In this document: positions 1 through 49,021 of the stretch, one piece after another | Layout: each line of letters begins with the position of its first letter | Position numbering within the stretch: the stretch's first letter is position 1 | NCBI GenBank assembly: GCA_003138365.1 | Contig: PLFY01000183.1 | Location: 1 to 49,021, forward strand | Length of the DNA: 49,021 nucleotides | Direction: 5' to 3' | Source: Acidobacteriaceae bacterium | GTDB taxonomy: Bacteria > Acidobacteriota > Terriglobia > Terriglobales > Acidobacteriaceae | The notes under the pieces: model-generated | Database searches by the model: none | The model's input: only the letters and a program-made list of their open reading frames with translations | Told to the model about the DNA's origin: nothing | Made by a program: the position numbers and the translations under genes

Positions 1-166
1 TTGAGTTGAAAATGCTCTAGTTTCAGAATCATAGGCCAATCGAGGCGCTTGCTCCAGGAAGCGATGCCTTTGCGGGCGAAAGCCCCCTTGGCCGCCGTTT
101 GTGGTTCTTATTGAACTGTCGGCCGCCGCTATCTCGTGAACTACTGAACTCCAGGAGCGTGGAAAC

Positions 167-430
167 ATGGACAAAGATAGAGTAGTCGGCACGATCAACG
201 ACGTTGTGGGAGGCGCCAAGCGCAAGGTGGGAAACTTGACCGGCGACACCAGAACCCAGGTCGAAGGCGCTGTTCAACAGGTAAAAGGCAAAGTCCAAAA
301 CAGTTGGGGCCAGGCCAAGGACGCGGCCCGCGATGCGCAGGCTAACGTCAAGGCATCGCACGAAGCCAACCTGGAAGCCGAACGCGAGAATCGCAAGGTC
401 GTAGTCGTCGAGGACCGCAATCTGATCTAG
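167..430 (+). CDS. CsbD-like stress protein
   Basis: A small hydrophilic 87-residue protein of the CsbD family, whose members are abundant under general stress and have no defined biochemical activity. The family pattern is visible: an N-terminal DKDRVVGTINDVVGGAKRKV segment, then the repeated G-x-x-Q-V-x-G-x-V-Q-Q-V-K-G-K helix. The C-terminus is an unusual charged tail (about residues 62-87, rich in E, R, N and V) beyond the normal 60-65 residue family length. An AGGAG lies about 10 nt before the ATG. It has no signal peptide or membrane segment, so it is probably cytoplasmic. It stands alone, with a hairpin just downstream. The family call is firm and the role is only general. Confidence 0.88.
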   Translation: MDKDRVVGTINDVVGGAKRKVGNLTGDTRTQVEGAVQQVKGKVQNSWGQAKDAARDAQANVKASHEANLEAERENRKVVVVEDRNLI

Positions 431-448
431 CCGCAAGAATCAAGCCGA

Positions 449-472
449 CGGAGGCCAGATGGGTGGCCTCCG
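449..472 (+). terminator. Stem-loop after the CsbD gene
   Basis: Perfect 9-bp stem (cggaggcca / tggcctccg) with a 6-nt loop (gatggg), starting 18 nt after the csbD-like stop. No T-run follows, so it is either a weak terminator or a transcript 3'-end stabiliser. Confidence 0.45.
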
Positions 473-547
473 CCGGCCTGATCGGCGAGCAGGAACAGGC
501 GTACGCATCCAGATCGCCGGAATCCCTTTGACCGCGGATGCTCACGT

Positions 548-592
548 CTGACCACTGAAAACTGATCACTGATCGCTGAAGACTGACAACTG
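548..592. repeat. Degenerate heptamer tandem repeat (ctga-type)
   Basis: Intergenic run of imperfect 6-9 bp units starting with ctga (ctgacca, ctgaaaa, ctgatca, ctgatcg, ctgaaga, ctgacaa). It resembles the clearer heptamer tracts at 6118-6150, 43854-44000 and 48569-48593 and is probably a decayed member of the same class. Confidence 0.5.
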
Positions 593-711
593 TCTTCATC
601 AATTGCCGTGGAATCGTTCGCCCGGTCCGGGTATACTGTCCGCAAGGCGGCGCGCATTCAGCCGCGCCAACCCAAGTGAGGTGCGTCTTCCGCAGGGACT
701 CCGGTTCACTG

Positions 712-1689
712 ATGTTCGACGTTCCACCATCGGAGACTTCCCGATGGCGCGCTGTGGCTCGCGTGCTTCGAAGTCCCATGGATGCTATCGGTTGTGCCCT
801 TCTTCCTGCCTTTTGTGCCCTCTGCGGTTCCCCTCTGCCGCAGCTCTCCTCTGTGCCAATTTGCGATGTTTGCTGGACAGAATTTCCCGTCCAGAGCGGA
901 CCCCAGTGCCTGCGCTGCGGCGACTCGCTCGACGCGCCGGAGGGCTCTTTGTCCCCTGCGCTTTGCCGGGCATGCCGCCTGGCGCCTCCGCCTTTTGAGC
1001 GGGCCGTGGCCTTCGGGATTTATCAGGGCCGCATGAAAGCGGCCATCCACGCCCTCAAATACGACCGGCTTCATCCGGCGGCACACGGGCTGGGCCGGAT
1101 GCTGGCTGAGGCCATAGCCCAGTTGGCGGCCGAGGCGCCCGCCGAGATGCTGGTGGTTCCCGTGCCGCTGCACCGGTCAAAGTATGCCCAGCGCGGCTTC
1201 AACCAGGCTCGGTCGCTGGCCGAGCACGCCCTCGGTTTTCTCCGCAAATCCCACCCCGAGTGGAGGCTCACGCTGGCCTCCAGCACCCTCATGCGGCTGC
1301 GCGCCACGGGCAGCCAGGCCGGCCTCAGCCCGCACCAGCGCCGCATCAATGTGCGCGGCGCCTTCACGGTCTCCGATCCGTCCGAAGTCACGGCCCGGCA
1401 TATTCTGCTCATCGACGATATCTTCACCACCGGCGCAACCGCTCGCGCCGCCGCACAGGCGCTGGTCCAGGCAGGTGCAGCCACAGTGTGGGTGGCCACG
1501 CTGGCCAGGGCGCGCCGCATATACGACATCCGACAGGGCTCCTCCTTGAATGGTGAGGAGAACAGCCCAGGCCTTCCACCCCACGAACCAGGACCAGTCC
1601 ATTTGGACCCTGGACTGCCCGGCAACTCGCCTGCTGCTCCCGCGCACTCGGCAAGCATTTACTCATCGCAAGACCAACCATCTTTTTGA
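712..1689 (+). CDS. ComF family phosphoribosyltransferase-like protein
   Basis: ComF-type protein. Members are linked to DNA uptake in naturally competent bacteria, but their enzymatic role is not settled. The N-terminus has paired cysteines of a zinc finger (CALCGS, ICDVCW, CLRCGD, CRACR). A middle segment GIYQGRMKAAIHALKY is typical of the family. The C-terminal domain has the type I phosphoribosyltransferase PRPP loop ILLIDDIFTTGAT at about residues 209-221. ATG 712 is chosen because it leaves some 30 residues before the first CxxC; GTG 676 or ATG 778 are also possible and no start has a clear ribosome site. A Pro/Gly/Ser-rich tail of about 55 residues after the domain is longer than usual. 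The HNH gene follows 14 nt later, suggesting co-transcription. Confidence 0.85.
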   Translation: MFDVPPSETSRWRAVARVLRSPMDAIGCALLPAFCALCGSPLPQLSSVPICDVCWTEFPVQSGPQCLRCGDSLDAPEGSLSPALCRACRLAPPPFERAVAFGIYQGRMKAAIHALKYDRLHPAAHGLGRMLAEAIAQLAAEAPAEMLVVPVPLHRSKYAQRGFNQARSLAEHALGFLRKSHPEWRLTLASSTLMRLRATGSQAGLSPHQRRINVRGAFTVSDPSEVTARHILLIDDIFTTGATARAAAQALVQAGAATVWVATLARARRIYDIRQGSSLNGEENSPGLPPHEPGPVHLDPGLPGNSPAAPAHSASIYSSQDQPSF

Positions 1690-1703
1690 CGAGGGGATAA
1701 GAG

Positions 1704-2321
1704 ATGTCGCTGGGAAAAGCTATGATTCATGCCCGTAAGCAGAAGTCCATCGCCAAGGCCGCGGCGGCGTATGCCGGGGACTACGCGGCCGTCCAGCCGG
1801 TTCACATGCTGCAGATGCCTGTTCTGGTGCTCAACGCATCCTATGAGCCCATCAACATCTGCGGCGCGCGCCGTGCCCTGGTCCTGGTGCTCAAGGGCAT
1901 CGCCCGCACTGAAGAAGAGCACGGCCTCATCTTCCATGCCCAGCGCAGCCGCATCGCCATGCCCTCGGTGATCCGGCTTTTGGAGTACCGCCGCATCCCG
2001 CACCAGACCCGTGCCCTCTCGCGCAAGAACATCCTGCTGCGCGATCGCAACACCTGCCAGTACTGCGGCGTCCTGCTGCCCTCCGGCGAACTCACGCTGG
2101 ACCACGTGATTCCCCGTTCGCGCGGCGGCAACTCCACATGGGAAAACCTCGTAGCCTGCTGCCACGCCTGCAACCGCCGCAAGGGCAACCGCATGTTGCA
2201 TGAGATCGACGACATGATTCTCTTGCGCGACCCAAGGCCGTTCTCGCTCCACACCAGCCGCCAGATCATGCGGATGCTGGGGCGCGGAGACGATCGCTGG
2301 CGGAAGTATTTGTTCTATTGA
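1704..2321 (+). CDS. HNH endonuclease family protein
   Basis: A 205-residue protein with a C-terminal HNH domain: zinc-type CxxC pairs (C118/C121 and C153/C156), the DH pair at D133-H134 inside [13 protein letters not shown], and N148 in the WENL segment. These are the expected metal and catalytic positions. The N-terminal half carries [21 protein letters not shown], which marks a widespread stand-alone bacterial HNH family of unknown biological role rather than a homing or restriction nuclease. The ribosome site AGGGGATAAGAG directly precedes the ATG. It is 14 nt downstream of the comF-like gene, hinting at a shared role in DNA processing (inference). Confidence 0.85.
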
Positions 2322-2341
2322 GATGCCGGGGGAGCTGAAAG

Positions 2342-3223
2342 CTATTTCTTCGGCTGCGCGACAGGTTCCTTTTCCGGCGCCGAAATATCCTGCCCCTCAT
2401 AAATGATCTTCGTCGTAGACCCGAACTGCTTGTAGTCGGAGTACTTGACCGTGTCGCGCATATGCACATCCTGAGCCAAGTATCCGTTGCCCCCGCTGAA
2501 GTGCAGGATGCCCTCGCCCTTGGTGTACACCGGGAACCAATAATGCCCGTCCACCTGCTGCCGCCAAGTCATGAACGGCGGATGCAGGTCTTCGCTGCCT
2601 TTACGCGTGTCGTCGGGAACCATCCTCCCGTTGGTCACCACAATTTGCAAGTCGGTCGCGTCCACCCAGATACGGCCCAGCAGGTACCGCTTTTTCTTCT
2701 CGATGACTTTGGGGCTTACGTCGAAAACGTAGCAGTCCACCTCGTCCACCTTTTGCCGCCCCACGTACTTCACGTCGTACTGGACGATATCCTCGGCGGT
2801 TAGAACAAACGGGTATCCGTGCTGGATGTCCTGAAGATCGGATGGCGACATCATGACCCGCTGCAACGTGTTTTCCGGCGCGTAGACCACCTTTTCCGTG
2901 CGATTGCCTGTTGGGTCGAAGATCACGTCGTCCACTTCGTAGTACTCGCCATCCACCTTGTTGTCGTCGTCTACGGTCTGGACGCGGGCGATGCGGCGAT
3001 AGGTATAGTGGTTCAGCGCCCGTTGAAACTCGCTCTCCTTGGCGGCAAACTGCTTGATGATCTCCTCCGGAGCCACGGCCGGCGCGGAGATGTCCATGCG
3101 TCCGAATCCCGAATCGAGCGCCATCGGCGTAAAGGTATCCTTCTCCTGTGCCGCGGCCGCCAGAGCGCATCCGGCCAGAGCGTACCCCGTTAGCAGCAAC
3201 GCCATCAACCATCGATTTCGCAC
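2342..3223 (-). CDS. Exported lipoprotein, LolA/LolB-fold-like, unknown function
   Basis: About 293 residues. The GTG at 3223 is preferred over an upstream ATG at 3271 because GGAGGAG lies 8-9 nt before it and because it places a lipoprotein signal (hydrophobic ALLLTGYALAGC, lipobox LAGC) at the N-terminus. The mature protein reads as a beta-rich domain: GEYYEVDDVIFD, AEDIVQYDVKYVG, CYVFDVSPK, GRIWVDATDLQIV, and a late FPVYTKGEGILHF strand. This resembles the outer-membrane lipoprotein-sorting fold seen in many acidobacterial hypotheticals. The C-terminus is a short charged, Pro-containing tail. It runs convergent to the HNH gene with about 20 nt between. The fold is an inference from the pattern only. 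Confidence 0.7.
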   Translation of the reverse strand: MRNRWLMALLLTGYALAGCALAAAAQEKDTFTPMALDSGFGRMDISAPAVAPEEIIKQFAAKESEFQRALNHYTYRRIARVQTVDDDNKVDGEYYEVDDVIFDPTGNRTEKVVYAPENTLQRVMMSPSDLQDIQHGYPFVLTAEDIVQYDVKYVGRQKVDEVDCYVFDVSPKVIEKKKRYLLGRIWVDATDLQIVVTNGRMVPDDTRKGSEDLHPPFMTWRQQVDGHYWFPVYTKGEGILHFSGGNGYLAQDVHMRDTVKYSDYKQFGSTTKIIYEGQDISAPEKEPVAQPKK

Positions 3224-3557
3224 CCTGTTTTCTCCTCCCGTAACTCTCGAACCCGCTTCCGGATCGCACACCGGTCCCTCTGATCTCTCGCCAATCTACA
3301 ACATTAGACGCATGTACAGGCAGCCTGGATAATTCCAGAATCAAAGAGCGTGACACCCGGCGATTGCGCGAGCCGCTGTAGCGGTACCCGCTGCGGCTTT
3401 GCCTGGATTCGACAGGGATCACAGGATTCTGCCTGAGCCCGGTGCGGTCTCGCAACCGGCCTGCCGTTCCTGAAGAGCTTTCCAGGGGTGTGGGCCTGCT
3501 ACCGTCAAGGCGGCCACGTCTTTCGCGGAAGAGCACGGAAGGAGATTCTCGACTCCC
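3224..3557. other. Intergenic region, no gene seen
   Basis: Divergent spacer between the lipoprotein gene and the kinase-like gene. It must hold both promoters, but I see no convincing promoter pair or operator. A small 6-bp-stem hairpin (agccgc / gcggct) lies at about 3370-3397. Confidence 0.4.
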
Positions 3558-5627
3558 ATGCCCGATTACTACCAGGTTCCTGCGCTGATGCTGACTGTGC
3601 TCCTGCTGCCCGCCTTCGGCTATCTATACTTGCGCTTTCGGGACGCCCGCACTCTGCTCTGGTTCCTGGGCTTTCTTTTCGCCATTATCCGAATGCTCCA
3701 GCTCTACAATCTGGGGTCCTGGAATCTCTCAAACGGCTTGCATCCCTGGGTCGCGGCAGCCGGCCAGACGTCGATCCTGATCAGCTCTGCCTTCTTTCTT
3801 GCCTCCCTTTCACCGCAGCGCTTTCGCATCGGCCGGTTCAATGTCCTTTACGTCGTTCCCTTCACGATTCCCCTGGTGATCTATTCGATTCTCTTCAATG
3901 GTGTTTTTCACGACATACAGCCGATTGGATCGCTGTTTCTAATCTTTCCTGCCCTGCTAGCCATCTCCCTCGTTGCCGGCTGCTTTTGGGGCGCTGCAAA
4001 GGGAAGCATGCCCCTCTGGCTGGGAATTCTCAGTTGCGTTGTGTTGGGCTCTCTCGGCCTTTGGATCTGCATGGCCTCGGGAGGCGCATGGTCCTTGATC
4101 TATGTTGAGTGCGCCATTCACTTGATGACCGCCTTGCTGCTCATTTTTGTCTTCCGGCGCATCTCGCCGGGCGTAGTCCTGAGCGTGCTGGGCTTCGTGG
4201 GTTGGTCGCTAACCATCGTGGGGATCTTTCCTGGGGCCGATATCCATCCCATACTCGACGCCAACGTGTCCCGTTTTATCATCCTTTCCAAAGTCGTCGC
4301 GGCGGTGGGTATGATTCTGCTGGCCCTCGAGGACCAACTGGCCCTTAACCAGGCCGCCCAGCAGCGCGAGCGCAGGGCCCGCCGCGAGTTCGAGGCCTAT
4401 ACCGACCTGATCCTCTCGCGGCGCCGGGTCGAGGACTTTGACCGCCAAGGTGAAGAAATCTGCCAAACCGTGGTGCAGAACAGCCGGTTTGCCCAGGCCG
4501 CCTTGCTGCTGCAAAGCGGGGGCCAGTATCGCCTGGCCGGGGCTGCCGGGCTGGACGCCGCCACCGCCAAGGCCCTTGACAGCCTTGCCGCGCGGATTCC
4601 CGCCGCGGGGTTCCTCGAGCCAGGATCGGCGCCATCCGTCGCCGCGCATGCACTGACCGTCAACCTCGACCTCACTCCCTGGCTCATCCCCGGCGACGAC
4701 CTCAAGCGCCTGCGCTTCACCGCCGCCCTCGCCGTGCCCATGGCTGGCCGCTCGGGCACTGAGGGCGCTCTGCTGCTTGCCGGAATACGCAATCCGCGGG
4801 GCAGCCTCCATGGCCCTTTTCAAAACCAGCTCCACGCCGACGATTTGCTGCCCGTCGAGATGCTCACCACTCGATTGCAAGCCACGCGCAGCCAGACCAT
4901 GATGTTTGAAAAGCTCATCGACTCGGAGAAGTTCGCCGGCCTGGGCCAGTTGGCCGCCAACGTCGCTGAACAGTTGAACAATCCCCTCACCGTGGTCCTG
5001 GGCTACGCCTCGCTGCTCGATGAGGGAACATCGCTCGAAACGCCTGACCGGAAAGCCGTCGGGGCAATCCTCACCGAAGCGCGCCGCATGAAAACCACGC
5101 TGGAGAGCCTCTCCCGCATCTCGCGCCACCAAAGCGACCAGTTGACCGCCGTTTCTGTGTCCGAGCTGCTCGCCGATATGGAAGAACTCCACCGCCCCGA
5201 GTTCCTGCAGCGCTCCATCGATTTCCGGCTCAGCATCGCCCCTTCGCTGCCCATGGTCCTGTGCCACGCCCAGCATCTGCGCCACGCCGTGCTCCATTGT
5301 CTACAGTTTGCCATTGAAGCGGTCGATCGCCCGAATCCGGCTCAGGGCCCGGCCGCAGCCCCGTCCTTCGCCGACCCCAAGACCATCCGTCTGGAGGCAA
5401 CCAGCGAGGGAAACCTGGTGCAGATTCTGGTGGCTCACTCCGGTCCCGGCTTCCTCCAGCCGGATCGCGCCTTCGACCCCTACGCTTCCGCACAGCCGAA
5501 CGGAGAAACAGCCGGCCTGGGCCTGAGCCTCTGCGCCACCATCCTCCGCGACCACAACGGCCGCGCCTCCGCCGTCAACCTGGAACCCCGCGGCGCCGCG
5601 ATCATTTTGGAATTGCAGGCTGCGTGA
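3558..5627 (+). CDS. Membrane histidine-kinase-like protein, catalytic residues missing
   Basis: 689 residues. Residues 1-245 form seven or so membrane helices. There follow a charged linker (about 255-285), a GAF-like sensor region (about 290-435), a dimerisation helix pair (460-525) and a C-terminal ATPase-like domain (575-689). The H-box reads NVAEQLNNPL, so Glu471 stands where the phosphorylated His should be. The N-box reads HCLQFAIEA with Phe584 at the Mg-binding Asn, and the G1 box reads AHSGPGF with His627 replacing the nucleotide-binding Asp. The G2-type GLGLSL is kept. Family knowledge predicts no autophosphorylation and poor ATP binding, so it may act as a scaffold or pseudokinase. 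No response regulator is adjacent. The frame is open and well conserved in style, so simple decay is unlikely. Confidence 0.85.
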   Translation: MPDYYQVPALMLTVLLLPAFGYLYLRFRDARTLLWFLGFLFAIIRMLQLYNLGSWNLSNGLHPWVAAAGQTSILISSAFFLASLSPQRFRIGRFNVLYVVPFTIPLVIYSILFNGVFHDIQPIGSLFLIFPALLAISLVAGCFWGAAKGSMPLWLGILSCVVLGSLGLWICMASGGAWSLIYVECAIHLMTALLLIFVFRRISPGVVLSVLGFVGWSLTIVGIFPGADIHPILDANVSRFIILSKVVAAVGMILLALEDQLALNQAAQQRERRARREFEAYTDLILSRRRVEDFDRQGEEICQTVVQNSRFAQAALLLQSGGQYRLAGAAGLDAATAKALDSLAARIPAAGFLEPGSAPSVAAHALTVNLDLTPWLIPGDDLKRLRFTAALAVPMAGRSGTEGALLLAGIRNPRGSLHGPFQNQLHADDLLPVEMLTTRLQATRSQTMMFEKLIDSEKFAGLGQLAANVAEQLNNPLTVVLGYASLLDEGTSLETPDRKAVGAILTEARRMKTTLESLSRISRHQSDQLTAVSVSELLADMEELHRPEFLQRSIDFRLSIAPSLPMVLCHAQHLRHAVLHCLQFAIEAVDRPNPAQGPAAAPSFADPKTIRLEATSEGNLVQILVAHSGPGFLQPDRAFDPYASAQPNGETAGLGLSLCATILRDHNGRASAVNLEPRGAAIILELQAA

Positions 5628-5724
5628 CGTTTGCGCTCCCCAAGCGCAATCATCCCACAAGCGTAGTCCCGCACCAAGGCGGTCATCCTGCATCGTCTCC
5701 CAAGAATCCGTAGAATAAAGCTGA

Positions 5725-7755
5725 ATGGCATTTACCGAACAATACGATGTGGTGGTGGTCGGCGCCGGGCACGCCGGGTGCGAGGCGGCCATGGCGGCTG
5801 CGCGCATGGGCCTCAGGACAGCGATCATCACCATGAACCTCGACCTGATCGCCCAGATGAGCTGCAATCCTGCTATCGGCGGCGTGGCCAAGGGCCATCT
5901 GGTGCGCGAAGTGGACGCTCTCGGCGGCGTCATGGGAGAAGTGGCCGATGCCGTTGGCATCCAGTTTCGCCTCCTCAACACATCTCGCGGTCCCGCCGTC
6001 TGGAGTCCGCGCGCCCAGTGCGACAAGCAGCTCTACCGCGTAAAGATGCGCGAGGTGCTTGAATCCCAGCCCGGCCTCCACATCCGGCAGGCTGAGGTGG
6101 TGGACCTGGTGATAGAGCAGGAAACAGGGAACAGGGAACAGGGAACAGACGAGGAACTCGGCGAGTTGCCTCGCCCCGTTCGCACGCGTCGCCGCGTCTT
6201 GGGTTTGAAACTGCGCGATGGCCGCCGCCTGCTCGCCGGCGCAACCATCATCACCACCGGCACATTCTTGAATGGCCTCATCCATTGCGGCGAAGAGCGC
6301 TATCCCGCCGGCCGCAGCGGCGAGCCAGCCTCTGTCCTCCTCGGCGAGGCCCTCCGTGCGCTGGGCCTCAGAACCTGCCGCCTCAAGACCGGCACGCCTC
6401 CTCGTCTCGATGGCCGGACGATCCGCTGGGACGCGTTCGACGAGCAACCCGGCGACGCAGACCCCACTCCGTTCAGTTTCCGGACAAAGAAAATCGTCCA
6501 GCCGCAGGTAAGCTGCCACATCGCGTTCACCACCCCGGAAACCCTTCGCATCATCCGCGAAAATGTGGGCCGTTCCGCCATGTATTCGGGCCAGATCGAG
6601 GGCATCGGTCCCCGCTATTGCCCGTCCATCGAAGACAAGATCGTCAAATTCCCTGACAAGACCCAGCACCAGTTCTTCCTGGAACCCGAAGGCTTGAACA
6701 CGCATGAGGTCTATGTCAACGGCATGTCCACATCGCTGCCCATGGAAGTGCAGTGGCAGATTGTGCGCTCCATTCCCGGCCTCGAAGAGGCTGAAATGCT
6801 GCGCCCCGGCTACGCCATCGAATATGACAGCGTGGACGCCACCGAACTGGACCGATGCCTGAAGGTCAAGCAGATGGAGGGGCTCTACCTGGCCGGCCAG
6901 ATCAACGGGACCAGTGGATATGAAGAAGCAGCCTGCCAGGGCATCATGGCCGGCATCAACGCCGCGCTCTGGCTCAAGGGGCTGCCGCCGTTCACCATGG
7001 ACCGGACCGAAGGCTACACCGGCATCCTCATCGACGACCTTATCTCCAAAGGCACCAACGAGCCTTATCGCATGTTTACTTCGCGCGCCGAGTTCCGCCT
7101 TCACCTGCGCATCGACAACGCCGACCGCCGATTGACCCCCTATGGCCGCAGCCTCGGTCTCATCGGCGACGAGGCCTGGGCGGAGTACGAGCAAAAGCAA
7201 GCCAGAATGGCCGTGCTTGAGCGCCTCTTGACCTCACAAAAAGTGGATCCCGCCCGTCTGTCCGCCGCCGGCCTGGGCGCGCTCACGGCCACCGCCGGCC
7301 TCACCTGGGCGCAACTGCTCAAGCGCCCCGAGGTGACCATCGAGCCTGTTCTGGGCGCGATGCGCGAATTCCTTGCGCAGGAGCCTTTGCTTGCGGAATT
7401 TTCCGCCGCGCTAGCCCTGGATCGCGGCCAACCCGCAGAGAAGAGAACTGCCCTCCTGCCGGCCATCCTGCGCAATGAGGCCCGCGCCGTCGAGACGGAG
7501 ATCAAGTTTGCCGGCTACCTGGAACAGCAAAAGAAGTCGATCGAAAAGCTGAAGGCCGCCGAGTCTGTCGCCATTCCCGAGTGGATTGAATACGCCGCCA
7601 TCAGCGGCCTTTCGCGCGAGATGCTTGAGACGCTGGAGCGTGTTCGCCCGATCACCATTGGCCAGGCCAGCCGCATCCCCGGCGTCACCCCCGCCGCGCT
7701 CAGCCTGGTCCATGTGTCCATCCGCATTCAGACTGCCAGGCGGCTGGCGAGCTAG
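5725..7755 (+). CDS. mnmG: tRNA uridine-34 5-carboxymethylaminomethyl modification enzyme MnmG
   Basis: FAD- and folate-dependent partner of MnmE that installs the cmnm5 group on wobble U34 of certain tRNAs in the cytoplasm. Clear marks are the N-terminal dinucleotide fold [14 protein letters not shown], the family segments [23 protein letters not shown] and [32 protein letters not shown], and the C-terminal helical IPGVTPAA domain. At 676 residues it is longer than the usual 620-630. The extra length lies at about residues 132-155, where a heptamer tandem repeat (6118-6150) encodes a Gln/Glu/Gly/Asn-rich insert between two strands. It follows the kinase-like gene by about 100 nt. No mnmE or rsmG is visible beside it. 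Confidence 0.97.
6118..6150 (+). repeat. Heptamer tandem repeat inside mnmG
   Basis: About four copies of the 7-bp unit gggaaca (first copy degenerate, ggaaaca), read in frame in mnmG. Because 7 is not a multiple of 3, successive copies are read in different frames, giving the peptide [11 protein letters not shown]. It lies at a surface-loop position where other MnmG proteins are short. Confidence 0.8.
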
Positions 7756-7785
7756 CAATCCGGAAAGCCAATGCTAAATTGCGTT

Positions 7786-7925
7786 TAGTACTACAGTTGA
7801 ACTTGCGGCCTGTGCCGGAAAAGTGACAAGGGCCCGGGCCTAAAGGCCTCGTTATTTGGCTCTCTTTCAGGGGGTTGAAACCCCCCTGCTCCCTCCGAAA
7901 TTTCCGATCTACAACTGTAGTACTA
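7786..7925. repeat. MITE-like element with 14-bp terminal inverted repeats
   Basis: A 140-bp intergenic segment bounded by perfect 14-bp inverted repeats, tagtactacagttg (7786-7799) and caactgtagtacta (7912-7925). Both ends start with TA. Inside are compact palindromes: gggcccgggcctaaaggcc near 7828-7847 and a 7-bp hairpin caggggg/ccccctg at 7868-7888 with a 7-nt loop. No coding capacity is credible. Size, ends and internal folds fit a miniature inverted-repeat element. The right end also contains tacaactgta (7911-7920), which matches the TACAnnTGTA operator of BlaI/MecI-type repressors, so a regulatory role for the downstream gene is an alternative. Confidence 0.6.
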
Positions 7926-8142
7926 GCGGCAAACATGTCCGTCAATCGGGCACAAACCGGATCCCGCAGATCGAGATTCCCAAAGCATTTTGGCCGAGTT
8001 TTCCGCGGCGGATCGCTATCGGAGGACTCTCACTTCCGATGGACTAGATCCAGGGATGCAGCTTATCGGCAACGTAGCGATACCATGCGACCCTTGGTTG
8101 CATGGGTCCCAGCTGCTCAATTATCCTCGGGATCTGGAAATC

Positions 8143-9606
8143 ATGCGCCTGATTGGTTCGGAGAGTTCAATCTACCGTATTTCTGTTGTTCCGGTGCGCA
8201 CCTGGACCGGGTTGGTTCTTGTGTTGTGCGTGGGTGCGGCCAGTCTGGGTGCATCCTTATCTGCCGCAGCGGAAACGTGCTCAGGTCCGCGCGAGTTGGA
8301 GGCTCGGCTTCACTCCGCTCCCACCTCGGACGCCTATGAGCTGTCGGGCAATTGGTTCCTCGAAAACAAGGAAGCAAACTGTGCCGTGGAAGCCTTTCAG
8401 TCCGCGCTCAAGATCGACCCTGCCTCGAAGAAGGCGCTCGACGGGCTGGCGAAGGGCCTTATCGCGGCCGGCGATTACGGGACGGTCATCCGCCGTCTTC
8501 GCTCCGTGCCGCTCGACGAGAACCTGACTCTCGATCTAGCCATTGCCTACAGGATGGCGGACATGTTCGATGAAGCTCAAAAGGTGTTGACCGAAGGACT
8601 GAAGACCTATCCGAACTCCGACGGCCTCACAGGAGCGCTGGTATCTCTCGACATCCATGTAGCGCATAGCGAGGCCGCGCAAGCACTGGCCGAAAAACAG
8701 GCACGCCAGAAGCCCCGCGACATCGAGGCACAGCGCATCTATTTGCGGACCCTGATCATCAACGGGGACAACCAAGTCGCGGCGCCACTGGGCCGCAAAC
8801 TGCTGGCCCTCGCCCCACACGATCCTGATTTTCTTTATCTGAATGGCATCTTGGAGCGCGGGGCGGGAGACTTTGCCGCGGCCCGCAAACACCTTGAGGA
8901 ATCGGTGGCTCTGAACCCCAACTTCTATAACTCCCACTTCAATCTTGGCGTCGTGCTTGAGCAGCTTCAGGACGCTGCCGGAGCCAGGGAGCAGTTCAAG
9001 AAGGCCATCGAGCTCGGTGCAAACGAACCGGAAGTCCGCTTCGAACTGGCCAAGGTTCTGCGCACGCTGGGAGAAACAGAAGAGGCGCAGGAACAACTCA
9101 AACTCTACCAGCAGAGATTAAAGGAAGAATCGGACAAATCTCTGGCCATACTGAAATCGACGCAGGCTGAAGAGGCGGTCAAGGCCGGAGACAATCGCAA
9201 AGCTGCCGATCTGTTTCGCGAAGCCAGCGCCGCGCTCCCTGGCAACCCCGCGCTTGCCAACCGGCTCGCCGTCGTTCTGGGCGAACTGGGCGATACCGCG
9301 GGCGAGCGAACCGCGTTGCAGCAGGCCATCGAGGCCGATCCGGAATTTGCCCCCGCACAATACCAGCTTGGCTATCTGGAAACCCGCGAGGGCGACAATG
9401 CCGCGGCTGAACAGCAATTCAGGCTGGCGTTAAAGGCTGCTCCAAACTACATTCAGGCATGGGTCGCCTTGGCCGCGACGCTCGGTATGGAGTCCCGATT
9501 CCAGGAAGCCCAGGATGCCGTGGCCAACGCACTCAAGATTGAGCCAGATAATAAAGCCGCTCTCGAACTCAGCCAGAAGCTCGCTGACGCGCAGGGCCAG
9601 CACTAA
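8143..9606 (+). CDS. Secreted or periplasmic TPR-repeat protein
   Basis: 487 residues from ATG 8143. The open frame reaches back to 7990, but the upstream part is featureless, while 8143 places a signal-like segment (TWTGLVLVLCVGAASLGASL, cleavage near AAAE) within the first 45 residues. The rest is a chain of tetratricopeptide repeats, for example NWFLENKEANCAVEAFQSAL, HFNLGVVLEQLQDAAGAREQ and QYQLGYLETREGDNAAAEQQ, with alanine/glycine spacing typical of paired helices. It is probably a protein-protein scaffold in the periplasm. It ends 36 nt before the FG-GAP/ASPIC gene on the same strand, a pairing that recurs in acidobacteria, so a joint role is inferred. Confidence 0.83.
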   Translation: MRLIGSESSIYRISVVPVRTWTGLVLVLCVGAASLGASLSAAAETCSGPRELEARLHSAPTSDAYELSGNWFLENKEANCAVEAFQSALKIDPASKKALDGLAKGLIAAGDYGTVIRRLRSVPLDENLTLDLAIAYRMADMFDEAQKVLTEGLKTYPNSDGLTGALVSLDIHVAHSEAAQALAEKQARQKPRDIEAQRIYLRTLIINGDNQVAAPLGRKLLALAPHDPDFLYLNGILERGAGDFAAARKHLEESVALNPNFYNSHFNLGVVLEQLQDAAGAREQFKKAIELGANEPEVRFELAKVLRTLGETEEAQEQLKLYQQRLKEESDKSLAILKSTQAEEAVKAGDNRKAADLFREASAALPGNPALANRLAVVLGELGDTAGERTALQQAIEADPEFAPAQYQLGYLETREGDNAAAEQQFRLALKAAPNYIQAWVALAATLGMESRFQEAQDAVANALKIEPDNKAALELSQKLADAQGQH

Positions 9607-9642
9607 TCCAAGCGAAGTCATGCCTCCGGAAGGATGCTGGCT

Positions 9643-11388
9643 ATGATGGGCAACAAGAAGACCGGCCAGTGGACGCGACGTCGTCTGTTGCATACCATTC
9701 CCGCGGCTCTCGCTCCCGTTCTCATCTCTGGCGGACTGCGCGCGGCGGGTAAGACAGCGGCGCCGTTCTCTCGTTTTGCGGATGTGGCCCACGCCGCAGG
9801 CCTGACCGCAACGATGGTCTACGGCGAGCCCGACAGCTTCACCTACATCTTCGAATCCATGGCCAGCGGCTGCGCCTTCATCGACTACGACAATGACGGT
9901 TGGATGGACATCTTCATCCTCTGCGGACGAAGGCTCAAGGACACTCCGCCCAATGCCAGCAACCGCCTTTACAAGAACAACCGCGACGGCACCTTCTCCG
10001 ACGTAACAGCCATCGCCGGCCTGCTCGACACGGGCTGGGCTCAGGGCGTCTGCGTGGGCGACTATAACAACGACGGCTTTGAAGATCTCTTCCTCACCTA
10101 CTATGGGCAGAATCGCCTCTATCGCAACAACGGCGACGGAACCTTTACGAACGTGACAGCCAAGGCCGGGCTGCTTTATCCCGCGACCCGCTACAGCACC
10201 GGCTGCGCCTTTGTCGATTACAATCGCGACGGCCTGCTCGATCTTTTTGTGTCAAACTACCTCGAAATCGATGTGGCCACTGCTCCCAAGCCCTCATTGG
10301 CCGTGCCCAACTGCAACTTCCAGGGCGTACCCACCCTTTGCGGCCCCTTGGGCCTACCCAAGGCCCAAAACTACCTCTACCGCAACAACGGCGACGGCAC
10401 CTTTGCGGATGTTTCCAGAGAGTCCGGCGTTTCAGGGTTCCGCGGTTCCTATGGACTCACAGTCGTCTCCATCGATGCGGACGAGGACGGTTGGCCGGAT
10501 ATCTTCGTGGTCTGCGATTCAACGCCCTCTCTGCTGCTGATGAACAACCGCGACGGCACCTTTCGTGAAGAGGCTTTGTTTCGCGGCGTCGCTCTCAGTG
10601 GCGACGGCCGTCAGATGGGCGGCATGGGCGCCGCCGCGGGAGACTACAACCTCGACGGCCATACCGACCTGCTCAAGACTCACTACTACAATCAAGCTAC
10701 CGGCCTCTACCGTAACGACGGCAAAGGCTATTTCGACGACGTGACCATCCGGGCCGGTCTCAACGGGGAAACCCGCTTTCTCTGCTTTGGCGCGGGGTTC
10801 GCCGACTTTGACAATGATGGTTATCCTGACATCCTGCTCTCCACGGGCACTGTCTACCCGGAGGTTGACCGCGTCCTGCCGGCTTTTCCGGCACGCACCC
10901 CGCGTATCCTCTTTCGCAACCAGGGCGACGGGACATTTGTTGAGCTGGGCCCGGAAGCCGGCGCCGGCATCAGTGCGCGTCACTGTAGCCGTGGCGCCGC
11001 CTTTGGCGATTTCGACAACGATGGGGACATCGACGTGCTCATCATGAATGTGAATGAGCCGCCGACGCTGCTCCGCAACGACGCTCCGCCCGGCAACCAT
11101 TGGATCAAGATCCGCCTCGAGGGCACCAAGAGCAACCGCAGCGCGATTGGCGCACGTGTGCTTGTGCGTTACTCGGGCAAGGTGCAGGCTCAGGAGTTAT
11201 TGAGCCAGTCCAGCTTTTTGTCGTCAAACGATCCGCGGCTGCACTTCGGGCTTGGCGCCGCAACGACAGTGGACGTCGAGATCCATTGGCCGTCGGGGCT
11301 GGTCGAGACCATGAAGTCTGTCGCAGCCAACCAACTGCTCACATTGAAAGAAGGATCGGGACAGGTGCAGGGGCGGGCTTTCCGATAA
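9643..11388 (+). CDS. FG-GAP/VCBS repeat protein with ASPIC/UnbV C-terminus (CRTAC1-like)
   Basis: About 581 residues. GGAAGG ends 9 nt before ATG 9643, so that start is preferred over 9634. The N-terminus is a twin-arginine-type signal (TRRRLLHTIPAALAPVLI), implying folded export. Seven calcium-binding-like FG-GAP motifs are visible: DYDNDGWMDI, DYNNDGFEDL, DYNRDGLLDL, DADEDGWPDI, DYNLDGHTDL, DFDNDGYPDI and DFDNDGDIDV, predicting an integrin-like beta-propeller. The last 85 residues (GARVLVRYSGKVQAQEL to IHWPSGLVE) are the ASPIC/UnbV domain. The substrate is unknown. It sits behind the TPR gene and ends 9 nt from the convergent regulator gene. Confidence 0.9.
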   Translation: MMGNKKTGQWTRRRLLHTIPAALAPVLISGGLRAAGKTAAPFSRFADVAHAAGLTATMVYGEPDSFTYIFESMASGCAFIDYDNDGWMDIFILCGRRLKDTPPNASNRLYKNNRDGTFSDVTAIAGLLDTGWAQGVCVGDYNNDGFEDLFLTYYGQNRLYRNNGDGTFTNVTAKAGLLYPATRYSTGCAFVDYNRDGLLDLFVSNYLEIDVATAPKPSLAVPNCNFQGVPTLCGPLGLPKAQNYLYRNNGDGTFADVSRESGVSGFRGSYGLTVVSIDADEDGWPDIFVVCDSTPSLLLMNNRDGTFREEALFRGVALSGDGRQMGGMGAAAGDYNLDGHTDLLKTHYYNQATGLYRNDGKGYFDDVTIRAGLNGETRFLCFGAGFADFDNDGYPDILLSTGTVYPEVDRVLPAFPARTPRILFRNQGDGTFVELGPEAGAGISARHCSRGAAFGDFDNDGDIDVLIMNVNEPPTLLRNDAPPGNHWIKIRLEGTKSNRSAIGARVLVRYSGKVQAQELLSQSSFLSSNDPRLHFGLGAATTVDVEIHWPSGLVETMKSVAANQLLTLKEGSGQVQGRAFR

Positions 11389-11397
11389 GCAATTGGC

Positions 11398-13566
11398 TCA
11401 CTGCTCGTTCAAGTCGACGCTGTAGAGGTTGACGGTGGATGTTCTTGCGCTGACCATGGGCAAATCGCCGGGCGCCAGGCCGATCAGACGGTAATCGGTG
11501 GCGGCAATGGGGCGCAGGTTTTCGATGGTGCACACCTGTTCCGGCTGTCCCGAGGGAACGGCAATGCGGTAGATAGGCTTGCCCGTCTCAAGAAAATCCT
11601 GGAAATAGAGTAGCCGGCCGTCGTGGGACCAGGTTGGGTCTCCAACTCCATGGGTGGTGAGGGTGCTCCAACGCTCTTGCCCCCGGTCAAACAGGAGCAG
11701 AGCCTTCTGATCCAGGCGGATTGCGGCGATGTAGCGGCCATCGGGAGAGAGACGTGGGCTGAACAGTCCGGTCGAGCCGGGAATCTCCGTCACCTTATGG
11801 GTTGTTAGATTCAACAGGTAGATGGCTTTGGGCTGACCGTTGTCCATGCGATCAGGCAGTCGGCCAAAGACGATCGACTGGCCATCTGCCGACCAGTCAG
11901 GATCAGCCTCGTTGCGGTCTTCGTTGAGTGCGGGCGTGAGTTTTCCACCCTCCGCGTCCATCAAATACAGTTTCCAGGGCTTTCCTGGTTCCTCCGCCAT
12001 CAGCGCCAGGCGCTTATCGTCCGGGGACCACTTCATGCTGAAAATCCGAAGTGGCGGAGTGGTCAATTCGATGCGGTCGCTGCCATCCACCCGGCTTCGC
12101 CAGAGGGAACCGTCGGAAGCATTCAGCCATGCCACCCATTGCCCGTCAGGCGAGTATTCGGCCAGGTCCGCCGCGCTCAAATCCTGATCCAAAGCTGTGA
12201 AAACTGAAGACCTTGGCAGCGCGTGCAGCAACTCGATCTGGGAGTTGACTCCGATAAAGTAGACGCGATGGCTCCCCGGCGATGTGCTGGGCGCCTCATA
12301 GTCGAGCGGGCCATTGGTGATTTGCCTGGGCTCGCGATCCTTCAGGAACCAGGGCCGCTCCCGCAACGCCCAAATCTCGCTGTGGCCGTTCGCGTTGTGC
12401 CAGGACTGGAAGACAAAATCCATTCCATCGGAGGTCCAGCTTCCACAACATTCTGAAGCTGGCTGGCTCCAGCCGGGCAGCAGAGGATGTGGATTTCCGC
12501 CATCCGCCGCCACTTCCCACAACTCGGTGGTTTGGCGCTTGGCTTCGCGGAGCGTGAACCGCAAACGCCGTCCATCCGGCGACCAGCGCAGCCAAAAGGC
12601 CAGTCCCGCCGTGGTGATCAACTTGTGCGGTTCGCTGCCATCGGCTCCAACAATCGTCAGGTCGTTGCCGTTGGCGATGAGCAGGCGACGCCCGTCGGGC
12701 ATCCAGGTTGCGTCGTGAGCCAGCACGTTGGGCACGCGGCGGGCATCGCCGTTCAGCGTCGGAACAATCCACAGCGGCTGCTCCGGATCTGCCTGCAGAT
12801 GACTGTGAATAATCAACTTGGACCCGTCCGGCGAAAGCGACCCAATCAACGGAGATCCAATCTCTGACGGCAGGTTGAAGTGACTGATCTCGCCATTGGC
12901 GGCCAATGCCACCGCCAGCACCGGATTTCCCTTATCCATATGAGAGAAGTAGAGCCGCGTGCCGTCGCTCACTGAGCTGGAGAAGCTCTCCACATCCAGA
13001 TCGTTCAGATTGTTGGTGAGCACCTGCCCGGAATAGGTGACTTGCACAACGCGGTAAGGCTTGCGGGCGGGCGGGCGAAGAAGCAGAGAAAGCACCAGCA
13101 AAACGCAAACGCATGCCAACGATGCCGCAATCCAATGCCGGAGGACGATTCCAGCTTTTCGCGGAGAGAGGGAGGCGACGGCTACCAGGACATCCCCTGG
13201 GGTTGACGAGGTTTGCGGCTCAACTGTCTTGACCGGCGCAATGAATCGGTAACCCCGCTTGGCCAGTGTTTCCACAAACCGCGGATTCTCAGCGTGATCG
13301 CCCAGAGCCTCGCGTAGCTTGTTCACTGCAATTCCCAGGCTGTGATCGAAGTCGACGGTCGTTTCCGGATCCCAAAGCCGCTGCTGAAGGGCTTCGCGGG
13401 ATACGACTTCGCCGGGCTGCTCAAGCAGGGCCGCAAGCAGTTTGAAAGGCTGGCCCTGAAGCCGGACGCGCACACCGGAACGGCGCAGTTCTCCGGTCTG
13501 CAGATCGGCTTCAAAGATGCCGAACTGTAGCCGCTTGGCGCCGTTGCTTTGCTGTTCCGTTGCCAT
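11398..13566 (-). CDS. Winged-helix transcriptional regulator with membrane anchor and WD40-like propeller (CadC-type)
   Basis: 722 residues. Residues 12-112 form an OmpR/CadC-type winged helix (FKLLAALLEQPGEVVSREAL, then AVNKLREALGD and VETLAKRGYRFIAPV). One membrane helix follows at about 142-162 (WIAASLACVCVLLVLSLLL). The outer part is a TolB/PD40-type beta-propeller with at least eight blades marked by LSPDGSKLI, WMPDGRRLL, WSPDGRRLR, YSPDGQWVA, WSPDDKRLA, WSADGQSIV, LSPDGRYIA and WSHDGRLLY. The architecture predicts a one-component regulator that binds DNA inside and senses something in the periplasm. It is transcribed away from the TonB-dependent receptor gene across a 287-bp gap that contains a palindrome, so it is the obvious candidate controller of the sugar locus (inference). 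Confidence 0.9.
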   Translation of the reverse strand: MATEQQSNGAKRLQFGIFEADLQTGELRRSGVRVRLQGQPFKLLAALLEQPGEVVSREALQQRLWDPETTVDFDHSLGIAVNKLREALGDHAENPRFVETLAKRGYRFIAPVKTVEPQTSSTPGDVLVAVASLSPRKAGIVLRHWIAASLACVCVLLVLSLLLRPPARKPYRVVQVTYSGQVLTNNLNDLDVESFSSSVSDGTRLYFSHMDKGNPVLAVALAANGEISHFNLPSEIGSPLIGSLSPDGSKLIIHSHLQADPEQPLWIVPTLNGDARRVPNVLAHDATWMPDGRRLLIANGNDLTIVGADGSEPHKLITTAGLAFWLRWSPDGRRLRFTLREAKRQTTELWEVAADGGNPHPLLPGWSQPASECCGSWTSDGMDFVFQSWHNANGHSEIWALRERPWFLKDREPRQITNGPLDYEAPSTSPGSHRVYFIGVNSQIELLHALPRSSVFTALDQDLSAADLAEYSPDGQWVAWLNASDGSLWRSRVDGSDRIELTTPPLRIFSMKWSPDDKRLALMAEEPGKPWKLYLMDAEGGKLTPALNEDRNEADPDWSADGQSIVFGRLPDRMDNGQPKAIYLLNLTTHKVTEIPGSTGLFSPRLSPDGRYIAAIRLDQKALLLFDRGQERWSTLTTHGVGDPTWSHDGRLLYFQDFLETGKPIYRIAVPSGQPEQVCTIENLRPIAATDYRLIGLAPGDLPMVSARTSTVNLYSVDLNEQ

Positions 13567-13718
13567 GAATGCCCGGCGAACCCTGCCCCGCAGTATACCG
13601 GAAAGGGATCAGACTGCCCTCACGCCCATGTTGATGGGCTGAAAAATCGCCCCATCTTGAGGAGATGTGCACCCTCAAAGATTCATAAACAAATGATTTA
13701 CCAGGAGATCATGAAATG

Positions 13719-13733
13719 ACGCCAAATTGGCGT
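13719..13733. promoter_or_regulatory. Palindromic candidate operator upstream of the receptor gene
   Basis: Perfect 15-bp palindrome acgccaa-a-ttggcgt (7-bp arms, 1-nt centre), about 120 nt before the receptor start and 153 nt before the regulator start. It is the only strong dyad seen in this divergent gap. The binding protein is unknown. Confidence 0.4.
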
Positions 13734-13853
13734 AGTGTGAATTGACCGTCGCTATGTCGAAGGTGTGTTGTCGGGTTTGGTTACAGAGGTGAGGCGTTGA
13801 ACCTGCCGAAGCCCCGGACCGGAAACGTTAACCGCACTTTGGAGGACTTTGTG

Positions 13854-16800
13854 ATGTACAAAAGAAGCACCCTACTATCTAACGGAGAGCGCTGTTTTGG
13901 CAAGCTGTTCTTGGCAGTTGCGGTTCTGCTGCCGTTCCTGATGGTGCCCAGTCTCTTCGCCCAGACCGATCTGGCGAGCATTCGAGGTACAGTTCAGGAT
14001 CAAACCGGTGCGGCGATTCCTGCCGCTTCTATCCAACTGCTCAGCCTGGACACCGGCCTGACGCAGACAGCCGTAAGCGATGCCACCGGCAACTTCCATT
14101 TTGAAGCGCTGATTCGCGGCAACTACCAGGCCACGGTCACCGCCAAGGGATTTCAAACCACAGCACAGAATCTGACCTTGGATGTCTCGCAGGTGCAGAC
14201 GCTCAAATTCGGGTTGAAGCCGGGTGGGGCAACCTCAACTGTTGTCGTCACGGACGCCGCGCCGATCGTGGACACGACGACCTCTTCGACCGGCAACGTG
14301 GTCGAGGCAGAGCAAATAGCCGAGCTTCCGCTCAATGGGCGCAACTACACGCAGCTCGCTATGCTGGTGCCAGGCATCACGCGCGGCGCCTTCGGCAGCG
14401 ATGCATCGGGCGCCAGCGGCAATGCCGAGACCTGGCGAGACATGGAGACAGGCGGCACGGCAATTTCGGCCAACGGACTGCGCCAGCAGTCGAACAACTT
14501 TGAGCTGGACGGCCTGGATAACAATGAATCGCTGGTCAACAGCACGGTTCTCATCACGCCTGTGGACGACATGCAGGAGTTCCGCGTGACCAACTCGGTT
14601 GCCCCGGCCGAATTCGGCAGAGCGGGCGGCGCCATCCTGCAGAACTCGATCAAATCGGGCACCACCAAATATCACGGATCGGCCTTCTTCTTTGACCGCG
14701 ACGGAATCTTCGACGCCAGCCCGAATTACTTCAGTCCGACGACTCCGGCCAGTTCCTTTCACCGCGCGCAGTTCGGCGGCTCGGCGGGCGGTCCCATACC
14801 GTTCCTGCACCACAAGCTTTTCATCTTTGGCGGCTATCAGGGTCTCCGCTTGAAGACGCCGGACGGAGAGGCACAAAACACCGTAGCCACCGCTCTGATG
14901 CGCACCGGCGATTTTTCCGAACTGCTTACGACCCCCAACTTCGGCTGGTCCACCAGCGTACCCAACCAACAGATCACCGGTTGCACCACCACCGCAGGGC
15001 CGGCGGGCACCATCTACGACCCCACGACCTGCTTGCCGTTCCCTGGCAATAAGATCCCGGCAGGTCGCCTGAACAAGGCCGCATTGGCCTATCTGAACGC
15101 CTTCCCGCTGCCCAACAACACCACCGGAACAGGCGGCAACATCGGGTTGAGCGAGAATTACGATTCATTCCCGTCAGGAACCCAGAACTTCAACGACTTT
15201 GACGTGCGCATGGACTGGGCGGCAACCTCAAAGGACAACGTCTTCGTGCGTTACAGCTACGGCCAGGATGTTCTGACCAAGGGAAGCCAGTATCCGAATC
15301 TTCCCGCCGGTTACGGTACCGGCGTCAACCCCGTCCATCCGCGCGGCGAGGCTGTCGGCGAAACCCACCAATTCAGCTCGAATATGGTGAACGAATTCCG
15401 CTACGGTCATCTGTATGACTTTTTCGGATACGTTCCTCCCCTGGACAACATTCCGGTTTCGGCCAATCTCGGCATCCTCAACGCCAACCGCAGCTCACTG
15501 CTGGGCGGCGGCGCGGCCATCAACGGCGGCTGGCCTGAGGGCACCTACACCGGAGACGGAGGGCCTTACACCGTTCCTCAATCGAGCAATCAGTTTGTGG
15601 ATGCGATTTCCTGGGTCAAGGGTCGCCACACGATCAAGTTTGGCGCCAGCATCGAGAAGCGCCAGGTCTCCTTCTTCCAGGGCAATAACGCCAAGGGCAA
15701 CTTCGACTTCAGCGAGAACTCATTCACCGGCAACTCCACCTCCGATATGCTGGCATCCTTTGTGACCAATTACAGCATCGGCGTGGCCAGCAGCTACTTT
15801 GTCACCCAGAATTGGGAGACGGGCTACTACTTCCAGGACGACTGGAAGGTGAACCGCCGTCTGACTCTGAATCTCGGCCTGCGCTATGACCTGTATACCT
15901 TCCCGCTGGAGACGCACAACTACCAGTCGAACTTCAATCTGTCGACGCTGACCTTGCAGCAAGCCGGGACCAACGGGCTCTCAGCCAACATCGTCGCTAC
16001 CAACAGGAACAACTTTGCTCCGCGCTTCGGCTTCGCCTACGATCTGTTCGGCGACGGCAAGACCTCGGTCCGCGGCGGCTACGGCATCTACTACTTCCTG
16101 GACCGCGGCGGCGTGGGAAACCAACTGTCGAATAATCCGGATTTCAACGGCTCAGCGAGCTATAGCGCTTCGCCTGCGCAAGGCGGCTGGCGGCTGGACT
16201 TCACCGGTGCAGCGCCTGCCTGCACCACTGTCGACAAAAACGGAAACACCCTTCCGGGTTCCTGCAACGAGGCCCTTCCGTCTACACAAGGGGCGCTTCC
16301 GTTGCCGGTCTTCGGCTCCACGATCAATCGCGCCGATCCCGTTAACGCAAGTCTGATCTCTGTCGATACCAGCATGCCGACCTCCATGATCCAGCAATGG
16401 AATCTCCAGGTGCAGCGCCAGTTGACACGCCAGACCTCGGTCAACCTGGCCTACGTCGGGACCTCATCCCAGCATCTGTCCACTTGGTTCAACATCAACA
16501 GCCAGGAACTCGACACCGCTCCCAACACCGTCCTGTACAAGGACGCCAACGGGGTCAATTTCGGCTCCATCGATCGCGGCCTCAACAACGGCGCATCCAA
16601 CTACAACGCGCTGCAGGTATTTGTGAACAGCAGAATGCACAGCGGACTCCAGTTCACTGCGGCCTATACCTGGTCGCATTCGCTGGATAATTCCAGTGGC
16701 GCCTTCGGCACTGGAACCAATGGAGCGGGCATCTTCATCACCTCGGCCGGCCCGGACATGAATGCCAATTACGGCAGCTCGGACCAGGATCAGCGCCAGG

Positions 16801-17384
16801 TCTTCACTTTGAGCGCGCTGGGCGAGCTCCCTTTCGGCAAGGGCAAAAGGTTCCTGACGAATGCTCCCTGGGCCGTCAACGAAGCGCTTGGCGGATGGCA
16901 TGTGAATGTCATCACCAGCCTGGAGTCAGGCACGCCCATCACGGTCACAACCGGCAATTACCTCTACAAAGCGGCGAATGGCAGCACCTCCCTTGTCGGC
17001 GGCGGTATGACCAACCGCGCCAACCTTACCGGCAAGGTCAGCTATCCCAAGCACTTGACTGAATGGTTCGACACCACGGCCTTCAGCCACCCCGCGGTCA
17101 TCACCCCGAACGGGCAGAACAGCACCTTTATCGCGCCGGGAACGTTGGGCCGCAACTTTATGGTGGGACCCGCCTTCCGGGATCTGGATGCATCGATTGG
17201 CAAGGACTTCCCCATTAAGGAAGGCGTTGCCATGCATTTCACCGCGGATGCATTCAACCTGTCCAATACGCCGGCCTTCACCAACCCCGACATGGGTCTG
17301 GACGACGGCGCCTTCGGGCAGATCAGCAGCGTCCGTGCCAACTCGGAACGGCAACTGCAACTCTCGCTCCGTTTGACTTTCTAA
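13854..17384 (+). CDS. TonB-dependent receptor, Oar-like, with carboxypeptidase-regulatory N-domain
   Basis: 1176 residues from ATG 13854, which has GGAGG 8 nt upstream (an in-frame TTG at 13797 is less likely). A signal peptide (LFLAVAVLLPFLMVPSLFAQ) is followed by a carboxypeptidase-regulatory beta-sandwich (IRGTVQDQTGAAIPAASIQL through FHFEALIRGNYQATVTAKGF). Next come a plug domain (VEAEQIAELPLNGRNYTQLA, FELDGLDNNESLVN, EFGRAGGAI) and a long outer-membrane barrel ending in the aromatic-terminal strand LSLRLTF. This is the Terriglobia receptor class used for large or polymer-derived substrates, energised by TonB/ExbBD not present here. It leads the CAZyme run (GH13, GH31 next on the same strand), so oligosaccharide import is inferred. 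Confidence 0.92.
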   Translation: MYKRSTLLSNGERCFGKLFLAVAVLLPFLMVPSLFAQTDLASIRGTVQDQTGAAIPAASIQLLSLDTGLTQTAVSDATGNFHFEALIRGNYQATVTAKGFQTTAQNLTLDVSQVQTLKFGLKPGGATSTVVVTDAAPIVDTTTSSTGNVVEAEQIAELPLNGRNYTQLAMLVPGITRGAFGSDASGASGNAETWRDMETGGTAISANGLRQQSNNFELDGLDNNESLVNSTVLITPVDDMQEFRVTNSVAPAEFGRAGGAILQNSIKSGTTKYHGSAFFFDRDGIFDASPNYFSPTTPASSFHRAQFGGSAGGPIPFLHHKLFIFGGYQGLRLKTPDGEAQNTVATALMRTGDFSELLTTPNFGWSTSVPNQQITGCTTTAGPAGTIYDPTTCLPFPGNKIPAGRLNKAALAYLNAFPLPNNTTGTGGNIGLSENYDSFPSGTQNFNDFDVRMDWAATSKDNVFVRYSYGQDVLTKGSQYPNLPAGYGTGVNPVHPRGEAVGETHQFSSNMVNEFRYGHLYDFFGYVPPLDNIPVSANLGILNANRSSLLGGGAAINGGWPEGTYTGDGGPYTVPQSSNQFVDAISWVKGRHTIKFGASIEKRQVSFFQGNNAKGNFDFSENSFTGNSTSDMLASFVTNYSIGVASSYFVTQNWETGYYFQDDWKVNRRLTLNLGLRYDLYTFPLETHNYQSNFNLSTLTLQQAGTNGLSANIVATNRNNFAPRFGFAYDLFGDGKTSVRGGYGIYYFLDRGGVGNQLSNNPDFNGSASYSASPAQGGWRLDFTGAAPACTTVDKNGNTLPGSCNEALPSTQGALPLPVFGSTINRADPVNASLISVDTSMPTSMIQQWNLQVQRQLTRQTSVNLAYVGTSSQHLSTWFNINSQELDTAPNTVLYKDANGVNFGSIDRGLNNGASNYNALQVFVNSRMHSGLQFTAAYTWSHSLDNSSGAFGTGTNGAGIFITSAGPDMNANYGSSDQDQRQVFTLSALGELPFGKGKRFLTNAPWAVNEALGGWHVNVITSLESGTPITVTTGNYLYKAANGSTSLVGGGMTNRANLTGKVSYPKHLTEWFDTTAFSHPAVITPNGQNSTFIAPGTLGRNFMVGPAFRDLDASIGKDFPIKEGVAMHFTADAFNLSNTPAFTNPDMGLDDGAFGQISSVRANSERQLQLSLRLTF

Positions 17385-17397
17385 CGCACCTTCAACT

Positions 17398-17430
17398 TGC
17401 TCCATGGCGGCTTTCCGCCGCCGTGGAGCA
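17398..17430 (+). terminator. Stem-loop after the receptor gene
   Basis: 13-bp stem with a single G-T wobble (tgctccatggcgg / ccgccgtggagca) and a 7-nt loop, beginning 14 nt after the receptor stop. No T-run follows. It probably ends or attenuates the receptor transcript before the GH13 gene. Confidence 0.5.
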
Positions 17431-17710
17431 CTCCCATAAGCCGCTTCGTGCCATCGAGAGTATGCGCGTGTTCACTGAAGTGCGCGTGAGTTTGGGAGAC
17501 AACTCGAGTTCTAGAGCAGCCTTCGATTGTGAACCGTCTGCCTGATCCATCTCCGCAGTCTCATGGCTGCCGCGGATGTTTTCTGCCACGATCCGCTTGT
17601 GTCTTGCTTTCCTGACGCGGCTTTTCGATGCAAGCGCCTTGATGGCATAGGGCCGGTGGGCGAGGGATTCTTTTCTTCTCTGCTTTGACGCGCGTTCTTC
17701 GGAGAATTTC
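17431..17710. other. Rest of the receptor-GH13 gap, nothing recognised
   Basis: With the hairpin before it, this completes a 326-bp gap between receptor and GH13. I see no gene, repeat or clear operator. A ggag before ATG 17711 is the GH13 ribosome site. Confidence 0.4.
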
Positions 17711-19606
17711 ATGCGATTGTGGCCATCTTTGCTGTTGGCTGGTTCCTTGTGCTGTGCCTCTTCAACGCACTCGGCACAGGCTACGCATCAACCCATCTCA
17801 CAAATTGAAGAATCACCAGGCGAAAAGCCCCAGATCGAGAAGATCGATCCGCCCGGCTGGTTTATCGGCCTGCCCGATCCCATGCTGCTCGTTCATGGCG
17901 AGGGCCTCCAGAAAGCGCGGTTCGCCGTGCAAGGCGAAGGCGTGAAGCTGGTCCGGACACAGACTTCAGCCAATGGACACTGGGCCTTTCTATGGATTGA
18001 AGCCGGCTCCGCAACTGCGCAAACGCTGCAAATTACTGCCGTCAACAATCAAGGGCAGGCGCAGAAGCCGTTTGCTCTGGCAGAGCGATCTCGCGATCCA
18101 CGCGCGCATCGCGGATTTTCTTCAGCCGATGTGCTTTACCTGATCATGACCGATCGCTTCGCCGACGGCAATCAAGCGAGCGATCCACCCGGCGACGATC
18201 GCACCGCCGCCCGCGGCTGGCATGGCGGCAACTTCTCCGGGATCGAACAGCATCTGGATTACCTGCAACAGCTCGGCGTTACGGCGCTTTGGACAACGCC
18301 GGTTGCTTCCAATGGCGGTATGCCTGAGTCTTACCACGGCTACGCAGCCACCGATCTTTATGCGGTGGATTCGCACTTCGGCACGCTGGATGACTATCGC
18401 CATCTTTCCGATGCGCTGCACGCAAGGGATATGAAGTTGGTGATCGACCTGGTGCCCAATCATCTTGGCGTGCAGCATCCGTGGGTGCTCGATCCGCCCG
18501 CGCCTGATTGGTTTCACGGCACGCTCGAGATTCATCGCGCGGCTACCCATGATTTCTACGAGCTGGTTGATCCTCATGCTCCCGTACAGGCGTGGCGCGA
18601 TATCACCAACGGCTGGTTTACCGATGCCATGCCCGACCTGAACCAGGAAAATCCTCTGGTCTCGCGCTATCTGATTCAGAACGCAATGTGGTGGGTGGAG
18701 ACAGCAAACCTCGACGGCATTCGCCTGGATACGTTTCCATATGTGGGCCGCGCCTTCTGGCACGATTTTCACGCCACGCTTCACAGTGTCTACCCTCATC
18801 TGACTACAGTGGGCGAGATCTTCCATCGCGATCCGGAGGTCACCTCGTTTTTCGCCGGAGGAGCGGCGCACGAGGGCATCGATACAGGTCTCGACACGCC
18901 GTTCGACTTTCCAGTCTATTTCACATTGCGCGATATCCTGGCGCATGGACAACCAATGTCGGAGCTAGCTAAGGTTCTTCGCCAGGACTCGCTCTACCCG
19001 CATCCTGAGCAGTTGGTTACGTTCATTGGCAACCACGACACCACGCGTTTTCTCACGGAAGCGAATGGTTCGGTCCCCACGCTCAAGCTGGCGCAGGGAC
19101 TTGTCCTCACGCTGCGCGGCATGCCGCAGATCTACTCCGGAGACGAGATCGGAATGACGGGCGAAAAGGACCCCGACAATCGTCACGACTTTCCCGGCGG
19201 CTTTGCCGGCAACCCGCACAACGCCTTCACCAAGGCCGGTCGCACCGCTAAAGAAGACGAGCTATTTGGCTGGACCTCCGGCCTGTTGGCGCTCCGCGCA
19301 GCGCATCCTGTGCTGCAAACCGGTATGGAACAGAATCTTTTTGCCGATCAGGATGTGTTTGCGTTTGTCCGCTCGCAGGACGGCACAGGTTGCGCTGCAG
19401 ATCACTCGAAAGAAAGATTTTTGATCGTAGTCAACAAGGCGCAGCGGAGCAGGGTTGTTCAACTGCCAATGGATCAAACGGCGCTGGCGGGGTGTGCCAC
19501 GTTTCTCGCTATGCAGCCCGCCGCGGGACTTGCTCCGTCGGTAAGCGACGGTAAACTGCACATGGAAGAGCGGGCTGAATCGATGGCGGTGTATGAGGTG
19601 CGGTAA
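17711..19606 (+). CDS. Secreted GH13 alpha-amylase family enzyme (cyclomaltodextrinase/neopullulanase-like)
   Basis: 631 residues that should cleave or rearrange alpha-glucosidic bonds in maltodextrins or cyclic dextrins. Signal peptide MRLWPSLLLAGSLCCASSTH. An N-terminal beta-sandwich (about 45-130; WFIGLPDPMLLVHGEGL) matches the N-domain of cyclomaltodextrinase-type GH13 proteins. The barrel has all four conserved regions: DLVPNHLG, GIRLDTFPY with nucleophile D340, GEIFH with acid/base E369, and IGNHDTTRF with H442-D443. A short C-terminal beta domain follows. The export signal implies periplasmic or outer-face action, unlike most cytoplasmic cyclomaltodextrinases. It is followed by the GH31 gene at about 50 nt, and the two are probably one operon for alpha-linked glucose or xylose. 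Confidence 0.9.
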   Translation: MRLWPSLLLAGSLCCASSTHSAQATHQPISQIEESPGEKPQIEKIDPPGWFIGLPDPMLLVHGEGLQKARFAVQGEGVKLVRTQTSANGHWAFLWIEAGSATAQTLQITAVNNQGQAQKPFALAERSRDPRAHRGFSSADVLYLIMTDRFADGNQASDPPGDDRTAARGWHGGNFSGIEQHLDYLQQLGVTALWTTPVASNGGMPESYHGYAATDLYAVDSHFGTLDDYRHLSDALHARDMKLVIDLVPNHLGVQHPWVLDPPAPDWFHGTLEIHRAATHDFYELVDPHAPVQAWRDITNGWFTDAMPDLNQENPLVSRYLIQNAMWWVETANLDGIRLDTFPYVGRAFWHDFHATLHSVYPHLTTVGEIFHRDPEVTSFFAGGAAHEGIDTGLDTPFDFPVYFTLRDILAHGQPMSELAKVLRQDSLYPHPEQLVTFIGNHDTTRFLTEANGSVPTLKLAQGLVLTLRGMPQIYSGDEIGMTGEKDPDNRHDFPGGFAGNPHNAFTKAGRTAKEDELFGWTSGLLALRAAHPVLQTGMEQNLFADQDVFAFVRSQDGTGCAADHSKERFLIVVNKAQRSRVVQLPMDQTALAGCATFLAMQPAAGLAPSVSDGKLHMEERAESMAVYEVR

Positions 19607-19658
19607 GGCCTCACCGCAAGCTACCTCCGCAGCGGATGAACGACCGAGAGGCAGTCAG

Positions 19659-22187
19659 GTGATTACCATTTCCAAGAACAATTGTGCCGCACTAATTCTT
19701 CTTTTTACCGCCGCTTGTTTGTTCGCTCCATGGGCAGATTCGCAAAGCCTGGCCGTGACCAATTCAGCCATCCAGACGCAACCCTTGCCCAATGGCATCG
19801 AGATATCCGGCAATGGAGTCGCACTCTGGGTAACGGCACTGCGAGACGATGTGCTGCGCGTGCGTGCAAGTGAGAACGGAGAACTTCCCGAAGACGCGTC
19901 GTGGGCAGTACTGAAGGAGGCGCGCGGGGCAAGCGTTCCAGTTACGGCGGAGAGCGCAGGCTTCAGTACGAAGGCGCTACGCGTGAGCTTCGACAGCAGC
20001 ATGCGGTTGACCGTGAGCGATCTCTCGGGCCACGTGCTGCAGCAGGACGAGCGGCCAATTGAGTATCACGGCACGGCTTTCAGAATTTATAAGTCGATGG
20101 CGCCGGAGGAACACTTCTTCGGACTAGGCGATAAGGTTGGCCCGCTCGACAGACGCAACCAGGCATTTACGGATTGGAATACGGATTCGTTCGGCTGGCA
20201 GGAGTCGACCGATCCAATCTACAAAAGCATTCCCTTCTTTCTTTCATGGAACCAGGGTCGCGTGCTTGGCGTGTTGTTTGACAACACCTGGCGGGCATTT
20301 TTCGACTTCGGAAAGGAATCTGCCGATGCTTATTCCTTCGGTGCTCCCAACGGCCCGGTTGACTACTACCTCGTCTATGGACCGGGCCCCAGGCAGGTGG
20401 TCGAAGACTATGCATGGTTGACTGGTCCGACGCCGCTGCCGCCGCTCTGGTCACTTGGCTATCAGCAATCGCGCTACAGTTACTATCCTGAAGCGCGGGT
20501 ACGTCAGATAGCCGATCGCCTCCGCGCCGACAAAATACCGGCGGATGCAATCTATCTTGACATCGACTATCAGCAGGACAATAGACCGTTCACGGTAAAT
20601 GCGGATCGATTTCCGGCATTCAAGCAGATGATCGCCGACTTGAAGAGCCAGCATTTTCACGTCGTTGCGATTACGGATCTTCACATTGCAAAGCTGCCGG
20701 ACGCGGGATACGCTCCCTACGACTCGGGTATCGCCGGCGACCATTTTGTGAAGAATCCAGGCGGCTCAATCTATGTGGCGAAGGTGTGGCCCGGCGATTC
20801 CGTCTTTCCAGATTTTACACAGCAGCAGACGCGCGCTTGGTGGGGCACCCTCTACAAGGATTTTGTTGCAGATGGCATTGCAGGTTTCTGGAACGACATG
20901 AACGAGCCAGCGATCTTTGGGGTGCCGACAAAGACGATGCCGGACGATATCCAGCACCGCATCGATGAGCCGGGCTTCAGGAAGCGCGCGGCAACGCATC
21001 TTGAAATCCACAATGTTTATGGGATGGAAAACTCGCGTGCTACTTATGATGGTTTAAGAAGCATTGAGCCCAATGTACGTCCTTTTGTGCTGACGCGTGC
21101 CAGCTATGCCGGCGGGCAGCGCTACGCAGCTACTTGGACCGGAGACAATAGCTCAACGTGGAATCATCTGCGCCTGACCACTCCAATGCTGGAGAATTTG
21201 GGCCTGAGCGGCTTTGCGCTGAGCGGAGCCGATGTGGGAGGATTCGCCGGGTCGCCGCAGCCCGATCTGCTCACCAAATGGCTCGAGGTTGGCGCCTTTC
21301 AGCCCATCGATCGCGATCACACCGCGGCGGGAACCAACGATCAGGAGCCATGGGTCGATGGGCCGGAACAAGAGGCGATTCGCCGCCATTATATTGAGGA
21401 ACGTTACAAGCTGATGCCCTATCTCTATAGCACGGCAGAAGAGATGTCGCGAACGGGCCTGCCCATTGTGCGGCCTCTCTTCCTCGAGTTTCCCGATGCG
21501 GCCGAGGACCGTCATCCCATCGATCTGGATGCGCCTGCGGAGTTTCTCTTTGGCCCTGACCTTCTGGTTGCCCCTGCTCCCTACCCGGATGAGTTAGATA
21601 AGTACGAAGTTCAACTGCCGCCGGGCGTTTGGTACGACTATTGGACGGGAGAACGAATCGATCGCTCGGTTGCCGTGGAGAGCCGCGATGCGGAGCAGAA
21701 GAAGGGTGCTCAGGCACAGGCGCGCGAAACTTTGCTCAAGCCACTTATTGTTCAGCCGAGCGTCGCTGTGCTGCCTGTGTTCGTAAGAGGCGGCTCGATT
21801 ATACCGATTGCGCCGCTAACTCAAAGCACCATGGACACTCACGCCGGTCCGCTAACTCTGCGCGTATACGTGGGTGAAGACTGCAAAGGGACGCTCTATC
21901 AGGATGATGGTACTTCGTACGATTTCAAACAGGGAATGTTCCTGCGAATCGACAGCACCTGCTCCGTGGACCACGGTGCACTGCATATCCATGTTGGACC
22001 GCACCAGGGAAGTTATGAAGCGTGGTGGTCGCAGATAACAATCGAGGTCTACGGATGGAAAGTCCCGGATGCACACGCCAAACTCGCGGGCAAGAATGTG
22101 AAGATCACATGGAACAGCGCAATCAACGCCTGGCAGGCGACCGTCCCGGACGGCGGCAAAGGACTGGAGCTCGCTTTCGAGCAATAA
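19659..22187 (+). CDS. Secreted GH31 family alpha-glycosidase (alpha-glucosidase or alpha-xylosidase)
   Basis: 842 residues from GTG 19659. That start has gagaggcag just upstream and puts a signal peptide (NNCAALILLFTAACLFAPWA) at the N-terminus. An ATG at 19593 would overlap the GH13 gene. The order is an N-terminal galactose-mutarotase-like sandwich, then a TIM barrel with nucleophile D413 in WNDMNEPAIFG and general acid D496 in ATWTGDNSSTWNHL, then beta domains. The segment PLPPLWSLGYQQSRYSYYPE is the classic GH31 entry. GH31 removes terminal alpha-glucose or alpha-xylose; with GH44 nearby, xyloglucan side-chain trimming is one reading, and with GH13 beside it maltodextrin hydrolysis is the other. 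Sequence alone does not decide. Confidence 0.92.
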   Translation: MITISKNNCAALILLFTAACLFAPWADSQSLAVTNSAIQTQPLPNGIEISGNGVALWVTALRDDVLRVRASENGELPEDASWAVLKEARGASVPVTAESAGFSTKALRVSFDSSMRLTVSDLSGHVLQQDERPIEYHGTAFRIYKSMAPEEHFFGLGDKVGPLDRRNQAFTDWNTDSFGWQESTDPIYKSIPFFLSWNQGRVLGVLFDNTWRAFFDFGKESADAYSFGAPNGPVDYYLVYGPGPRQVVEDYAWLTGPTPLPPLWSLGYQQSRYSYYPEARVRQIADRLRADKIPADAIYLDIDYQQDNRPFTVNADRFPAFKQMIADLKSQHFHVVAITDLHIAKLPDAGYAPYDSGIAGDHFVKNPGGSIYVAKVWPGDSVFPDFTQQQTRAWWGTLYKDFVADGIAGFWNDMNEPAIFGVPTKTMPDDIQHRIDEPGFRKRAATHLEIHNVYGMENSRATYDGLRSIEPNVRPFVLTRASYAGGQRYAATWTGDNSSTWNHLRLTTPMLENLGLSGFALSGADVGGFAGSPQPDLLTKWLEVGAFQPIDRDHTAAGTNDQEPWVDGPEQEAIRRHYIEERYKLMPYLYSTAEEMSRTGLPIVRPLFLEFPDAAEDRHPIDLDAPAEFLFGPDLLVAPAPYPDELDKYEVQLPPGVWYDYWTGERIDRSVAVESRDAEQKKGAQAQARETLLKPLIVQPSVAVLPVFVRGGSIIPIAPLTQSTMDTHAGPLTLRVYVGEDCKGTLYQDDGTSYDFKQGMFLRIDSTCSVDHGALHIHVGPHQGSYEAWWSQITIEVYGWKVPDAHAKLAGKNVKITWNSAINAWQATVPDGGKGLELAFEQ

Positions 22188-22236
22188 TTCTGCTCAAGTT
22201 GTTCGACACTACAACGATCTTGCGCGCAACGTCAAC

Positions 22237-22731
22237 CTACACAGTGACCATAGCCGCCGCTTCAGGTGCCACCAACGCCACGGGAAGACGCGCACCGTTC
22301 TGGTTGACTATATCGATGCCAGGATGCGCGCGATGCAGCCAGACGGGCGCCGGCAGGCCGGGTATATCCAGGATCACCTGGATACCATTGGCCTGCATCT
22401 TGTCCATCACCGTGTCGAACCACGCGAAGTCGAACTTGCCTTGCGTGGGCTCAAACGAGTCCCACGAAAGATCTCCCATGCGAACGACGTTGAATCCCAC
22501 GTGCTTCATGATCGCAATATCGCGATCGATCTGCTCCGGGGTACGATCGATGGGCTGGTAACATGCGCCCACAAAGAGCTGCCCCGGCCCCGGCCAATTT
22601 CGATGGACGGGAATATCCTGAGCGGCAGAAAACGCGCTGAGAGCCAATCCGACAGCCAGAGAAAACGCAAGCTGCTTTCCTGAGGCACTCGGGCATTGCC
22701 AATGACGCGACAACCAAATCTTTTTTCTCAT
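22237..22731 (-). pseudogene. GH42 beta-galactosidase fragment (N-terminal quarter)
   Basis: 164 residues. A signal peptide (QLAFSLAVGLALSAFSAAQ) is followed by the opening strands of a GH42 barrel: GACYQPIDRTPEQIDRDIAI, MKHVGFNVVRMGDLSWDSFE, GKFDFAWFDTVMDKMQANGI and LPAPVWLHRAHPGIDIVNQN. Full enzymes have 650 or more residues, and both catalytic glutamates would lie beyond this point. After NGARLP the frame runs into about 14 unrelated residues and stops. The 5' end is intact, with AAGGG before the ATG. It reads as a gene cut by a deletion next to the GH31 3' end, probably inactive, though a short exported product could still be made. Confidence 0.75.
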
Positions 22732-22802
22732 GAAGCCCTTCTTGCAGGAGAAAGCTACAAGGCGTTTTATGTTTCTTCAGGACCACCTCGACCCGAGCCA
22801 CA

Positions 22803-22831
22803 CCTCCATGGCGCGATGAGCACCATGGAGG
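22803..22831 (-). terminator. Stem-loop after the GH44 gene
   Basis: Perfect 9-bp stem cctccatgg / ccatggagg with an 11-nt loop, 22 nt past the GH44 stop on the minus strand. No T-run. The stem shares the ctccatgg core with the hairpin after the receptor gene. Confidence 0.45.
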
Positions 22832-22852
22832 GACAAATCGGCTGCTGTGGGA

Positions 22853-25516
22853 TCAGTTGGCAGTTTCGGTAAAGGTGACCGAAGCTCCACCGAGTGCGAA
22901 CTGATCCTGCGCGGTAACAGTCACTGTTCCTTTGGATGACGGCAGCGTCAGAGTCACCGAGGCGGTGCCCGATGAGTTGGTCAGGGCTATCACGCTGGTT
23001 CCGCTGGTTGTGCCGTTGGAGAGCGTACCGGCCGACGTGCTGAACAGAATGCCCGCGCCGGTGGCCGAGCCTCCTGACTGGCCAGGAGCCAACGTGACGG
23101 TCAGGGGTTGCGCAAGGGCCGTTCCAGCGCTGCCCGACTGATTATTGCCCGACTGGGTAAGCGTGGCGGGTGGGTTGCCGACAACGATCCATCCGCCCTG
23201 GGTCTGGGTTGCCGTGCCGTCGCTGCCCGTAACGGTAAAGTGGCAAAAGCCGGGAGTGCTTCCCGCGTTTACGGTGATGGTTCCGGGCTGTGTCGTGGCG
23301 ATGGTGGCGTTGCTGAGCGCCGGCGAGCCGCTGCAGGCCGCGGCTCCCTCGTATGCGTCAAAGACCGCCGAGGTGAGCGTTACATTGGCGCTCCCGCTGA
23401 AGATCGCCGGATGAAGGGTTGCGGAACCCGAGGCGGGAACCATGATGTCGTCCGGGTTCAGGTACCACTCCGACGCGGGTTTGGTGGACTCCGTTCCGGT
23501 GAGCACCAGCAGAGTAACGCTGTAGGGCGCAAAGTTCTGCGTCGCGCTCCAGGCCGCGGAACTGGAAGCCACGATGGATGCCGAGGCCGTCGACGACACC
23601 GTGTACGCAATATAGGTGCTTGGGCTGAACCCGTTCAGATTGAACGTGGCCTGCGCCGTGTTGGCGGGCTCCTCGTTCAAAACCATGATCGTCATCTCCG
23701 TACCGGTCGAGTTAAGCGCGGCATAGCTCGAAAACAGATTCGGATTGCCGTTGTTTAGATCGGAGACCGAAACCGTCCCAAATCCGTGATGCGCGCCGTC
23801 GTAGTTGGTGTACAGCTTCAGCGCCTGGTAGTTCGGGTTGCCTTGCGTCGGTGCTCCCCAGCGCGTTGCAAACGAAAGACCCTCGCTGCCGAAGATGCCA
23901 TAGGCTTCTGCATCTCCCAGCGCCGTCGAGAAGTCCGATTCCTGATAGAAAGCTGCGCTCCACTCCGTGAACGAAAGCGGTGTTCCAGGATAGATCGCAT
24001 TCACCAGCGCCTTCATGCGCGGAATGCGGAAGGGGATGGTTCTGTTGGGCTCAATGCTGGTGGCGTAGATCTGGTTGACGGTTCCCGAAGTGCTCACATA
24101 GGTCGGATCCCAGTAATCGCGGTAGACGGACGCGGAAAGCGCCTGCAATTGCGCAGTGGTAAGCCCCGTCGTATTGGCGTCGGCATAGGCGTGGATGTCG
24201 AAAACGTCCAGCGTCCGTGCGCCGTTGATGGTGTCCATCCAATTGACCTGGTTCAGCCACCACGGCAGATAGTCCACTCCACCGTGATCGCCCTTGTCGG
24301 CGCTATTGGCGCCGTTCCAGTAGTACCACCAGCAGCATGTCACCGGACCGAAGCGCACGGCCGCCGGATCCCATGTCTTTAGGCTCCCCGCCTCACTCTC
24401 AAACATGTTGGCGAGCTCATCGTAGCCCGAGGGGGCAGGGTGAACATCCCGATGCGTACCCCCCCAGATATCGACTTCGTTGTCCATATCGTAGAAATGG
24501 CAGGACGTAATCGCTGTGTAGGGCACCGCGCAGGTGCCGCTGCCGAAGGCTGTGGCAAGCGCCTGCGCCCACGGCTCGCGATAAACGCAATTTCCTGACG
24601 GGCAAGGCTGACTGGAGCTGTCGAGGAGCGGATAGTAGGCTGTGGTGACTGGGGATGTGGTCACAGGCGTCGAGCAGTCCGGTTCAAGGCCGTCGCCGGC
24701 ATCATGGTTGTATTGATCGACAGCGCACTGCGCGCCATAAGTTGCGACGGAGAAGCTCCAGTTGCCGTTGCTTCCATTCTCGGCGGCTTTGGCCACCCAT
24801 CCCAACGTCGCCATGGTGGTCAGCGGGTGGCTTCCGGCATTCTGGACATCCGTAATAAATTGCACGGAATCGCTCTCCGCTCCGTTTCCGCCGGTATTGA
24901 AGTCTTCGAAGTAGTAGTCCGCGTCTGCGTTGTACGTGTGCAGTTGCCAGTTGTAGGTTGACGAGGCGTTTCCGCCCCAGCGGGCCAGGGACGTGCCCGA
25001 GTCGGAGACGCTCGAGGTATCGTCAAGATTGCCGCCATAAACAAATGGGCTGATCTGGTGCCGATTGGCCAGAACGTCGATGTTGACCGCGACGGCTGCG
25101 GCGGTGCCCGAGGTGACAGTGACCGAGCCGGTTCCGGAAGCACTGTTGTATGCCGCGGAGCTGGCGCTGTCTGGAGTGTACTGGGCGGTCAGTGTGTCAG
25201 AGCCCATGGCCAGCGATCCAGCCGGAATCGTAATGGACGCCGAGCCTGAACTCAGCGTAGTGGCGGATGAAGTATAGGCTCCGCCGGAGAGAACCACCGA
25301 GCCAGTGGGCGTGCCACTCGATCCGGTGACCGCAATGGTAACGCTGAGGCTCTGCGCCGTGGTGATACTGGCCGATGCAGGTGTGACGGTCACTGTGGGC
25401 GTGGTAGGATTCTGACTCGCCCCCCCGCCTCCCTGGCTTCCGCTGCCGCATGCCCCAATTGAAAGAGCAATTGTGGAAAGGAGAAAAACGAGAAACAGCT
25501 TTGCAAGTCGATTCAT
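22853..25516 (-). CDS. GH44 endoglucanase/xyloglucanase lipoprotein with Ig-like domains
   Basis: 887 residues from ATG 25516 (purine-rich aaaaggggg upstream; ATG 25573 is less likely). A lipoprotein signal (FLVFLLSTIALSIGAC) predicts anchoring to a membrane surface. Residues 30-135 form a bacterial Ig-like domain (VTVTPASASITTAQSLSVTI). The GH44 domain (about 140-640) has LARWGGNASSTYNW, acid/base E347 in DMDNEVDIWGGTH followed by RDVHP, and nucleophile E518 in LSFTEWSAAF. The C-terminus adds a disulphide-type region (VVGNPP preceded by CHFTVTGSDG) and another Ig-like domain. GH44 enzymes cut beta-1,4-glucan, often xyloglucan or mixed hemicellulose. It opens the minus-strand side of the CAZyme region, just downstream of GH39. 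Confidence 0.88.
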   Translation of the reverse strand: MNRLAKLFLVFLLSTIALSIGACGSGSQGGGGASQNPTTPTVTVTPASASITTAQSLSVTIAVTGSSGTPTGSVVLSGGAYTSSATTLSSGSASITIPAGSLAMGSDTLTAQYTPDSASSAAYNSASGTGSVTVTSGTAAAVAVNIDVLANRHQISPFVYGGNLDDTSSVSDSGTSLARWGGNASSTYNWQLHTYNADADYYFEDFNTGGNGAESDSVQFITDVQNAGSHPLTTMATLGWVAKAAENGSNGNWSFSVATYGAQCAVDQYNHDAGDGLEPDCSTPVTTSPVTTAYYPLLDSSSQPCPSGNCVYREPWAQALATAFGSGTCAVPYTAITSCHFYDMDNEVDIWGGTHRDVHPAPSGYDELANMFESEAGSLKTWDPAAVRFGPVTCCWWYYWNGANSADKGDHGGVDYLPWWLNQVNWMDTINGARTLDVFDIHAYADANTTGLTTAQLQALSASVYRDYWDPTYVSTSGTVNQIYATSIEPNRTIPFRIPRMKALVNAIYPGTPLSFTEWSAAFYQESDFSTALGDAEAYGIFGSEGLSFATRWGAPTQGNPNYQALKLYTNYDGAHHGFGTVSVSDLNNGNPNLFSSYAALNSTGTEMTIMVLNEEPANTAQATFNLNGFSPSTYIAYTVSSTASASIVASSSAAWSATQNFAPYSVTLLVLTGTESTKPASEWYLNPDDIMVPASGSATLHPAIFSGSANVTLTSAVFDAYEGAAACSGSPALSNATIATTQPGTITVNAGSTPGFCHFTVTGSDGTATQTQGGWIVVGNPPATLTQSGNNQSGSAGTALAQPLTVTLAPGQSGGSATGAGILFSTSAGTLSNGTTSGTSVIALTNSSGTASVTLTLPSSKGTVTVTAQDQFALGGASVTFTETAN

Positions 25517-25629
25517 ACGAATGCCCCCTTTTGACCCAGCAGACTCTGGGAAGAGCTCGCAGGCGGTTTCCATGACAACAGATCCTATTTCTCACATCGC
25601 TTGATCGTCCCGGCGGAACCATTCCTCAA

Positions 25630-27225
25630 TTAATTCGCCCGAGCGCTTTCCAGCGTGATGAGCACGATGTCGTTACTCTTCATCGGCACAGAAAACTGAA
25701 TCGTGCCGTCAGGACCACCCCGCACGGTTTTGTCGGTCTCCGGCAGATCGCGGGTCAATTCGTTCAGATGTGCGACCTGATCCGCGCTCAGCTCTTTGGG
25801 AGAACCCATCTCAATGTATGCGGAGTAAGCATCGTTCGCGCGATACCCGGTGCGATGAACTTCCAAGCGATAAGCTTCATTCGGCACAAGATGAGTTACA
25901 TGCAACTCAACGGGCGCCGCAGCTTCATTGGGAATGAGCTTTGTGTAAAAGGATCGGTTGCTCACCTTCTGGTTCGGCTGCTCGAAATCCCAAATGACGG
26001 CCGCAAGGTTCCCACCGTGAGATGCCAGCATCGCCTGCGGATCGGTTGTCCTGAGACTGTCGCCCTGCAGCGCATGAAGGTACTTATAAGCGAAATACGC
26101 CGGCTTGCGAATTCCTTGTGGATTGAGCAGGCCGAATCCGCCTTGAAACGGCGCCGTCGGAGGTCCGGGTTCTTCGAACAAATCGGTGTAGGTCCAATAG
26201 CTCATACCCTGCGCCAATCCTTCGCTGGCTTTGAGCTTGGTCAGAATGTACGGCGCGCTGATGTAGGAATCATGCACAGAGTCGCGTGGCGTATAACTGG
26301 TGCTCCACTCGCTGAAGTACAGCGGAAGACCTGGAAACGGCGAAGCCGAGATCTGCGTGCGAACCCGCCGCACGTCTCCGATGATTGCATCGGGTGACGG
26401 ATCGAGCTTTGTATCGGACTTCCCGTTTTCATCGAGGAATCCGCCTTGAACGCCGTACGTGTGCGTAGTCACGAAGTCGACAGCTGCGCCGCTCTGCTTC
26501 ACGTGCTCGAGAAACTCGGGGACCCATGCCGCCCCGGCAGTGCTCGGTCCTCCCACCCGCAACGCAGGATCAATGGACTTGATGGTATTCGAAGTCAGAT
26601 CGAAGAGCTCGAAGTAGGCTTTCCGATCGCCGTTTTCCCAGAAGCCGGAGAGGTTCGGCTCGTTCCACACTTCGAAAAACCACGTCCGCACTTCGTCTCT
26701 CCCATAGCGCGCTTCAATGTGGCGGATGAAAGCGTCCACAAGGTCGTGCCATGCTTCCGGTTTCGGGTGCGATGTGTTGCCATGCCAATAGAAGATGCTG
26801 TTCTCTGAGGTCGCAAGCGCCTTCGGCGTGAAACCAAGCTCGACAAACGGCCGGATGTGGCGGGCCAGCAAGTCGTCGTAAAGCTGGTCAATCTTTGACC
26901 AGTTGTAGACGGTCTTGCCACCTTCGATTCGCACTGTTCCCAACACGTCATGAAAGATTGCGTGAAAGCGGATGTAGCGAAAGCCGAGTTCATCCACAGC
27001 GAGCTTGAGCTGCGCCTGGCTGTCATCGCGAATCAGCGTGCCCGGATAGTCAGACCCAACAGACAGATCGAAGAAGCGATTTACCGGCCCTTTCGTGTCT
27101 TTGAAATCCACGAGAATGACGCGGGGAGAGGTCTGTTGCGATTGAGCCGCAGAAGATAAGGCAGATAAAGCCACAAGAAAACCAATGGCAGGGAATGAAA
27201 CCGCTCGCAGAACTGAACTGAACAT
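25630..27225 (-). CDS. GH39 family glycosidase (beta-xylosidase-like)
   Basis: 531 residues with an N-terminal signal (FPAIGFLVALSALSSAAQ). The TIM barrel is GH39-like: RYIRFHAIFHDVLG, YNWSKIDQLYDDLLARHIRP, acid/base E189 in FEVWNEPNLSGFW, and nucleophile E306 in LYFSEWSTSYTPRD. YGRDEVRTWFFEVWNEP is the family signature stretch. A beta-sandwich closes the protein. GH39 covers beta-xylosidase and alpha-iduronidase; a bacterium in a hemicellulose locus favours beta-xylosidase (inference). It is read in the same direction as the esterase-family gene upstream (67 nt away) and GH44 downstream (113 nt away), so the three may be one transcript. Confidence 0.88.
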   Translation of the reverse strand: MFSSVLRAVSFPAIGFLVALSALSSAAQSQQTSPRVILVDFKDTKGPVNRFFDLSVGSDYPGTLIRDDSQAQLKLAVDELGFRYIRFHAIFHDVLGTVRIEGGKTVYNWSKIDQLYDDLLARHIRPFVELGFTPKALATSENSIFYWHGNTSHPKPEAWHDLVDAFIRHIEARYGRDEVRTWFFEVWNEPNLSGFWENGDRKAYFELFDLTSNTIKSIDPALRVGGPSTAGAAWVPEFLEHVKQSGAAVDFVTTHTYGVQGGFLDENGKSDTKLDPSPDAIIGDVRRVRTQISASPFPGLPLYFSEWSTSYTPRDSVHDSYISAPYILTKLKASEGLAQGMSYWTYTDLFEEPGPPTAPFQGGFGLLNPQGIRKPAYFAYKYLHALQGDSLRTTDPQAMLASHGGNLAAVIWDFEQPNQKVSNRSFYTKLIPNEAAAPVELHVTHLVPNEAYRLEVHRTGYRANDAYSAYIEMGSPKELSADQVAHLNELTRDLPETDKTVRGGPDGTIQFSVPMKSNDIVLITLESARAN

Positions 27226-27292
27226 GGACTTGTACCTTTTTCAAAGAGTTTTGCTGCTGAGATTGAAGCATGTCTTCGCGCGAGCCGCACTC

Positions 27293-28846
27293 TTACTGGC
27301 ATCGAAAGTTGTGCGCATCTTCGCTGTCTCCGCTCCCTGTGTACTGGGCGTGTTTGGGATAGGCACATAGCGGGCGGCTTCGGCCGGGGAACGCTTGCCC
27401 CGTCGCGATCACCGAATCTGGCGCAGTACCCTTCTCGACCCATTTCACGACCGCGCTCAACATGTCGAAATGGTCGAGTGCCGGGCCGCCGCCGCAGTGT
27501 GCCATTCCCGGCACCAGGAACATCCGGCTCCATTCGGCCAATTTGTCAGCGCCGCCATTCGCCGCAGCCAAGGACTGATAGTAGCCGAGTGTATCGAGAG
27601 GCGAGAACCACGGATCGCTGTTCCCGTGAAAAAAGATCATTTTGCCGCCATTCGATGAGAACGTAGAGAGATTGGTCGATGCCGGCTCGACGAGCGGATC
27701 GGACGCGTGCAGCGCCTCCTTGTCTACGTCTATGTCGGTCGCGGTTGTGTAAGGGCCGAAGATTCCCCTCTGCCTCATCGCCAGCAGTCCCGGCACAAAG
27801 CCCGTCGTTGCGATGCCCGCATCGTACAGAAAGCCGGGATACACCTGGGTTCCGTATGCGTTCTTGGGCCCCGCAAACGCTTTCTTAATAGCCGAGAGCT
27901 TTTCCGGCGCGATGCATCCTTCGCTCGATCCCGGTTTGCAGGCCAGAACCGCGGGATCGAAATCGCAGCCGAGCGGGTCGAAGATCATTCCGTCCGCTAC
28001 GCCGTCGCGAGCGTCGCATGTCTTCATGAGAGTCTCCATGAACAACTTGCGATCGCCATCGGTGAGAAACTTCTCAATCTGCGGCCTGCCTGATTCATCC
28101 TTTGGCGCCGCCTGGTTGTACGCCACCGGAATCCACTCGCCGATCGCGAGGTTCGACAGGCCCGTGCGCATCGCTGGGTCGCCGGATACGATGCCGTTGA
28201 ATACCGTGGGAAAGCGCTGGGAGAGAATCATGCCCTCGCGTCCGCCTGTGGAGCAGCCGACGAAATAGGAATACGACGCGGGCTTGGCGTAGTAATGCGC
28301 GACGATCTGTTTTGCCACTCCAGCCACTTCGGCATTGGCCTGGTAAGCAAAATCCAGATAAGCCTGCTGATCGCGCATGAACGAGAAGTCGAACGCGCCA
28401 TTCTTGGCCTTGTGTCCCGTGTCCGTGCTGGCCACGGCGAATCCCTGCACGAGGGCCGGCTTCTGGCCGGAATACGAGGCGCCGATCGGATAGGCAACGA
28501 CGCCGTTGCCGCCGCCCCCGCCCTGCATCATGAAATCGCCGTTCCAGGTATTTGATTCGGGCAGAGCCACGGCAAACCCGATCCCGAACTCCTCGCCGTC
28601 AGCACTTTTGCGGCGATGAATCACGCCGTCCACGCGGCAATGAGCAGGCAACGGCCCGGTGCTGGCCGCTCCTGGATAGGGAGGCGGGACGGTGGTTCCG
28701 GCGGGAACAGGCGCGGCCTTTGTAATTTCAACACCGTCGATCTTGAGGTTCGCAAGATCTGCGCAGGAATTCGTCGACTCGGCTCGCGCGGCAGAGGCAA
28801 AATAACACGCTGTCATCACCAGCAGCATTAGCTTTGATTGCTTCAT
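27293..28846 (-). CDS. Tannase/feruloyl esterase family protein
   Basis: 517 residues, secreted (MKQSKLMLLVMTACYFASAA). The family triad is in place: S199 in VGCSTGGREG, D411 in NSDPWFSPLD and H450 in GMAHCGGG. Cys198 and Cys451 flank Ser and His as expected for the CS-D-HC disulphide that ties the active site. An N-terminal segment AHCRVDGVIHRRKSADGEEF is also typical. These enzymes release hydroxycinnamate or gallate esters from plant cell walls. AAGGGA lies 9 nt before the ATG. It sits upstream of GH39 on the same strand. Substrate (feruloyl versus tannin) cannot be told from sequence, but the xylan-type context favours feruloyl. Confidence 0.9.
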   Translation of the reverse strand: MKQSKLMLLVMTACYFASAARAESTNSCADLANLKIDGVEITKAAPVPAGTTVPPPYPGAASTGPLPAHCRVDGVIHRRKSADGEEFGIGFAVALPESNTWNGDFMMQGGGGGNGVVAYPIGASYSGQKPALVQGFAVASTDTGHKAKNGAFDFSFMRDQQAYLDFAYQANAEVAGVAKQIVAHYYAKPASYSYFVGCSTGGREGMILSQRFPTVFNGIVSGDPAMRTGLSNLAIGEWIPVAYNQAAPKDESGRPQIEKFLTDGDRKLFMETLMKTCDARDGVADGMIFDPLGCDFDPAVLACKPGSSEGCIAPEKLSAIKKAFAGPKNAYGTQVYPGFLYDAGIATTGFVPGLLAMRQRGIFGPYTTATDIDVDKEALHASDPLVEPASTNLSTFSSNGGKMIFFHGNSDPWFSPLDTLGYYQSLAAANGGADKLAEWSRMFLVPGMAHCGGGPALDHFDMLSAVVKWVEKGTAPDSVIATGQAFPGRSRPLCAYPKHAQYTGSGDSEDAHNFRCQ

Positions 28847-29048
28847 TGCCTGTTATCCCTTCCATGATAGCGCTGTCCTGCCATCCAGAATGCTTTGGTC
28901 ATCCCAGCGAGAATCGTCCCATGGCCCATTCAAGTCCGATTCCATCTACTTCCGCCAATTCGCAGCGAAGAGCACCTGCTGGCAACCCGCCTGGAAGCAA
29001 AGATTCTTGCTGAAGAAAGGTATCACGTGGTTCTGGAATCGGTCGGCC
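28847..29048. other. Gap between esterase gene and IS21 remnant
   Basis: Promoter side of the minus-strand esterase-GH39-GH44 run. No gene or clear operator seen. Confidence 0.35.
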
Positions 29049-29408
29049 TGTGAGCGCCGGAGCAAAAATAGACCACATGGCGCCGCGGCAGCGGCGTGAC
29101 GTGGCGGTGTAAAAGTAGACCACCGCCGGATTCTGGTTTCACGGACAGCGGACATCCCCAAGGGGTAACGAACAAGGTACGAGCCGCGTTCAGAACCGTT
29201 GAGTGGGCAGCCGTAGCCGTGGAACGCCGGAGGGATGTACGCGGTGGAACTGTATGCGCGGGTGCGGCGGGCAGCCCTTATCGAGGGCAAGAGCCAGCGG
29301 ACGGTAGCACGGGAGTTCGGTCTGGCGCGGAAGACGGTGCGGAAGATGCTGGCGTATTCGGCGCCGCCGGGGTATCATCGCCAGCAGCGGAGCCCCGCCT
29401 CCCGATGA
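29049..29408 (+). mobile_element. IS21-family left-end remnant
   Basis: The segment begins with TG and carries the repeated end motifs of IS21 elements: aaaaatagaccac at 29064-29076 and aaaagtagaccac at 29111-29123. The start of an istA transposase follows. The rest of istA, istB and the right end are missing, so the element is immobile. It lies exactly where the CAZyme genes switch from minus to plus strand. Confidence 0.7.
29235..29408 (+). pseudogene. IstA transposase N-terminal fragment
   Basis: 57 codons, ATG with ggaggg directly upstream. The peptide starts MYAVELYARVRRAALIEGKS and continues with the helix-turn-helix QRTVAREFGLARKTVRKML, then SAPPGYHRQ, all typical of the first 50 residues of IS21 IstA (normally about 500). 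It stops soon after, with the integrase core absent. Remnant only. Confidence 0.75.
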
Positions 29409-29617
29409 AAAATCCAACTGAAAGAAAATATACTTCTTACCTGAAGCCTGAAGGGCGCGATTAAGAATGTTGGCCGGTTATCTCCGCAGATGCATTCGTA
29501 AAGCTTCATTGTGGGCGAATGCGATTTTCCCGCACTGGGCCTCTGTCTAGCTCCCTCACCCAATACAATTGGGCGACGCCTTTCCGCACTCACCAAGGGC
29601 TCTGGAGTGGATCGATC

Positions 29618-30688
29618 ATGTTGACTCGCATTTGTCTGGCCCGCTTGGCGCGGCCGTTTTTTGCTTTGTCTCTTCTTGTTGGGCTGGTCGCGGCCGTCCA
29701 CGCACAATCTCTTGCCCCAGAGGTTACGCTGCCCGCGGGCTTTGCCACCATCGACCCCTTTGCGCAATCCAAATTAATGACGAGAGGAGTGAATGTGCTC
29801 GGCTACGACCCCATCTGGGCCGATTTCTCCAAGGGCCGTTTCAAGAAGGAGTACTTCCGCAAGATTCATGACGCCGGATTCGCCACCGTGCGCGTCAACC
29901 TGCAGGCCTTCCGGTACATGACGGCAGAAAACAAGCTGCCCGATTCCTGGTTCCGCATGCTCGACTGGGTCGTCGCCAACGCAACCGAAGCGCATCTGCA
30001 GGTCATCCTCGACGAGCATGACTTCAACTACTGCGGCGATACGAGCTATGTCGAGTGCAAGCCCAAGCTCCTCTCCTTCTGGCAGCAGGTTGCGCCCCGC
30101 TATAGAGACACTCCCGGCAGCGTCACCTTTGAACTCCTCAACGAACCTCACGGCCTCATCTCCAACCAGGAGTGGAACGGCCTGCTCCTCGAGCTGCTCG
30201 CAGTCATCCGTAAAACCAACCCCACCCGTAACGTTGTCATTGGACCCGGTGTCTGGAACAGCCGCGGCGCGCTGAAAGATCTTGCCCTGCCCGGCGACGA
30301 CGGCCACATCATTGTGACCTTCCATTACTATGAGCCCTTCCCCTTCACCCATCAGGGCGCACCTTGGGCTGGCGAAGAAATCCGCGGTGGGCATGACATC
30401 GCTTGGGGCAAGACAGAAGAGCAGCTCATCGTCGAGCGCGACTTCGATGGCGTCGCGCAGTGGAGTCAGGAGCATCATCGCCCCATCCTTCTGGGCGAAT
30501 TCGGCTCCTATGACAAGGCCCCCATGGAGAGCCGCGCCCACTGGGACGCCTATATCCGCAAGATCGCCGAAGATCGCGGTTTCAGCTGGGCCTACTGGCA
30601 GTTCGACTCTGACTTCGTGGTCTACGACGTGGAAACCAACAAGTGGAACCAGCCGATACTGAAGGCCCTGATTCCGAAGTCGCATTGA
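29618..30688 (+). CDS. Secreted GH5 family glycosidase (cellulase/mannanase-type)
   Basis: About 356 residues from ATG 29618, preceded by tctggagtgg. Signal peptide RPFFALSLLVGLVAAVHAQ. The GH5 barrel is clear: RGVNVLGYDP, GFATVRVNLQAFRYM, acid/base E176 in FELLNEPHGL, HYYEPFPFTHQGAPW, and nucleophile E294 in PILLGEFGSYD. The end WAYWQFDSDFVVYDV is the usual last strand. It is close to GH5 proteins acting on beta-1,4-glucan or mannan; the subfamily was not determined. No carbohydrate-binding module. It runs toward GH92 on the same strand but is separated by a terminator-like hairpin. Confidence 0.9.
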   Translation: MLTRICLARLARPFFALSLLVGLVAAVHAQSLAPEVTLPAGFATIDPFAQSKLMTRGVNVLGYDPIWADFSKGRFKKEYFRKIHDAGFATVRVNLQAFRYMTAENKLPDSWFRMLDWVVANATEAHLQVILDEHDFNYCGDTSYVECKPKLLSFWQQVAPRYRDTPGSVTFELLNEPHGLISNQEWNGLLLELLAVIRKTNPTRNVVIGPGVWNSRGALKDLALPGDDGHIIVTFHYYEPFPFTHQGAPWAGEEIRGGHDIAWGKTEEQLIVERDFDGVAQWSQEHHRPILLGEFGSYDKAPMESRAHWDAYIRKIAEDRGFSWAYWQFDSDFVVYDVETNKWNQPILKALIPKSH

Positions 30689-30718
30689 TCGCCAGCTACG
30701 CAATCCGCCGGAAACAGA

Positions 30719-30754
30719 AGGGAGAGCCCCCCGGTCCTCTCCCTCTCGCTTTTT
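30719..30754 (+). terminator. Rho-independent-type terminator after GH5
   Basis: 8-bp stem agggagag / ctctccct (30719-30726, 30737-30744) with a 10-nt loop, followed by ctcgcttttt. The T-run supports termination between GH5 and GH92. Confidence 0.65.
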
Positions 30755-30875
30755 AAGCTGCGTGATTCCTTCAATCCAGCCGTGTCAGATATAGGGGTCG
30801 GCCGCAGGGCTTGTAAGATTGCAGTGGAATTCAAAGAAGATTATGCCCGACACCGAAGGCGAAAGGACACTATTC

Positions 30876-33170
30876 ATGCGATTCACCCATGCACTGTGCT
30901 CTTCCTTGGCTTTGCTTACCTTCTCTTTCTGCCTTTTTGCACAGGCCCAAAGCGCTCCGGCTGTACATTTGTCCAACTACGACAAGGTCGATCCCTTCAT
31001 AGGGACAGCGGGCGGCGGAAACACCTTTCCCGGTGCGACTTTGCCCTTCGGAATGATGCAATGGAGTCCCGACACCAACCACGACGCCTGGTATTTCTAC
31101 AACGACAAGCAGATTCAGGGCTTTGGACTGACCCACATCAGTGGCGCGGGCTGCCCGCTCTATGGCGACTTCGCCGTGCTTCCGATGACATCCCCGTTGG
31201 CCTCGAGCCCCGGTGGCGATCTTGCACCCTACGCCGCCGACTTCAGCCACGACAAGGAAGAAGCCCATCCCGGCTACTACGCCGTCACGCTGGCGAACGG
31301 AATCCGCGTCGAGATCACCGTCTCCGAGCGCGCAGGCATCGCCCGTTTCATCTTCCCGGCAGGCACCGCCGCGCGCCTGCTGGTCAATGCCGGCTCCAGC
31401 GCCGGCTCCTTCCGCAGCCTGGATGGCAAGCAGCCAGACCCGGCCTTTGGCAACAGCATCGAGCTCACCTCCGCCGCCTCCTATGCCGGATCAACCACTG
31501 CCGGCTCTTTTTGCGGAACCAAATCCCAATACAAGCTTTACGTCGCCGGGCGCTTCAACAAACCCTACAAAGACTCGATTCTCTGGAGCGACGGTTCCAT
31601 CATGCCTTCAGCCAAATCGGCCCAGGGCAAGCACACCGGCGCCTGGCTCGACTTCGGCAACCGGCATGAAATCCTCTTGAAAGTCGGCATCTCTTTTGTC
31701 AGCCAAGAGGGGGCCCTGACCAATCTCAACCAGGAGATTCCCGGCTGGAACTTCGACGATGTCCACTCGAAGGCCCGCCGCGCCTGGACCACCCTCCTCA
31801 ACCGCGTCACAGTGGAAGGCGGCACTCCGGACCAGCGTAAAATCTTCGCTACCGGCCTTTACCACTCCTTCTTGTCGCCCAACCTCTTCAGCGATGGCGA
31901 TGGAAGCTACAGCGGCTTTGACAATCAGGTCCACCTCCTCGCCGGATCGAAACAGACTGCCCAATACGCCAACTTCTCTGACTGGGACATCTATCGCAAC
32001 ACCGTCCAGCTTCAGGCCCTGTTCAAGCCCTTGCAGGCGAGCGACATGATGCAGTCGCTGGTCAACGACGCGGTTCAAAGCGGCTGGTACCCCCGCTGGC
32101 CCGCTGCTAACGATGTCACCTACGTCATGGGCGGCGATTCGGCCGCCCCGGTGATCGCCTCGTCCTACGCCTTTGGCGCGCACAATTTCGACACCGCAAC
32201 CGCTCTCCAGTACATGGTCAAGGCTGCAACCCAGCCGGGCGTCGGCCCCCACAACAGCTCCGAGCGCCCCTTCCTTGAGGACTACCGCAAGCTGGGCTAC
32301 GTTCCTTCGGAGAAGGACCGCACATCTGCCTCGCGGACGCTGGAGTACGCGAACGACGACTTCGCCATCGCTCAATTCGCCAAGTCGCTCGGCAACACGT
32401 CCGCCTACCAAACACTGCTCAAGCAGTCGGAAAACTGGAAAAGCCTGTTCGACCCGGAGACACACTGGATTCGCCCCCGCCTTGGCGATGGCGCCTGGCT
32501 GTCCGGATTCGATGCCGAGCGCTCCATGCCCAAAGGCAACGGCTCGGACCAGCTAGGCTTCGAAGAGGGTAACACCTACCAATACACCTTCATGATTCCC
32601 TTCGATTACCCCGCCCTGTTCAAAGCGATTGGCGGAGACGACCAGGTCACTCCCCGGCTCGACAAGTTCTTTCTCAAGCTCCGCTGCTGGGGCGACCCCT
32701 GCTTCAACATGGAGAACGAGCCGGACTTCGTGACTCCCTACGCCTACGTTTTTGCCGGGCAGCCCTGGAAGACCCAGGAAGTCGTCACCCGCATCGCCAA
32801 AGAAACCTTCAAGGCCACGCCCGACGGCATCCCAGGCAACGACGACCTCGGCGCGACCTCAGGCGTCTACGTCTGGAACGCCCTCGGCTTCTATCCCGCA
32901 ATCCCCGGCGTTGGAGGCTTGGTCCTGGGTACGCCCATGTTTGAAAAGGCCACCCTGCACCTGGCGGGAAAGAGAATCGTCGTCATCAGCCGCCGTGGCG
33001 CCGGGTTCTTTGTCCAGAAAGTCACTCTCGACGGCATGGAGTACCCGAATTCCTGGCTGCCCCTGGAAAAGCTGCACCCGGGCACCACGCGCATCGAGTT
33101 CACCACCGGCGATACGCCCAACAAGGAACTCGGCCGGGATCTTGAAAACCGCCCGCCATCCTTCCGATAA
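30876..33170 (+). CDS. GH92 family alpha-mannosidase, secreted
   Basis: 764 residues from ATG 30876, with gaaagga upstream and a signal peptide (SSLALLTFSFCLFAQAQS) directly at the start; earlier ATGs at 30819 and 30843 would bury it. Family marks are VDPFIGTAGGGNTFPGATLP, FGMMQWSPDT, DFAVLPM, the (alpha/alpha)6 barrel with YSGFDNQVHL and FSDWDIYRNT, EEGNTYQYTFMIPFD, NEPDFVTPYAYVFAGQPWKT, and GNDDLGATSGVYVWNALGFY. GH92 enzymes are calcium-dependent, inverting exo-alpha-mannosidases, usually acting on alpha-1,2, 1,3 or 1,4 mannose of glycoproteins or fungal mannan. This substrate class differs from the plant-wall enzymes upstream, so it may serve fungal or yeast debris. Confidence 0.93.
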   Translation: MRFTHALCSSLALLTFSFCLFAQAQSAPAVHLSNYDKVDPFIGTAGGGNTFPGATLPFGMMQWSPDTNHDAWYFYNDKQIQGFGLTHISGAGCPLYGDFAVLPMTSPLASSPGGDLAPYAADFSHDKEEAHPGYYAVTLANGIRVEITVSERAGIARFIFPAGTAARLLVNAGSSAGSFRSLDGKQPDPAFGNSIELTSAASYAGSTTAGSFCGTKSQYKLYVAGRFNKPYKDSILWSDGSIMPSAKSAQGKHTGAWLDFGNRHEILLKVGISFVSQEGALTNLNQEIPGWNFDDVHSKARRAWTTLLNRVTVEGGTPDQRKIFATGLYHSFLSPNLFSDGDGSYSGFDNQVHLLAGSKQTAQYANFSDWDIYRNTVQLQALFKPLQASDMMQSLVNDAVQSGWYPRWPAANDVTYVMGGDSAAPVIASSYAFGAHNFDTATALQYMVKAATQPGVGPHNSSERPFLEDYRKLGYVPSEKDRTSASRTLEYANDDFAIAQFAKSLGNTSAYQTLLKQSENWKSLFDPETHWIRPRLGDGAWLSGFDAERSMPKGNGSDQLGFEEGNTYQYTFMIPFDYPALFKAIGGDDQVTPRLDKFFLKLRCWGDPCFNMENEPDFVTPYAYVFAGQPWKTQEVVTRIAKETFKATPDGIPGNDDLGATSGVYVWNALGFYPAIPGVGGLVLGTPMFEKATLHLAGKRIVVISRRGAGFFVQKVTLDGMEYPNSWLPLEKLHPGTTRIEFTTGDTPNKELGRDLENRPPSFR

Positions 33171-33690
33171 CGCAATTCCGAGATTTCCTCAGTCCCCACA
33201 ATCAGCATTTTCGAGAGGTTGTCAGGGGATTCGGAAGGCTCGCAAGTCTACGATTCTATTTGGCTCCTCAGGTAGGACTCGAACAGTCCCGCCTCATCCA
33301 GTCCCTTGCGCGAATCCACATCGATTTTGTCACAAATACTGGAAAAGCAAGGGCTGCGTCACTTCTCCTCTGCCACTGACCACATCCTCTGAAATCGCTA
33401 AAATCGCGCGAATTGGCATCCCGGCGGTACAAAAGCAGTACATTTTTTGGGCCTGAATCCACACTGGCTGAGGTTGTTTGCCCTCGTCGCTTGGGCGATT
33501 TTTTTCGGAGTAGAATTTGTCGACCAGCACAACGTACTGCTGCCGGAAGAAACTTCAGGCCGCCGAAAATGCCGCCCATGCCGAAGGCGTGCGAGGCTAT
33601 CGATCAACTGGTAACTGCCGAGTGGCCGGTCACTCGGACATAACCAGCAATCTTCGGGTCGTGTGGGATGCGCCCGGGCGGTCCCATCGG
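33171..33690. other. 520-bp gap holding a tRNA 3' fragment, no credible gene
   Basis: Starts right after GH92. A tRNA tail fragment lies at 33261-33284. Beyond it are short overlapping reading frames on both strands with no recognised domain. The sequence becomes AT-richer than the flanking genes. Probably scarred DNA at an island edge. Confidence 0.5.
33261..33284 (-). other. tRNA 3'-end fragment (tRNA-Asn-like), likely attachment site
   Basis: Read on the minus strand, the 24 nt give G53, loop TTCGAGT, stem half CCTAC, acceptor half CTGAGGA, discriminator G and CCA, exactly tRNA positions 53-76. The 5' half of the T-stem upstream of G53 (gact) does not pair with cctac, and no anticodon arm is present, so it is not a gene. 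A G discriminator with a TCCTCAG-type acceptor fits tRNA-Asn. Such fragments are typical of integrase attachment sites. Confidence 0.65.
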
Positions 33691-34050
33691 TCAGCCGAAA
33701 TAGAGAACACCAGAAAAAAGAGCGAAGAAAATGTAGATGCAGAACGCTAACAAACCTGCGATGCAAAATCCGGCGTTCACTCGTGCGGCCTTACTTTCTC
33801 CGTAAAGGGCAGCAAAAAAGAAAGCAGCAAAGAACAAAGCGGTGGTAGAGAAGCATAGCCAGACGAAGTCAAATCTGAAGCCGCCGAACCTCAAATGGCC
33901 AAATAGCTCCTCGGGCAAGTCCCCCCACTCTGCGTTCTCCGTAAATCCGAGTGCAATTAGAAGCAGGTTGAAAGACACGACGACCCGAACCAGCAGGCTG
34001 ACCACTCTGCTGATGGCACCGTCCGGCACGGCCTGCTCGATATCGGCCAT
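33691..34050 (-). CDS. Small membrane protein of unknown function
   Basis: 119 residues with three probable membrane helices: about 20-38 (LLVRVVVSFNLLLIALGF), 63-82 (FVWLCFSTTALFFAAFFFAA) and 93-116 (GFCIAGLLAFCIYIFFALFSG), and a charged loop EWGDLPEELFG between the first two. No family recognised. Only a weak acaggg abuts the ATG. Codon use and base composition are more AT-rich than the neighbours. It faces away from the plus-strand membrane gene at 34315. Regular helix spacing supports a real gene, but this is not certain. Confidence 0.55.
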   Translation of the reverse strand: MADIEQAVPDGAISRVVSLLVRVVVSFNLLLIALGFTENAEWGDLPEELFGHLRFGGFRFDFVWLCFSTTALFFAAFFFAALYGESKAARVNAGFCIAGLLAFCIYIFFALFSGVLYFG

Positions 34051-34158
34051 CCCTGTGATTCTGCCATCTTCGTCTGCGTTTGAATAGGTGACCCAGGTTG
34101 ACGAAGGAGAACAGTGAAGGCCCTTTAGGGCTCAATTCGCCGGTTCTTGGTGTATCGT

Positions 34159-34205
34159 CGCCAATCCGGACTTTACTCCATTTTCGGGTTCTGCCCGGAT
34201 TGGCG
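34159..34205. repeat. 11-bp inverted repeat between two small membrane genes
   Basis: Perfect arms cgccaatccgg (34159-34169) and ccggattggcg (34195-34205), 25-nt loop. It lies in the divergent gap, where it could be an operator or the end of a small element. Confidence 0.5.
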
Positions 34206-34314
34206 GTCATCCGTCCAGAATCCAATTGTGGGCTCCTTGGAACCGACTAGGCTGGCGGATACCTTGCCTTCTTTGCTGGCAACAGGCTAGAGTTCCTCGA
34301 AGGGAGCGGTTGCC

Positions 34315-34815
34315 ATGGGTAACGCAAACCGGCCGGTTGGATATTTAGCGAGCGTCGCGAGTGCTTCCCTTTTCTATGTGGTCTGGCTCGTAGTTAGCAT
34401 TCAGCTTAGGGAGACGCCCGGCGAAGATACCGGTGTCCGGTTCAAAATAGCGCTCGCACTCACCTTTTTAGTTTTTGAAGGAATGGGCGCTGCATTCGTG
34501 TTGATGGCTTTTCCTTGGTATTTTTCTGTGCGCTGGTACGATCGACTGCAGCGCTTTGGCCTGATCTACTTTCCACTGAATGGTGCCGCGACCGCGCTCA
34601 TTATAGGATCCTGCACTTCATCTCTCTCGTTAAAATCACTCTTTATTGAAGACCAGACGTTTCTTGAAGGGTTCATGATCGCCATTGAGCGACAAGGCAT
34701 TTGCCTGCTACTTACGGGGTTCGTTTTCGGACTGACTTTCTGGGTGGTTAGTGAACGCCAACGGTACTCGAAGGTCGCTACCAAGAAACCACACGATCCT
34801 AACGATTTCCACTGA
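34315..34815 (+). CDS. Four-helix membrane protein of unknown function
   Basis: 166 residues, ATG with gaagggag 7-8 nt upstream. Four hydrophobic helices: about 12-30 (VASASLFYVVWLVVSI), 45-70 (IALALTFLVFEGMGAAFVLM), 85-103 (LIYFPLNGAATALIIGSC) and 123-145 (GICLLLTGFVFGLTFW), then a basic tail. No family recognised. Base composition is low in GC compared with the CAZyme block, consistent with imported DNA. A small frame overlaps its stop. Confidence 0.7.
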   Translation: MGNANRPVGYLASVASASLFYVVWLVVSIQLRETPGEDTGVRFKIALALTFLVFEGMGAAFVLMAFPWYFSVRWYDRLQRFGLIYFPLNGAATALIIGSCTSSLSLKSLFIEDQTFLEGFMIAIERQGICLLLTGFVFGLTFWVVSERQRYSKVATKKPHDPNDFH

Positions 34816-34976
34816 GTGAAAAGAGAATTCTAAGAGATTCAATCACGGTTGACATTACAACCTCAAAAGCCACCTTTAACACTCTCAAGTGGCTTCTTAC
34901 TGCTATGGTCATAGGCGTTTTGGGGGTGATCTTGACCCTTTCAACAATGTGGATTAAGCACACGTTCGGCTGGTAA
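34812..34976 (+). CDS. Possible small single-helix membrane protein, non-standard start
   Basis: A frame of about 54 codons with no ATG, GTG or TTG before its helix. CTG 34812 overlaps the stop of the preceding gene. The peptide has an amphipathic start (SEKRILRDSITVDITTSKAT) and a good membrane helix (WLLTAMVIGVLGVILTLSTM), ending KHTFGW. Either it uses a CTG start by translational coupling, or it is the frameshifted end of the 34315 gene, or it is chance. Confidence 0.35.
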   Translation: MSEKRILRDSITVDITTSKATFNTLKWLLTAMVIGVLGVILTLSTMWIKHTFGW

Positions 34977-35125
34977 ACCGATCCTGCATCTAAGCCCTCC
35001 ATCGGAATTCTTAGGGTTTGTCAAAGGCATGATTCCGAGCAAACTTGTCTTTTTCTTGAGATCACTGAATCTGGTTGAGTCTGACTCCGCATTCCGCGCC
35101 AGATTGCGCCTGATAGCATTTGGGT

Positions 35126-37312
35126 ATGTTTTTGTTCCCAACTCGCAAATCCTTCCGCGCCGGGTTAATCGCCGGCGCTGCCCTGGTTTTGAGTACAGGC
35201 TTCAACCTTCCCTACGCTGTGGCGCAGGATTCCCACGCCGCAGCGACGCCGGAGTCGGCGACGACGAATGCGTCCGATCGCGCGGGCCTGGATCGCGCGG
35301 ACCTGGATCGCGCGCACATGGAAGATCTGCTTCGAGGGCTCAATCGCGGCCATATGATCGGCCAGGTTGCGGTTGCGCCGGACGGTGAGCGGCTGGCGTG
35401 GATTCAGATGGCGAAGGAGGGAGTCGAGATTCGTGTGGCTCCGCTCGGCGATCTGGCCAGGAGCGAGAGGGTGACGGCGGCGGCCAAGCCGGAGCAACAC
35501 TGCCACGAAGGCGAGATCGTCTGGTCGCCGAACTCGAAGACGCTTGCATTCTTTTCCGACTGTGCGCGGCCGAGCGAACAGACGGATTTGTATGTTGCGC
35601 AACTGGACGGCAAGCCCGCGTGGCGGCTGACCGCTTTGAAGGGCTATGTGCAAGCGCCGGCATTTTCGCCGGATGGAACCAAAGTGGCCTTCTTATATGT
35701 AGAGGGGGCGACACGGGCGGCCGGGGCACTGGCGGCGATGAAGCTGCCGTCTGGAGTGATCGGCGAGGATGGGGTCGAGATTCAGCGGATTGCCGTGGCC
35801 CAGGTGAATGCGGCGAAGCCCACCGTTCCCCAAATGGTCACGCCGGCCAATCTGCATGTTTACGAGTTCGACTGGTCGCCAGACTCGAAGTCTCTTGCCT
35901 ATGTGGCCGCCGATCCGCCGGGAGAGAACAACTGGTGGGTTGCGAAGTTATACACCCAGTCGTTGGACGGCGCGGGCGTGGCAAAGGCGATTCTAGCGCC
36001 TGCGGAGGTTTCCGGGCCTTTGCATGGATTGCAGATCGCGGTGCCGCGGTGGTCGCCGGACGGCAAGGTCATAGCTTTCATCGGCGGGCTGATGAGCGAC
36101 CAGGGCGCGACCGGCGGCGACGTCTGGATCGTCTCCGCCAATGGGGGGCAGCCGCAAGACCTGACGCCGAAGCGGGCCACTTCGCCGGCCTGGATCGAAT
36201 GGGACGGCAACGAACACATCTACATGACTGAGCTGGCTGGCGGCAACTGCCAGCTTGTGCGTTTCCGGCTTCCGGGCGATCGGACCAAGGAGAGCGCAAG
36301 CACCAGCTTTGCCGCGCCCGTGTTTAGCATTCCAGGCGGCGTCGGCGATGGGCGCCTGGAGCTGAGCCTGTCCGCCACGGCGGACCACTCCCTGTTCGTT
36401 TTCCGCGCCAGCACCTTCGACCACCCAATGGAAATCTATGCAGCCAAGCTGGAGGGGCTGCATTTTCCTGGATTGGAGGGCTTGACCCAACTTTCGCATC
36501 TGAACGACGGCGTGGAACCGGCCTGGGGCAAATCCGTGTCGTTGAGCTGGAAGAGCGATTCGTTTCAGGTCCAGGGCTGGCTGATGCTGCCCAAAGACTA
36601 CGATCCGGCGAAAAAGTATCCACTCATCGTCGAGGTCCATGGCGGTCCGGCAGCGGCGGAAATTGCCCATTGGGGCGGAGGCGGAGGCTTGAGCGCAGCG
36701 GCTTTCTCGGCACTGGGCTACTTTGTGTTGCAGCCCAATCCGCGCGGCAGCTATGGACAGGGCGAGGAGTTTACTCAAGCCAACCGCAAGGATTTCGGCT
36801 ATGGGGACCTGCGCGACATTCTTGCTGGGGTAGACGCGGTCGAGGCCAGGTACCCGGTGGACCCCGGCCGCGTGGGCCTTACTGGCTGGAGCTACGGCGG
36901 GTTCATGACCATGTTTGCGGTTACCCAGACGCAGCGATTCAAGGCCGCGGTTGCCGGCGCAGGCATCTCCGATTGGCAGAGCTACTACGGAGAGAACTCG
37001 ATCGACCAGTGGATGACGCCGTACTTTGGAGCCTCGGTATACGACGATCCGGCGGTTTACGCAAAGAGTTCGGCCATCAACTTTATCAAGCAGGCGCGAA
37101 CCCCCACGCTCATCGTTGTGGGCGACCGGGACGGCGAATGCCCGGCGCCGCAATCGTACGAATTCTGGCATGCGTTGCGCGACCGGCACGTGCCGACGCA
37201 ACTGGTGGTCTATCCCAACGAAGGGCACGGGTTTGTGGATCCGGCGCATCGGCGCGACGTCATGGAACGCGCCGTCGAGTGGTTTCAGCAGTTCATGCCG
37301 CCGGGCGAGTGA
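35126..37312 (+). CDS. S9 family prolyl oligopeptidase-like peptidase, exported
   Basis: 728 residues from ATG 35126 (an upstream in-frame TTG adds two residues). Signal peptide FRAGLIAGAALVLSTGFNLP followed by AVAQ. A short Asp/Arg-rich stretch near residues 50-63 comes from a triplet-like repeat (DRAGLDRADLDRA). The middle is a PD40-type beta-propeller (AVAPDGERLAW, VWSPNSKTLAF, AFSPDGTKVAF, DWSPDSKSLAY, RWSPDGKVIAF). The C-terminal alpha/beta hydrolase has the triad S589 (GWSYGGFM), D669 (GDRDGECP) and H701 (NEGHGFVD), plus VHGGPAA for the oxyanion region. S9C-type enzymes cleave peptides or remove acylated N-terminal residues. Probably periplasmic. No operon partner. Confidence 0.92.
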   Translation: MFLFPTRKSFRAGLIAGAALVLSTGFNLPYAVAQDSHAAATPESATTNASDRAGLDRADLDRAHMEDLLRGLNRGHMIGQVAVAPDGERLAWIQMAKEGVEIRVAPLGDLARSERVTAAAKPEQHCHEGEIVWSPNSKTLAFFSDCARPSEQTDLYVAQLDGKPAWRLTALKGYVQAPAFSPDGTKVAFLYVEGATRAAGALAAMKLPSGVIGEDGVEIQRIAVAQVNAAKPTVPQMVTPANLHVYEFDWSPDSKSLAYVAADPPGENNWWVAKLYTQSLDGAGVAKAILAPAEVSGPLHGLQIAVPRWSPDGKVIAFIGGLMSDQGATGGDVWIVSANGGQPQDLTPKRATSPAWIEWDGNEHIYMTELAGGNCQLVRFRLPGDRTKESASTSFAAPVFSIPGGVGDGRLELSLSATADHSLFVFRASTFDHPMEIYAAKLEGLHFPGLEGLTQLSHLNDGVEPAWGKSVSLSWKSDSFQVQGWLMLPKDYDPAKKYPLIVEVHGGPAAAEIAHWGGGGGLSAAAFSALGYFVLQPNPRGSYGQGEEFTQANRKDFGYGDLRDILAGVDAVEARYPVDPGRVGLTGWSYGGFMTMFAVTQTQRFKAAVAGAGISDWQSYYGENSIDQWMTPYFGASVYDDPAVYAKSSAINFIKQARTPTLIVVGDRDGECPAPQSYEFWHALRDRHVPTQLVVYPNEGHGFVDPAHRRDVMERAVEWFQQFMPPGE

Positions 37313-37731
37313 GCCTACAGCGGTTCTCCAATGGCTCCGCGCCGAAACCACTGCCACCCTTCACTGAGCCGGCAGGAGCACCGGATTTGGAGAACCGCTT
37401 TATCCTGCTCCCCAACCGTGGTGGCTGGCGTCTATGGGAGCAACGGCTGTGTGAATCAGGTCCGGAGCATCGAGTCCGGCTCTTCCAGGCGGCCAACTGC
37501 CGGGGGGCAGCCGGTCCTGATACACTTTTCTTTGGAGTTTTGTAAGCGTGTTTCGCCGACCGGCTGCATGCGGCGCCGTACTGCCGGGAGCCGAGCGATT
37601 AAGCGGATGAGCGGATTTCGCCGGCTGCAGGCCACCCGGGGGCATGTTGGCGGGCCGCTATAACCCAATTTTTTCTTGACGTATTCCGAGAGACCGTTCC
37701 GCGGTTCGAAGAGGCGGGGCGGGGAGGATTC
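37313..37731. other. Intergenic region with an inverted repeat
   Basis: 419 bp without a credible gene. A perfect 13-bp inverted repeat, agcggttctccaa (37319-37331) and ttggagaaccgct (37387-37399), starts 7 nt after the peptidase stop; it could be a long-loop terminator or a small element. Upstream of the next gene, ggggaggattc before ATG 37732 is a strong ribosome site. Confidence 0.5.
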
Positions 37732-40152
37732 ATGCGGCGGTTTTTGACGCTTGTTTGCTTGCTGTGCGTGGCCATTCCGGCCGGGATTTCGATCTCCGGC
37801 TGCACGCGCAATCCGGCGGCGGCCTATTGCAATGGCGTGGGCTATGGTTTGAAGACCACGGACGTGGCCTCCATCGTCCTGCAGCCGCAGACCACGGGCG
37901 TCTCCATTGCCTTTGGACAGACGCAGCAGTCGGCTGCGCCCACGGCCCAGACGTGCAAAGGCACCGATGCGGCGGTGACCACGTATACCTACGGCACCAC
38001 CAACAACCAGTTGGTTGACATCTCGCCCACCGGCAACATGTGCGCTGGAACATGGAACCGGAACACGGGCGGCGGGATCGCCAACTACACCTACTGCAAC
38101 CCGCCGAGTCCCCTGCCCTCGACCGGCGGCTTGCCCTACGGGACGGCGTACATCACCGCCTCTGCCGATTCGGTGACTTCCAATCCGGTGGAAATTTATG
38201 TCCACCCGCAAGTGACCTCAGTCACCCTGGCTCTGGCTGGCCAGCAGCAGTGCTATTCACAGGGCCAGTTGGAGCAGCTCGATGCGCAGGCATGCATCGT
38301 GGGCCCCAACAACAAGCAAGAGTTACTCTGCGCCCCGTCGACGGTCTCCAGCGCCAACTATGCCTGCCCGCTGCCGGCTGGCGTCAGCTCGGTCCCCAAC
38401 TGCTCGCTGCCTCTTGGCACACTCAGCTACCAGGTTGGCAGCTCAACCATCGCCTCGATCAATTCTGAGACCAACCAGATCACTGCCGAGCAGCCGGGCA
38501 CCACTGTAATCACTGCGTCGGTGGCTCTGTCGGGTTCATCGGCCGGCTACTTCTCCACCTGCCCGCCGGCATCGATCAACGTCACCCTGGCCAACGGCAA
38601 GACCTCCGGCACGATTACCCAAGGCGTTCAGCAGAATCTGATCACCCAGATTACTGACACCAACGGAGTCCTCCTCACCGGCATGACCCTGGACTACCAG
38701 TCGACCGAACCGATCGACATCAGCGCCGCTGCCGGCGGAGCCATCACTGCCAGCTTCCCGGGGGTTGCTTCCGTCTACGCAATCTGCCAGCCGCCCTCGT
38801 GCAACCAGGCTCCCATCAATGTGTTCGGCTTGTATGGCACCGGCCTGTCGATTGCATCGAACCCCGTCAACATTACTGTCCCCGGTACCGCCAGCGAATA
38901 CGTGTGGTTCGGTGCGCCCGGCCTGTCGCAGTACGTTGTTCCCGTGGAGCTGCTCACTGGCACGGTGGGCTCCCCGGCACGCCTGCCTTATGTGCCGAAC
39001 TCGATGGTGATGGACCAACTCGGCCAAAATCTTTACTTCGGCTCCACTCGTGAGTTGATGATTTACAGCACCTTCAGCAACACGCTCACCAAACAGGACA
39101 CAAGCGTTCCTGGCGTGGTGCTGGCCGTTGCGCCGAACAACCAGTCGCTCCTCATCAACGATCAGGTGCGCCAGGTCTTTTATCTCTATAGCTCATCCTC
39201 AGGGGTCACGGCATCTTTTGGCGGCGTAGGCAATGCTGCTTCCTGGTCCCCCGACGCGAAGACGCTTTACATCACTGACAGCGCAAGCCTCGGCGCCGGC
39301 CATAGCGACACCTTGTATGTCTACAACCAGGACACCGGTTTCACCAGTTACGATTTGAGCAAGACGACCGGCGGTTCACTGAGCCTGGCGATTACCATCC
39401 CCAGTGTGGGCGCGTACCTGAGCGGCAGCCCCAACTTCTCCACCGTGGCCCACACCTGGTGCCCCTCCGGCACGGTTGGGAACAACGCGAGCATCACCTT
39501 CTATCCCCAGGGAGATTCGGTAAACGCGCAGACCGATGTTCTGGCCGCCACCACGGATGGACAGCATATTCTGGGCGCGGCTCTCATCGGCGGCGGAGTT
39601 ACGCTCTCCGACATCGGAGTCACGATTCCGACTACACAGTGCCCAGGGGCTGGGACCAATACGCTCACACCACTCACCATTGCCCACACCCTCAATCAGA
39701 CGTCGCTTTCCAAGGTGAACGCTACCGCCGTCAATGCGGTGGTGACGTCGCCGGCTTCGAACCTGGCCTTCATTACCTACACCGGGTCCACGCCCGGAGC
39801 CTTGCTGCCCTACTATGTGCCGGTTACGGGCGGCGCAGCGGGCGCGGTGAACTATTTGACCCTGGGCGGAAGCGCGCCGTCGGCCATTACAGCCCCTTTG
39901 GCAGGCGCATTCAGTCCTGACAACTCGCTCTTCTTCGTCTCCACCGCGGGCGACAACCTGATCCACTACATCAGCGTGCCTCTGCTCTCCACCAATCCGG
40001 CGAAAGCCGACACGCAGCAGATTGCCCCCAACCTGCCGGCATGTACGCCCGTTACCGCCGGCGGCAACGACCCCGGATGCACGCTCACCACGCCGACTAC
40101 CAACCCGGTACCGGCAACGGTCATTACCGTGACTCCGCGCTCCACGACGTAA
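37732..40152 (+). CDS. Large surface lipoprotein with Ig-like and propeller regions, unknown function
   Basis: 806 residues. Lipoprotein signal FLTLVCLLCVAIPAGISISG with Cys24 (lipobox ISGC). The first 380 residues hold Ig-like strands of the bacterial BIG type (ITAEQPGTTVITASVALSGS, INVTLANGKTSGTITQG) and many cysteines (CNPPSP, CPPASI, CQPPSC) that could pair after export. From about 400 onward there are repeating propeller-like strands (LPYVPNSMVMDQLGQNLYFG, VLAVAPNNQSLLINDQVRQV, SWSPDAKTLYITDSA). The C-terminus is Thr/Pro-rich. Serine, threonine and glycine are abundant, as in secreted acidobacterial adhesion-type proteins. No catalytic motif is visible. The gene ends 21 nt before a strong terminator and appears monocistronic. 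Confidence 0.8.
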   Translation: MRRFLTLVCLLCVAIPAGISISGCTRNPAAAYCNGVGYGLKTTDVASIVLQPQTTGVSIAFGQTQQSAAPTAQTCKGTDAAVTTYTYGTTNNQLVDISPTGNMCAGTWNRNTGGGIANYTYCNPPSPLPSTGGLPYGTAYITASADSVTSNPVEIYVHPQVTSVTLALAGQQQCYSQGQLEQLDAQACIVGPNNKQELLCAPSTVSSANYACPLPAGVSSVPNCSLPLGTLSYQVGSSTIASINSETNQITAEQPGTTVITASVALSGSSAGYFSTCPPASINVTLANGKTSGTITQGVQQNLITQITDTNGVLLTGMTLDYQSTEPIDISAAAGGAITASFPGVASVYAICQPPSCNQAPINVFGLYGTGLSIASNPVNITVPGTASEYVWFGAPGLSQYVVPVELLTGTVGSPARLPYVPNSMVMDQLGQNLYFGSTRELMIYSTFSNTLTKQDTSVPGVVLAVAPNNQSLLINDQVRQVFYLYSSSSGVTASFGGVGNAASWSPDAKTLYITDSASLGAGHSDTLYVYNQDTGFTSYDLSKTTGGSLSLAITIPSVGAYLSGSPNFSTVAHTWCPSGTVGNNASITFYPQGDSVNAQTDVLAATTDGQHILGAALIGGGVTLSDIGVTIPTTQCPGAGTNTLTPLTIAHTLNQTSLSKVNATAVNAVVTSPASNLAFITYTGSTPGALLPYYVPVTGGAAGAVNYLTLGGSAPSAITAPLAGAFSPDNSLFFVSTAGDNLIHYISVPLLSTNPAKADTQQIAPNLPACTPVTAGGNDPGCTLTTPTTNPVPATVITVTPRSTT

Positions 40153-40173
40153 TCTCAAGACGATCAAGAGTGC

Positions 40174-40210
40174 AACAGAAAGGCCGGCTCCGCGCCGGCC
40201 TTTCTGTTTT
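40174..40210 (+). terminator. Strong intrinsic terminator
   Basis: Perfect 15-bp stem aacagaaaggccggc / gccggcctttctgtt, 5-nt loop tccgc, then tt. The A-rich left and T-rich right bases also suit bidirectional use. It closes the lipoprotein gene. Confidence 0.9.
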
Positions 40211-40228
40211 GCGGTGCTCTATTCGGGG

Positions 40229-40283
40229 CTCGCTGACTCGCTGACTCGCCGACCTGCTGACTCGCTAACCCGCCGCCTCGCTG
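40229..40283. repeat. Degenerate octamer tandem repeat (cgctgact-type)
   Basis: About six imperfect copies of an 8-9 bp unit, ctcgctga / ctcgccga / ctgctgac / ctcgctaa, just before the lumazine-synthase fusion gene. Same style as the heptamer tracts elsewhere in the window, with a different unit. Confidence 0.65.
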
Positions 40284-40314
40284 CTCCCCCGCTTCCGCAC
40301 GATAGAATCAAACC

Positions 40315-41199
40315 ATGATCAAGGGGATCTCGATTCTTCGTCCCGCCGGCAGCGCAGCGGCTTATGACCGGCTGGCGCGATTCTTTTCGGCGCTGGGGTT
40401 TGAACCGGGCAGGGGATGGGATGAAGAGAACAGTCACGGCGCAGCGTTCCTGGCGCCGTTGGGCAACCTTGAGATTGTCGACGGCGAATTCCCTTCGACA
40501 GCCGATTTGCTGGTGGAAGTGACCGCGCTCGATGCCGTCTATCAGGCTGCCGAGAGCTGGCTGCGCGCCGAAGGCGGCGATGCAGCCGTTGCCCGCCTCA
40601 CCGCCATCACTGAAACTCACTGGAGGGCGCGCATCTTTACCGTCGAGCCGGAGCCGGGGTTTGCGTGCAGCTTCTGGGCCTGGGCAGATCCGCTGCGGGC
40701 CAAGCCGCTGGCCGTCGAGGGCGACCTCTCCGCCGCGGGCATGAAGTTTGCCATTGTGGTTGCGCGCTGGAATGCGGTGATCACCGAACGGCTGCTCGAA
40801 GGCGCGCTGGACGCTCTGCTGCGCAGCGGCGCAAAGCGGGCTGAAATTGAAGTCGTCCGCGTTCCCGGCGCATGGGAGATTCCGGCAGCGGCGCGGACAG
40901 TTGCGAATCTGGGCCACGTAGACGCCATCATCAATCTTGGCTGCCTTCTGCGCGGCGAGACCGCCCATTACGAGGCCATCTACAATGAAGTGGCGCGCGG
41001 CATAGGCCAGTCGCAGCAGGAGACCGGTATTCCCCACAGCTTTGGCGTGCTTACATGCGAAACTCTGGAACAGGCGCTGAACCGGGCAGGCATCAAGGCC
41101 GGGAACAAGGGCTTCGAGGCTGCCGTGGCGGCCATCGAGATGGTGAGTTTGCGCCGCAAGCTGCTTCAAGCTGAGCTGCCCCAAGGCGGCCCGGCTTGA
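40315..41199 (+). CDS. ribH: VOC-domain / 6,7-dimethyl-8-ribityllumazine synthase fusion
   Basis: 294 residues, against about 155 for ordinary RibH. Residues 140-285 are lumazine synthase, the penultimate riboflavin step, joining the ribityl-pyrimidinedione with a 4-carbon phosphate: MKFAIVVARWNAVITERLLE, RVPGAWEIPAAARTVA, the loop GCLLRGETAHYEAIYNEVAR with the expected His, GIPHSFGVLTCETLEQA and GNKGFEAAVAAIEM. The Trp-Asn near residue 150 replaces the commoner Phe-Asn. Residues 1-130 form a glyoxalase/VOC-type domain (LARFFSALGFEPGRG, AFLAPLGNLEIVDG, ETHWRARIFTVEPEPGF) of unknown job. The RibH start is an in-frame Met at about 142, so separate expression is possible but no ribosome site stands out there. 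It is coupled to nusB. Confidence 0.9.
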   Translation: MIKGISILRPAGSAAAYDRLARFFSALGFEPGRGWDEENSHGAAFLAPLGNLEIVDGEFPSTADLLVEVTALDAVYQAAESWLRAEGGDAAVARLTAITETHWRARIFTVEPEPGFACSFWAWADPLRAKPLAVEGDLSAAGMKFAIVVARWNAVITERLLEGALDALLRSGAKRAEIEVVRVPGAWEIPAAARTVANLGHVDAIINLGCLLRGETAHYEAIYNEVARGIGQSQQETGIPHSFGVLTCETLEQALNRAGIKAGNKGFEAAVAAIEMVSLRRKLLQAELPQGGPA

Positions 41200-41615
41200 G
41201 CGCCGGACCGCGCCGCAAGTCGCGCGAGCTGGCCATGCAGATGCTCTTTCAGGCCGACATCGGCAAGCAGACGCCCGACCAGGTGCGCGCCACTTTCTGG
41301 AAGGCCGGCGACGAAGTCGAACCGGAAGTCCGCGGTTTTGCCGAGGATCTGTTCAGAGTGGCTGTCGCCCACCAGGAGAAGATCGACGACCTCATCGTAG
41401 CCAACTCCAAGCACTGGCGGCTGGAGCGCATGCCGGCGGTGGATCGCAACCTGCTGCGCATGGCCGTCGGCGAGATGCTGGGCTTCAAGGGCACACCCTT
41501 TCCCATCGTCATCAACGAGGCCCTCGAGATTGGCCGCCGCTTCTCCGCCCCCGAGTCCATCAACTTTCTCAACGGCATGTTGGACGCGATTGCGCGCAGT
41601 TTGATCGGGAAGTAA
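41196..41615 (+). CDS. nusB: Transcription antitermination factor NusB
   Basis: 139 residues, all-helical RNA-binding partner of NusE (S10) in rRNA antitermination. It starts with TTG whose last two bases begin the TGA stop of the upstream fusion (overlap ttga), indicating translational coupling. Family marks are RRKSRELAMQMLFQADIG, RFAEDLFRVAV-like helix, RLERMPAVDRNLLRMAVGEM and PFPIVINEALEIGRRFSAPE, then INFLNGMLDAIAR. The ribH-nusB order is common in bacteria. It is convergent with the parE-like toxin gene 34 nt away. Confidence 0.95.
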   Translation: MSAGPRRKSRELAMQMLFQADIGKQTPDQVRATFWKAGDEVEPEVRGFAEDLFRVAVAHQEKIDDLIVANSKHWRLERMPAVDRNLLRMAVGEMLGFKGTPFPIVINEALEIGRRFSAPESINFLNGMLDAIARSLIGK

Positions 41616-41648
41616 GTCGCTTTAACTGATCGATGCTGGCGATGGCTT

Positions 41649-41954
41649 CTAATGAACTCGCTGACGCAGGAACGATGGAATGTCTCGCGAGCCTTGGGTC
41701 ACAGCAACAATTTCGACTCTTTCGTTTCGAACGCGGTAGAGAATGAGATACGCGGCGACCGGCCAGAACAGTACGGGGCAGTCGGTAAGGTCTTTCCGCT
41801 TATGCCCAATGCCTGGGTTGCAGGCAAGCGACTCGAATGCGTCGAAGAGTTTACCTATCCAGCGGTCGGCGGCGTTGACGCTGTCCTGGGCGATGAATGC
41901 CCAAATCTCGTCCAGATCCAGCTCCGCGTCGATGCTGAGTACATATTCCTTCAC
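41649..41954 (-). CDS. parE: ParE/RelE-type toxin
   Basis: 101 residues of the ParE/RelE toxin superfamily. YVLSIDAELDLDEIWAFIAQ opens with the usual pair of helices, followed by ADRWIGKLFDAFESLACNPG, GHKRKDL, the core strands VLFWPVAAYLILYRV, and VEIVAVTQGSRDIPSFL. ParE toxins inhibit gyrase, RelE toxins cut mRNA; the relatively long helical N-terminus and context favour ParE. The start overlaps the antitoxin stop by 4 nt (atga). Second gene of the parD-parE pair. Confidence 0.9.
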   Translation of the reverse strand: MKEYVLSIDAELDLDEIWAFIAQDSVNAADRWIGKLFDAFESLACNPGIGHKRKDLTDCPVLFWPVAAYLILYRVRNERVEIVAVTQGSRDIPSFLRQRVH

Positions 41955-42217
41955 GCGCTGAGCTTTCTCCGCTCACGGGACTTTTGCTCAAAGCGTTGCC
42001 GCGCCGCGTCCGGCTTCACGTGCTCTCCACGGTCGAGCGAGGCCAGCCTTGCGCCAAGCTCGTGGTTGAAGGCGGCAATCTGCGCAGTCCGGGCGTTATC
42101 ATGTTCTTCGAGCAAACGAAGGGCCTCGCGAACGACCTCGCTAGCCGAGTTGTAGCGGCCGGATTCAACTTTGCCAGCGACGAATTTGTCCAGTTCGGGG
42201 GTCAGCGAAACATTCAT
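41951..42217 (-). CDS. parD: ParD-type ribbon-helix-helix antitoxin
   Basis: About 88 residues from ATG 42217, with GAGGT 8 nt upstream (ATG 42232 adds five residues). MNVSLTPELDKFVAGKVESG and YNSASEVVREALRLLEEHD are the ribbon-helix-helix DNA-binding fold of ParD/CopG antitoxins. The charged C-terminal half (LASLDRGEHVKPDAARQRFE) is the toxin-binding part. It probably represses its own operon through the palindrome at 42230-42246, which overlaps the ribosome site. Confidence 0.9.
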   Translation of the reverse strand: MNVSLTPELDKFVAGKVESGRYNSASEVVREALRLLEEHDNARTAQIAAFNHELGARLASLDRGEHVKPDAARQRFEQKSRERRKLSA

Positions 42218-42229
42218 AGGGTATGACCT

Positions 42230-42246
42230 CACTATTCTCGATAGTG
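42230..42246. promoter_or_regulatory. Candidate ParD operator
   Basis: Inverted repeat cactat-tctcg-atagtg directly upstream of parD and touching its ribosome site. The place and size suit ribbon-helix-helix autoregulation. Direct binding is unproven. Confidence 0.55.
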
Positions 42247-42337
42247 GACTGAATAACAGGCTTTGTCAATCTCTGGCATTATCGATGGCGGAATCAGCTC
42301 TCTTTGCCTAGACAACAGGTCCCGCTGCAAAGATGCA

Positions 42338-42437
42338 CTACAACCGATCGAAGATTTCCCGGAAGTCCCAGACGCCGGATTTTCCGGCCAGCCATTCACC
42401 GGCGCGGACGGCGCCTGACGCGAAGCCTCGGCGGATT
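42338..42437 (-). pseudogene. Second copy of the dapB 3' end (about 33 codons, with stop)
   Basis: In-frame remnant that reads RRGFASGAVRAGEWLAGKSG then VWDFREIFDRL and stops. The intact dapB (43165 onward) ends RRCLAMGAVRAAEWLAGKQG then AWDFREIFDQL. A 26-bp stretch (gatcgaagatttcccggaag followed by tcccag) is identical in the two. The rest of the copy is clearly diverged, so it is not a recent tandem duplication. It abuts the stop of vapC. No promoter or start is present. Confidence 0.88.
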
Positions 42438-42830
42438 TCAGACCGCCGATTCAATGTCGGTTTGAGTGAAGTCGTTGCCTTTGAAAAGCAGAGGCTCGGC
42501 GCAGACCTTGGCCAGCGCGTAGGCGAAACAATCGCCGAAGTTGAGACCTGCCGGGTGGCGTTGGCCCTTTCCATAGATGTTGAATGCCTTGAGAGCGGCA
42601 CGCGCCTGTTGCTCCGTTACTGGAACGATTGAAATCCGCAGCGCGACGATCAGCTCCTCGATCAGTCTTTGGGGTCGGCCAACTTTGCCTCGGCGGAGGA
42701 CGATTCCGGTTTCGAGGAAGTTGGCGGCGGAGATGCGGCGCTCGGGTGAGCGGTGTATCGCTCGGAGGAAATCTGCGGCCTCGGGTTCATCGAGGAGGAT
42801 GGCGAGGAGCGCGGAGGAATCGATGACCAT
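42438..42830 (-). CDS. vapC: VapC-type PIN-domain toxin
   Basis: 130 residues, PIN ribonuclease of the VapC group. The acidic metal-binding set is present: D4 (MVIDSSAL), E40 (AANFLETG), a third Asp in NFGDCFAYALA and a fourth in FKGNDFTQTDI. VapC toxins usually cut tRNA or rRNA at one site. It lies 11 nt after vapB on the same strand. Its stop is followed at once by the dapB 3' remnant. Confidence 0.93.
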   Translation of the reverse strand: MVIDSSALLAILLDEPEAADFLRAIHRSPERRISAANFLETGIVLRRGKVGRPQRLIEELIVALRISIVPVTEQQARAALKAFNIYGKGQRHPAGLNFGDCFAYALAKVCAEPLLFKGNDFTQTDIESAV

Positions 42831-42841
42831 GTCGCGCCCGG

Positions 42842-43108
42842 CTAACGGGGAAGGCCTTCAGCGTCGTAGAGCTCGGCAGCGAGTTCGGCGCTGGTGGGGC
42901 CCTCCCACGGGCCGTAGCTGCGGATTCTAGCGAGCAGCTCTTCTACGGTTGGCTCGGGTTGCGGAGCGGGCTGGAGCCCGGCTACAGCTCGCTTTCGGTC
43001 AAGCTCCGCGCGCAAGGCACACGCAACAGCTTCATCGGGAGTGAGCCCGCTGAGGGAGGCCAGCGTGTATGCGAGGGCATCGGTTGCGGCGCTGGTTGCT
43101 AGAGGCAT
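42842..43108 (-). CDS. vapB: VapB-type antitoxin
   Basis: 88 residues. The N-terminal ATDALAYTLASLSGLTPDEA and VACALRAELDRKRAVAG resemble the short-helix VapB class of mycobacterial type rather than AbrB-type VapB. The C-terminus (VEELLARIRSYGPWEGPTSA) is the toxin-binding tail. GGAAGGAG lies 8 nt before the ATG. It precedes vapC as expected. Confidence 0.82.
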   Translation of the reverse strand: MPLATSAATDALAYTLASLSGLTPDEAVACALRAELDRKRAVAGLQPAPQPEPTVEELLARIRSYGPWEGPTSAELAAELYDAEGLPR

Positions 43109-43164
43109 GGACGGCTCCTTCCTGTCCTATGGTGCTACGAGTGGCCTGTGGATGCAAGCTCCGG

Positions 43165-43842
43165 CTATAGCTGATCGAAGATTTCCCGGAAGTCCCAGGC
43201 GCCTTGTTTCCCGGCTAGCCACTCGGCGGCGCGGACGGCGCCCATGGCCAGGCAGCGGCGGCTGCGGACATCGTGCTTCAACTCAAGGTAATCATCGGGG
43301 CCGGTGGCGCTCACGATGTGCTCGCCCATCGCGTCGCTGATGCGGTGAGAGGTAATCTCCACCTTCGCTCCCGGCTGCGCGGCTTCGATGATCTGCCGCA
43401 AGGTGATGGCCGTGCCCGAGGGCGCGTCAAGCTTGGTCACGTGATGGGTCTCGCTGATCGAGAAGGTGTAGCCTTCCAGTTTCGCGAGGTCGGCGGTGAG
43501 GCGGAATAGCTTCTGTACGCCGATGGAAAAGTTGGTTCCGTAGAGCAGCCCGCCCTGGCGGCGCATGGCGAGAGCCTTCATCTCATCGAGTTGCGCGTAC
43601 CAGCCGGTGGTGCCGACGACGATGCGGCTGCCCAGAGCCAGCACGGCGCGCATGTTTTCGACAGCGGCTTCGGGGGCGGTGAAGTCGATGACCACGTCTA
43701 CGCCGGCCAGGCTGGGCGCGGTGAGGGCCGAGGCGTGTTCATTTTCCAGAATGTCGAGTGCGCGCACGCCGTGGCCGCGCTCACGAGCGACCTGCGCGAC
43801 GAGACTGCCGGTTTTTCCTTTGCCAAGAACAAGAATGAGCAT
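43165..43842 (-). CDS. dapB: 4-hydroxy-tetrahydrodipicolinate reductase
   Basis: 225 residues from ATG 43842, with GAGG 8 nt upstream. The reading frame continues to 43935 but that part is translated from the heptamer repeat and is not protein. It reduces hydroxy-tetrahydrodipicolinate with NAD(P)H in lysine and meso-diaminopimelate synthesis. Visible: N-terminal LVLGKGKTGSLVAQVARERG nucleotide fold, VVGTTGWY, LYGTNFSIGVQ, and SETHHVTKLDAPSGTAI with the two His, Lys and Asp of the active site. GKGKTG replaces the usual GAxGRMG. The protein is short for the family (250-270). Downstream of asd and lysC on the same strand, so probably one operon; its 3' end borders the vapBC insertion. Confidence 0.93.
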   Translation of the reverse strand: MLILVLGKGKTGSLVAQVARERGHGVRALDILENEHASALTAPSLAGVDVVIDFTAPEAAVENMRAVLALGSRIVVGTTGWYAQLDEMKALAMRRQGGLLYGTNFSIGVQKLFRLTADLAKLEGYTFSISETHHVTKLDAPSGTAITLRQIIEAAQPGAKVEITSHRISDAMGEHIVSATGPDDYLELKHDVRSRRCLAMGAVRAAEWLAGKQGAWDFREIFDQL

Positions 43843-43853
43843 GGGAACCTCGA

Positions 43854-44000
43854 AACAGTGGACAGTGAACAGTGGACAGTGGACAGTGAACAGTGGACAG
43901 TGGACAGTGAACAGTGGACAGTGGACAGTGGACAAAAAACAGTGAAACAGTGAACAGTTTATGCGCGGCGCCCGCTGTTCACTGTCCGCTGTCCACTGTA
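43854..44000. repeat. Heptamer tandem repeat tract between lysC and dapB
   Basis: At 43854-43949 there are about a dozen copies of the 7-bp unit acagtgg / acagtga, in a 21-bp higher order (two gg units then one ga unit). At 43975-44000 a few units stand in opposite orientation and fall inside the end of lysC, giving its last residues VTVDSGQ and its TGA. The two orientations can pair into a long hairpin in the lysC-dapB transcript. The tract covers the dapB leader up to 12 nt from the start codon. Confidence 0.85.
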
Positions 44001-45406
44001 ACCTGCTTCCTCGCTTCGACGTCGAAAATCGCAGGGTCCGGGTCCTTGAAGAAGGCGGCGTGGAGCGAGCGGACCGCTTCGTCGGCGTCGTCTTCGTCGA
44101 TCATGAAACTCATGTTGATCTCGCTGGCGCCTTGCGAGATCATCCTCACGTTAATGTGGCGGATGGCGGAGAAGACCTGCGCGGCCATACCGTTTTGCCC
44201 GCGGATATCCTCGCCCACCATGCACACCAGCGCCTTGCGGCCCTCGTACTTCACGTCGGCCAGGCGGCCCAGGTCGGCGGCGATGGCGGGGAGCCTTTCA
44301 TTCGAGTCCACGGTCAGGGAGACGCTGACTTCGCTGGTGGAAACCATATCGACAGCGCATTGGTGCTTGTCGAAGATGGCGAAGATCTCACTGAGGTAGC
44401 CGTGAGTCATCAACATGCGGCTGGCCACCACGTCGATGATGCTGAGCTTCTTTTTGACGGCGATGGACTTGAAGGGGCTCTTGCAGTGAGGCGCGAGGGA
44501 TGTGATGCGTGTGCCCTCGCAGTCCGCGTTGCGGCTGTTGAGCACATGGACGGGGATGTTCTTTTTGACGGCGGGGAGGATGGTGGCCGGATGCAGCACC
44601 TTGGCGCCAAAGTAGGCCAGCTCGGCCGCTTCCTCAAAGCTGATGACTTTGACGCGCAGGGCGTCGGGGCAGACGCGGGGATCGGTGGTCATGATTCCGT
44701 CCACGTCGGTCCATATCTCGATTGCGTCGGCCGACAGGGCGCCGCCGACCAGTGCGCCGGTAAAGTCGGAGCCGCCGCGGCCAAGGGTGGTGGTGATGCC
44801 GGCCTCGTTGGAGGCGATGAAGCCGCCCATGACCGGAACCTTGCCCAGGCTGGTAAGCGGGAGCAGCTTGTCCTGGGTGCGCTTTTCGAGGAGGTCGACT
44901 TGGGGAACCGCTTTTTGGAATTGCGAGTCGGTGACCATGATCTCGCGCGCGTCCACGTGTTCCGCGTCGATGCCGCGCTCCAGGAAGGCCGCGGCAACGA
45001 TGCGGCTTGAGATCCGTTCACCATAACTCACGATCAGGTCGGAGATACGCGGCGTGAGTTCAAGAATGGCCGCCAGGCCGCGGAGAATTTCATCGAGCGA
45101 GTCGAAGTTTTGATCGATCAGGGTCTGCAGAGTGGCGGCTTCCGATGGGTTCTTGAGCAGTGCGGCGGCGGTGTCGCGATGGCGGGAACGCAGGCGCGAG
45201 CTGATGGCCAGAGCGCCAACGCGGTCGCCTTGGGCCGCAGCGGCGGCGGCGCGGAGCAACTGGTCAGTGACCTTGGACATGGCGCTGACGACGACTACGG
45301 GTTGCCTGCCGAGGGCCACGCGTCCGGCTACGATTGCCGCTGTACGCTCGATCGCGGCCGGGTCCTCGACCGACGTTCCGCCAAACTTCATCACTACCAG
45401 GCTCAT
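43979..45406 (-). CDS. lysC: Aspartate kinase
   Basis: 475 residues from ATG 45406 (aggaa upstream; in-frame ATG 45511 lacks support). It phosphorylates aspartate, first step to lysine, threonine, methionine and diaminopimelate. Marks: VVMKFGGTSVEDPAAIER (ATP/Asp binding), SYGERISSRIVAAAFLERGI, TTLGRGGSDFTGALVG, WTDVDGIMTTDPRVCPDALR, then a C-terminal pair of ACT domains (about 320-465) for feedback control by amino acids, including MVSTSEVSVSLTVDSNERLP and EINMSFMIDEDDADEAVRSL. It is longer than the common 400-450. The final seven residues and stop are made of the heptamer repeat. It lies 109 nt after asd. Confidence 0.95.
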   Translation of the reverse strand: MSLVVMKFGGTSVEDPAAIERTAAIVAGRVALGRQPVVVVSAMSKVTDQLLRAAAAAAQGDRVGALAISSRLRSRHRDTAAALLKNPSEAATLQTLIDQNFDSLDEILRGLAAILELTPRISDLIVSYGERISSRIVAAAFLERGIDAEHVDAREIMVTDSQFQKAVPQVDLLEKRTQDKLLPLTSLGKVPVMGGFIASNEAGITTTLGRGGSDFTGALVGGALSADAIEIWTDVDGIMTTDPRVCPDALRVKVISFEEAAELAYFGAKVLHPATILPAVKKNIPVHVLNSRNADCEGTRITSLAPHCKSPFKSIAVKKKLSIIDVVASRMLMTHGYLSEIFAIFDKHQCAVDMVSTSEVSVSLTVDSNERLPAIAADLGRLADVKYEGRKALVCMVGEDIRGQNGMAAQVFSAIRHINVRMISQGASEINMSFMIDEDDADEAVRSLHAAFFKDPDPAIFDVEARKQVTVDSGQ

Positions 45407-45429
45407 GCGAGTATTCCTGCCGTACCTCA

Positions 45430-45483
45430 GGGGATAAAGCCCCCGTTCATTCCTGCCGCCGATGTACGGCCTAAAGCCCGTAC
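45430..45483. repeat. Pair of ctaaag-type hairpins between asd and lysC
   Basis: Two small hairpins in series: gggg-ataaag-cccc at 45430-45443 and gtacgg-loop cctaaagc-ccgtac at 45464-45483. Their loops share the taaag core with the gggcctaaaggcc hairpin inside the element at 7786-7925, so they may be members of one repeat family. They lie in the asd-lysC leader and could also affect transcript stability. Confidence 0.45.
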
Positions 45484-45514
45484 CCTTCAATCTGCCTGCG
45501 TCTTTCGCCAATCC

Positions 45515-46603
45515 CTAGGCGCGCGCAGCGGCTTCTGCGACCGGTTCCAGCTTGCCCAGGCTTGCCAGCAGTTCGGCGTTCAGGATGGCCGCGCCGGCAG
45601 CTCCACGAATCGTATTGTGCGAGAGCACGGTGAACTTCCAGTCGAGCAGGCCGCAAGGACGCAGGCGGCCCACGGTCACCGCCATTCCGTTGCCGCGATT
45701 GCGATCGAGACGAGGCTGGGGGCGATCGTCCTGCGGCGTCCACTGGACGGGCTGGTCAGGGGCGGTCGGCAGTCCCTGACCGGCGAGGGGACGGAACTCG
45801 GCCCAGGCGGCTAACAGGTCTTCGCGGGTGACGGGCCGGCCCAGCTTGCTGCCGAGCTTGATGGAGACGCTCTCGGTATGGCCATCCTCGACGGCGACAC
45901 GGTTGCAACTGGCGCTGATGCGGGCGGCGAGTGGAGTGACCGCATGGCCTTGAAGCCGGCCCAGCAGCTTGAGCGTCTCGGCTTCCATCTTCTCTTCTTC
46001 GCTGCCGATGTACGGCACCACGTTGCCCAGGATATCCATGGACGGAACGCCGGGGTAGCCGGCTCCAGAGACGGCCTGCATGGTGGTCACAAAGATCTGC
46101 TCGATGCCGAAGCGCTCTTCGATGGGTTTGAGCGCCATGACGAGTCCGATCGTGGAGCAATTTGGATTCGTCACCATGTAGCCGCCGGACTCATGGCGCG
46201 AAGCCTGCTCTTCGATCAGGTGCAGGTGTTCGGCGTTGATCTCGGGGATCACCAGCGGCACATTGGCGGCCATGCGGTAAGCGCTGGAGTTCGAAACCAC
46301 GGCGCAGCCGGCCGCGGCAAAGCGTGGCTCCAGTTCGCGGGCAATGGCGGCGTCGAGGGCGGCAAAGATAATCTTTGGCGCGCCCTGGGGGTCGGCTGGT
46401 GCGACCGTCATGCGCGCAATGCGTTCGGGCACGGGAGTACCCAGCCGCCACTTGGCAGCCTCGCTATACGTTTTGCCGCTTGACCGGTCGCTGGCCGCAA
46501 GCCACGCGACTTCGAACCACGGATGGTTCTCGAGAAGCTGAATGAAGCGTTGGCCGACCATTCCGGTCGCGCCCAGGATACCAATTGGATGTTTTGTTTG
46601 CAT
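45515..46603 (-). CDS. asd: Aspartate-semialdehyde dehydrogenase
   Basis: 362 residues from ATG 46603 (ATG 46675 is unlikely). NADPH-dependent reduction of aspartyl phosphate to the semialdehyde, the branch compound for lysine/DAP and threonine/methionine. N-terminal GILGATGMVGQRFIQLLENH, catalytic Cys in MVTNPNCSTIGLV, VTTMQAVSGAGYPGVPSMDI, and HTVLSHNTIRGAAGAAILNA-like end (LSHNTIRGAAGA). The overall pattern is the archaeal/fungal-type ASADH rather than the E. coli type. First gene of the likely asd-lysC-dapB run. Confidence 0.95.
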   Translation of the reverse strand: MQTKHPIGILGATGMVGQRFIQLLENHPWFEVAWLAASDRSSGKTYSEAAKWRLGTPVPERIARMTVAPADPQGAPKIIFAALDAAIARELEPRFAAAGCAVVSNSSAYRMAANVPLVIPEINAEHLHLIEEQASRHESGGYMVTNPNCSTIGLVMALKPIEERFGIEQIFVTTMQAVSGAGYPGVPSMDILGNVVPYIGSEEEKMEAETLKLLGRLQGHAVTPLAARISASCNRVAVEDGHTESVSIKLGSKLGRPVTREDLLAAWAEFRPLAGQGLPTAPDQPVQWTPQDDRPQPRLDRNRGNGMAVTVGRLRPCGLLDWKFTVLSHNTIRGAAGAAILNAELLASLGKLEPVAEAAARA

Positions 46604-46687
46604 GGCAGTAGACACTCTAGTGTACAGGAGGATGGGTGCAGCCTTGCAAAAACCCTGCGGGCATTGCGGACCCAAACCCGCACCGCC

Positions 46688-47008
46688 TTATCTTATTGGC
46701 GGCGCTGGGTTCGGTCTGATCGGCATCGCGGAATCCTCACCCGCAACCGTCGTCCACTCCCGCACATGCCACCGCTTCACGATCCCATTGGTCACATAGG
46801 GATCTGCCTTGGCAAACTTTTCGGCGACCTCTGGCGAGTCGCCCTTGAAGAGCAAGACAGCCCCGTCGACAGGATTCGTCAGCGCGCCACCCAGCACAAG
46901 TTCGCCGCGCTCGCTTGCCTTCCAAGCCATCTCGAGGTGCGCATTTCTGAACTCTGCGCGCCTGGGCAGGTAGTCCTCGCCAAATTCATAGAACAAAAGG
47001 TAATGCAT
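46688..47008 (-). CDS. YciI-like protein
   Basis: 106 residues from ATG 47008; a longer frame upstream overlaps the isocitrate dehydrogenase gene and is not credible. MHYLLFYEFGEDYLPRRAEF, the ferredoxin-like alpha/beta fold, HLEMAWKASERGELVLGGAL, and the strand-helix DGAVLLFKGDSPEVAEKFAK then ADPYV are the YciI pattern, including the HL and DP pairs near the putative active site. The function is not established. The short tail VAGEDSAMPIRPNPAPPIR is extra. It follows the dehydrogenase gene by 22 nt, so is probably co-transcribed. Confidence 0.85.
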   Translation of the reverse strand: MHYLLFYEFGEDYLPRRAEFRNAHLEMAWKASERGELVLGGALTNPVDGAVLLFKGDSPEVAEKFAKADPYVTNGIVKRWHVREWTTVAGEDSAMPIRPNPAPPIR

Positions 47009-47030
47009 TCGAGTGCCCCGTTCCTTGGGT

Positions 47031-48044
47031 TTACGCCATCGCCGCCAGCACGGCGTCAGCGAATTGGGTTGTGCCGGCTGTGCCGCCAACGTCGCGGGTG
47101 AGCGTCTTTCGCTCAGCATAGACCGCTTCCAGGGCCTTCTGCACCTTGTCTGCCGCGGCGGACTCATCCAGGTGGCGCAGCATCAGCACCGCGGACTGCA
47201 GCAGCGCCGTGGGGTTGGCAACATCCTTGCCGGCAATGTCAGGGGCCGACCCGTGTACCGCCTCGAAGATGGCGCACTCCAGCCCGAGGTTGGCGCCGGG
47301 AACCAGCCCGAGGCCGCCGACAAGGCCCGCGCACAGATCGCTGACGATGTCGCCGTAGAGGTTCTCCAGCAGCAGCGTGTCGTATTGATAAGGGTTCATG
47401 ACCAGTTGCATGCAGGTATTATCGATCAGGTGCTCGCCATAGACGACGTCCGGAAACCCCTCGGCCACCTTGCGCGCACAGCGAAGAAATAAGCCGTCAG
47501 ACAGCTTCATGATGTTGGCTTTATGAACGGAGTGAATCTTCTTGCGCCCGTGCTTGCGCGCGTACTCGAAGGCGAACTTGGCGATGCGCGTCGAGCCTTT
47601 TTCGGTGATGACCTTGATGCTTTCGACCACGCCTGGTACGACTTCGTGCTCCAGGCCGACGTACTCGCCCTCGGTGTTTTCGCGGACGATGACCAGGTCC
47701 ACGCCAGGCCAATGCGTTGCCAGGCCGGGCAGATTCTTGACGGGGCGGAAGTTGGCGAAGAGATCGAACCTCTTGCGCAGGGTGACGTTGATGCTCTTGA
47801 AACCGCCGCCGATGGGGGTGGTGACCGGCCCTTTCAGGGCTACGTGGTTGCGCTCGATCGACTCGCAGAGCGCGGTGGGAATGTATTCGCCATAGATTTC
47901 AAAGGCCTCGGCGCCGGCGGCAAAACGCTCCCACTCCCACTTGACGCCGGTGGCCTCGAGAATGCGGACCACCGCCTGCGTGACCTCGGGGCCGATGCCG
48001 TCGCCTGGAATCAGCGTGACTTTGTGCGTCTTTTGCTCCGCCAT
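47031..48044 (-). CDS. NAD-dependent isocitrate dehydrogenase (isocitrate/isopropylmalate family)
   Basis: 337 residues. VTLIPGDGIGPEVTQAVVRI opens the fold; KGPVTTPIGGGFKSINVTLR with RKRFDLFANFRPVKNLPG is the substrate side. DLVIVRENTEGEYVG, YGEHLIDNTCMQLVMNPYQY, LLLENLYGDIVSDLCAGLVG (metal-binding Asps) and EAVHGSAPDIAGKDVANPTA follow. The serine/threonine at the phosphorylation loop and the Asn-Val-Thr-Leu motif are closer to NAD-type isocitrate dehydrogenase than to isopropylmalate dehydrogenase. Either TCA-cycle or an alternative beta-decarboxylating dehydrogenase role is possible, the first being favoured. AAGGAGA lies 9 nt before the ATG. Confidence 0.85.
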   Translation of the reverse strand: MAEQKTHKVTLIPGDGIGPEVTQAVVRILEATGVKWEWERFAAGAEAFEIYGEYIPTALCESIERNHVALKGPVTTPIGGGFKSINVTLRKRFDLFANFRPVKNLPGLATHWPGVDLVIVRENTEGEYVGLEHEVVPGVVESIKVITEKGSTRIAKFAFEYARKHGRKKIHSVHKANIMKLSDGLFLRCARKVAEGFPDVVYGEHLIDNTCMQLVMNPYQYDTLLLENLYGDIVSDLCAGLVGGLGLVPGANLGLECAIFEAVHGSAPDIAGKDVANPTALLQSAVLMLRHLDESAAADKVQKALEAVYAERKTLTRDVGGTAGTTQFADAVLAAMA

Positions 48045-48077
48045 TGTCGATCTCTCCTTGCAGACTCTTGCGAGCAG

Positions 48078-48551
48078 CTATTTCTTCTTTCCGGCACTGC
48101 GTCCGCCGAGCAGCCCTTCGAGCTCTTCCTTGAACTCGCGCACGTCTTTGAAGTCCCGATAGACGGACGCGAAGCGGATGTAGGCCACTGTATCCAGGAC
48201 TTTCAGATTTTGCATGATCAGTTCGCCAACCTCGCTGGTGGTGCGTTCGCGCTCTGGAGCATCGACAAGATAAGCCTCTGCTGCATCGACAATTGCCTCC
48301 AGTTTGCTGGCGGGAACCGGGCGCTTTTCACAGGCGCGGAGCAGCCCGCTGAGCACCTTCTGGCGATCGAAGCGCTCGCGGCGGCCATCTTTCTTGACCA
48401 CCATGTAGGGGATTTCGTCGATGCGCTCGTAGGTGGTGAAGCGGCGGTTGCAGCTCTCGCACTCGCGCCGGCGGCGGATGGAATCGGCCTCCTTGCTCTC
48501 GCGCGAGTCAACGACCCGATCTTGCCCGAAACCACAATAGGGACATTTCAT
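48078..48551 (-). CDS. nrdR: Transcriptional repressor NrdR
   Basis: 157 residues from ATG 48551. The zinc ribbon MKCPYCGFGQDRVVDSRESK with the second pair CESCNRRFTTYER is followed by the ATP-cone (VVKKDGRRERFDRQKVLSGL, LLRACEKRPV, SEVGELIMQNLKVLDTVAYI). NrdR senses ATP/dATP and represses ribonucleotide reductase genes. The C-terminus adds a Gly/Lys-rich tail. It is 33 nt before the isocitrate dehydrogenase gene on the same strand, with no nrd gene in view. Confidence 0.95.
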   Translation of the reverse strand: MKCPYCGFGQDRVVDSRESKEADSIRRRRECESCNRRFTTYERIDEIPYMVVKKDGRRERFDRQKVLSGLLRACEKRPVPASKLEAIVDAAEAYLVDAPERERTTSEVGELIMQNLKVLDTVAYIRFASVYRDFKDVREFKEELEGLLGGRSAGKKK

Positions 48552-48568
48552 GCTTAGAGCGATTCTAC

Positions 48569-48593
48569 AGGGAACAATGAATAGGGAACAGGG
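48569..48593. repeat. Short heptamer-type repeat beside nrdR
   Basis: Imperfect copies of agggaaca-type units (agggaacaatgaatagggaa, then caggg) in the gap between nrdR and the nucleotidyltransferase gene. The same gggaaca unit forms the tract inside mnmG, so one repeat type is found both inside and outside genes here. Confidence 0.6.
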
Positions 48594-48638
48594 CTGCATT
48601 CAAAGCTGGTGCGGTGCTATTCTGCCTTCGGAAGCGCC

Positions 48639-48947
48639 GTGGAAAGCCCCATTCAGCCCAATCTCGAAGAGATCGCTTGCCTGTGCAGGCGCTATCAGGT
48701 GCGCCGCCTGGCGGTCTTCGGCTCCATTTTGCGGGGAGACTTCGATCCGCAACGCAGCGATGCGGACTTCCTGGTGGAGTTTGAGCCCGTTCCGGTTGCG
48801 GCGAGGATGCGGAACTATCTTGGCTTGCGCGAGGAGCTTGCCTCCTTGTTATCCCGTCCCGTGGATCTGGTCGAGAACGGCGCGATTCGAAATCCGTATG
48901 TTCTCAAGAGCGTCGCCGAGCAAGAACAAGTTCTTTATGCAGCGTGA
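48639..48947 (+). CDS. MNT-type nucleotidyltransferase (MntA-like antitoxin)
   Basis: About 102 residues from GTG 48639 (an ATG at 48609 is possible). Minimal nucleotidyltransferase fold: YQVRRLAVFGSILRGDFDPQ with GS then SDADFLVEF, the paired acidic residues for metal; C-terminal LASLLSRPVDLVENGAIRNP. In the known pair MntA/HepT this protein AMPylates the HEPN toxin and so neutralises it. Here the expected HepT follows at once, but only as a stub. The gene may therefore be an orphan antitoxin. The window ends 74 nt later. Confidence 0.88.
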   Translation: MESPIQPNLEEIACLCRRYQVRRLAVFGSILRGDFDPQRSDADFLVEFEPVPVAARMRNYLGLREELASLLSRPVDLVENGAIRNPYVLKSVAEQEQVLYAA

Positions 48948-49002
48948 TGCGAAGGCCTATCTTTTTAGTCGTCCACCGGCTTTAAAGACCCACGGGGGAT
49001 GA
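48937..49002 (+). pseudogene. HepT-like HEPN toxin stub
   Basis: The 22-codon frame starts with ATG 48937, overlapping the MNT gene. Its first ten residues MQRDAKAYLF match the start of HepT proteins (usually about 110 residues); the next residues, SRPPALKTHGG, do not, and a stop follows. The toxin has lost its HEPN helices and catalytic R-x4-6-H. Sequence beyond the window could show whether the remainder was displaced. Confidence 0.6.
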
Positions 49003-49021
49003 AGCTGTGCCCCATCCATCG

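Follow-up and report, generated by a model that had tools for sequence, protein, structure and literature searches.

Which of the carbohydrate-active genes lined up beside a divergent regulator-receptor pair in an acidobacterial genome belong to one unit, and which sugar does that unit serve? We addressed this for positions 11,398-33,170 of contig PLFY01000183.1 (Acidobacteriaceae bacterium GCA_003138365.1); "the window" denotes the whole analysed stretch of 49,021 nt. The original prediction read the ten genes of this region as a single locus, with eight enzymes directed at xyloglucan, xylan, glucomannan and yeast mannan. Its gene positions and identities agree with Pfam for every one of the ten calls, and the features are as follows (the core is the group of four genes between 11398 and 22187):

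11398-13566, minus strand: one-component membrane regulator (Pfam PF00486 winged helix and PD40 propeller repeats; AlphaFold model; 60 related loci)
13698-13745, plus strand: predicted operator, 48 bp (motif search, alignment, matrix scan, own-genome scan, 11-bp period)
13854-17384, plus strand: Oar-like receptor, TonB-dependent-transporter type, reading frame as listed from 13797 (Pfam CarboxypepD_reg and OMP_b-brl_4 PF25183, 722 bits; Foldseek)
17711-19606, plus strand: GH13, cyclomaltodextrinase/neopullulanase type (Pfam GH13 and cyclomaltodextrinase N domain; nearest solved chains; catalytic motifs by eye)
19593-22187, plus strand: GH31 alpha-glucosidase (Pfam; nearest solved chains)
22237-22731, minus strand: GH42 remnant of 164 aa at the edge of the neighbouring block, outside the core (Pfam, profile positions 1-92 of 376)
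22853-25573, minus strand: GH44, outside the core (Pfam)
25630-27225, minus strand: GH39, outside the core (Pfam)
27293-28846, minus strand: tannase/feruloyl esterase PF07519, outside the core (Pfam)
29519-30688, plus strand: GH5, outside the core on present evidence (Pfam; 0 of 60 related loci)
30819-33170, plus strand: GH92, outside the core on present evidence (Pfam; 2 of 60 related loci, distant matches)

These ten genes do not make up one locus: gene orientation switches twice, at 22.2 kb and again at 28.9 kb, and recurrence as a group is limited to the first four. The conserved unit is an alpha-glucan module of regulator, receptor, GH13 and GH31 (11398-22187). The regulator-receptor adjacency, one half of the test that the original prediction had set itself, is conserved, the divergent pair occurring in 55 of the 59 related loci with room to show it. 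In 50 of 53 loci GH13 is no more than 5.5 kb away, and of the 53 loci offering 5.5 kb or more of upstream sequence 48 contain both receptor and GH13; GH31 matches occur in only 18 of 60 loci, some contigs being too short. No other family was seen in more than four related loci, annotation having been confined to the larger families. Extra alpha-glucan enzymes beside the core in some relatives are an amylase with CBM20 (L011), a pullulanase (L118, on the same contig as L051), a further GH13 in L051, a different GH13 in the place of the usual one in L062 and another GH31 in L019. In L028 the next gene after GH13 encodes a GH115 enzyme, a point against the alpha-glucan assignment. Cultured relatives with related loci belong to Terriglobus, Granulicella, Edaphobacter and Acidipila, T. 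roseus DSM 18391 and G. mallensis being two culturable carriers, and within the window's own genus a regulator orthologue is present in only 4 of 25 genomes.

As a general acidobacterial rule, the regulator-receptor pair was rejected on 40 fetched loci searched with our own receptor HMM, which could miss other receptor types. Among 20 loci with winged-helix/propeller regulators, a receptor adjoins each of the four that score above 790 bits (L099, L100, L117, L118) and none of the 16 lower-scoring ones (L101-L116); likewise none adjoins the 20 kinase-type homologues (L119-L138), of which L119 alone was Pfam-checked for the kinase domain and the others were judged from their length and the range of the match. 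L099 has a different type of receptor, and the gene behind it encodes a GDPD-family phosphodiesterase, not a CAZyme. Conservation of the neighbour pair with other CAZymes, which the original prediction had proposed to check, did not hold in this sample.

A single locus for plant or fungal polysaccharides, with all eight CAZyme genes under the propeller regulator, would suit the adjacency of the genes, the exported appearance of most of their products (N-termini judged by eye) and the fact that soil acidobacteria meet such polymers. We nevertheless regard it as very improbable, as the additional enzymes are not conserved alongside the core. Matches to GH44, GH42, the esterase and GH5 beside the regulator are found in none of the 60 related loci, and those to GH39 (one locus) and GH92 (two loci) are distant. 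Orthologues of GH39 (68-86%) occur in seven other genomes of the genus, six of which have no regulator orthologue at E ≤ 1e-100, apart from 36-38% paralogues; of the seven stretches retrieved around these orthologues, three have a longer GH42 next to GH39, and a full-length GH42 adjoins a GH44 paralogue in the window's own genome (C117). Across GH31, 12 of 13 blocks of 200 nt share 74-88% DNA identity with the nearest relative, but the value falls to 54% and 44% directly past the gene. Moreover, the window's only operator precedes the receptor, and the window scan gave none in the 22853-28846 block or at GH5/GH92 (29519-33170). The eight-enzyme locus was thus rejected on conservation, operator and synteny, the conserved enzymes being GH13 and GH31 only; the GH42-GH44-GH39-esterase block, which is of hemicellulose type, and, on present evidence, GH5 and GH92 are separate neighbours outside the core.

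The gap between regulator and receptor (13567-13853), singled out in advance as a candidate target of the winged helix, contains a conserved element of about 48 bp with TG(A) half-sites at a spacing of about 11 bp, recovered by motif search, alignment and scan and predicted to be an operator bound by the regulator. The motif (width 32) was found in 44 of 46 non-redundant gaps, among which a word-sharing filter had lowered kinship without removing it; its log-likelihood was 596 vs. 110 and 118 in two base-shuffled sets, which received 25 starts against 60 for the real set. Alignment gave no operator in the gaps of L053 and L058. The window's site scores 43.1 bits with its own sequence left out of the matrix, and it is the only site with E ≤ 1 in its genome (E 4.8e-6). 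The 11-bp period has a z of 3.7. Trained on regulator-receptor gaps only, the matrix also finds an operator before the separate GH31 gene, outside the training set, in 12 of 12 loci (24.4-42.9 bits; shuffled maximum 18.2). In 28 whole genomes, 23 of the 24 matches at E ≤ 0.01 fall at the module, many of them being training sites, and the remaining one lies 76 nt upstream of an isoamylase of Granulicella mallensis with E 0.005 per genome, a score that by itself is not beyond chance over 28 genomes; four of the 24 carrier genomes searched (G101, G119, G198, G201) gave no match at this threshold. Scans for sigma-70 promoters and terminators gave no excess over shuffled sequence. The operator varies with the regulator and not with the receptor: its identity tracks that of the regulator (r 0.62), and, with the DNA-binding domain controlled for, its partial correlation with receptor identity is -0.03.

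By Pfam domains and an AlphaFold model (mean pLDDT 84.2), the regulator has the predicted layout of a one-piece membrane sensor, with a winged helix at residues ~12-110 (PF00486, 59 bits), one membrane helix at 143-162 and two tandem TolB-like propellers at 169-440 and 440-711. In structure comparison, residues 440-711 match TolB (Z 24.9) and residues 169-701 give a tandem match of LRP6 type. This is the layout of CadC/ToxR-type one-component regulators, in which an N-terminal OmpR-type winged helix is followed by a membrane helix and an outer sensor, the propellers presumably facing outward here as well; what sets the protein apart from that type is its sensor, made up of two TolB-like propellers. 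The NCBIfam CadC model gives 33.8 bits vs. a cut-off of 400, so the protein is not CadC itself. Many Bacteroidetes hybrid two-component systems use propellers; unlike them, the regulator has no kinase, receiver or AraC domain by Pfam. Acidobacterial PD40-propeller protein kinases carry a related propeller head, with a CCG.W motif in most of those sampled, but a kinase instead of the winged helix and, in the 20 sampled, no receptor alongside. The Cys-Cys pair at 373-374 was rejected as a marker of a sugar clade, since it is also present in most related regulators and kinases sampled; a tally of 60 of 60 took any CC in the protein, one of the matches not being the propeller motif, and is not a motif count.

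Because the propeller is common to kinases and to regulators without an adjoining receptor, a sugar ligand cannot be predicted from the fold by itself. The regulator might instead respond to stress (envelope or pH) or use its TolB-like face to sense a protein, be it the receptor or another one, with the alpha-glucan genes as output only. CadC-type regulators respond to pH and lysine, TolB propellers have protein ligands, Pal and colicin peptides among them (according to the titles of the structural matches), and the same head is found on kinases. This account, which is compatible with the rest of our main reading, seems unlikely to us, as in 28 genomes, at E ≤ 0.01, the operator is seen only at the module and before one isoamylase, in keeping with a dedicated sugar sensor.

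The nearest solved chains of GH13 are an alpha-amylase-domain protein, a cyclomaltodextrinase and the neopullulanase SusA; the match to SusA (9fyz) has an E of 3.2e-92, and three cyclomaltodextrinase-type and other chains score equal or better. Catalytic motifs and an export signal are present by eye. GH31, whose start overlaps the end of GH13 by 14 nt, has maltase-glucoamylase and alpha-glucosidases as its nearest solved chains. Pfam found no inner-membrane sugar transporter among the window genes at 11398-33170 and no surface glycan-binding protein among the four core genes.

The receptor starts at ATG 13854 after GGAGG, the listed reading frame opening at TTG 13797. A sequence comparison gave no close relative of solved structure, and all 50 Foldseek matches listed are outer-membrane TonB-dependent transporters, including a SusC (8aa4); the underlying model is moderate (pLDDT 67.2) and poor in the plug region, with most of residues 125-269 under 50. 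About 26 separate frames in the window's genome, counted from 34 matches, match the Oar-like barrel PF25183. SusD_RagB (PF07980) has no match in any of 60 genomes of the family, and SusD-like_3 (PF14322) none in the window's genome, the Bacteroides control being positive for both. Together with the domain content of the regulator, this agrees with the predicted absence of a SusC/SusD pair and of a hybrid two-component system. An Oar-type receptor could also secrete GH13 or another protein, as is reported for the Myxococcus Oar protein and the protease PopC, the regulator then controlling an extracellular amylase system. A TonB-dependent transporter required for protein export is described in PMC6434023. 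We consider secretion distinctly unlikely, since the combination of receptor, glycosidase and regulator appears, by analogy, to match that of import loci (CUT, Sus) as outlined in PMC1790865.

Our main reading is that 11398-22187 is probably a module for alpha-glucan uptake, built from other components than the Bacteroides sus operon but serving the same purpose; we infer its ligand, the direction of control, transport and cell location. Starch, glycogen or similar polymers would supply maltooligosaccharides, which the Oar-like receptor would carry across the outer membrane, and the exported SusA-like GH13 and the GH31 alpha-glucosidase would release glucose from them. The oligosaccharides, or a product, would meet the paired periplasmic propellers of the regulator, whose winged helix, held at the inner membrane, would fill three or four of the half-sites that follow one another at steps of about 11 bp in the 48-bp operator. 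The bound regulator would then activate the receptor-GH13-GH31 operon and, where GH31 stands apart, its separate promoter as well.

The likeness to the sus operon (SusR, SusA, SusB, SusC, SusD) lies in the putative outer-membrane TonB-type transporter, the GH13 enzyme of neopullulanase type, the alpha-glucosidase and the membrane-spanning regulator, whereas no SusD match was found (PF07980, PF14322), an Oar-like receptor stands for SusC and GH31 takes the place of SusB. SusR is membrane-spanning and is a proposed maltooligosaccharide sensor. According to PMC3878776, it is reported only from Bacteroidetes, its DNA-binding region is C-terminal and its predicted boxes are 67 or 77 bp apart, vs. 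an N-terminal winged helix with TolB-like propellers and a half-site step of ~11 bp here. The same paper gives a large periplasmic oligosaccharide sensor as a feature of Bacteroidetes hybrid two-component systems, which the regulator would resemble in this respect. The module is a SusD-less, CUT-like uptake locus, with import itself predicted from its genes, so the original prediction of such a locus in Acidobacteria stands with a core of four genes and fails for the eight enzymes. CUT loci as described in PMC1790865 (Xanthomonas sux and a putative maltodextrin locus; Caulobacter mal with MalA) likewise join a SusD-less TonB-dependent receptor to sugar enzymes and a regulator, and maltodextrin versions exist. 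Unlike Xanthomonas sux and the putative maltodextrin locus, which in that paper have a sugar transporter and a repressor, the core has no transporter, and its regulator is membrane-bound, in one piece and equipped with its own predicted operator. In open-licence PMC literature, we found no paper on acidobacterial SusD-less loci or on a propeller regulator of this type.

Over 45 loci, regulator identity correlates with that of GH13 at 0.81 and with that of the receptor at 0.30. In the 13 isolate genomes alone, the values are 0.56 and 0.73. Between L046 and L048 the receptor is the odd gene (regulator 0.86, GH13 0.84, receptor 0.44), and between L047 and L050 it is GH13 (0.72, 0.51 and 0.89, respectively). 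Judged from these sequences, the receptor gene seems to have been exchanged in place in the window's lineage, less uniformly so in isolate genomes; exchange as a uniform pattern was not upheld everywhere, the isolates showing mixed odd genes. Somewhat short of an even chance, in our estimate, is a broader arrangement of fixed controller and replaceable receptor, in which regulator, operator and mostly the enzymes descend together, the receptor is swapped repeatedly and the double propeller reads the imported sugar directly, forming an acidobacterial counterpart of SusR built from unrelated parts. In the exchange reading, control would survive a swap since operator and regulator are not separated, and the swaps would perhaps reflect phage or bacteriocin pressure, or a change of ligand.

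Acidobacteria are abundant in soil. The locus links one group of receptors with a probable class of substrate and with a predicted operator, and receptor specificity and sugar sensing thereby become directly testable, also in cultured relatives. If upheld, receptor exchange would be a natural experiment on swaps of receptor alleles under constant control. If our main reading is true, the sus solution for starch would have arisen with a different set of receptor, alpha-glucosidase and membrane regulator.

Every gene identity proposed in the original prediction, which had read 11398-33170 as one SusD-less polysaccharide locus with eight CAZyme-type genes, was matched by Pfam; export signals of the encoded proteins were judged by eye. 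The source genome comprises 4.78 Mb in 230 contigs (93.0% complete, 2.9% contaminated), with the window as its contig C4. The Pfam-matched genes are as follows (below, handles in L denote fetched loci in related genomes, in G related genomes and in C contigs).

11398-13566, minus strand: regulator, facing the receptor
13854-17384, plus strand: Oar-like receptor; start most likely the ATG at 13854, with GGAGG ahead of it
17711-19606, plus strand: GH13, after the receptor
19593-22187, plus strand: GH31, overlapping GH13 by 14 nt
after GH31, minus strand: GH42 remnant, then GH44, GH39 and a tannase/feruloyl esterase
after the esterase, plus strand: GH5 and GH92

Between the esterase and GH5, the stretch 29238-29406 resembles by eye the start of an IS21-type transposase, which suggests a past insertion at this border.

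A conserved unit was delimited with a pattern-based scan of one genome per species (84,980 species), which detects near relatives of the regulator only. The scan yielded 60 loci, all from Acidobacteria or genera placed there, and these were searched with 17 window proteins. A divergent Oar-like receptor match (>200 bits, at most 700 nt away) was present in 55 of the 59 loci having at least 350 nt upstream of the regulator; the sixtieth, L015, has no room there and was left out of the receptor count. The predicted regulator-receptor adjacency is thus conserved, and since the whole genome holds about 26 separate receptor frames (counted from 34 matches), chance adjacency at such a rate is no candidate explanation. 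The four loci without a receptor by this criterion are L010, with regulator and GH13 alone, L014, whose contig ends within a receptor-like match of insufficient length, L052 and L065. Of 53 loci with enough sequence, 50 had GH13 no more than 5.5 kb away, and 48 had both receptor and GH13. GH31 matches above 200 bits were found in 18/60 loci, where the gene follows GH13 or, in 12 loci, lies on the opposite side of the regulator. Clustering 659 ORFs of the related loci separately recovered the regulator in 60 loci, the receptor in 54, GH13 in 49 and GH31 in 15; the next family reached 4. Two adjacent regulators precede receptor and GH13 in L100, and tandem copies of the propeller regulator occur at G312:C1:3360472-3365096, suggesting that the sensor has been duplicated. 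Edaphobacter aggregans DSM 19364 carries two regulator loci, L057 and L062.

The remaining enzymes did not travel with this unit, and the proposal of a single eight-enzyme locus fell accordingly: matches above 80 bits to the GH42 remnant, GH44, esterase and GH5 were found at none of the 60 regulators, to GH39 at one (33% identity) and to GH92 at two (30-35%). A search of 41 related genomes placed GH39 orthologues (68-86% identical) in seven further members of the genus. Six of these seven lack a regulator orthologue (E<=1e-100), G151 and G157 holding 36-38% paralogues only, and in the seventh, G172, regulator and GH39 are on different contigs. GH39 adjoins a longer GH42 in three of seven fetched neighbourhoods (L166, L168, L169). 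Elsewhere in the source genome, at C117:8222-13553 (L174), a full-length GH42 lies beside a GH44 paralogue (75%) in an order matching that of remnant and GH44 in the window, and is likely the sister of the broken pair. From this like order, the window probably holds a second copy of the GH44-GH42 pair, cut at its GH42 end at the core border. DNA identity to the nearest relative, L178 (which is the contig holding L009), was taken in 200-nt blocks: 74-89% in 10 of 11 blocks of the regulator gene (53% with 69 gap positions in the other), 76-84% in 8/9 blocks of the GH13 interior and 74-88% in 12/13 blocks of GH31. Past GH31, the next two blocks drop to 54% and 44%. The GH42-remnant/GH44/GH39/esterase and GH5/GH92 genes are thus probably neighbours of the core and not members.

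Both core enzymes resemble alpha-glucan-active proteins. The nearest solved chains are an alpha-amylase-domain protein, cyclomaltodextrinase and neopullulanase SusA (E 3.2e-92 for SusA) for GH13, and maltase-glucoamylase and other alpha-glucosidases for GH31, and by eye each enzyme shows the catalytic motifs of its family. In some relatives, accessory genes adjoin the core: an amylase bearing a CBM20 starch-binding domain (L011), a pullulanase (L118, contig of L051), a second GH13 (L051) and another GH31 (L019), and in L062 the place of GH13 is taken by a different one; a different GH13 beside the same receptor type is seen at L117:747-5893 and L062:4727-9754. The neighbourhood is not purely alpha-glucan, as L028 has a GH115 gene after GH13 and L019 a GH42 gene a few kilobases away. 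The predicted absence of SusD held for the two profiles searched: PF07980 had no match in 60 family genomes (Bacteroides control positive), and the SusD-type profile PF14322 none in the source genome.

The regulator was modelled with AlphaFold from a 33-sequence alignment (mean pLDDT 84.2) as a winged helix at about 12-110, a potentially membrane-spanning helix at 143-162, and propeller strands in two sets. Its C-terminal propeller matches TolB (Z 24.9, rmsd 3.2, 253 residues), and the propeller pair (about 169-701) matches tandem LRP6 propellers at rmsd 18-22 among the matches listed, a large deviation that we read as a different mutual angle of the modelled propellers. Among 200 genomes sampled from the class, regulators above 790 bits turned up in 18, all of the window's family; within the genus, 4 of 25 genomes have the orthologue. 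In distant homologues, a related propeller sits on a winged helix without an adjoining receptor or on a protein kinase; for the kinase at L119:5053-7716, Pkinase and PD40 were confirmed by Pfam. A head akin to the double propeller is carried by the kinase-type proteins (L119-L138 and further matches), and most of them have a CCG.W motif whose adjacent cysteines could pair in a disulfide. The propeller is thus a sensor head shared by two kinds of output, and the fold alone does not name the ligand.

A candidate operator was found in the regulator-receptor gap. From 56 gaps, 46 were retained as non-redundant, and a motif search of width 32 placed sites in 44 of them (log-likelihood 596, against 118 and 110 in two base-shuffled sets with fewer starts). 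The 48-bp consensus is TTAtCtGgTGAt....AaTTGA....aAA.Gg......GtggATTGc, with the window site at 13698-13745. Its column profiles show an 11-bp repeat (z 3.7, top among lags 3-24), the operator period expected for OmpR/PhoB-type winged helices binding side by side. A weight matrix trained on receptor-side sites alone, own locus excluded, was run along the window plus 115 fetched loci (3.86 Mb over both strands; four of these loci, L118 and L178-L180, duplicate contigs found elsewhere in the set). It placed a site ahead of the separate GH31 gene in all 12 loci possessing one (L042, L043, L044, L046, L048, L049, L052, L055, L056, L057, L064, L068; 24.4-42.9 bits), ahead of GH13 in the receptor-less L010 (43.1 bits), and ahead of GH31 and of a different receptor in L065 (27.3 and 30.2 bits). 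Shuffled sequence gave 7 matches above 10 bits, the highest 18.2. The gaps of L053 and L058 had no site, those of L061 and L062 weak ones, and the 49-kb window had no other place of at least 10 bits. Over 43 loci, operator identity correlated with regulator (r 0.62) above GH13 (0.50) and receptor (0.14, exceeding 1996/2000 permutations; partial -0.03 given the DNA-binding domain), as expected if the regulator binds the operator.

Judged from such sites, the regulon appears small. We scanned 28 whole genomes, 24 of them carriers and the other 4 from the genus but lacking the orthologue, with a sequence model built on 45 receptor-side sites; at most 150 first-look candidates were scored per genome, and E-values are rough. 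There were 24 matches at E<=0.01, of which 23 fall at the module (many being training sites); the source genome has one site. The remaining match, in Granulicella mallensis X5P3, lies 76 nt ahead of a secreted-looking isoamylase, and its score alone (E 0.005 per genome over 28 genomes) is compatible with chance. Matches at E<=0.01 occurred in 20 of 24 carriers (none in G101, G119, G198, G201), and the best match in the four non-carriers (G124, G151, G153, G157) had E 0.49.

In the window's lineage the receptor is out of step with its neighbouring genes and has probably been exchanged in place. Against the nearest relative, 13.6-17.4 kb shows 42-68% DNA identity per block between flanks that are both about 80%, and the receptor-GH13 spacer about 30% with many gaps. 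Over 45 loci, regulator identity correlated with that of GH13 at 0.81 and of the receptor at 0.30; in 13 loci with GH31, the latter correlated with the regulator at 0.81 and with the receptor at 0.27. Where regulators were at least 70% identical (74 pairs), the receptor was below 50% in 42 and GH13 in none; the opposite pattern (regulator <50%, receptor >55%) occurred in 107 pairs, e.g., L009-L046 (43% and 79%). The window's regulator clade of 12 loci, named after the identities had been seen, requires a single change in the regulator phylogeny, 2 in that of GH13 and 6 in that of the receptor (quick trees without mixture model, long branches flagged). Constraining it together was not rejected for GH13 (p 0.1) and was rejected for the receptor (p 2e-6), with a likelihood drop of 2391 units, so large that the constrained tree may fit poorly. 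In 13 isolate genomes alone, the regulator correlated at 0.56 with GH13 and 0.73 with the receptor, and GH13 was sometimes the odd gene, which argues against a uniform pattern of receptor exchange. Exchange is nevertheless clear in the isolate pair L046-L048 (regulator 0.86, GH13 0.84, receptor 0.44) and is therefore not merely an artefact of metagenome assembly.

Our best reading of the core is a module for alpha-glucan uptake whose sensor-activator is a single membrane-bound protein; we infer the ligand, the binding to DNA, the activation and the transport direction. In function it would resemble the sus operon, described as having SusR sense periplasmic maltose and SusA and SusB act on oligosaccharides imported by SusC (PMC11633381, PMC3878776), although it is no member of the SusC/SusD kind. 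CUT loci are a known SusD-less kind and include a putative maltodextrin locus (PMC1790865); those described there hold a sugar transporter, whereas the equally SusD-less module core has none. We file the module as a new variant of a SusD-less, CUT-like uptake locus, itself a known kind.
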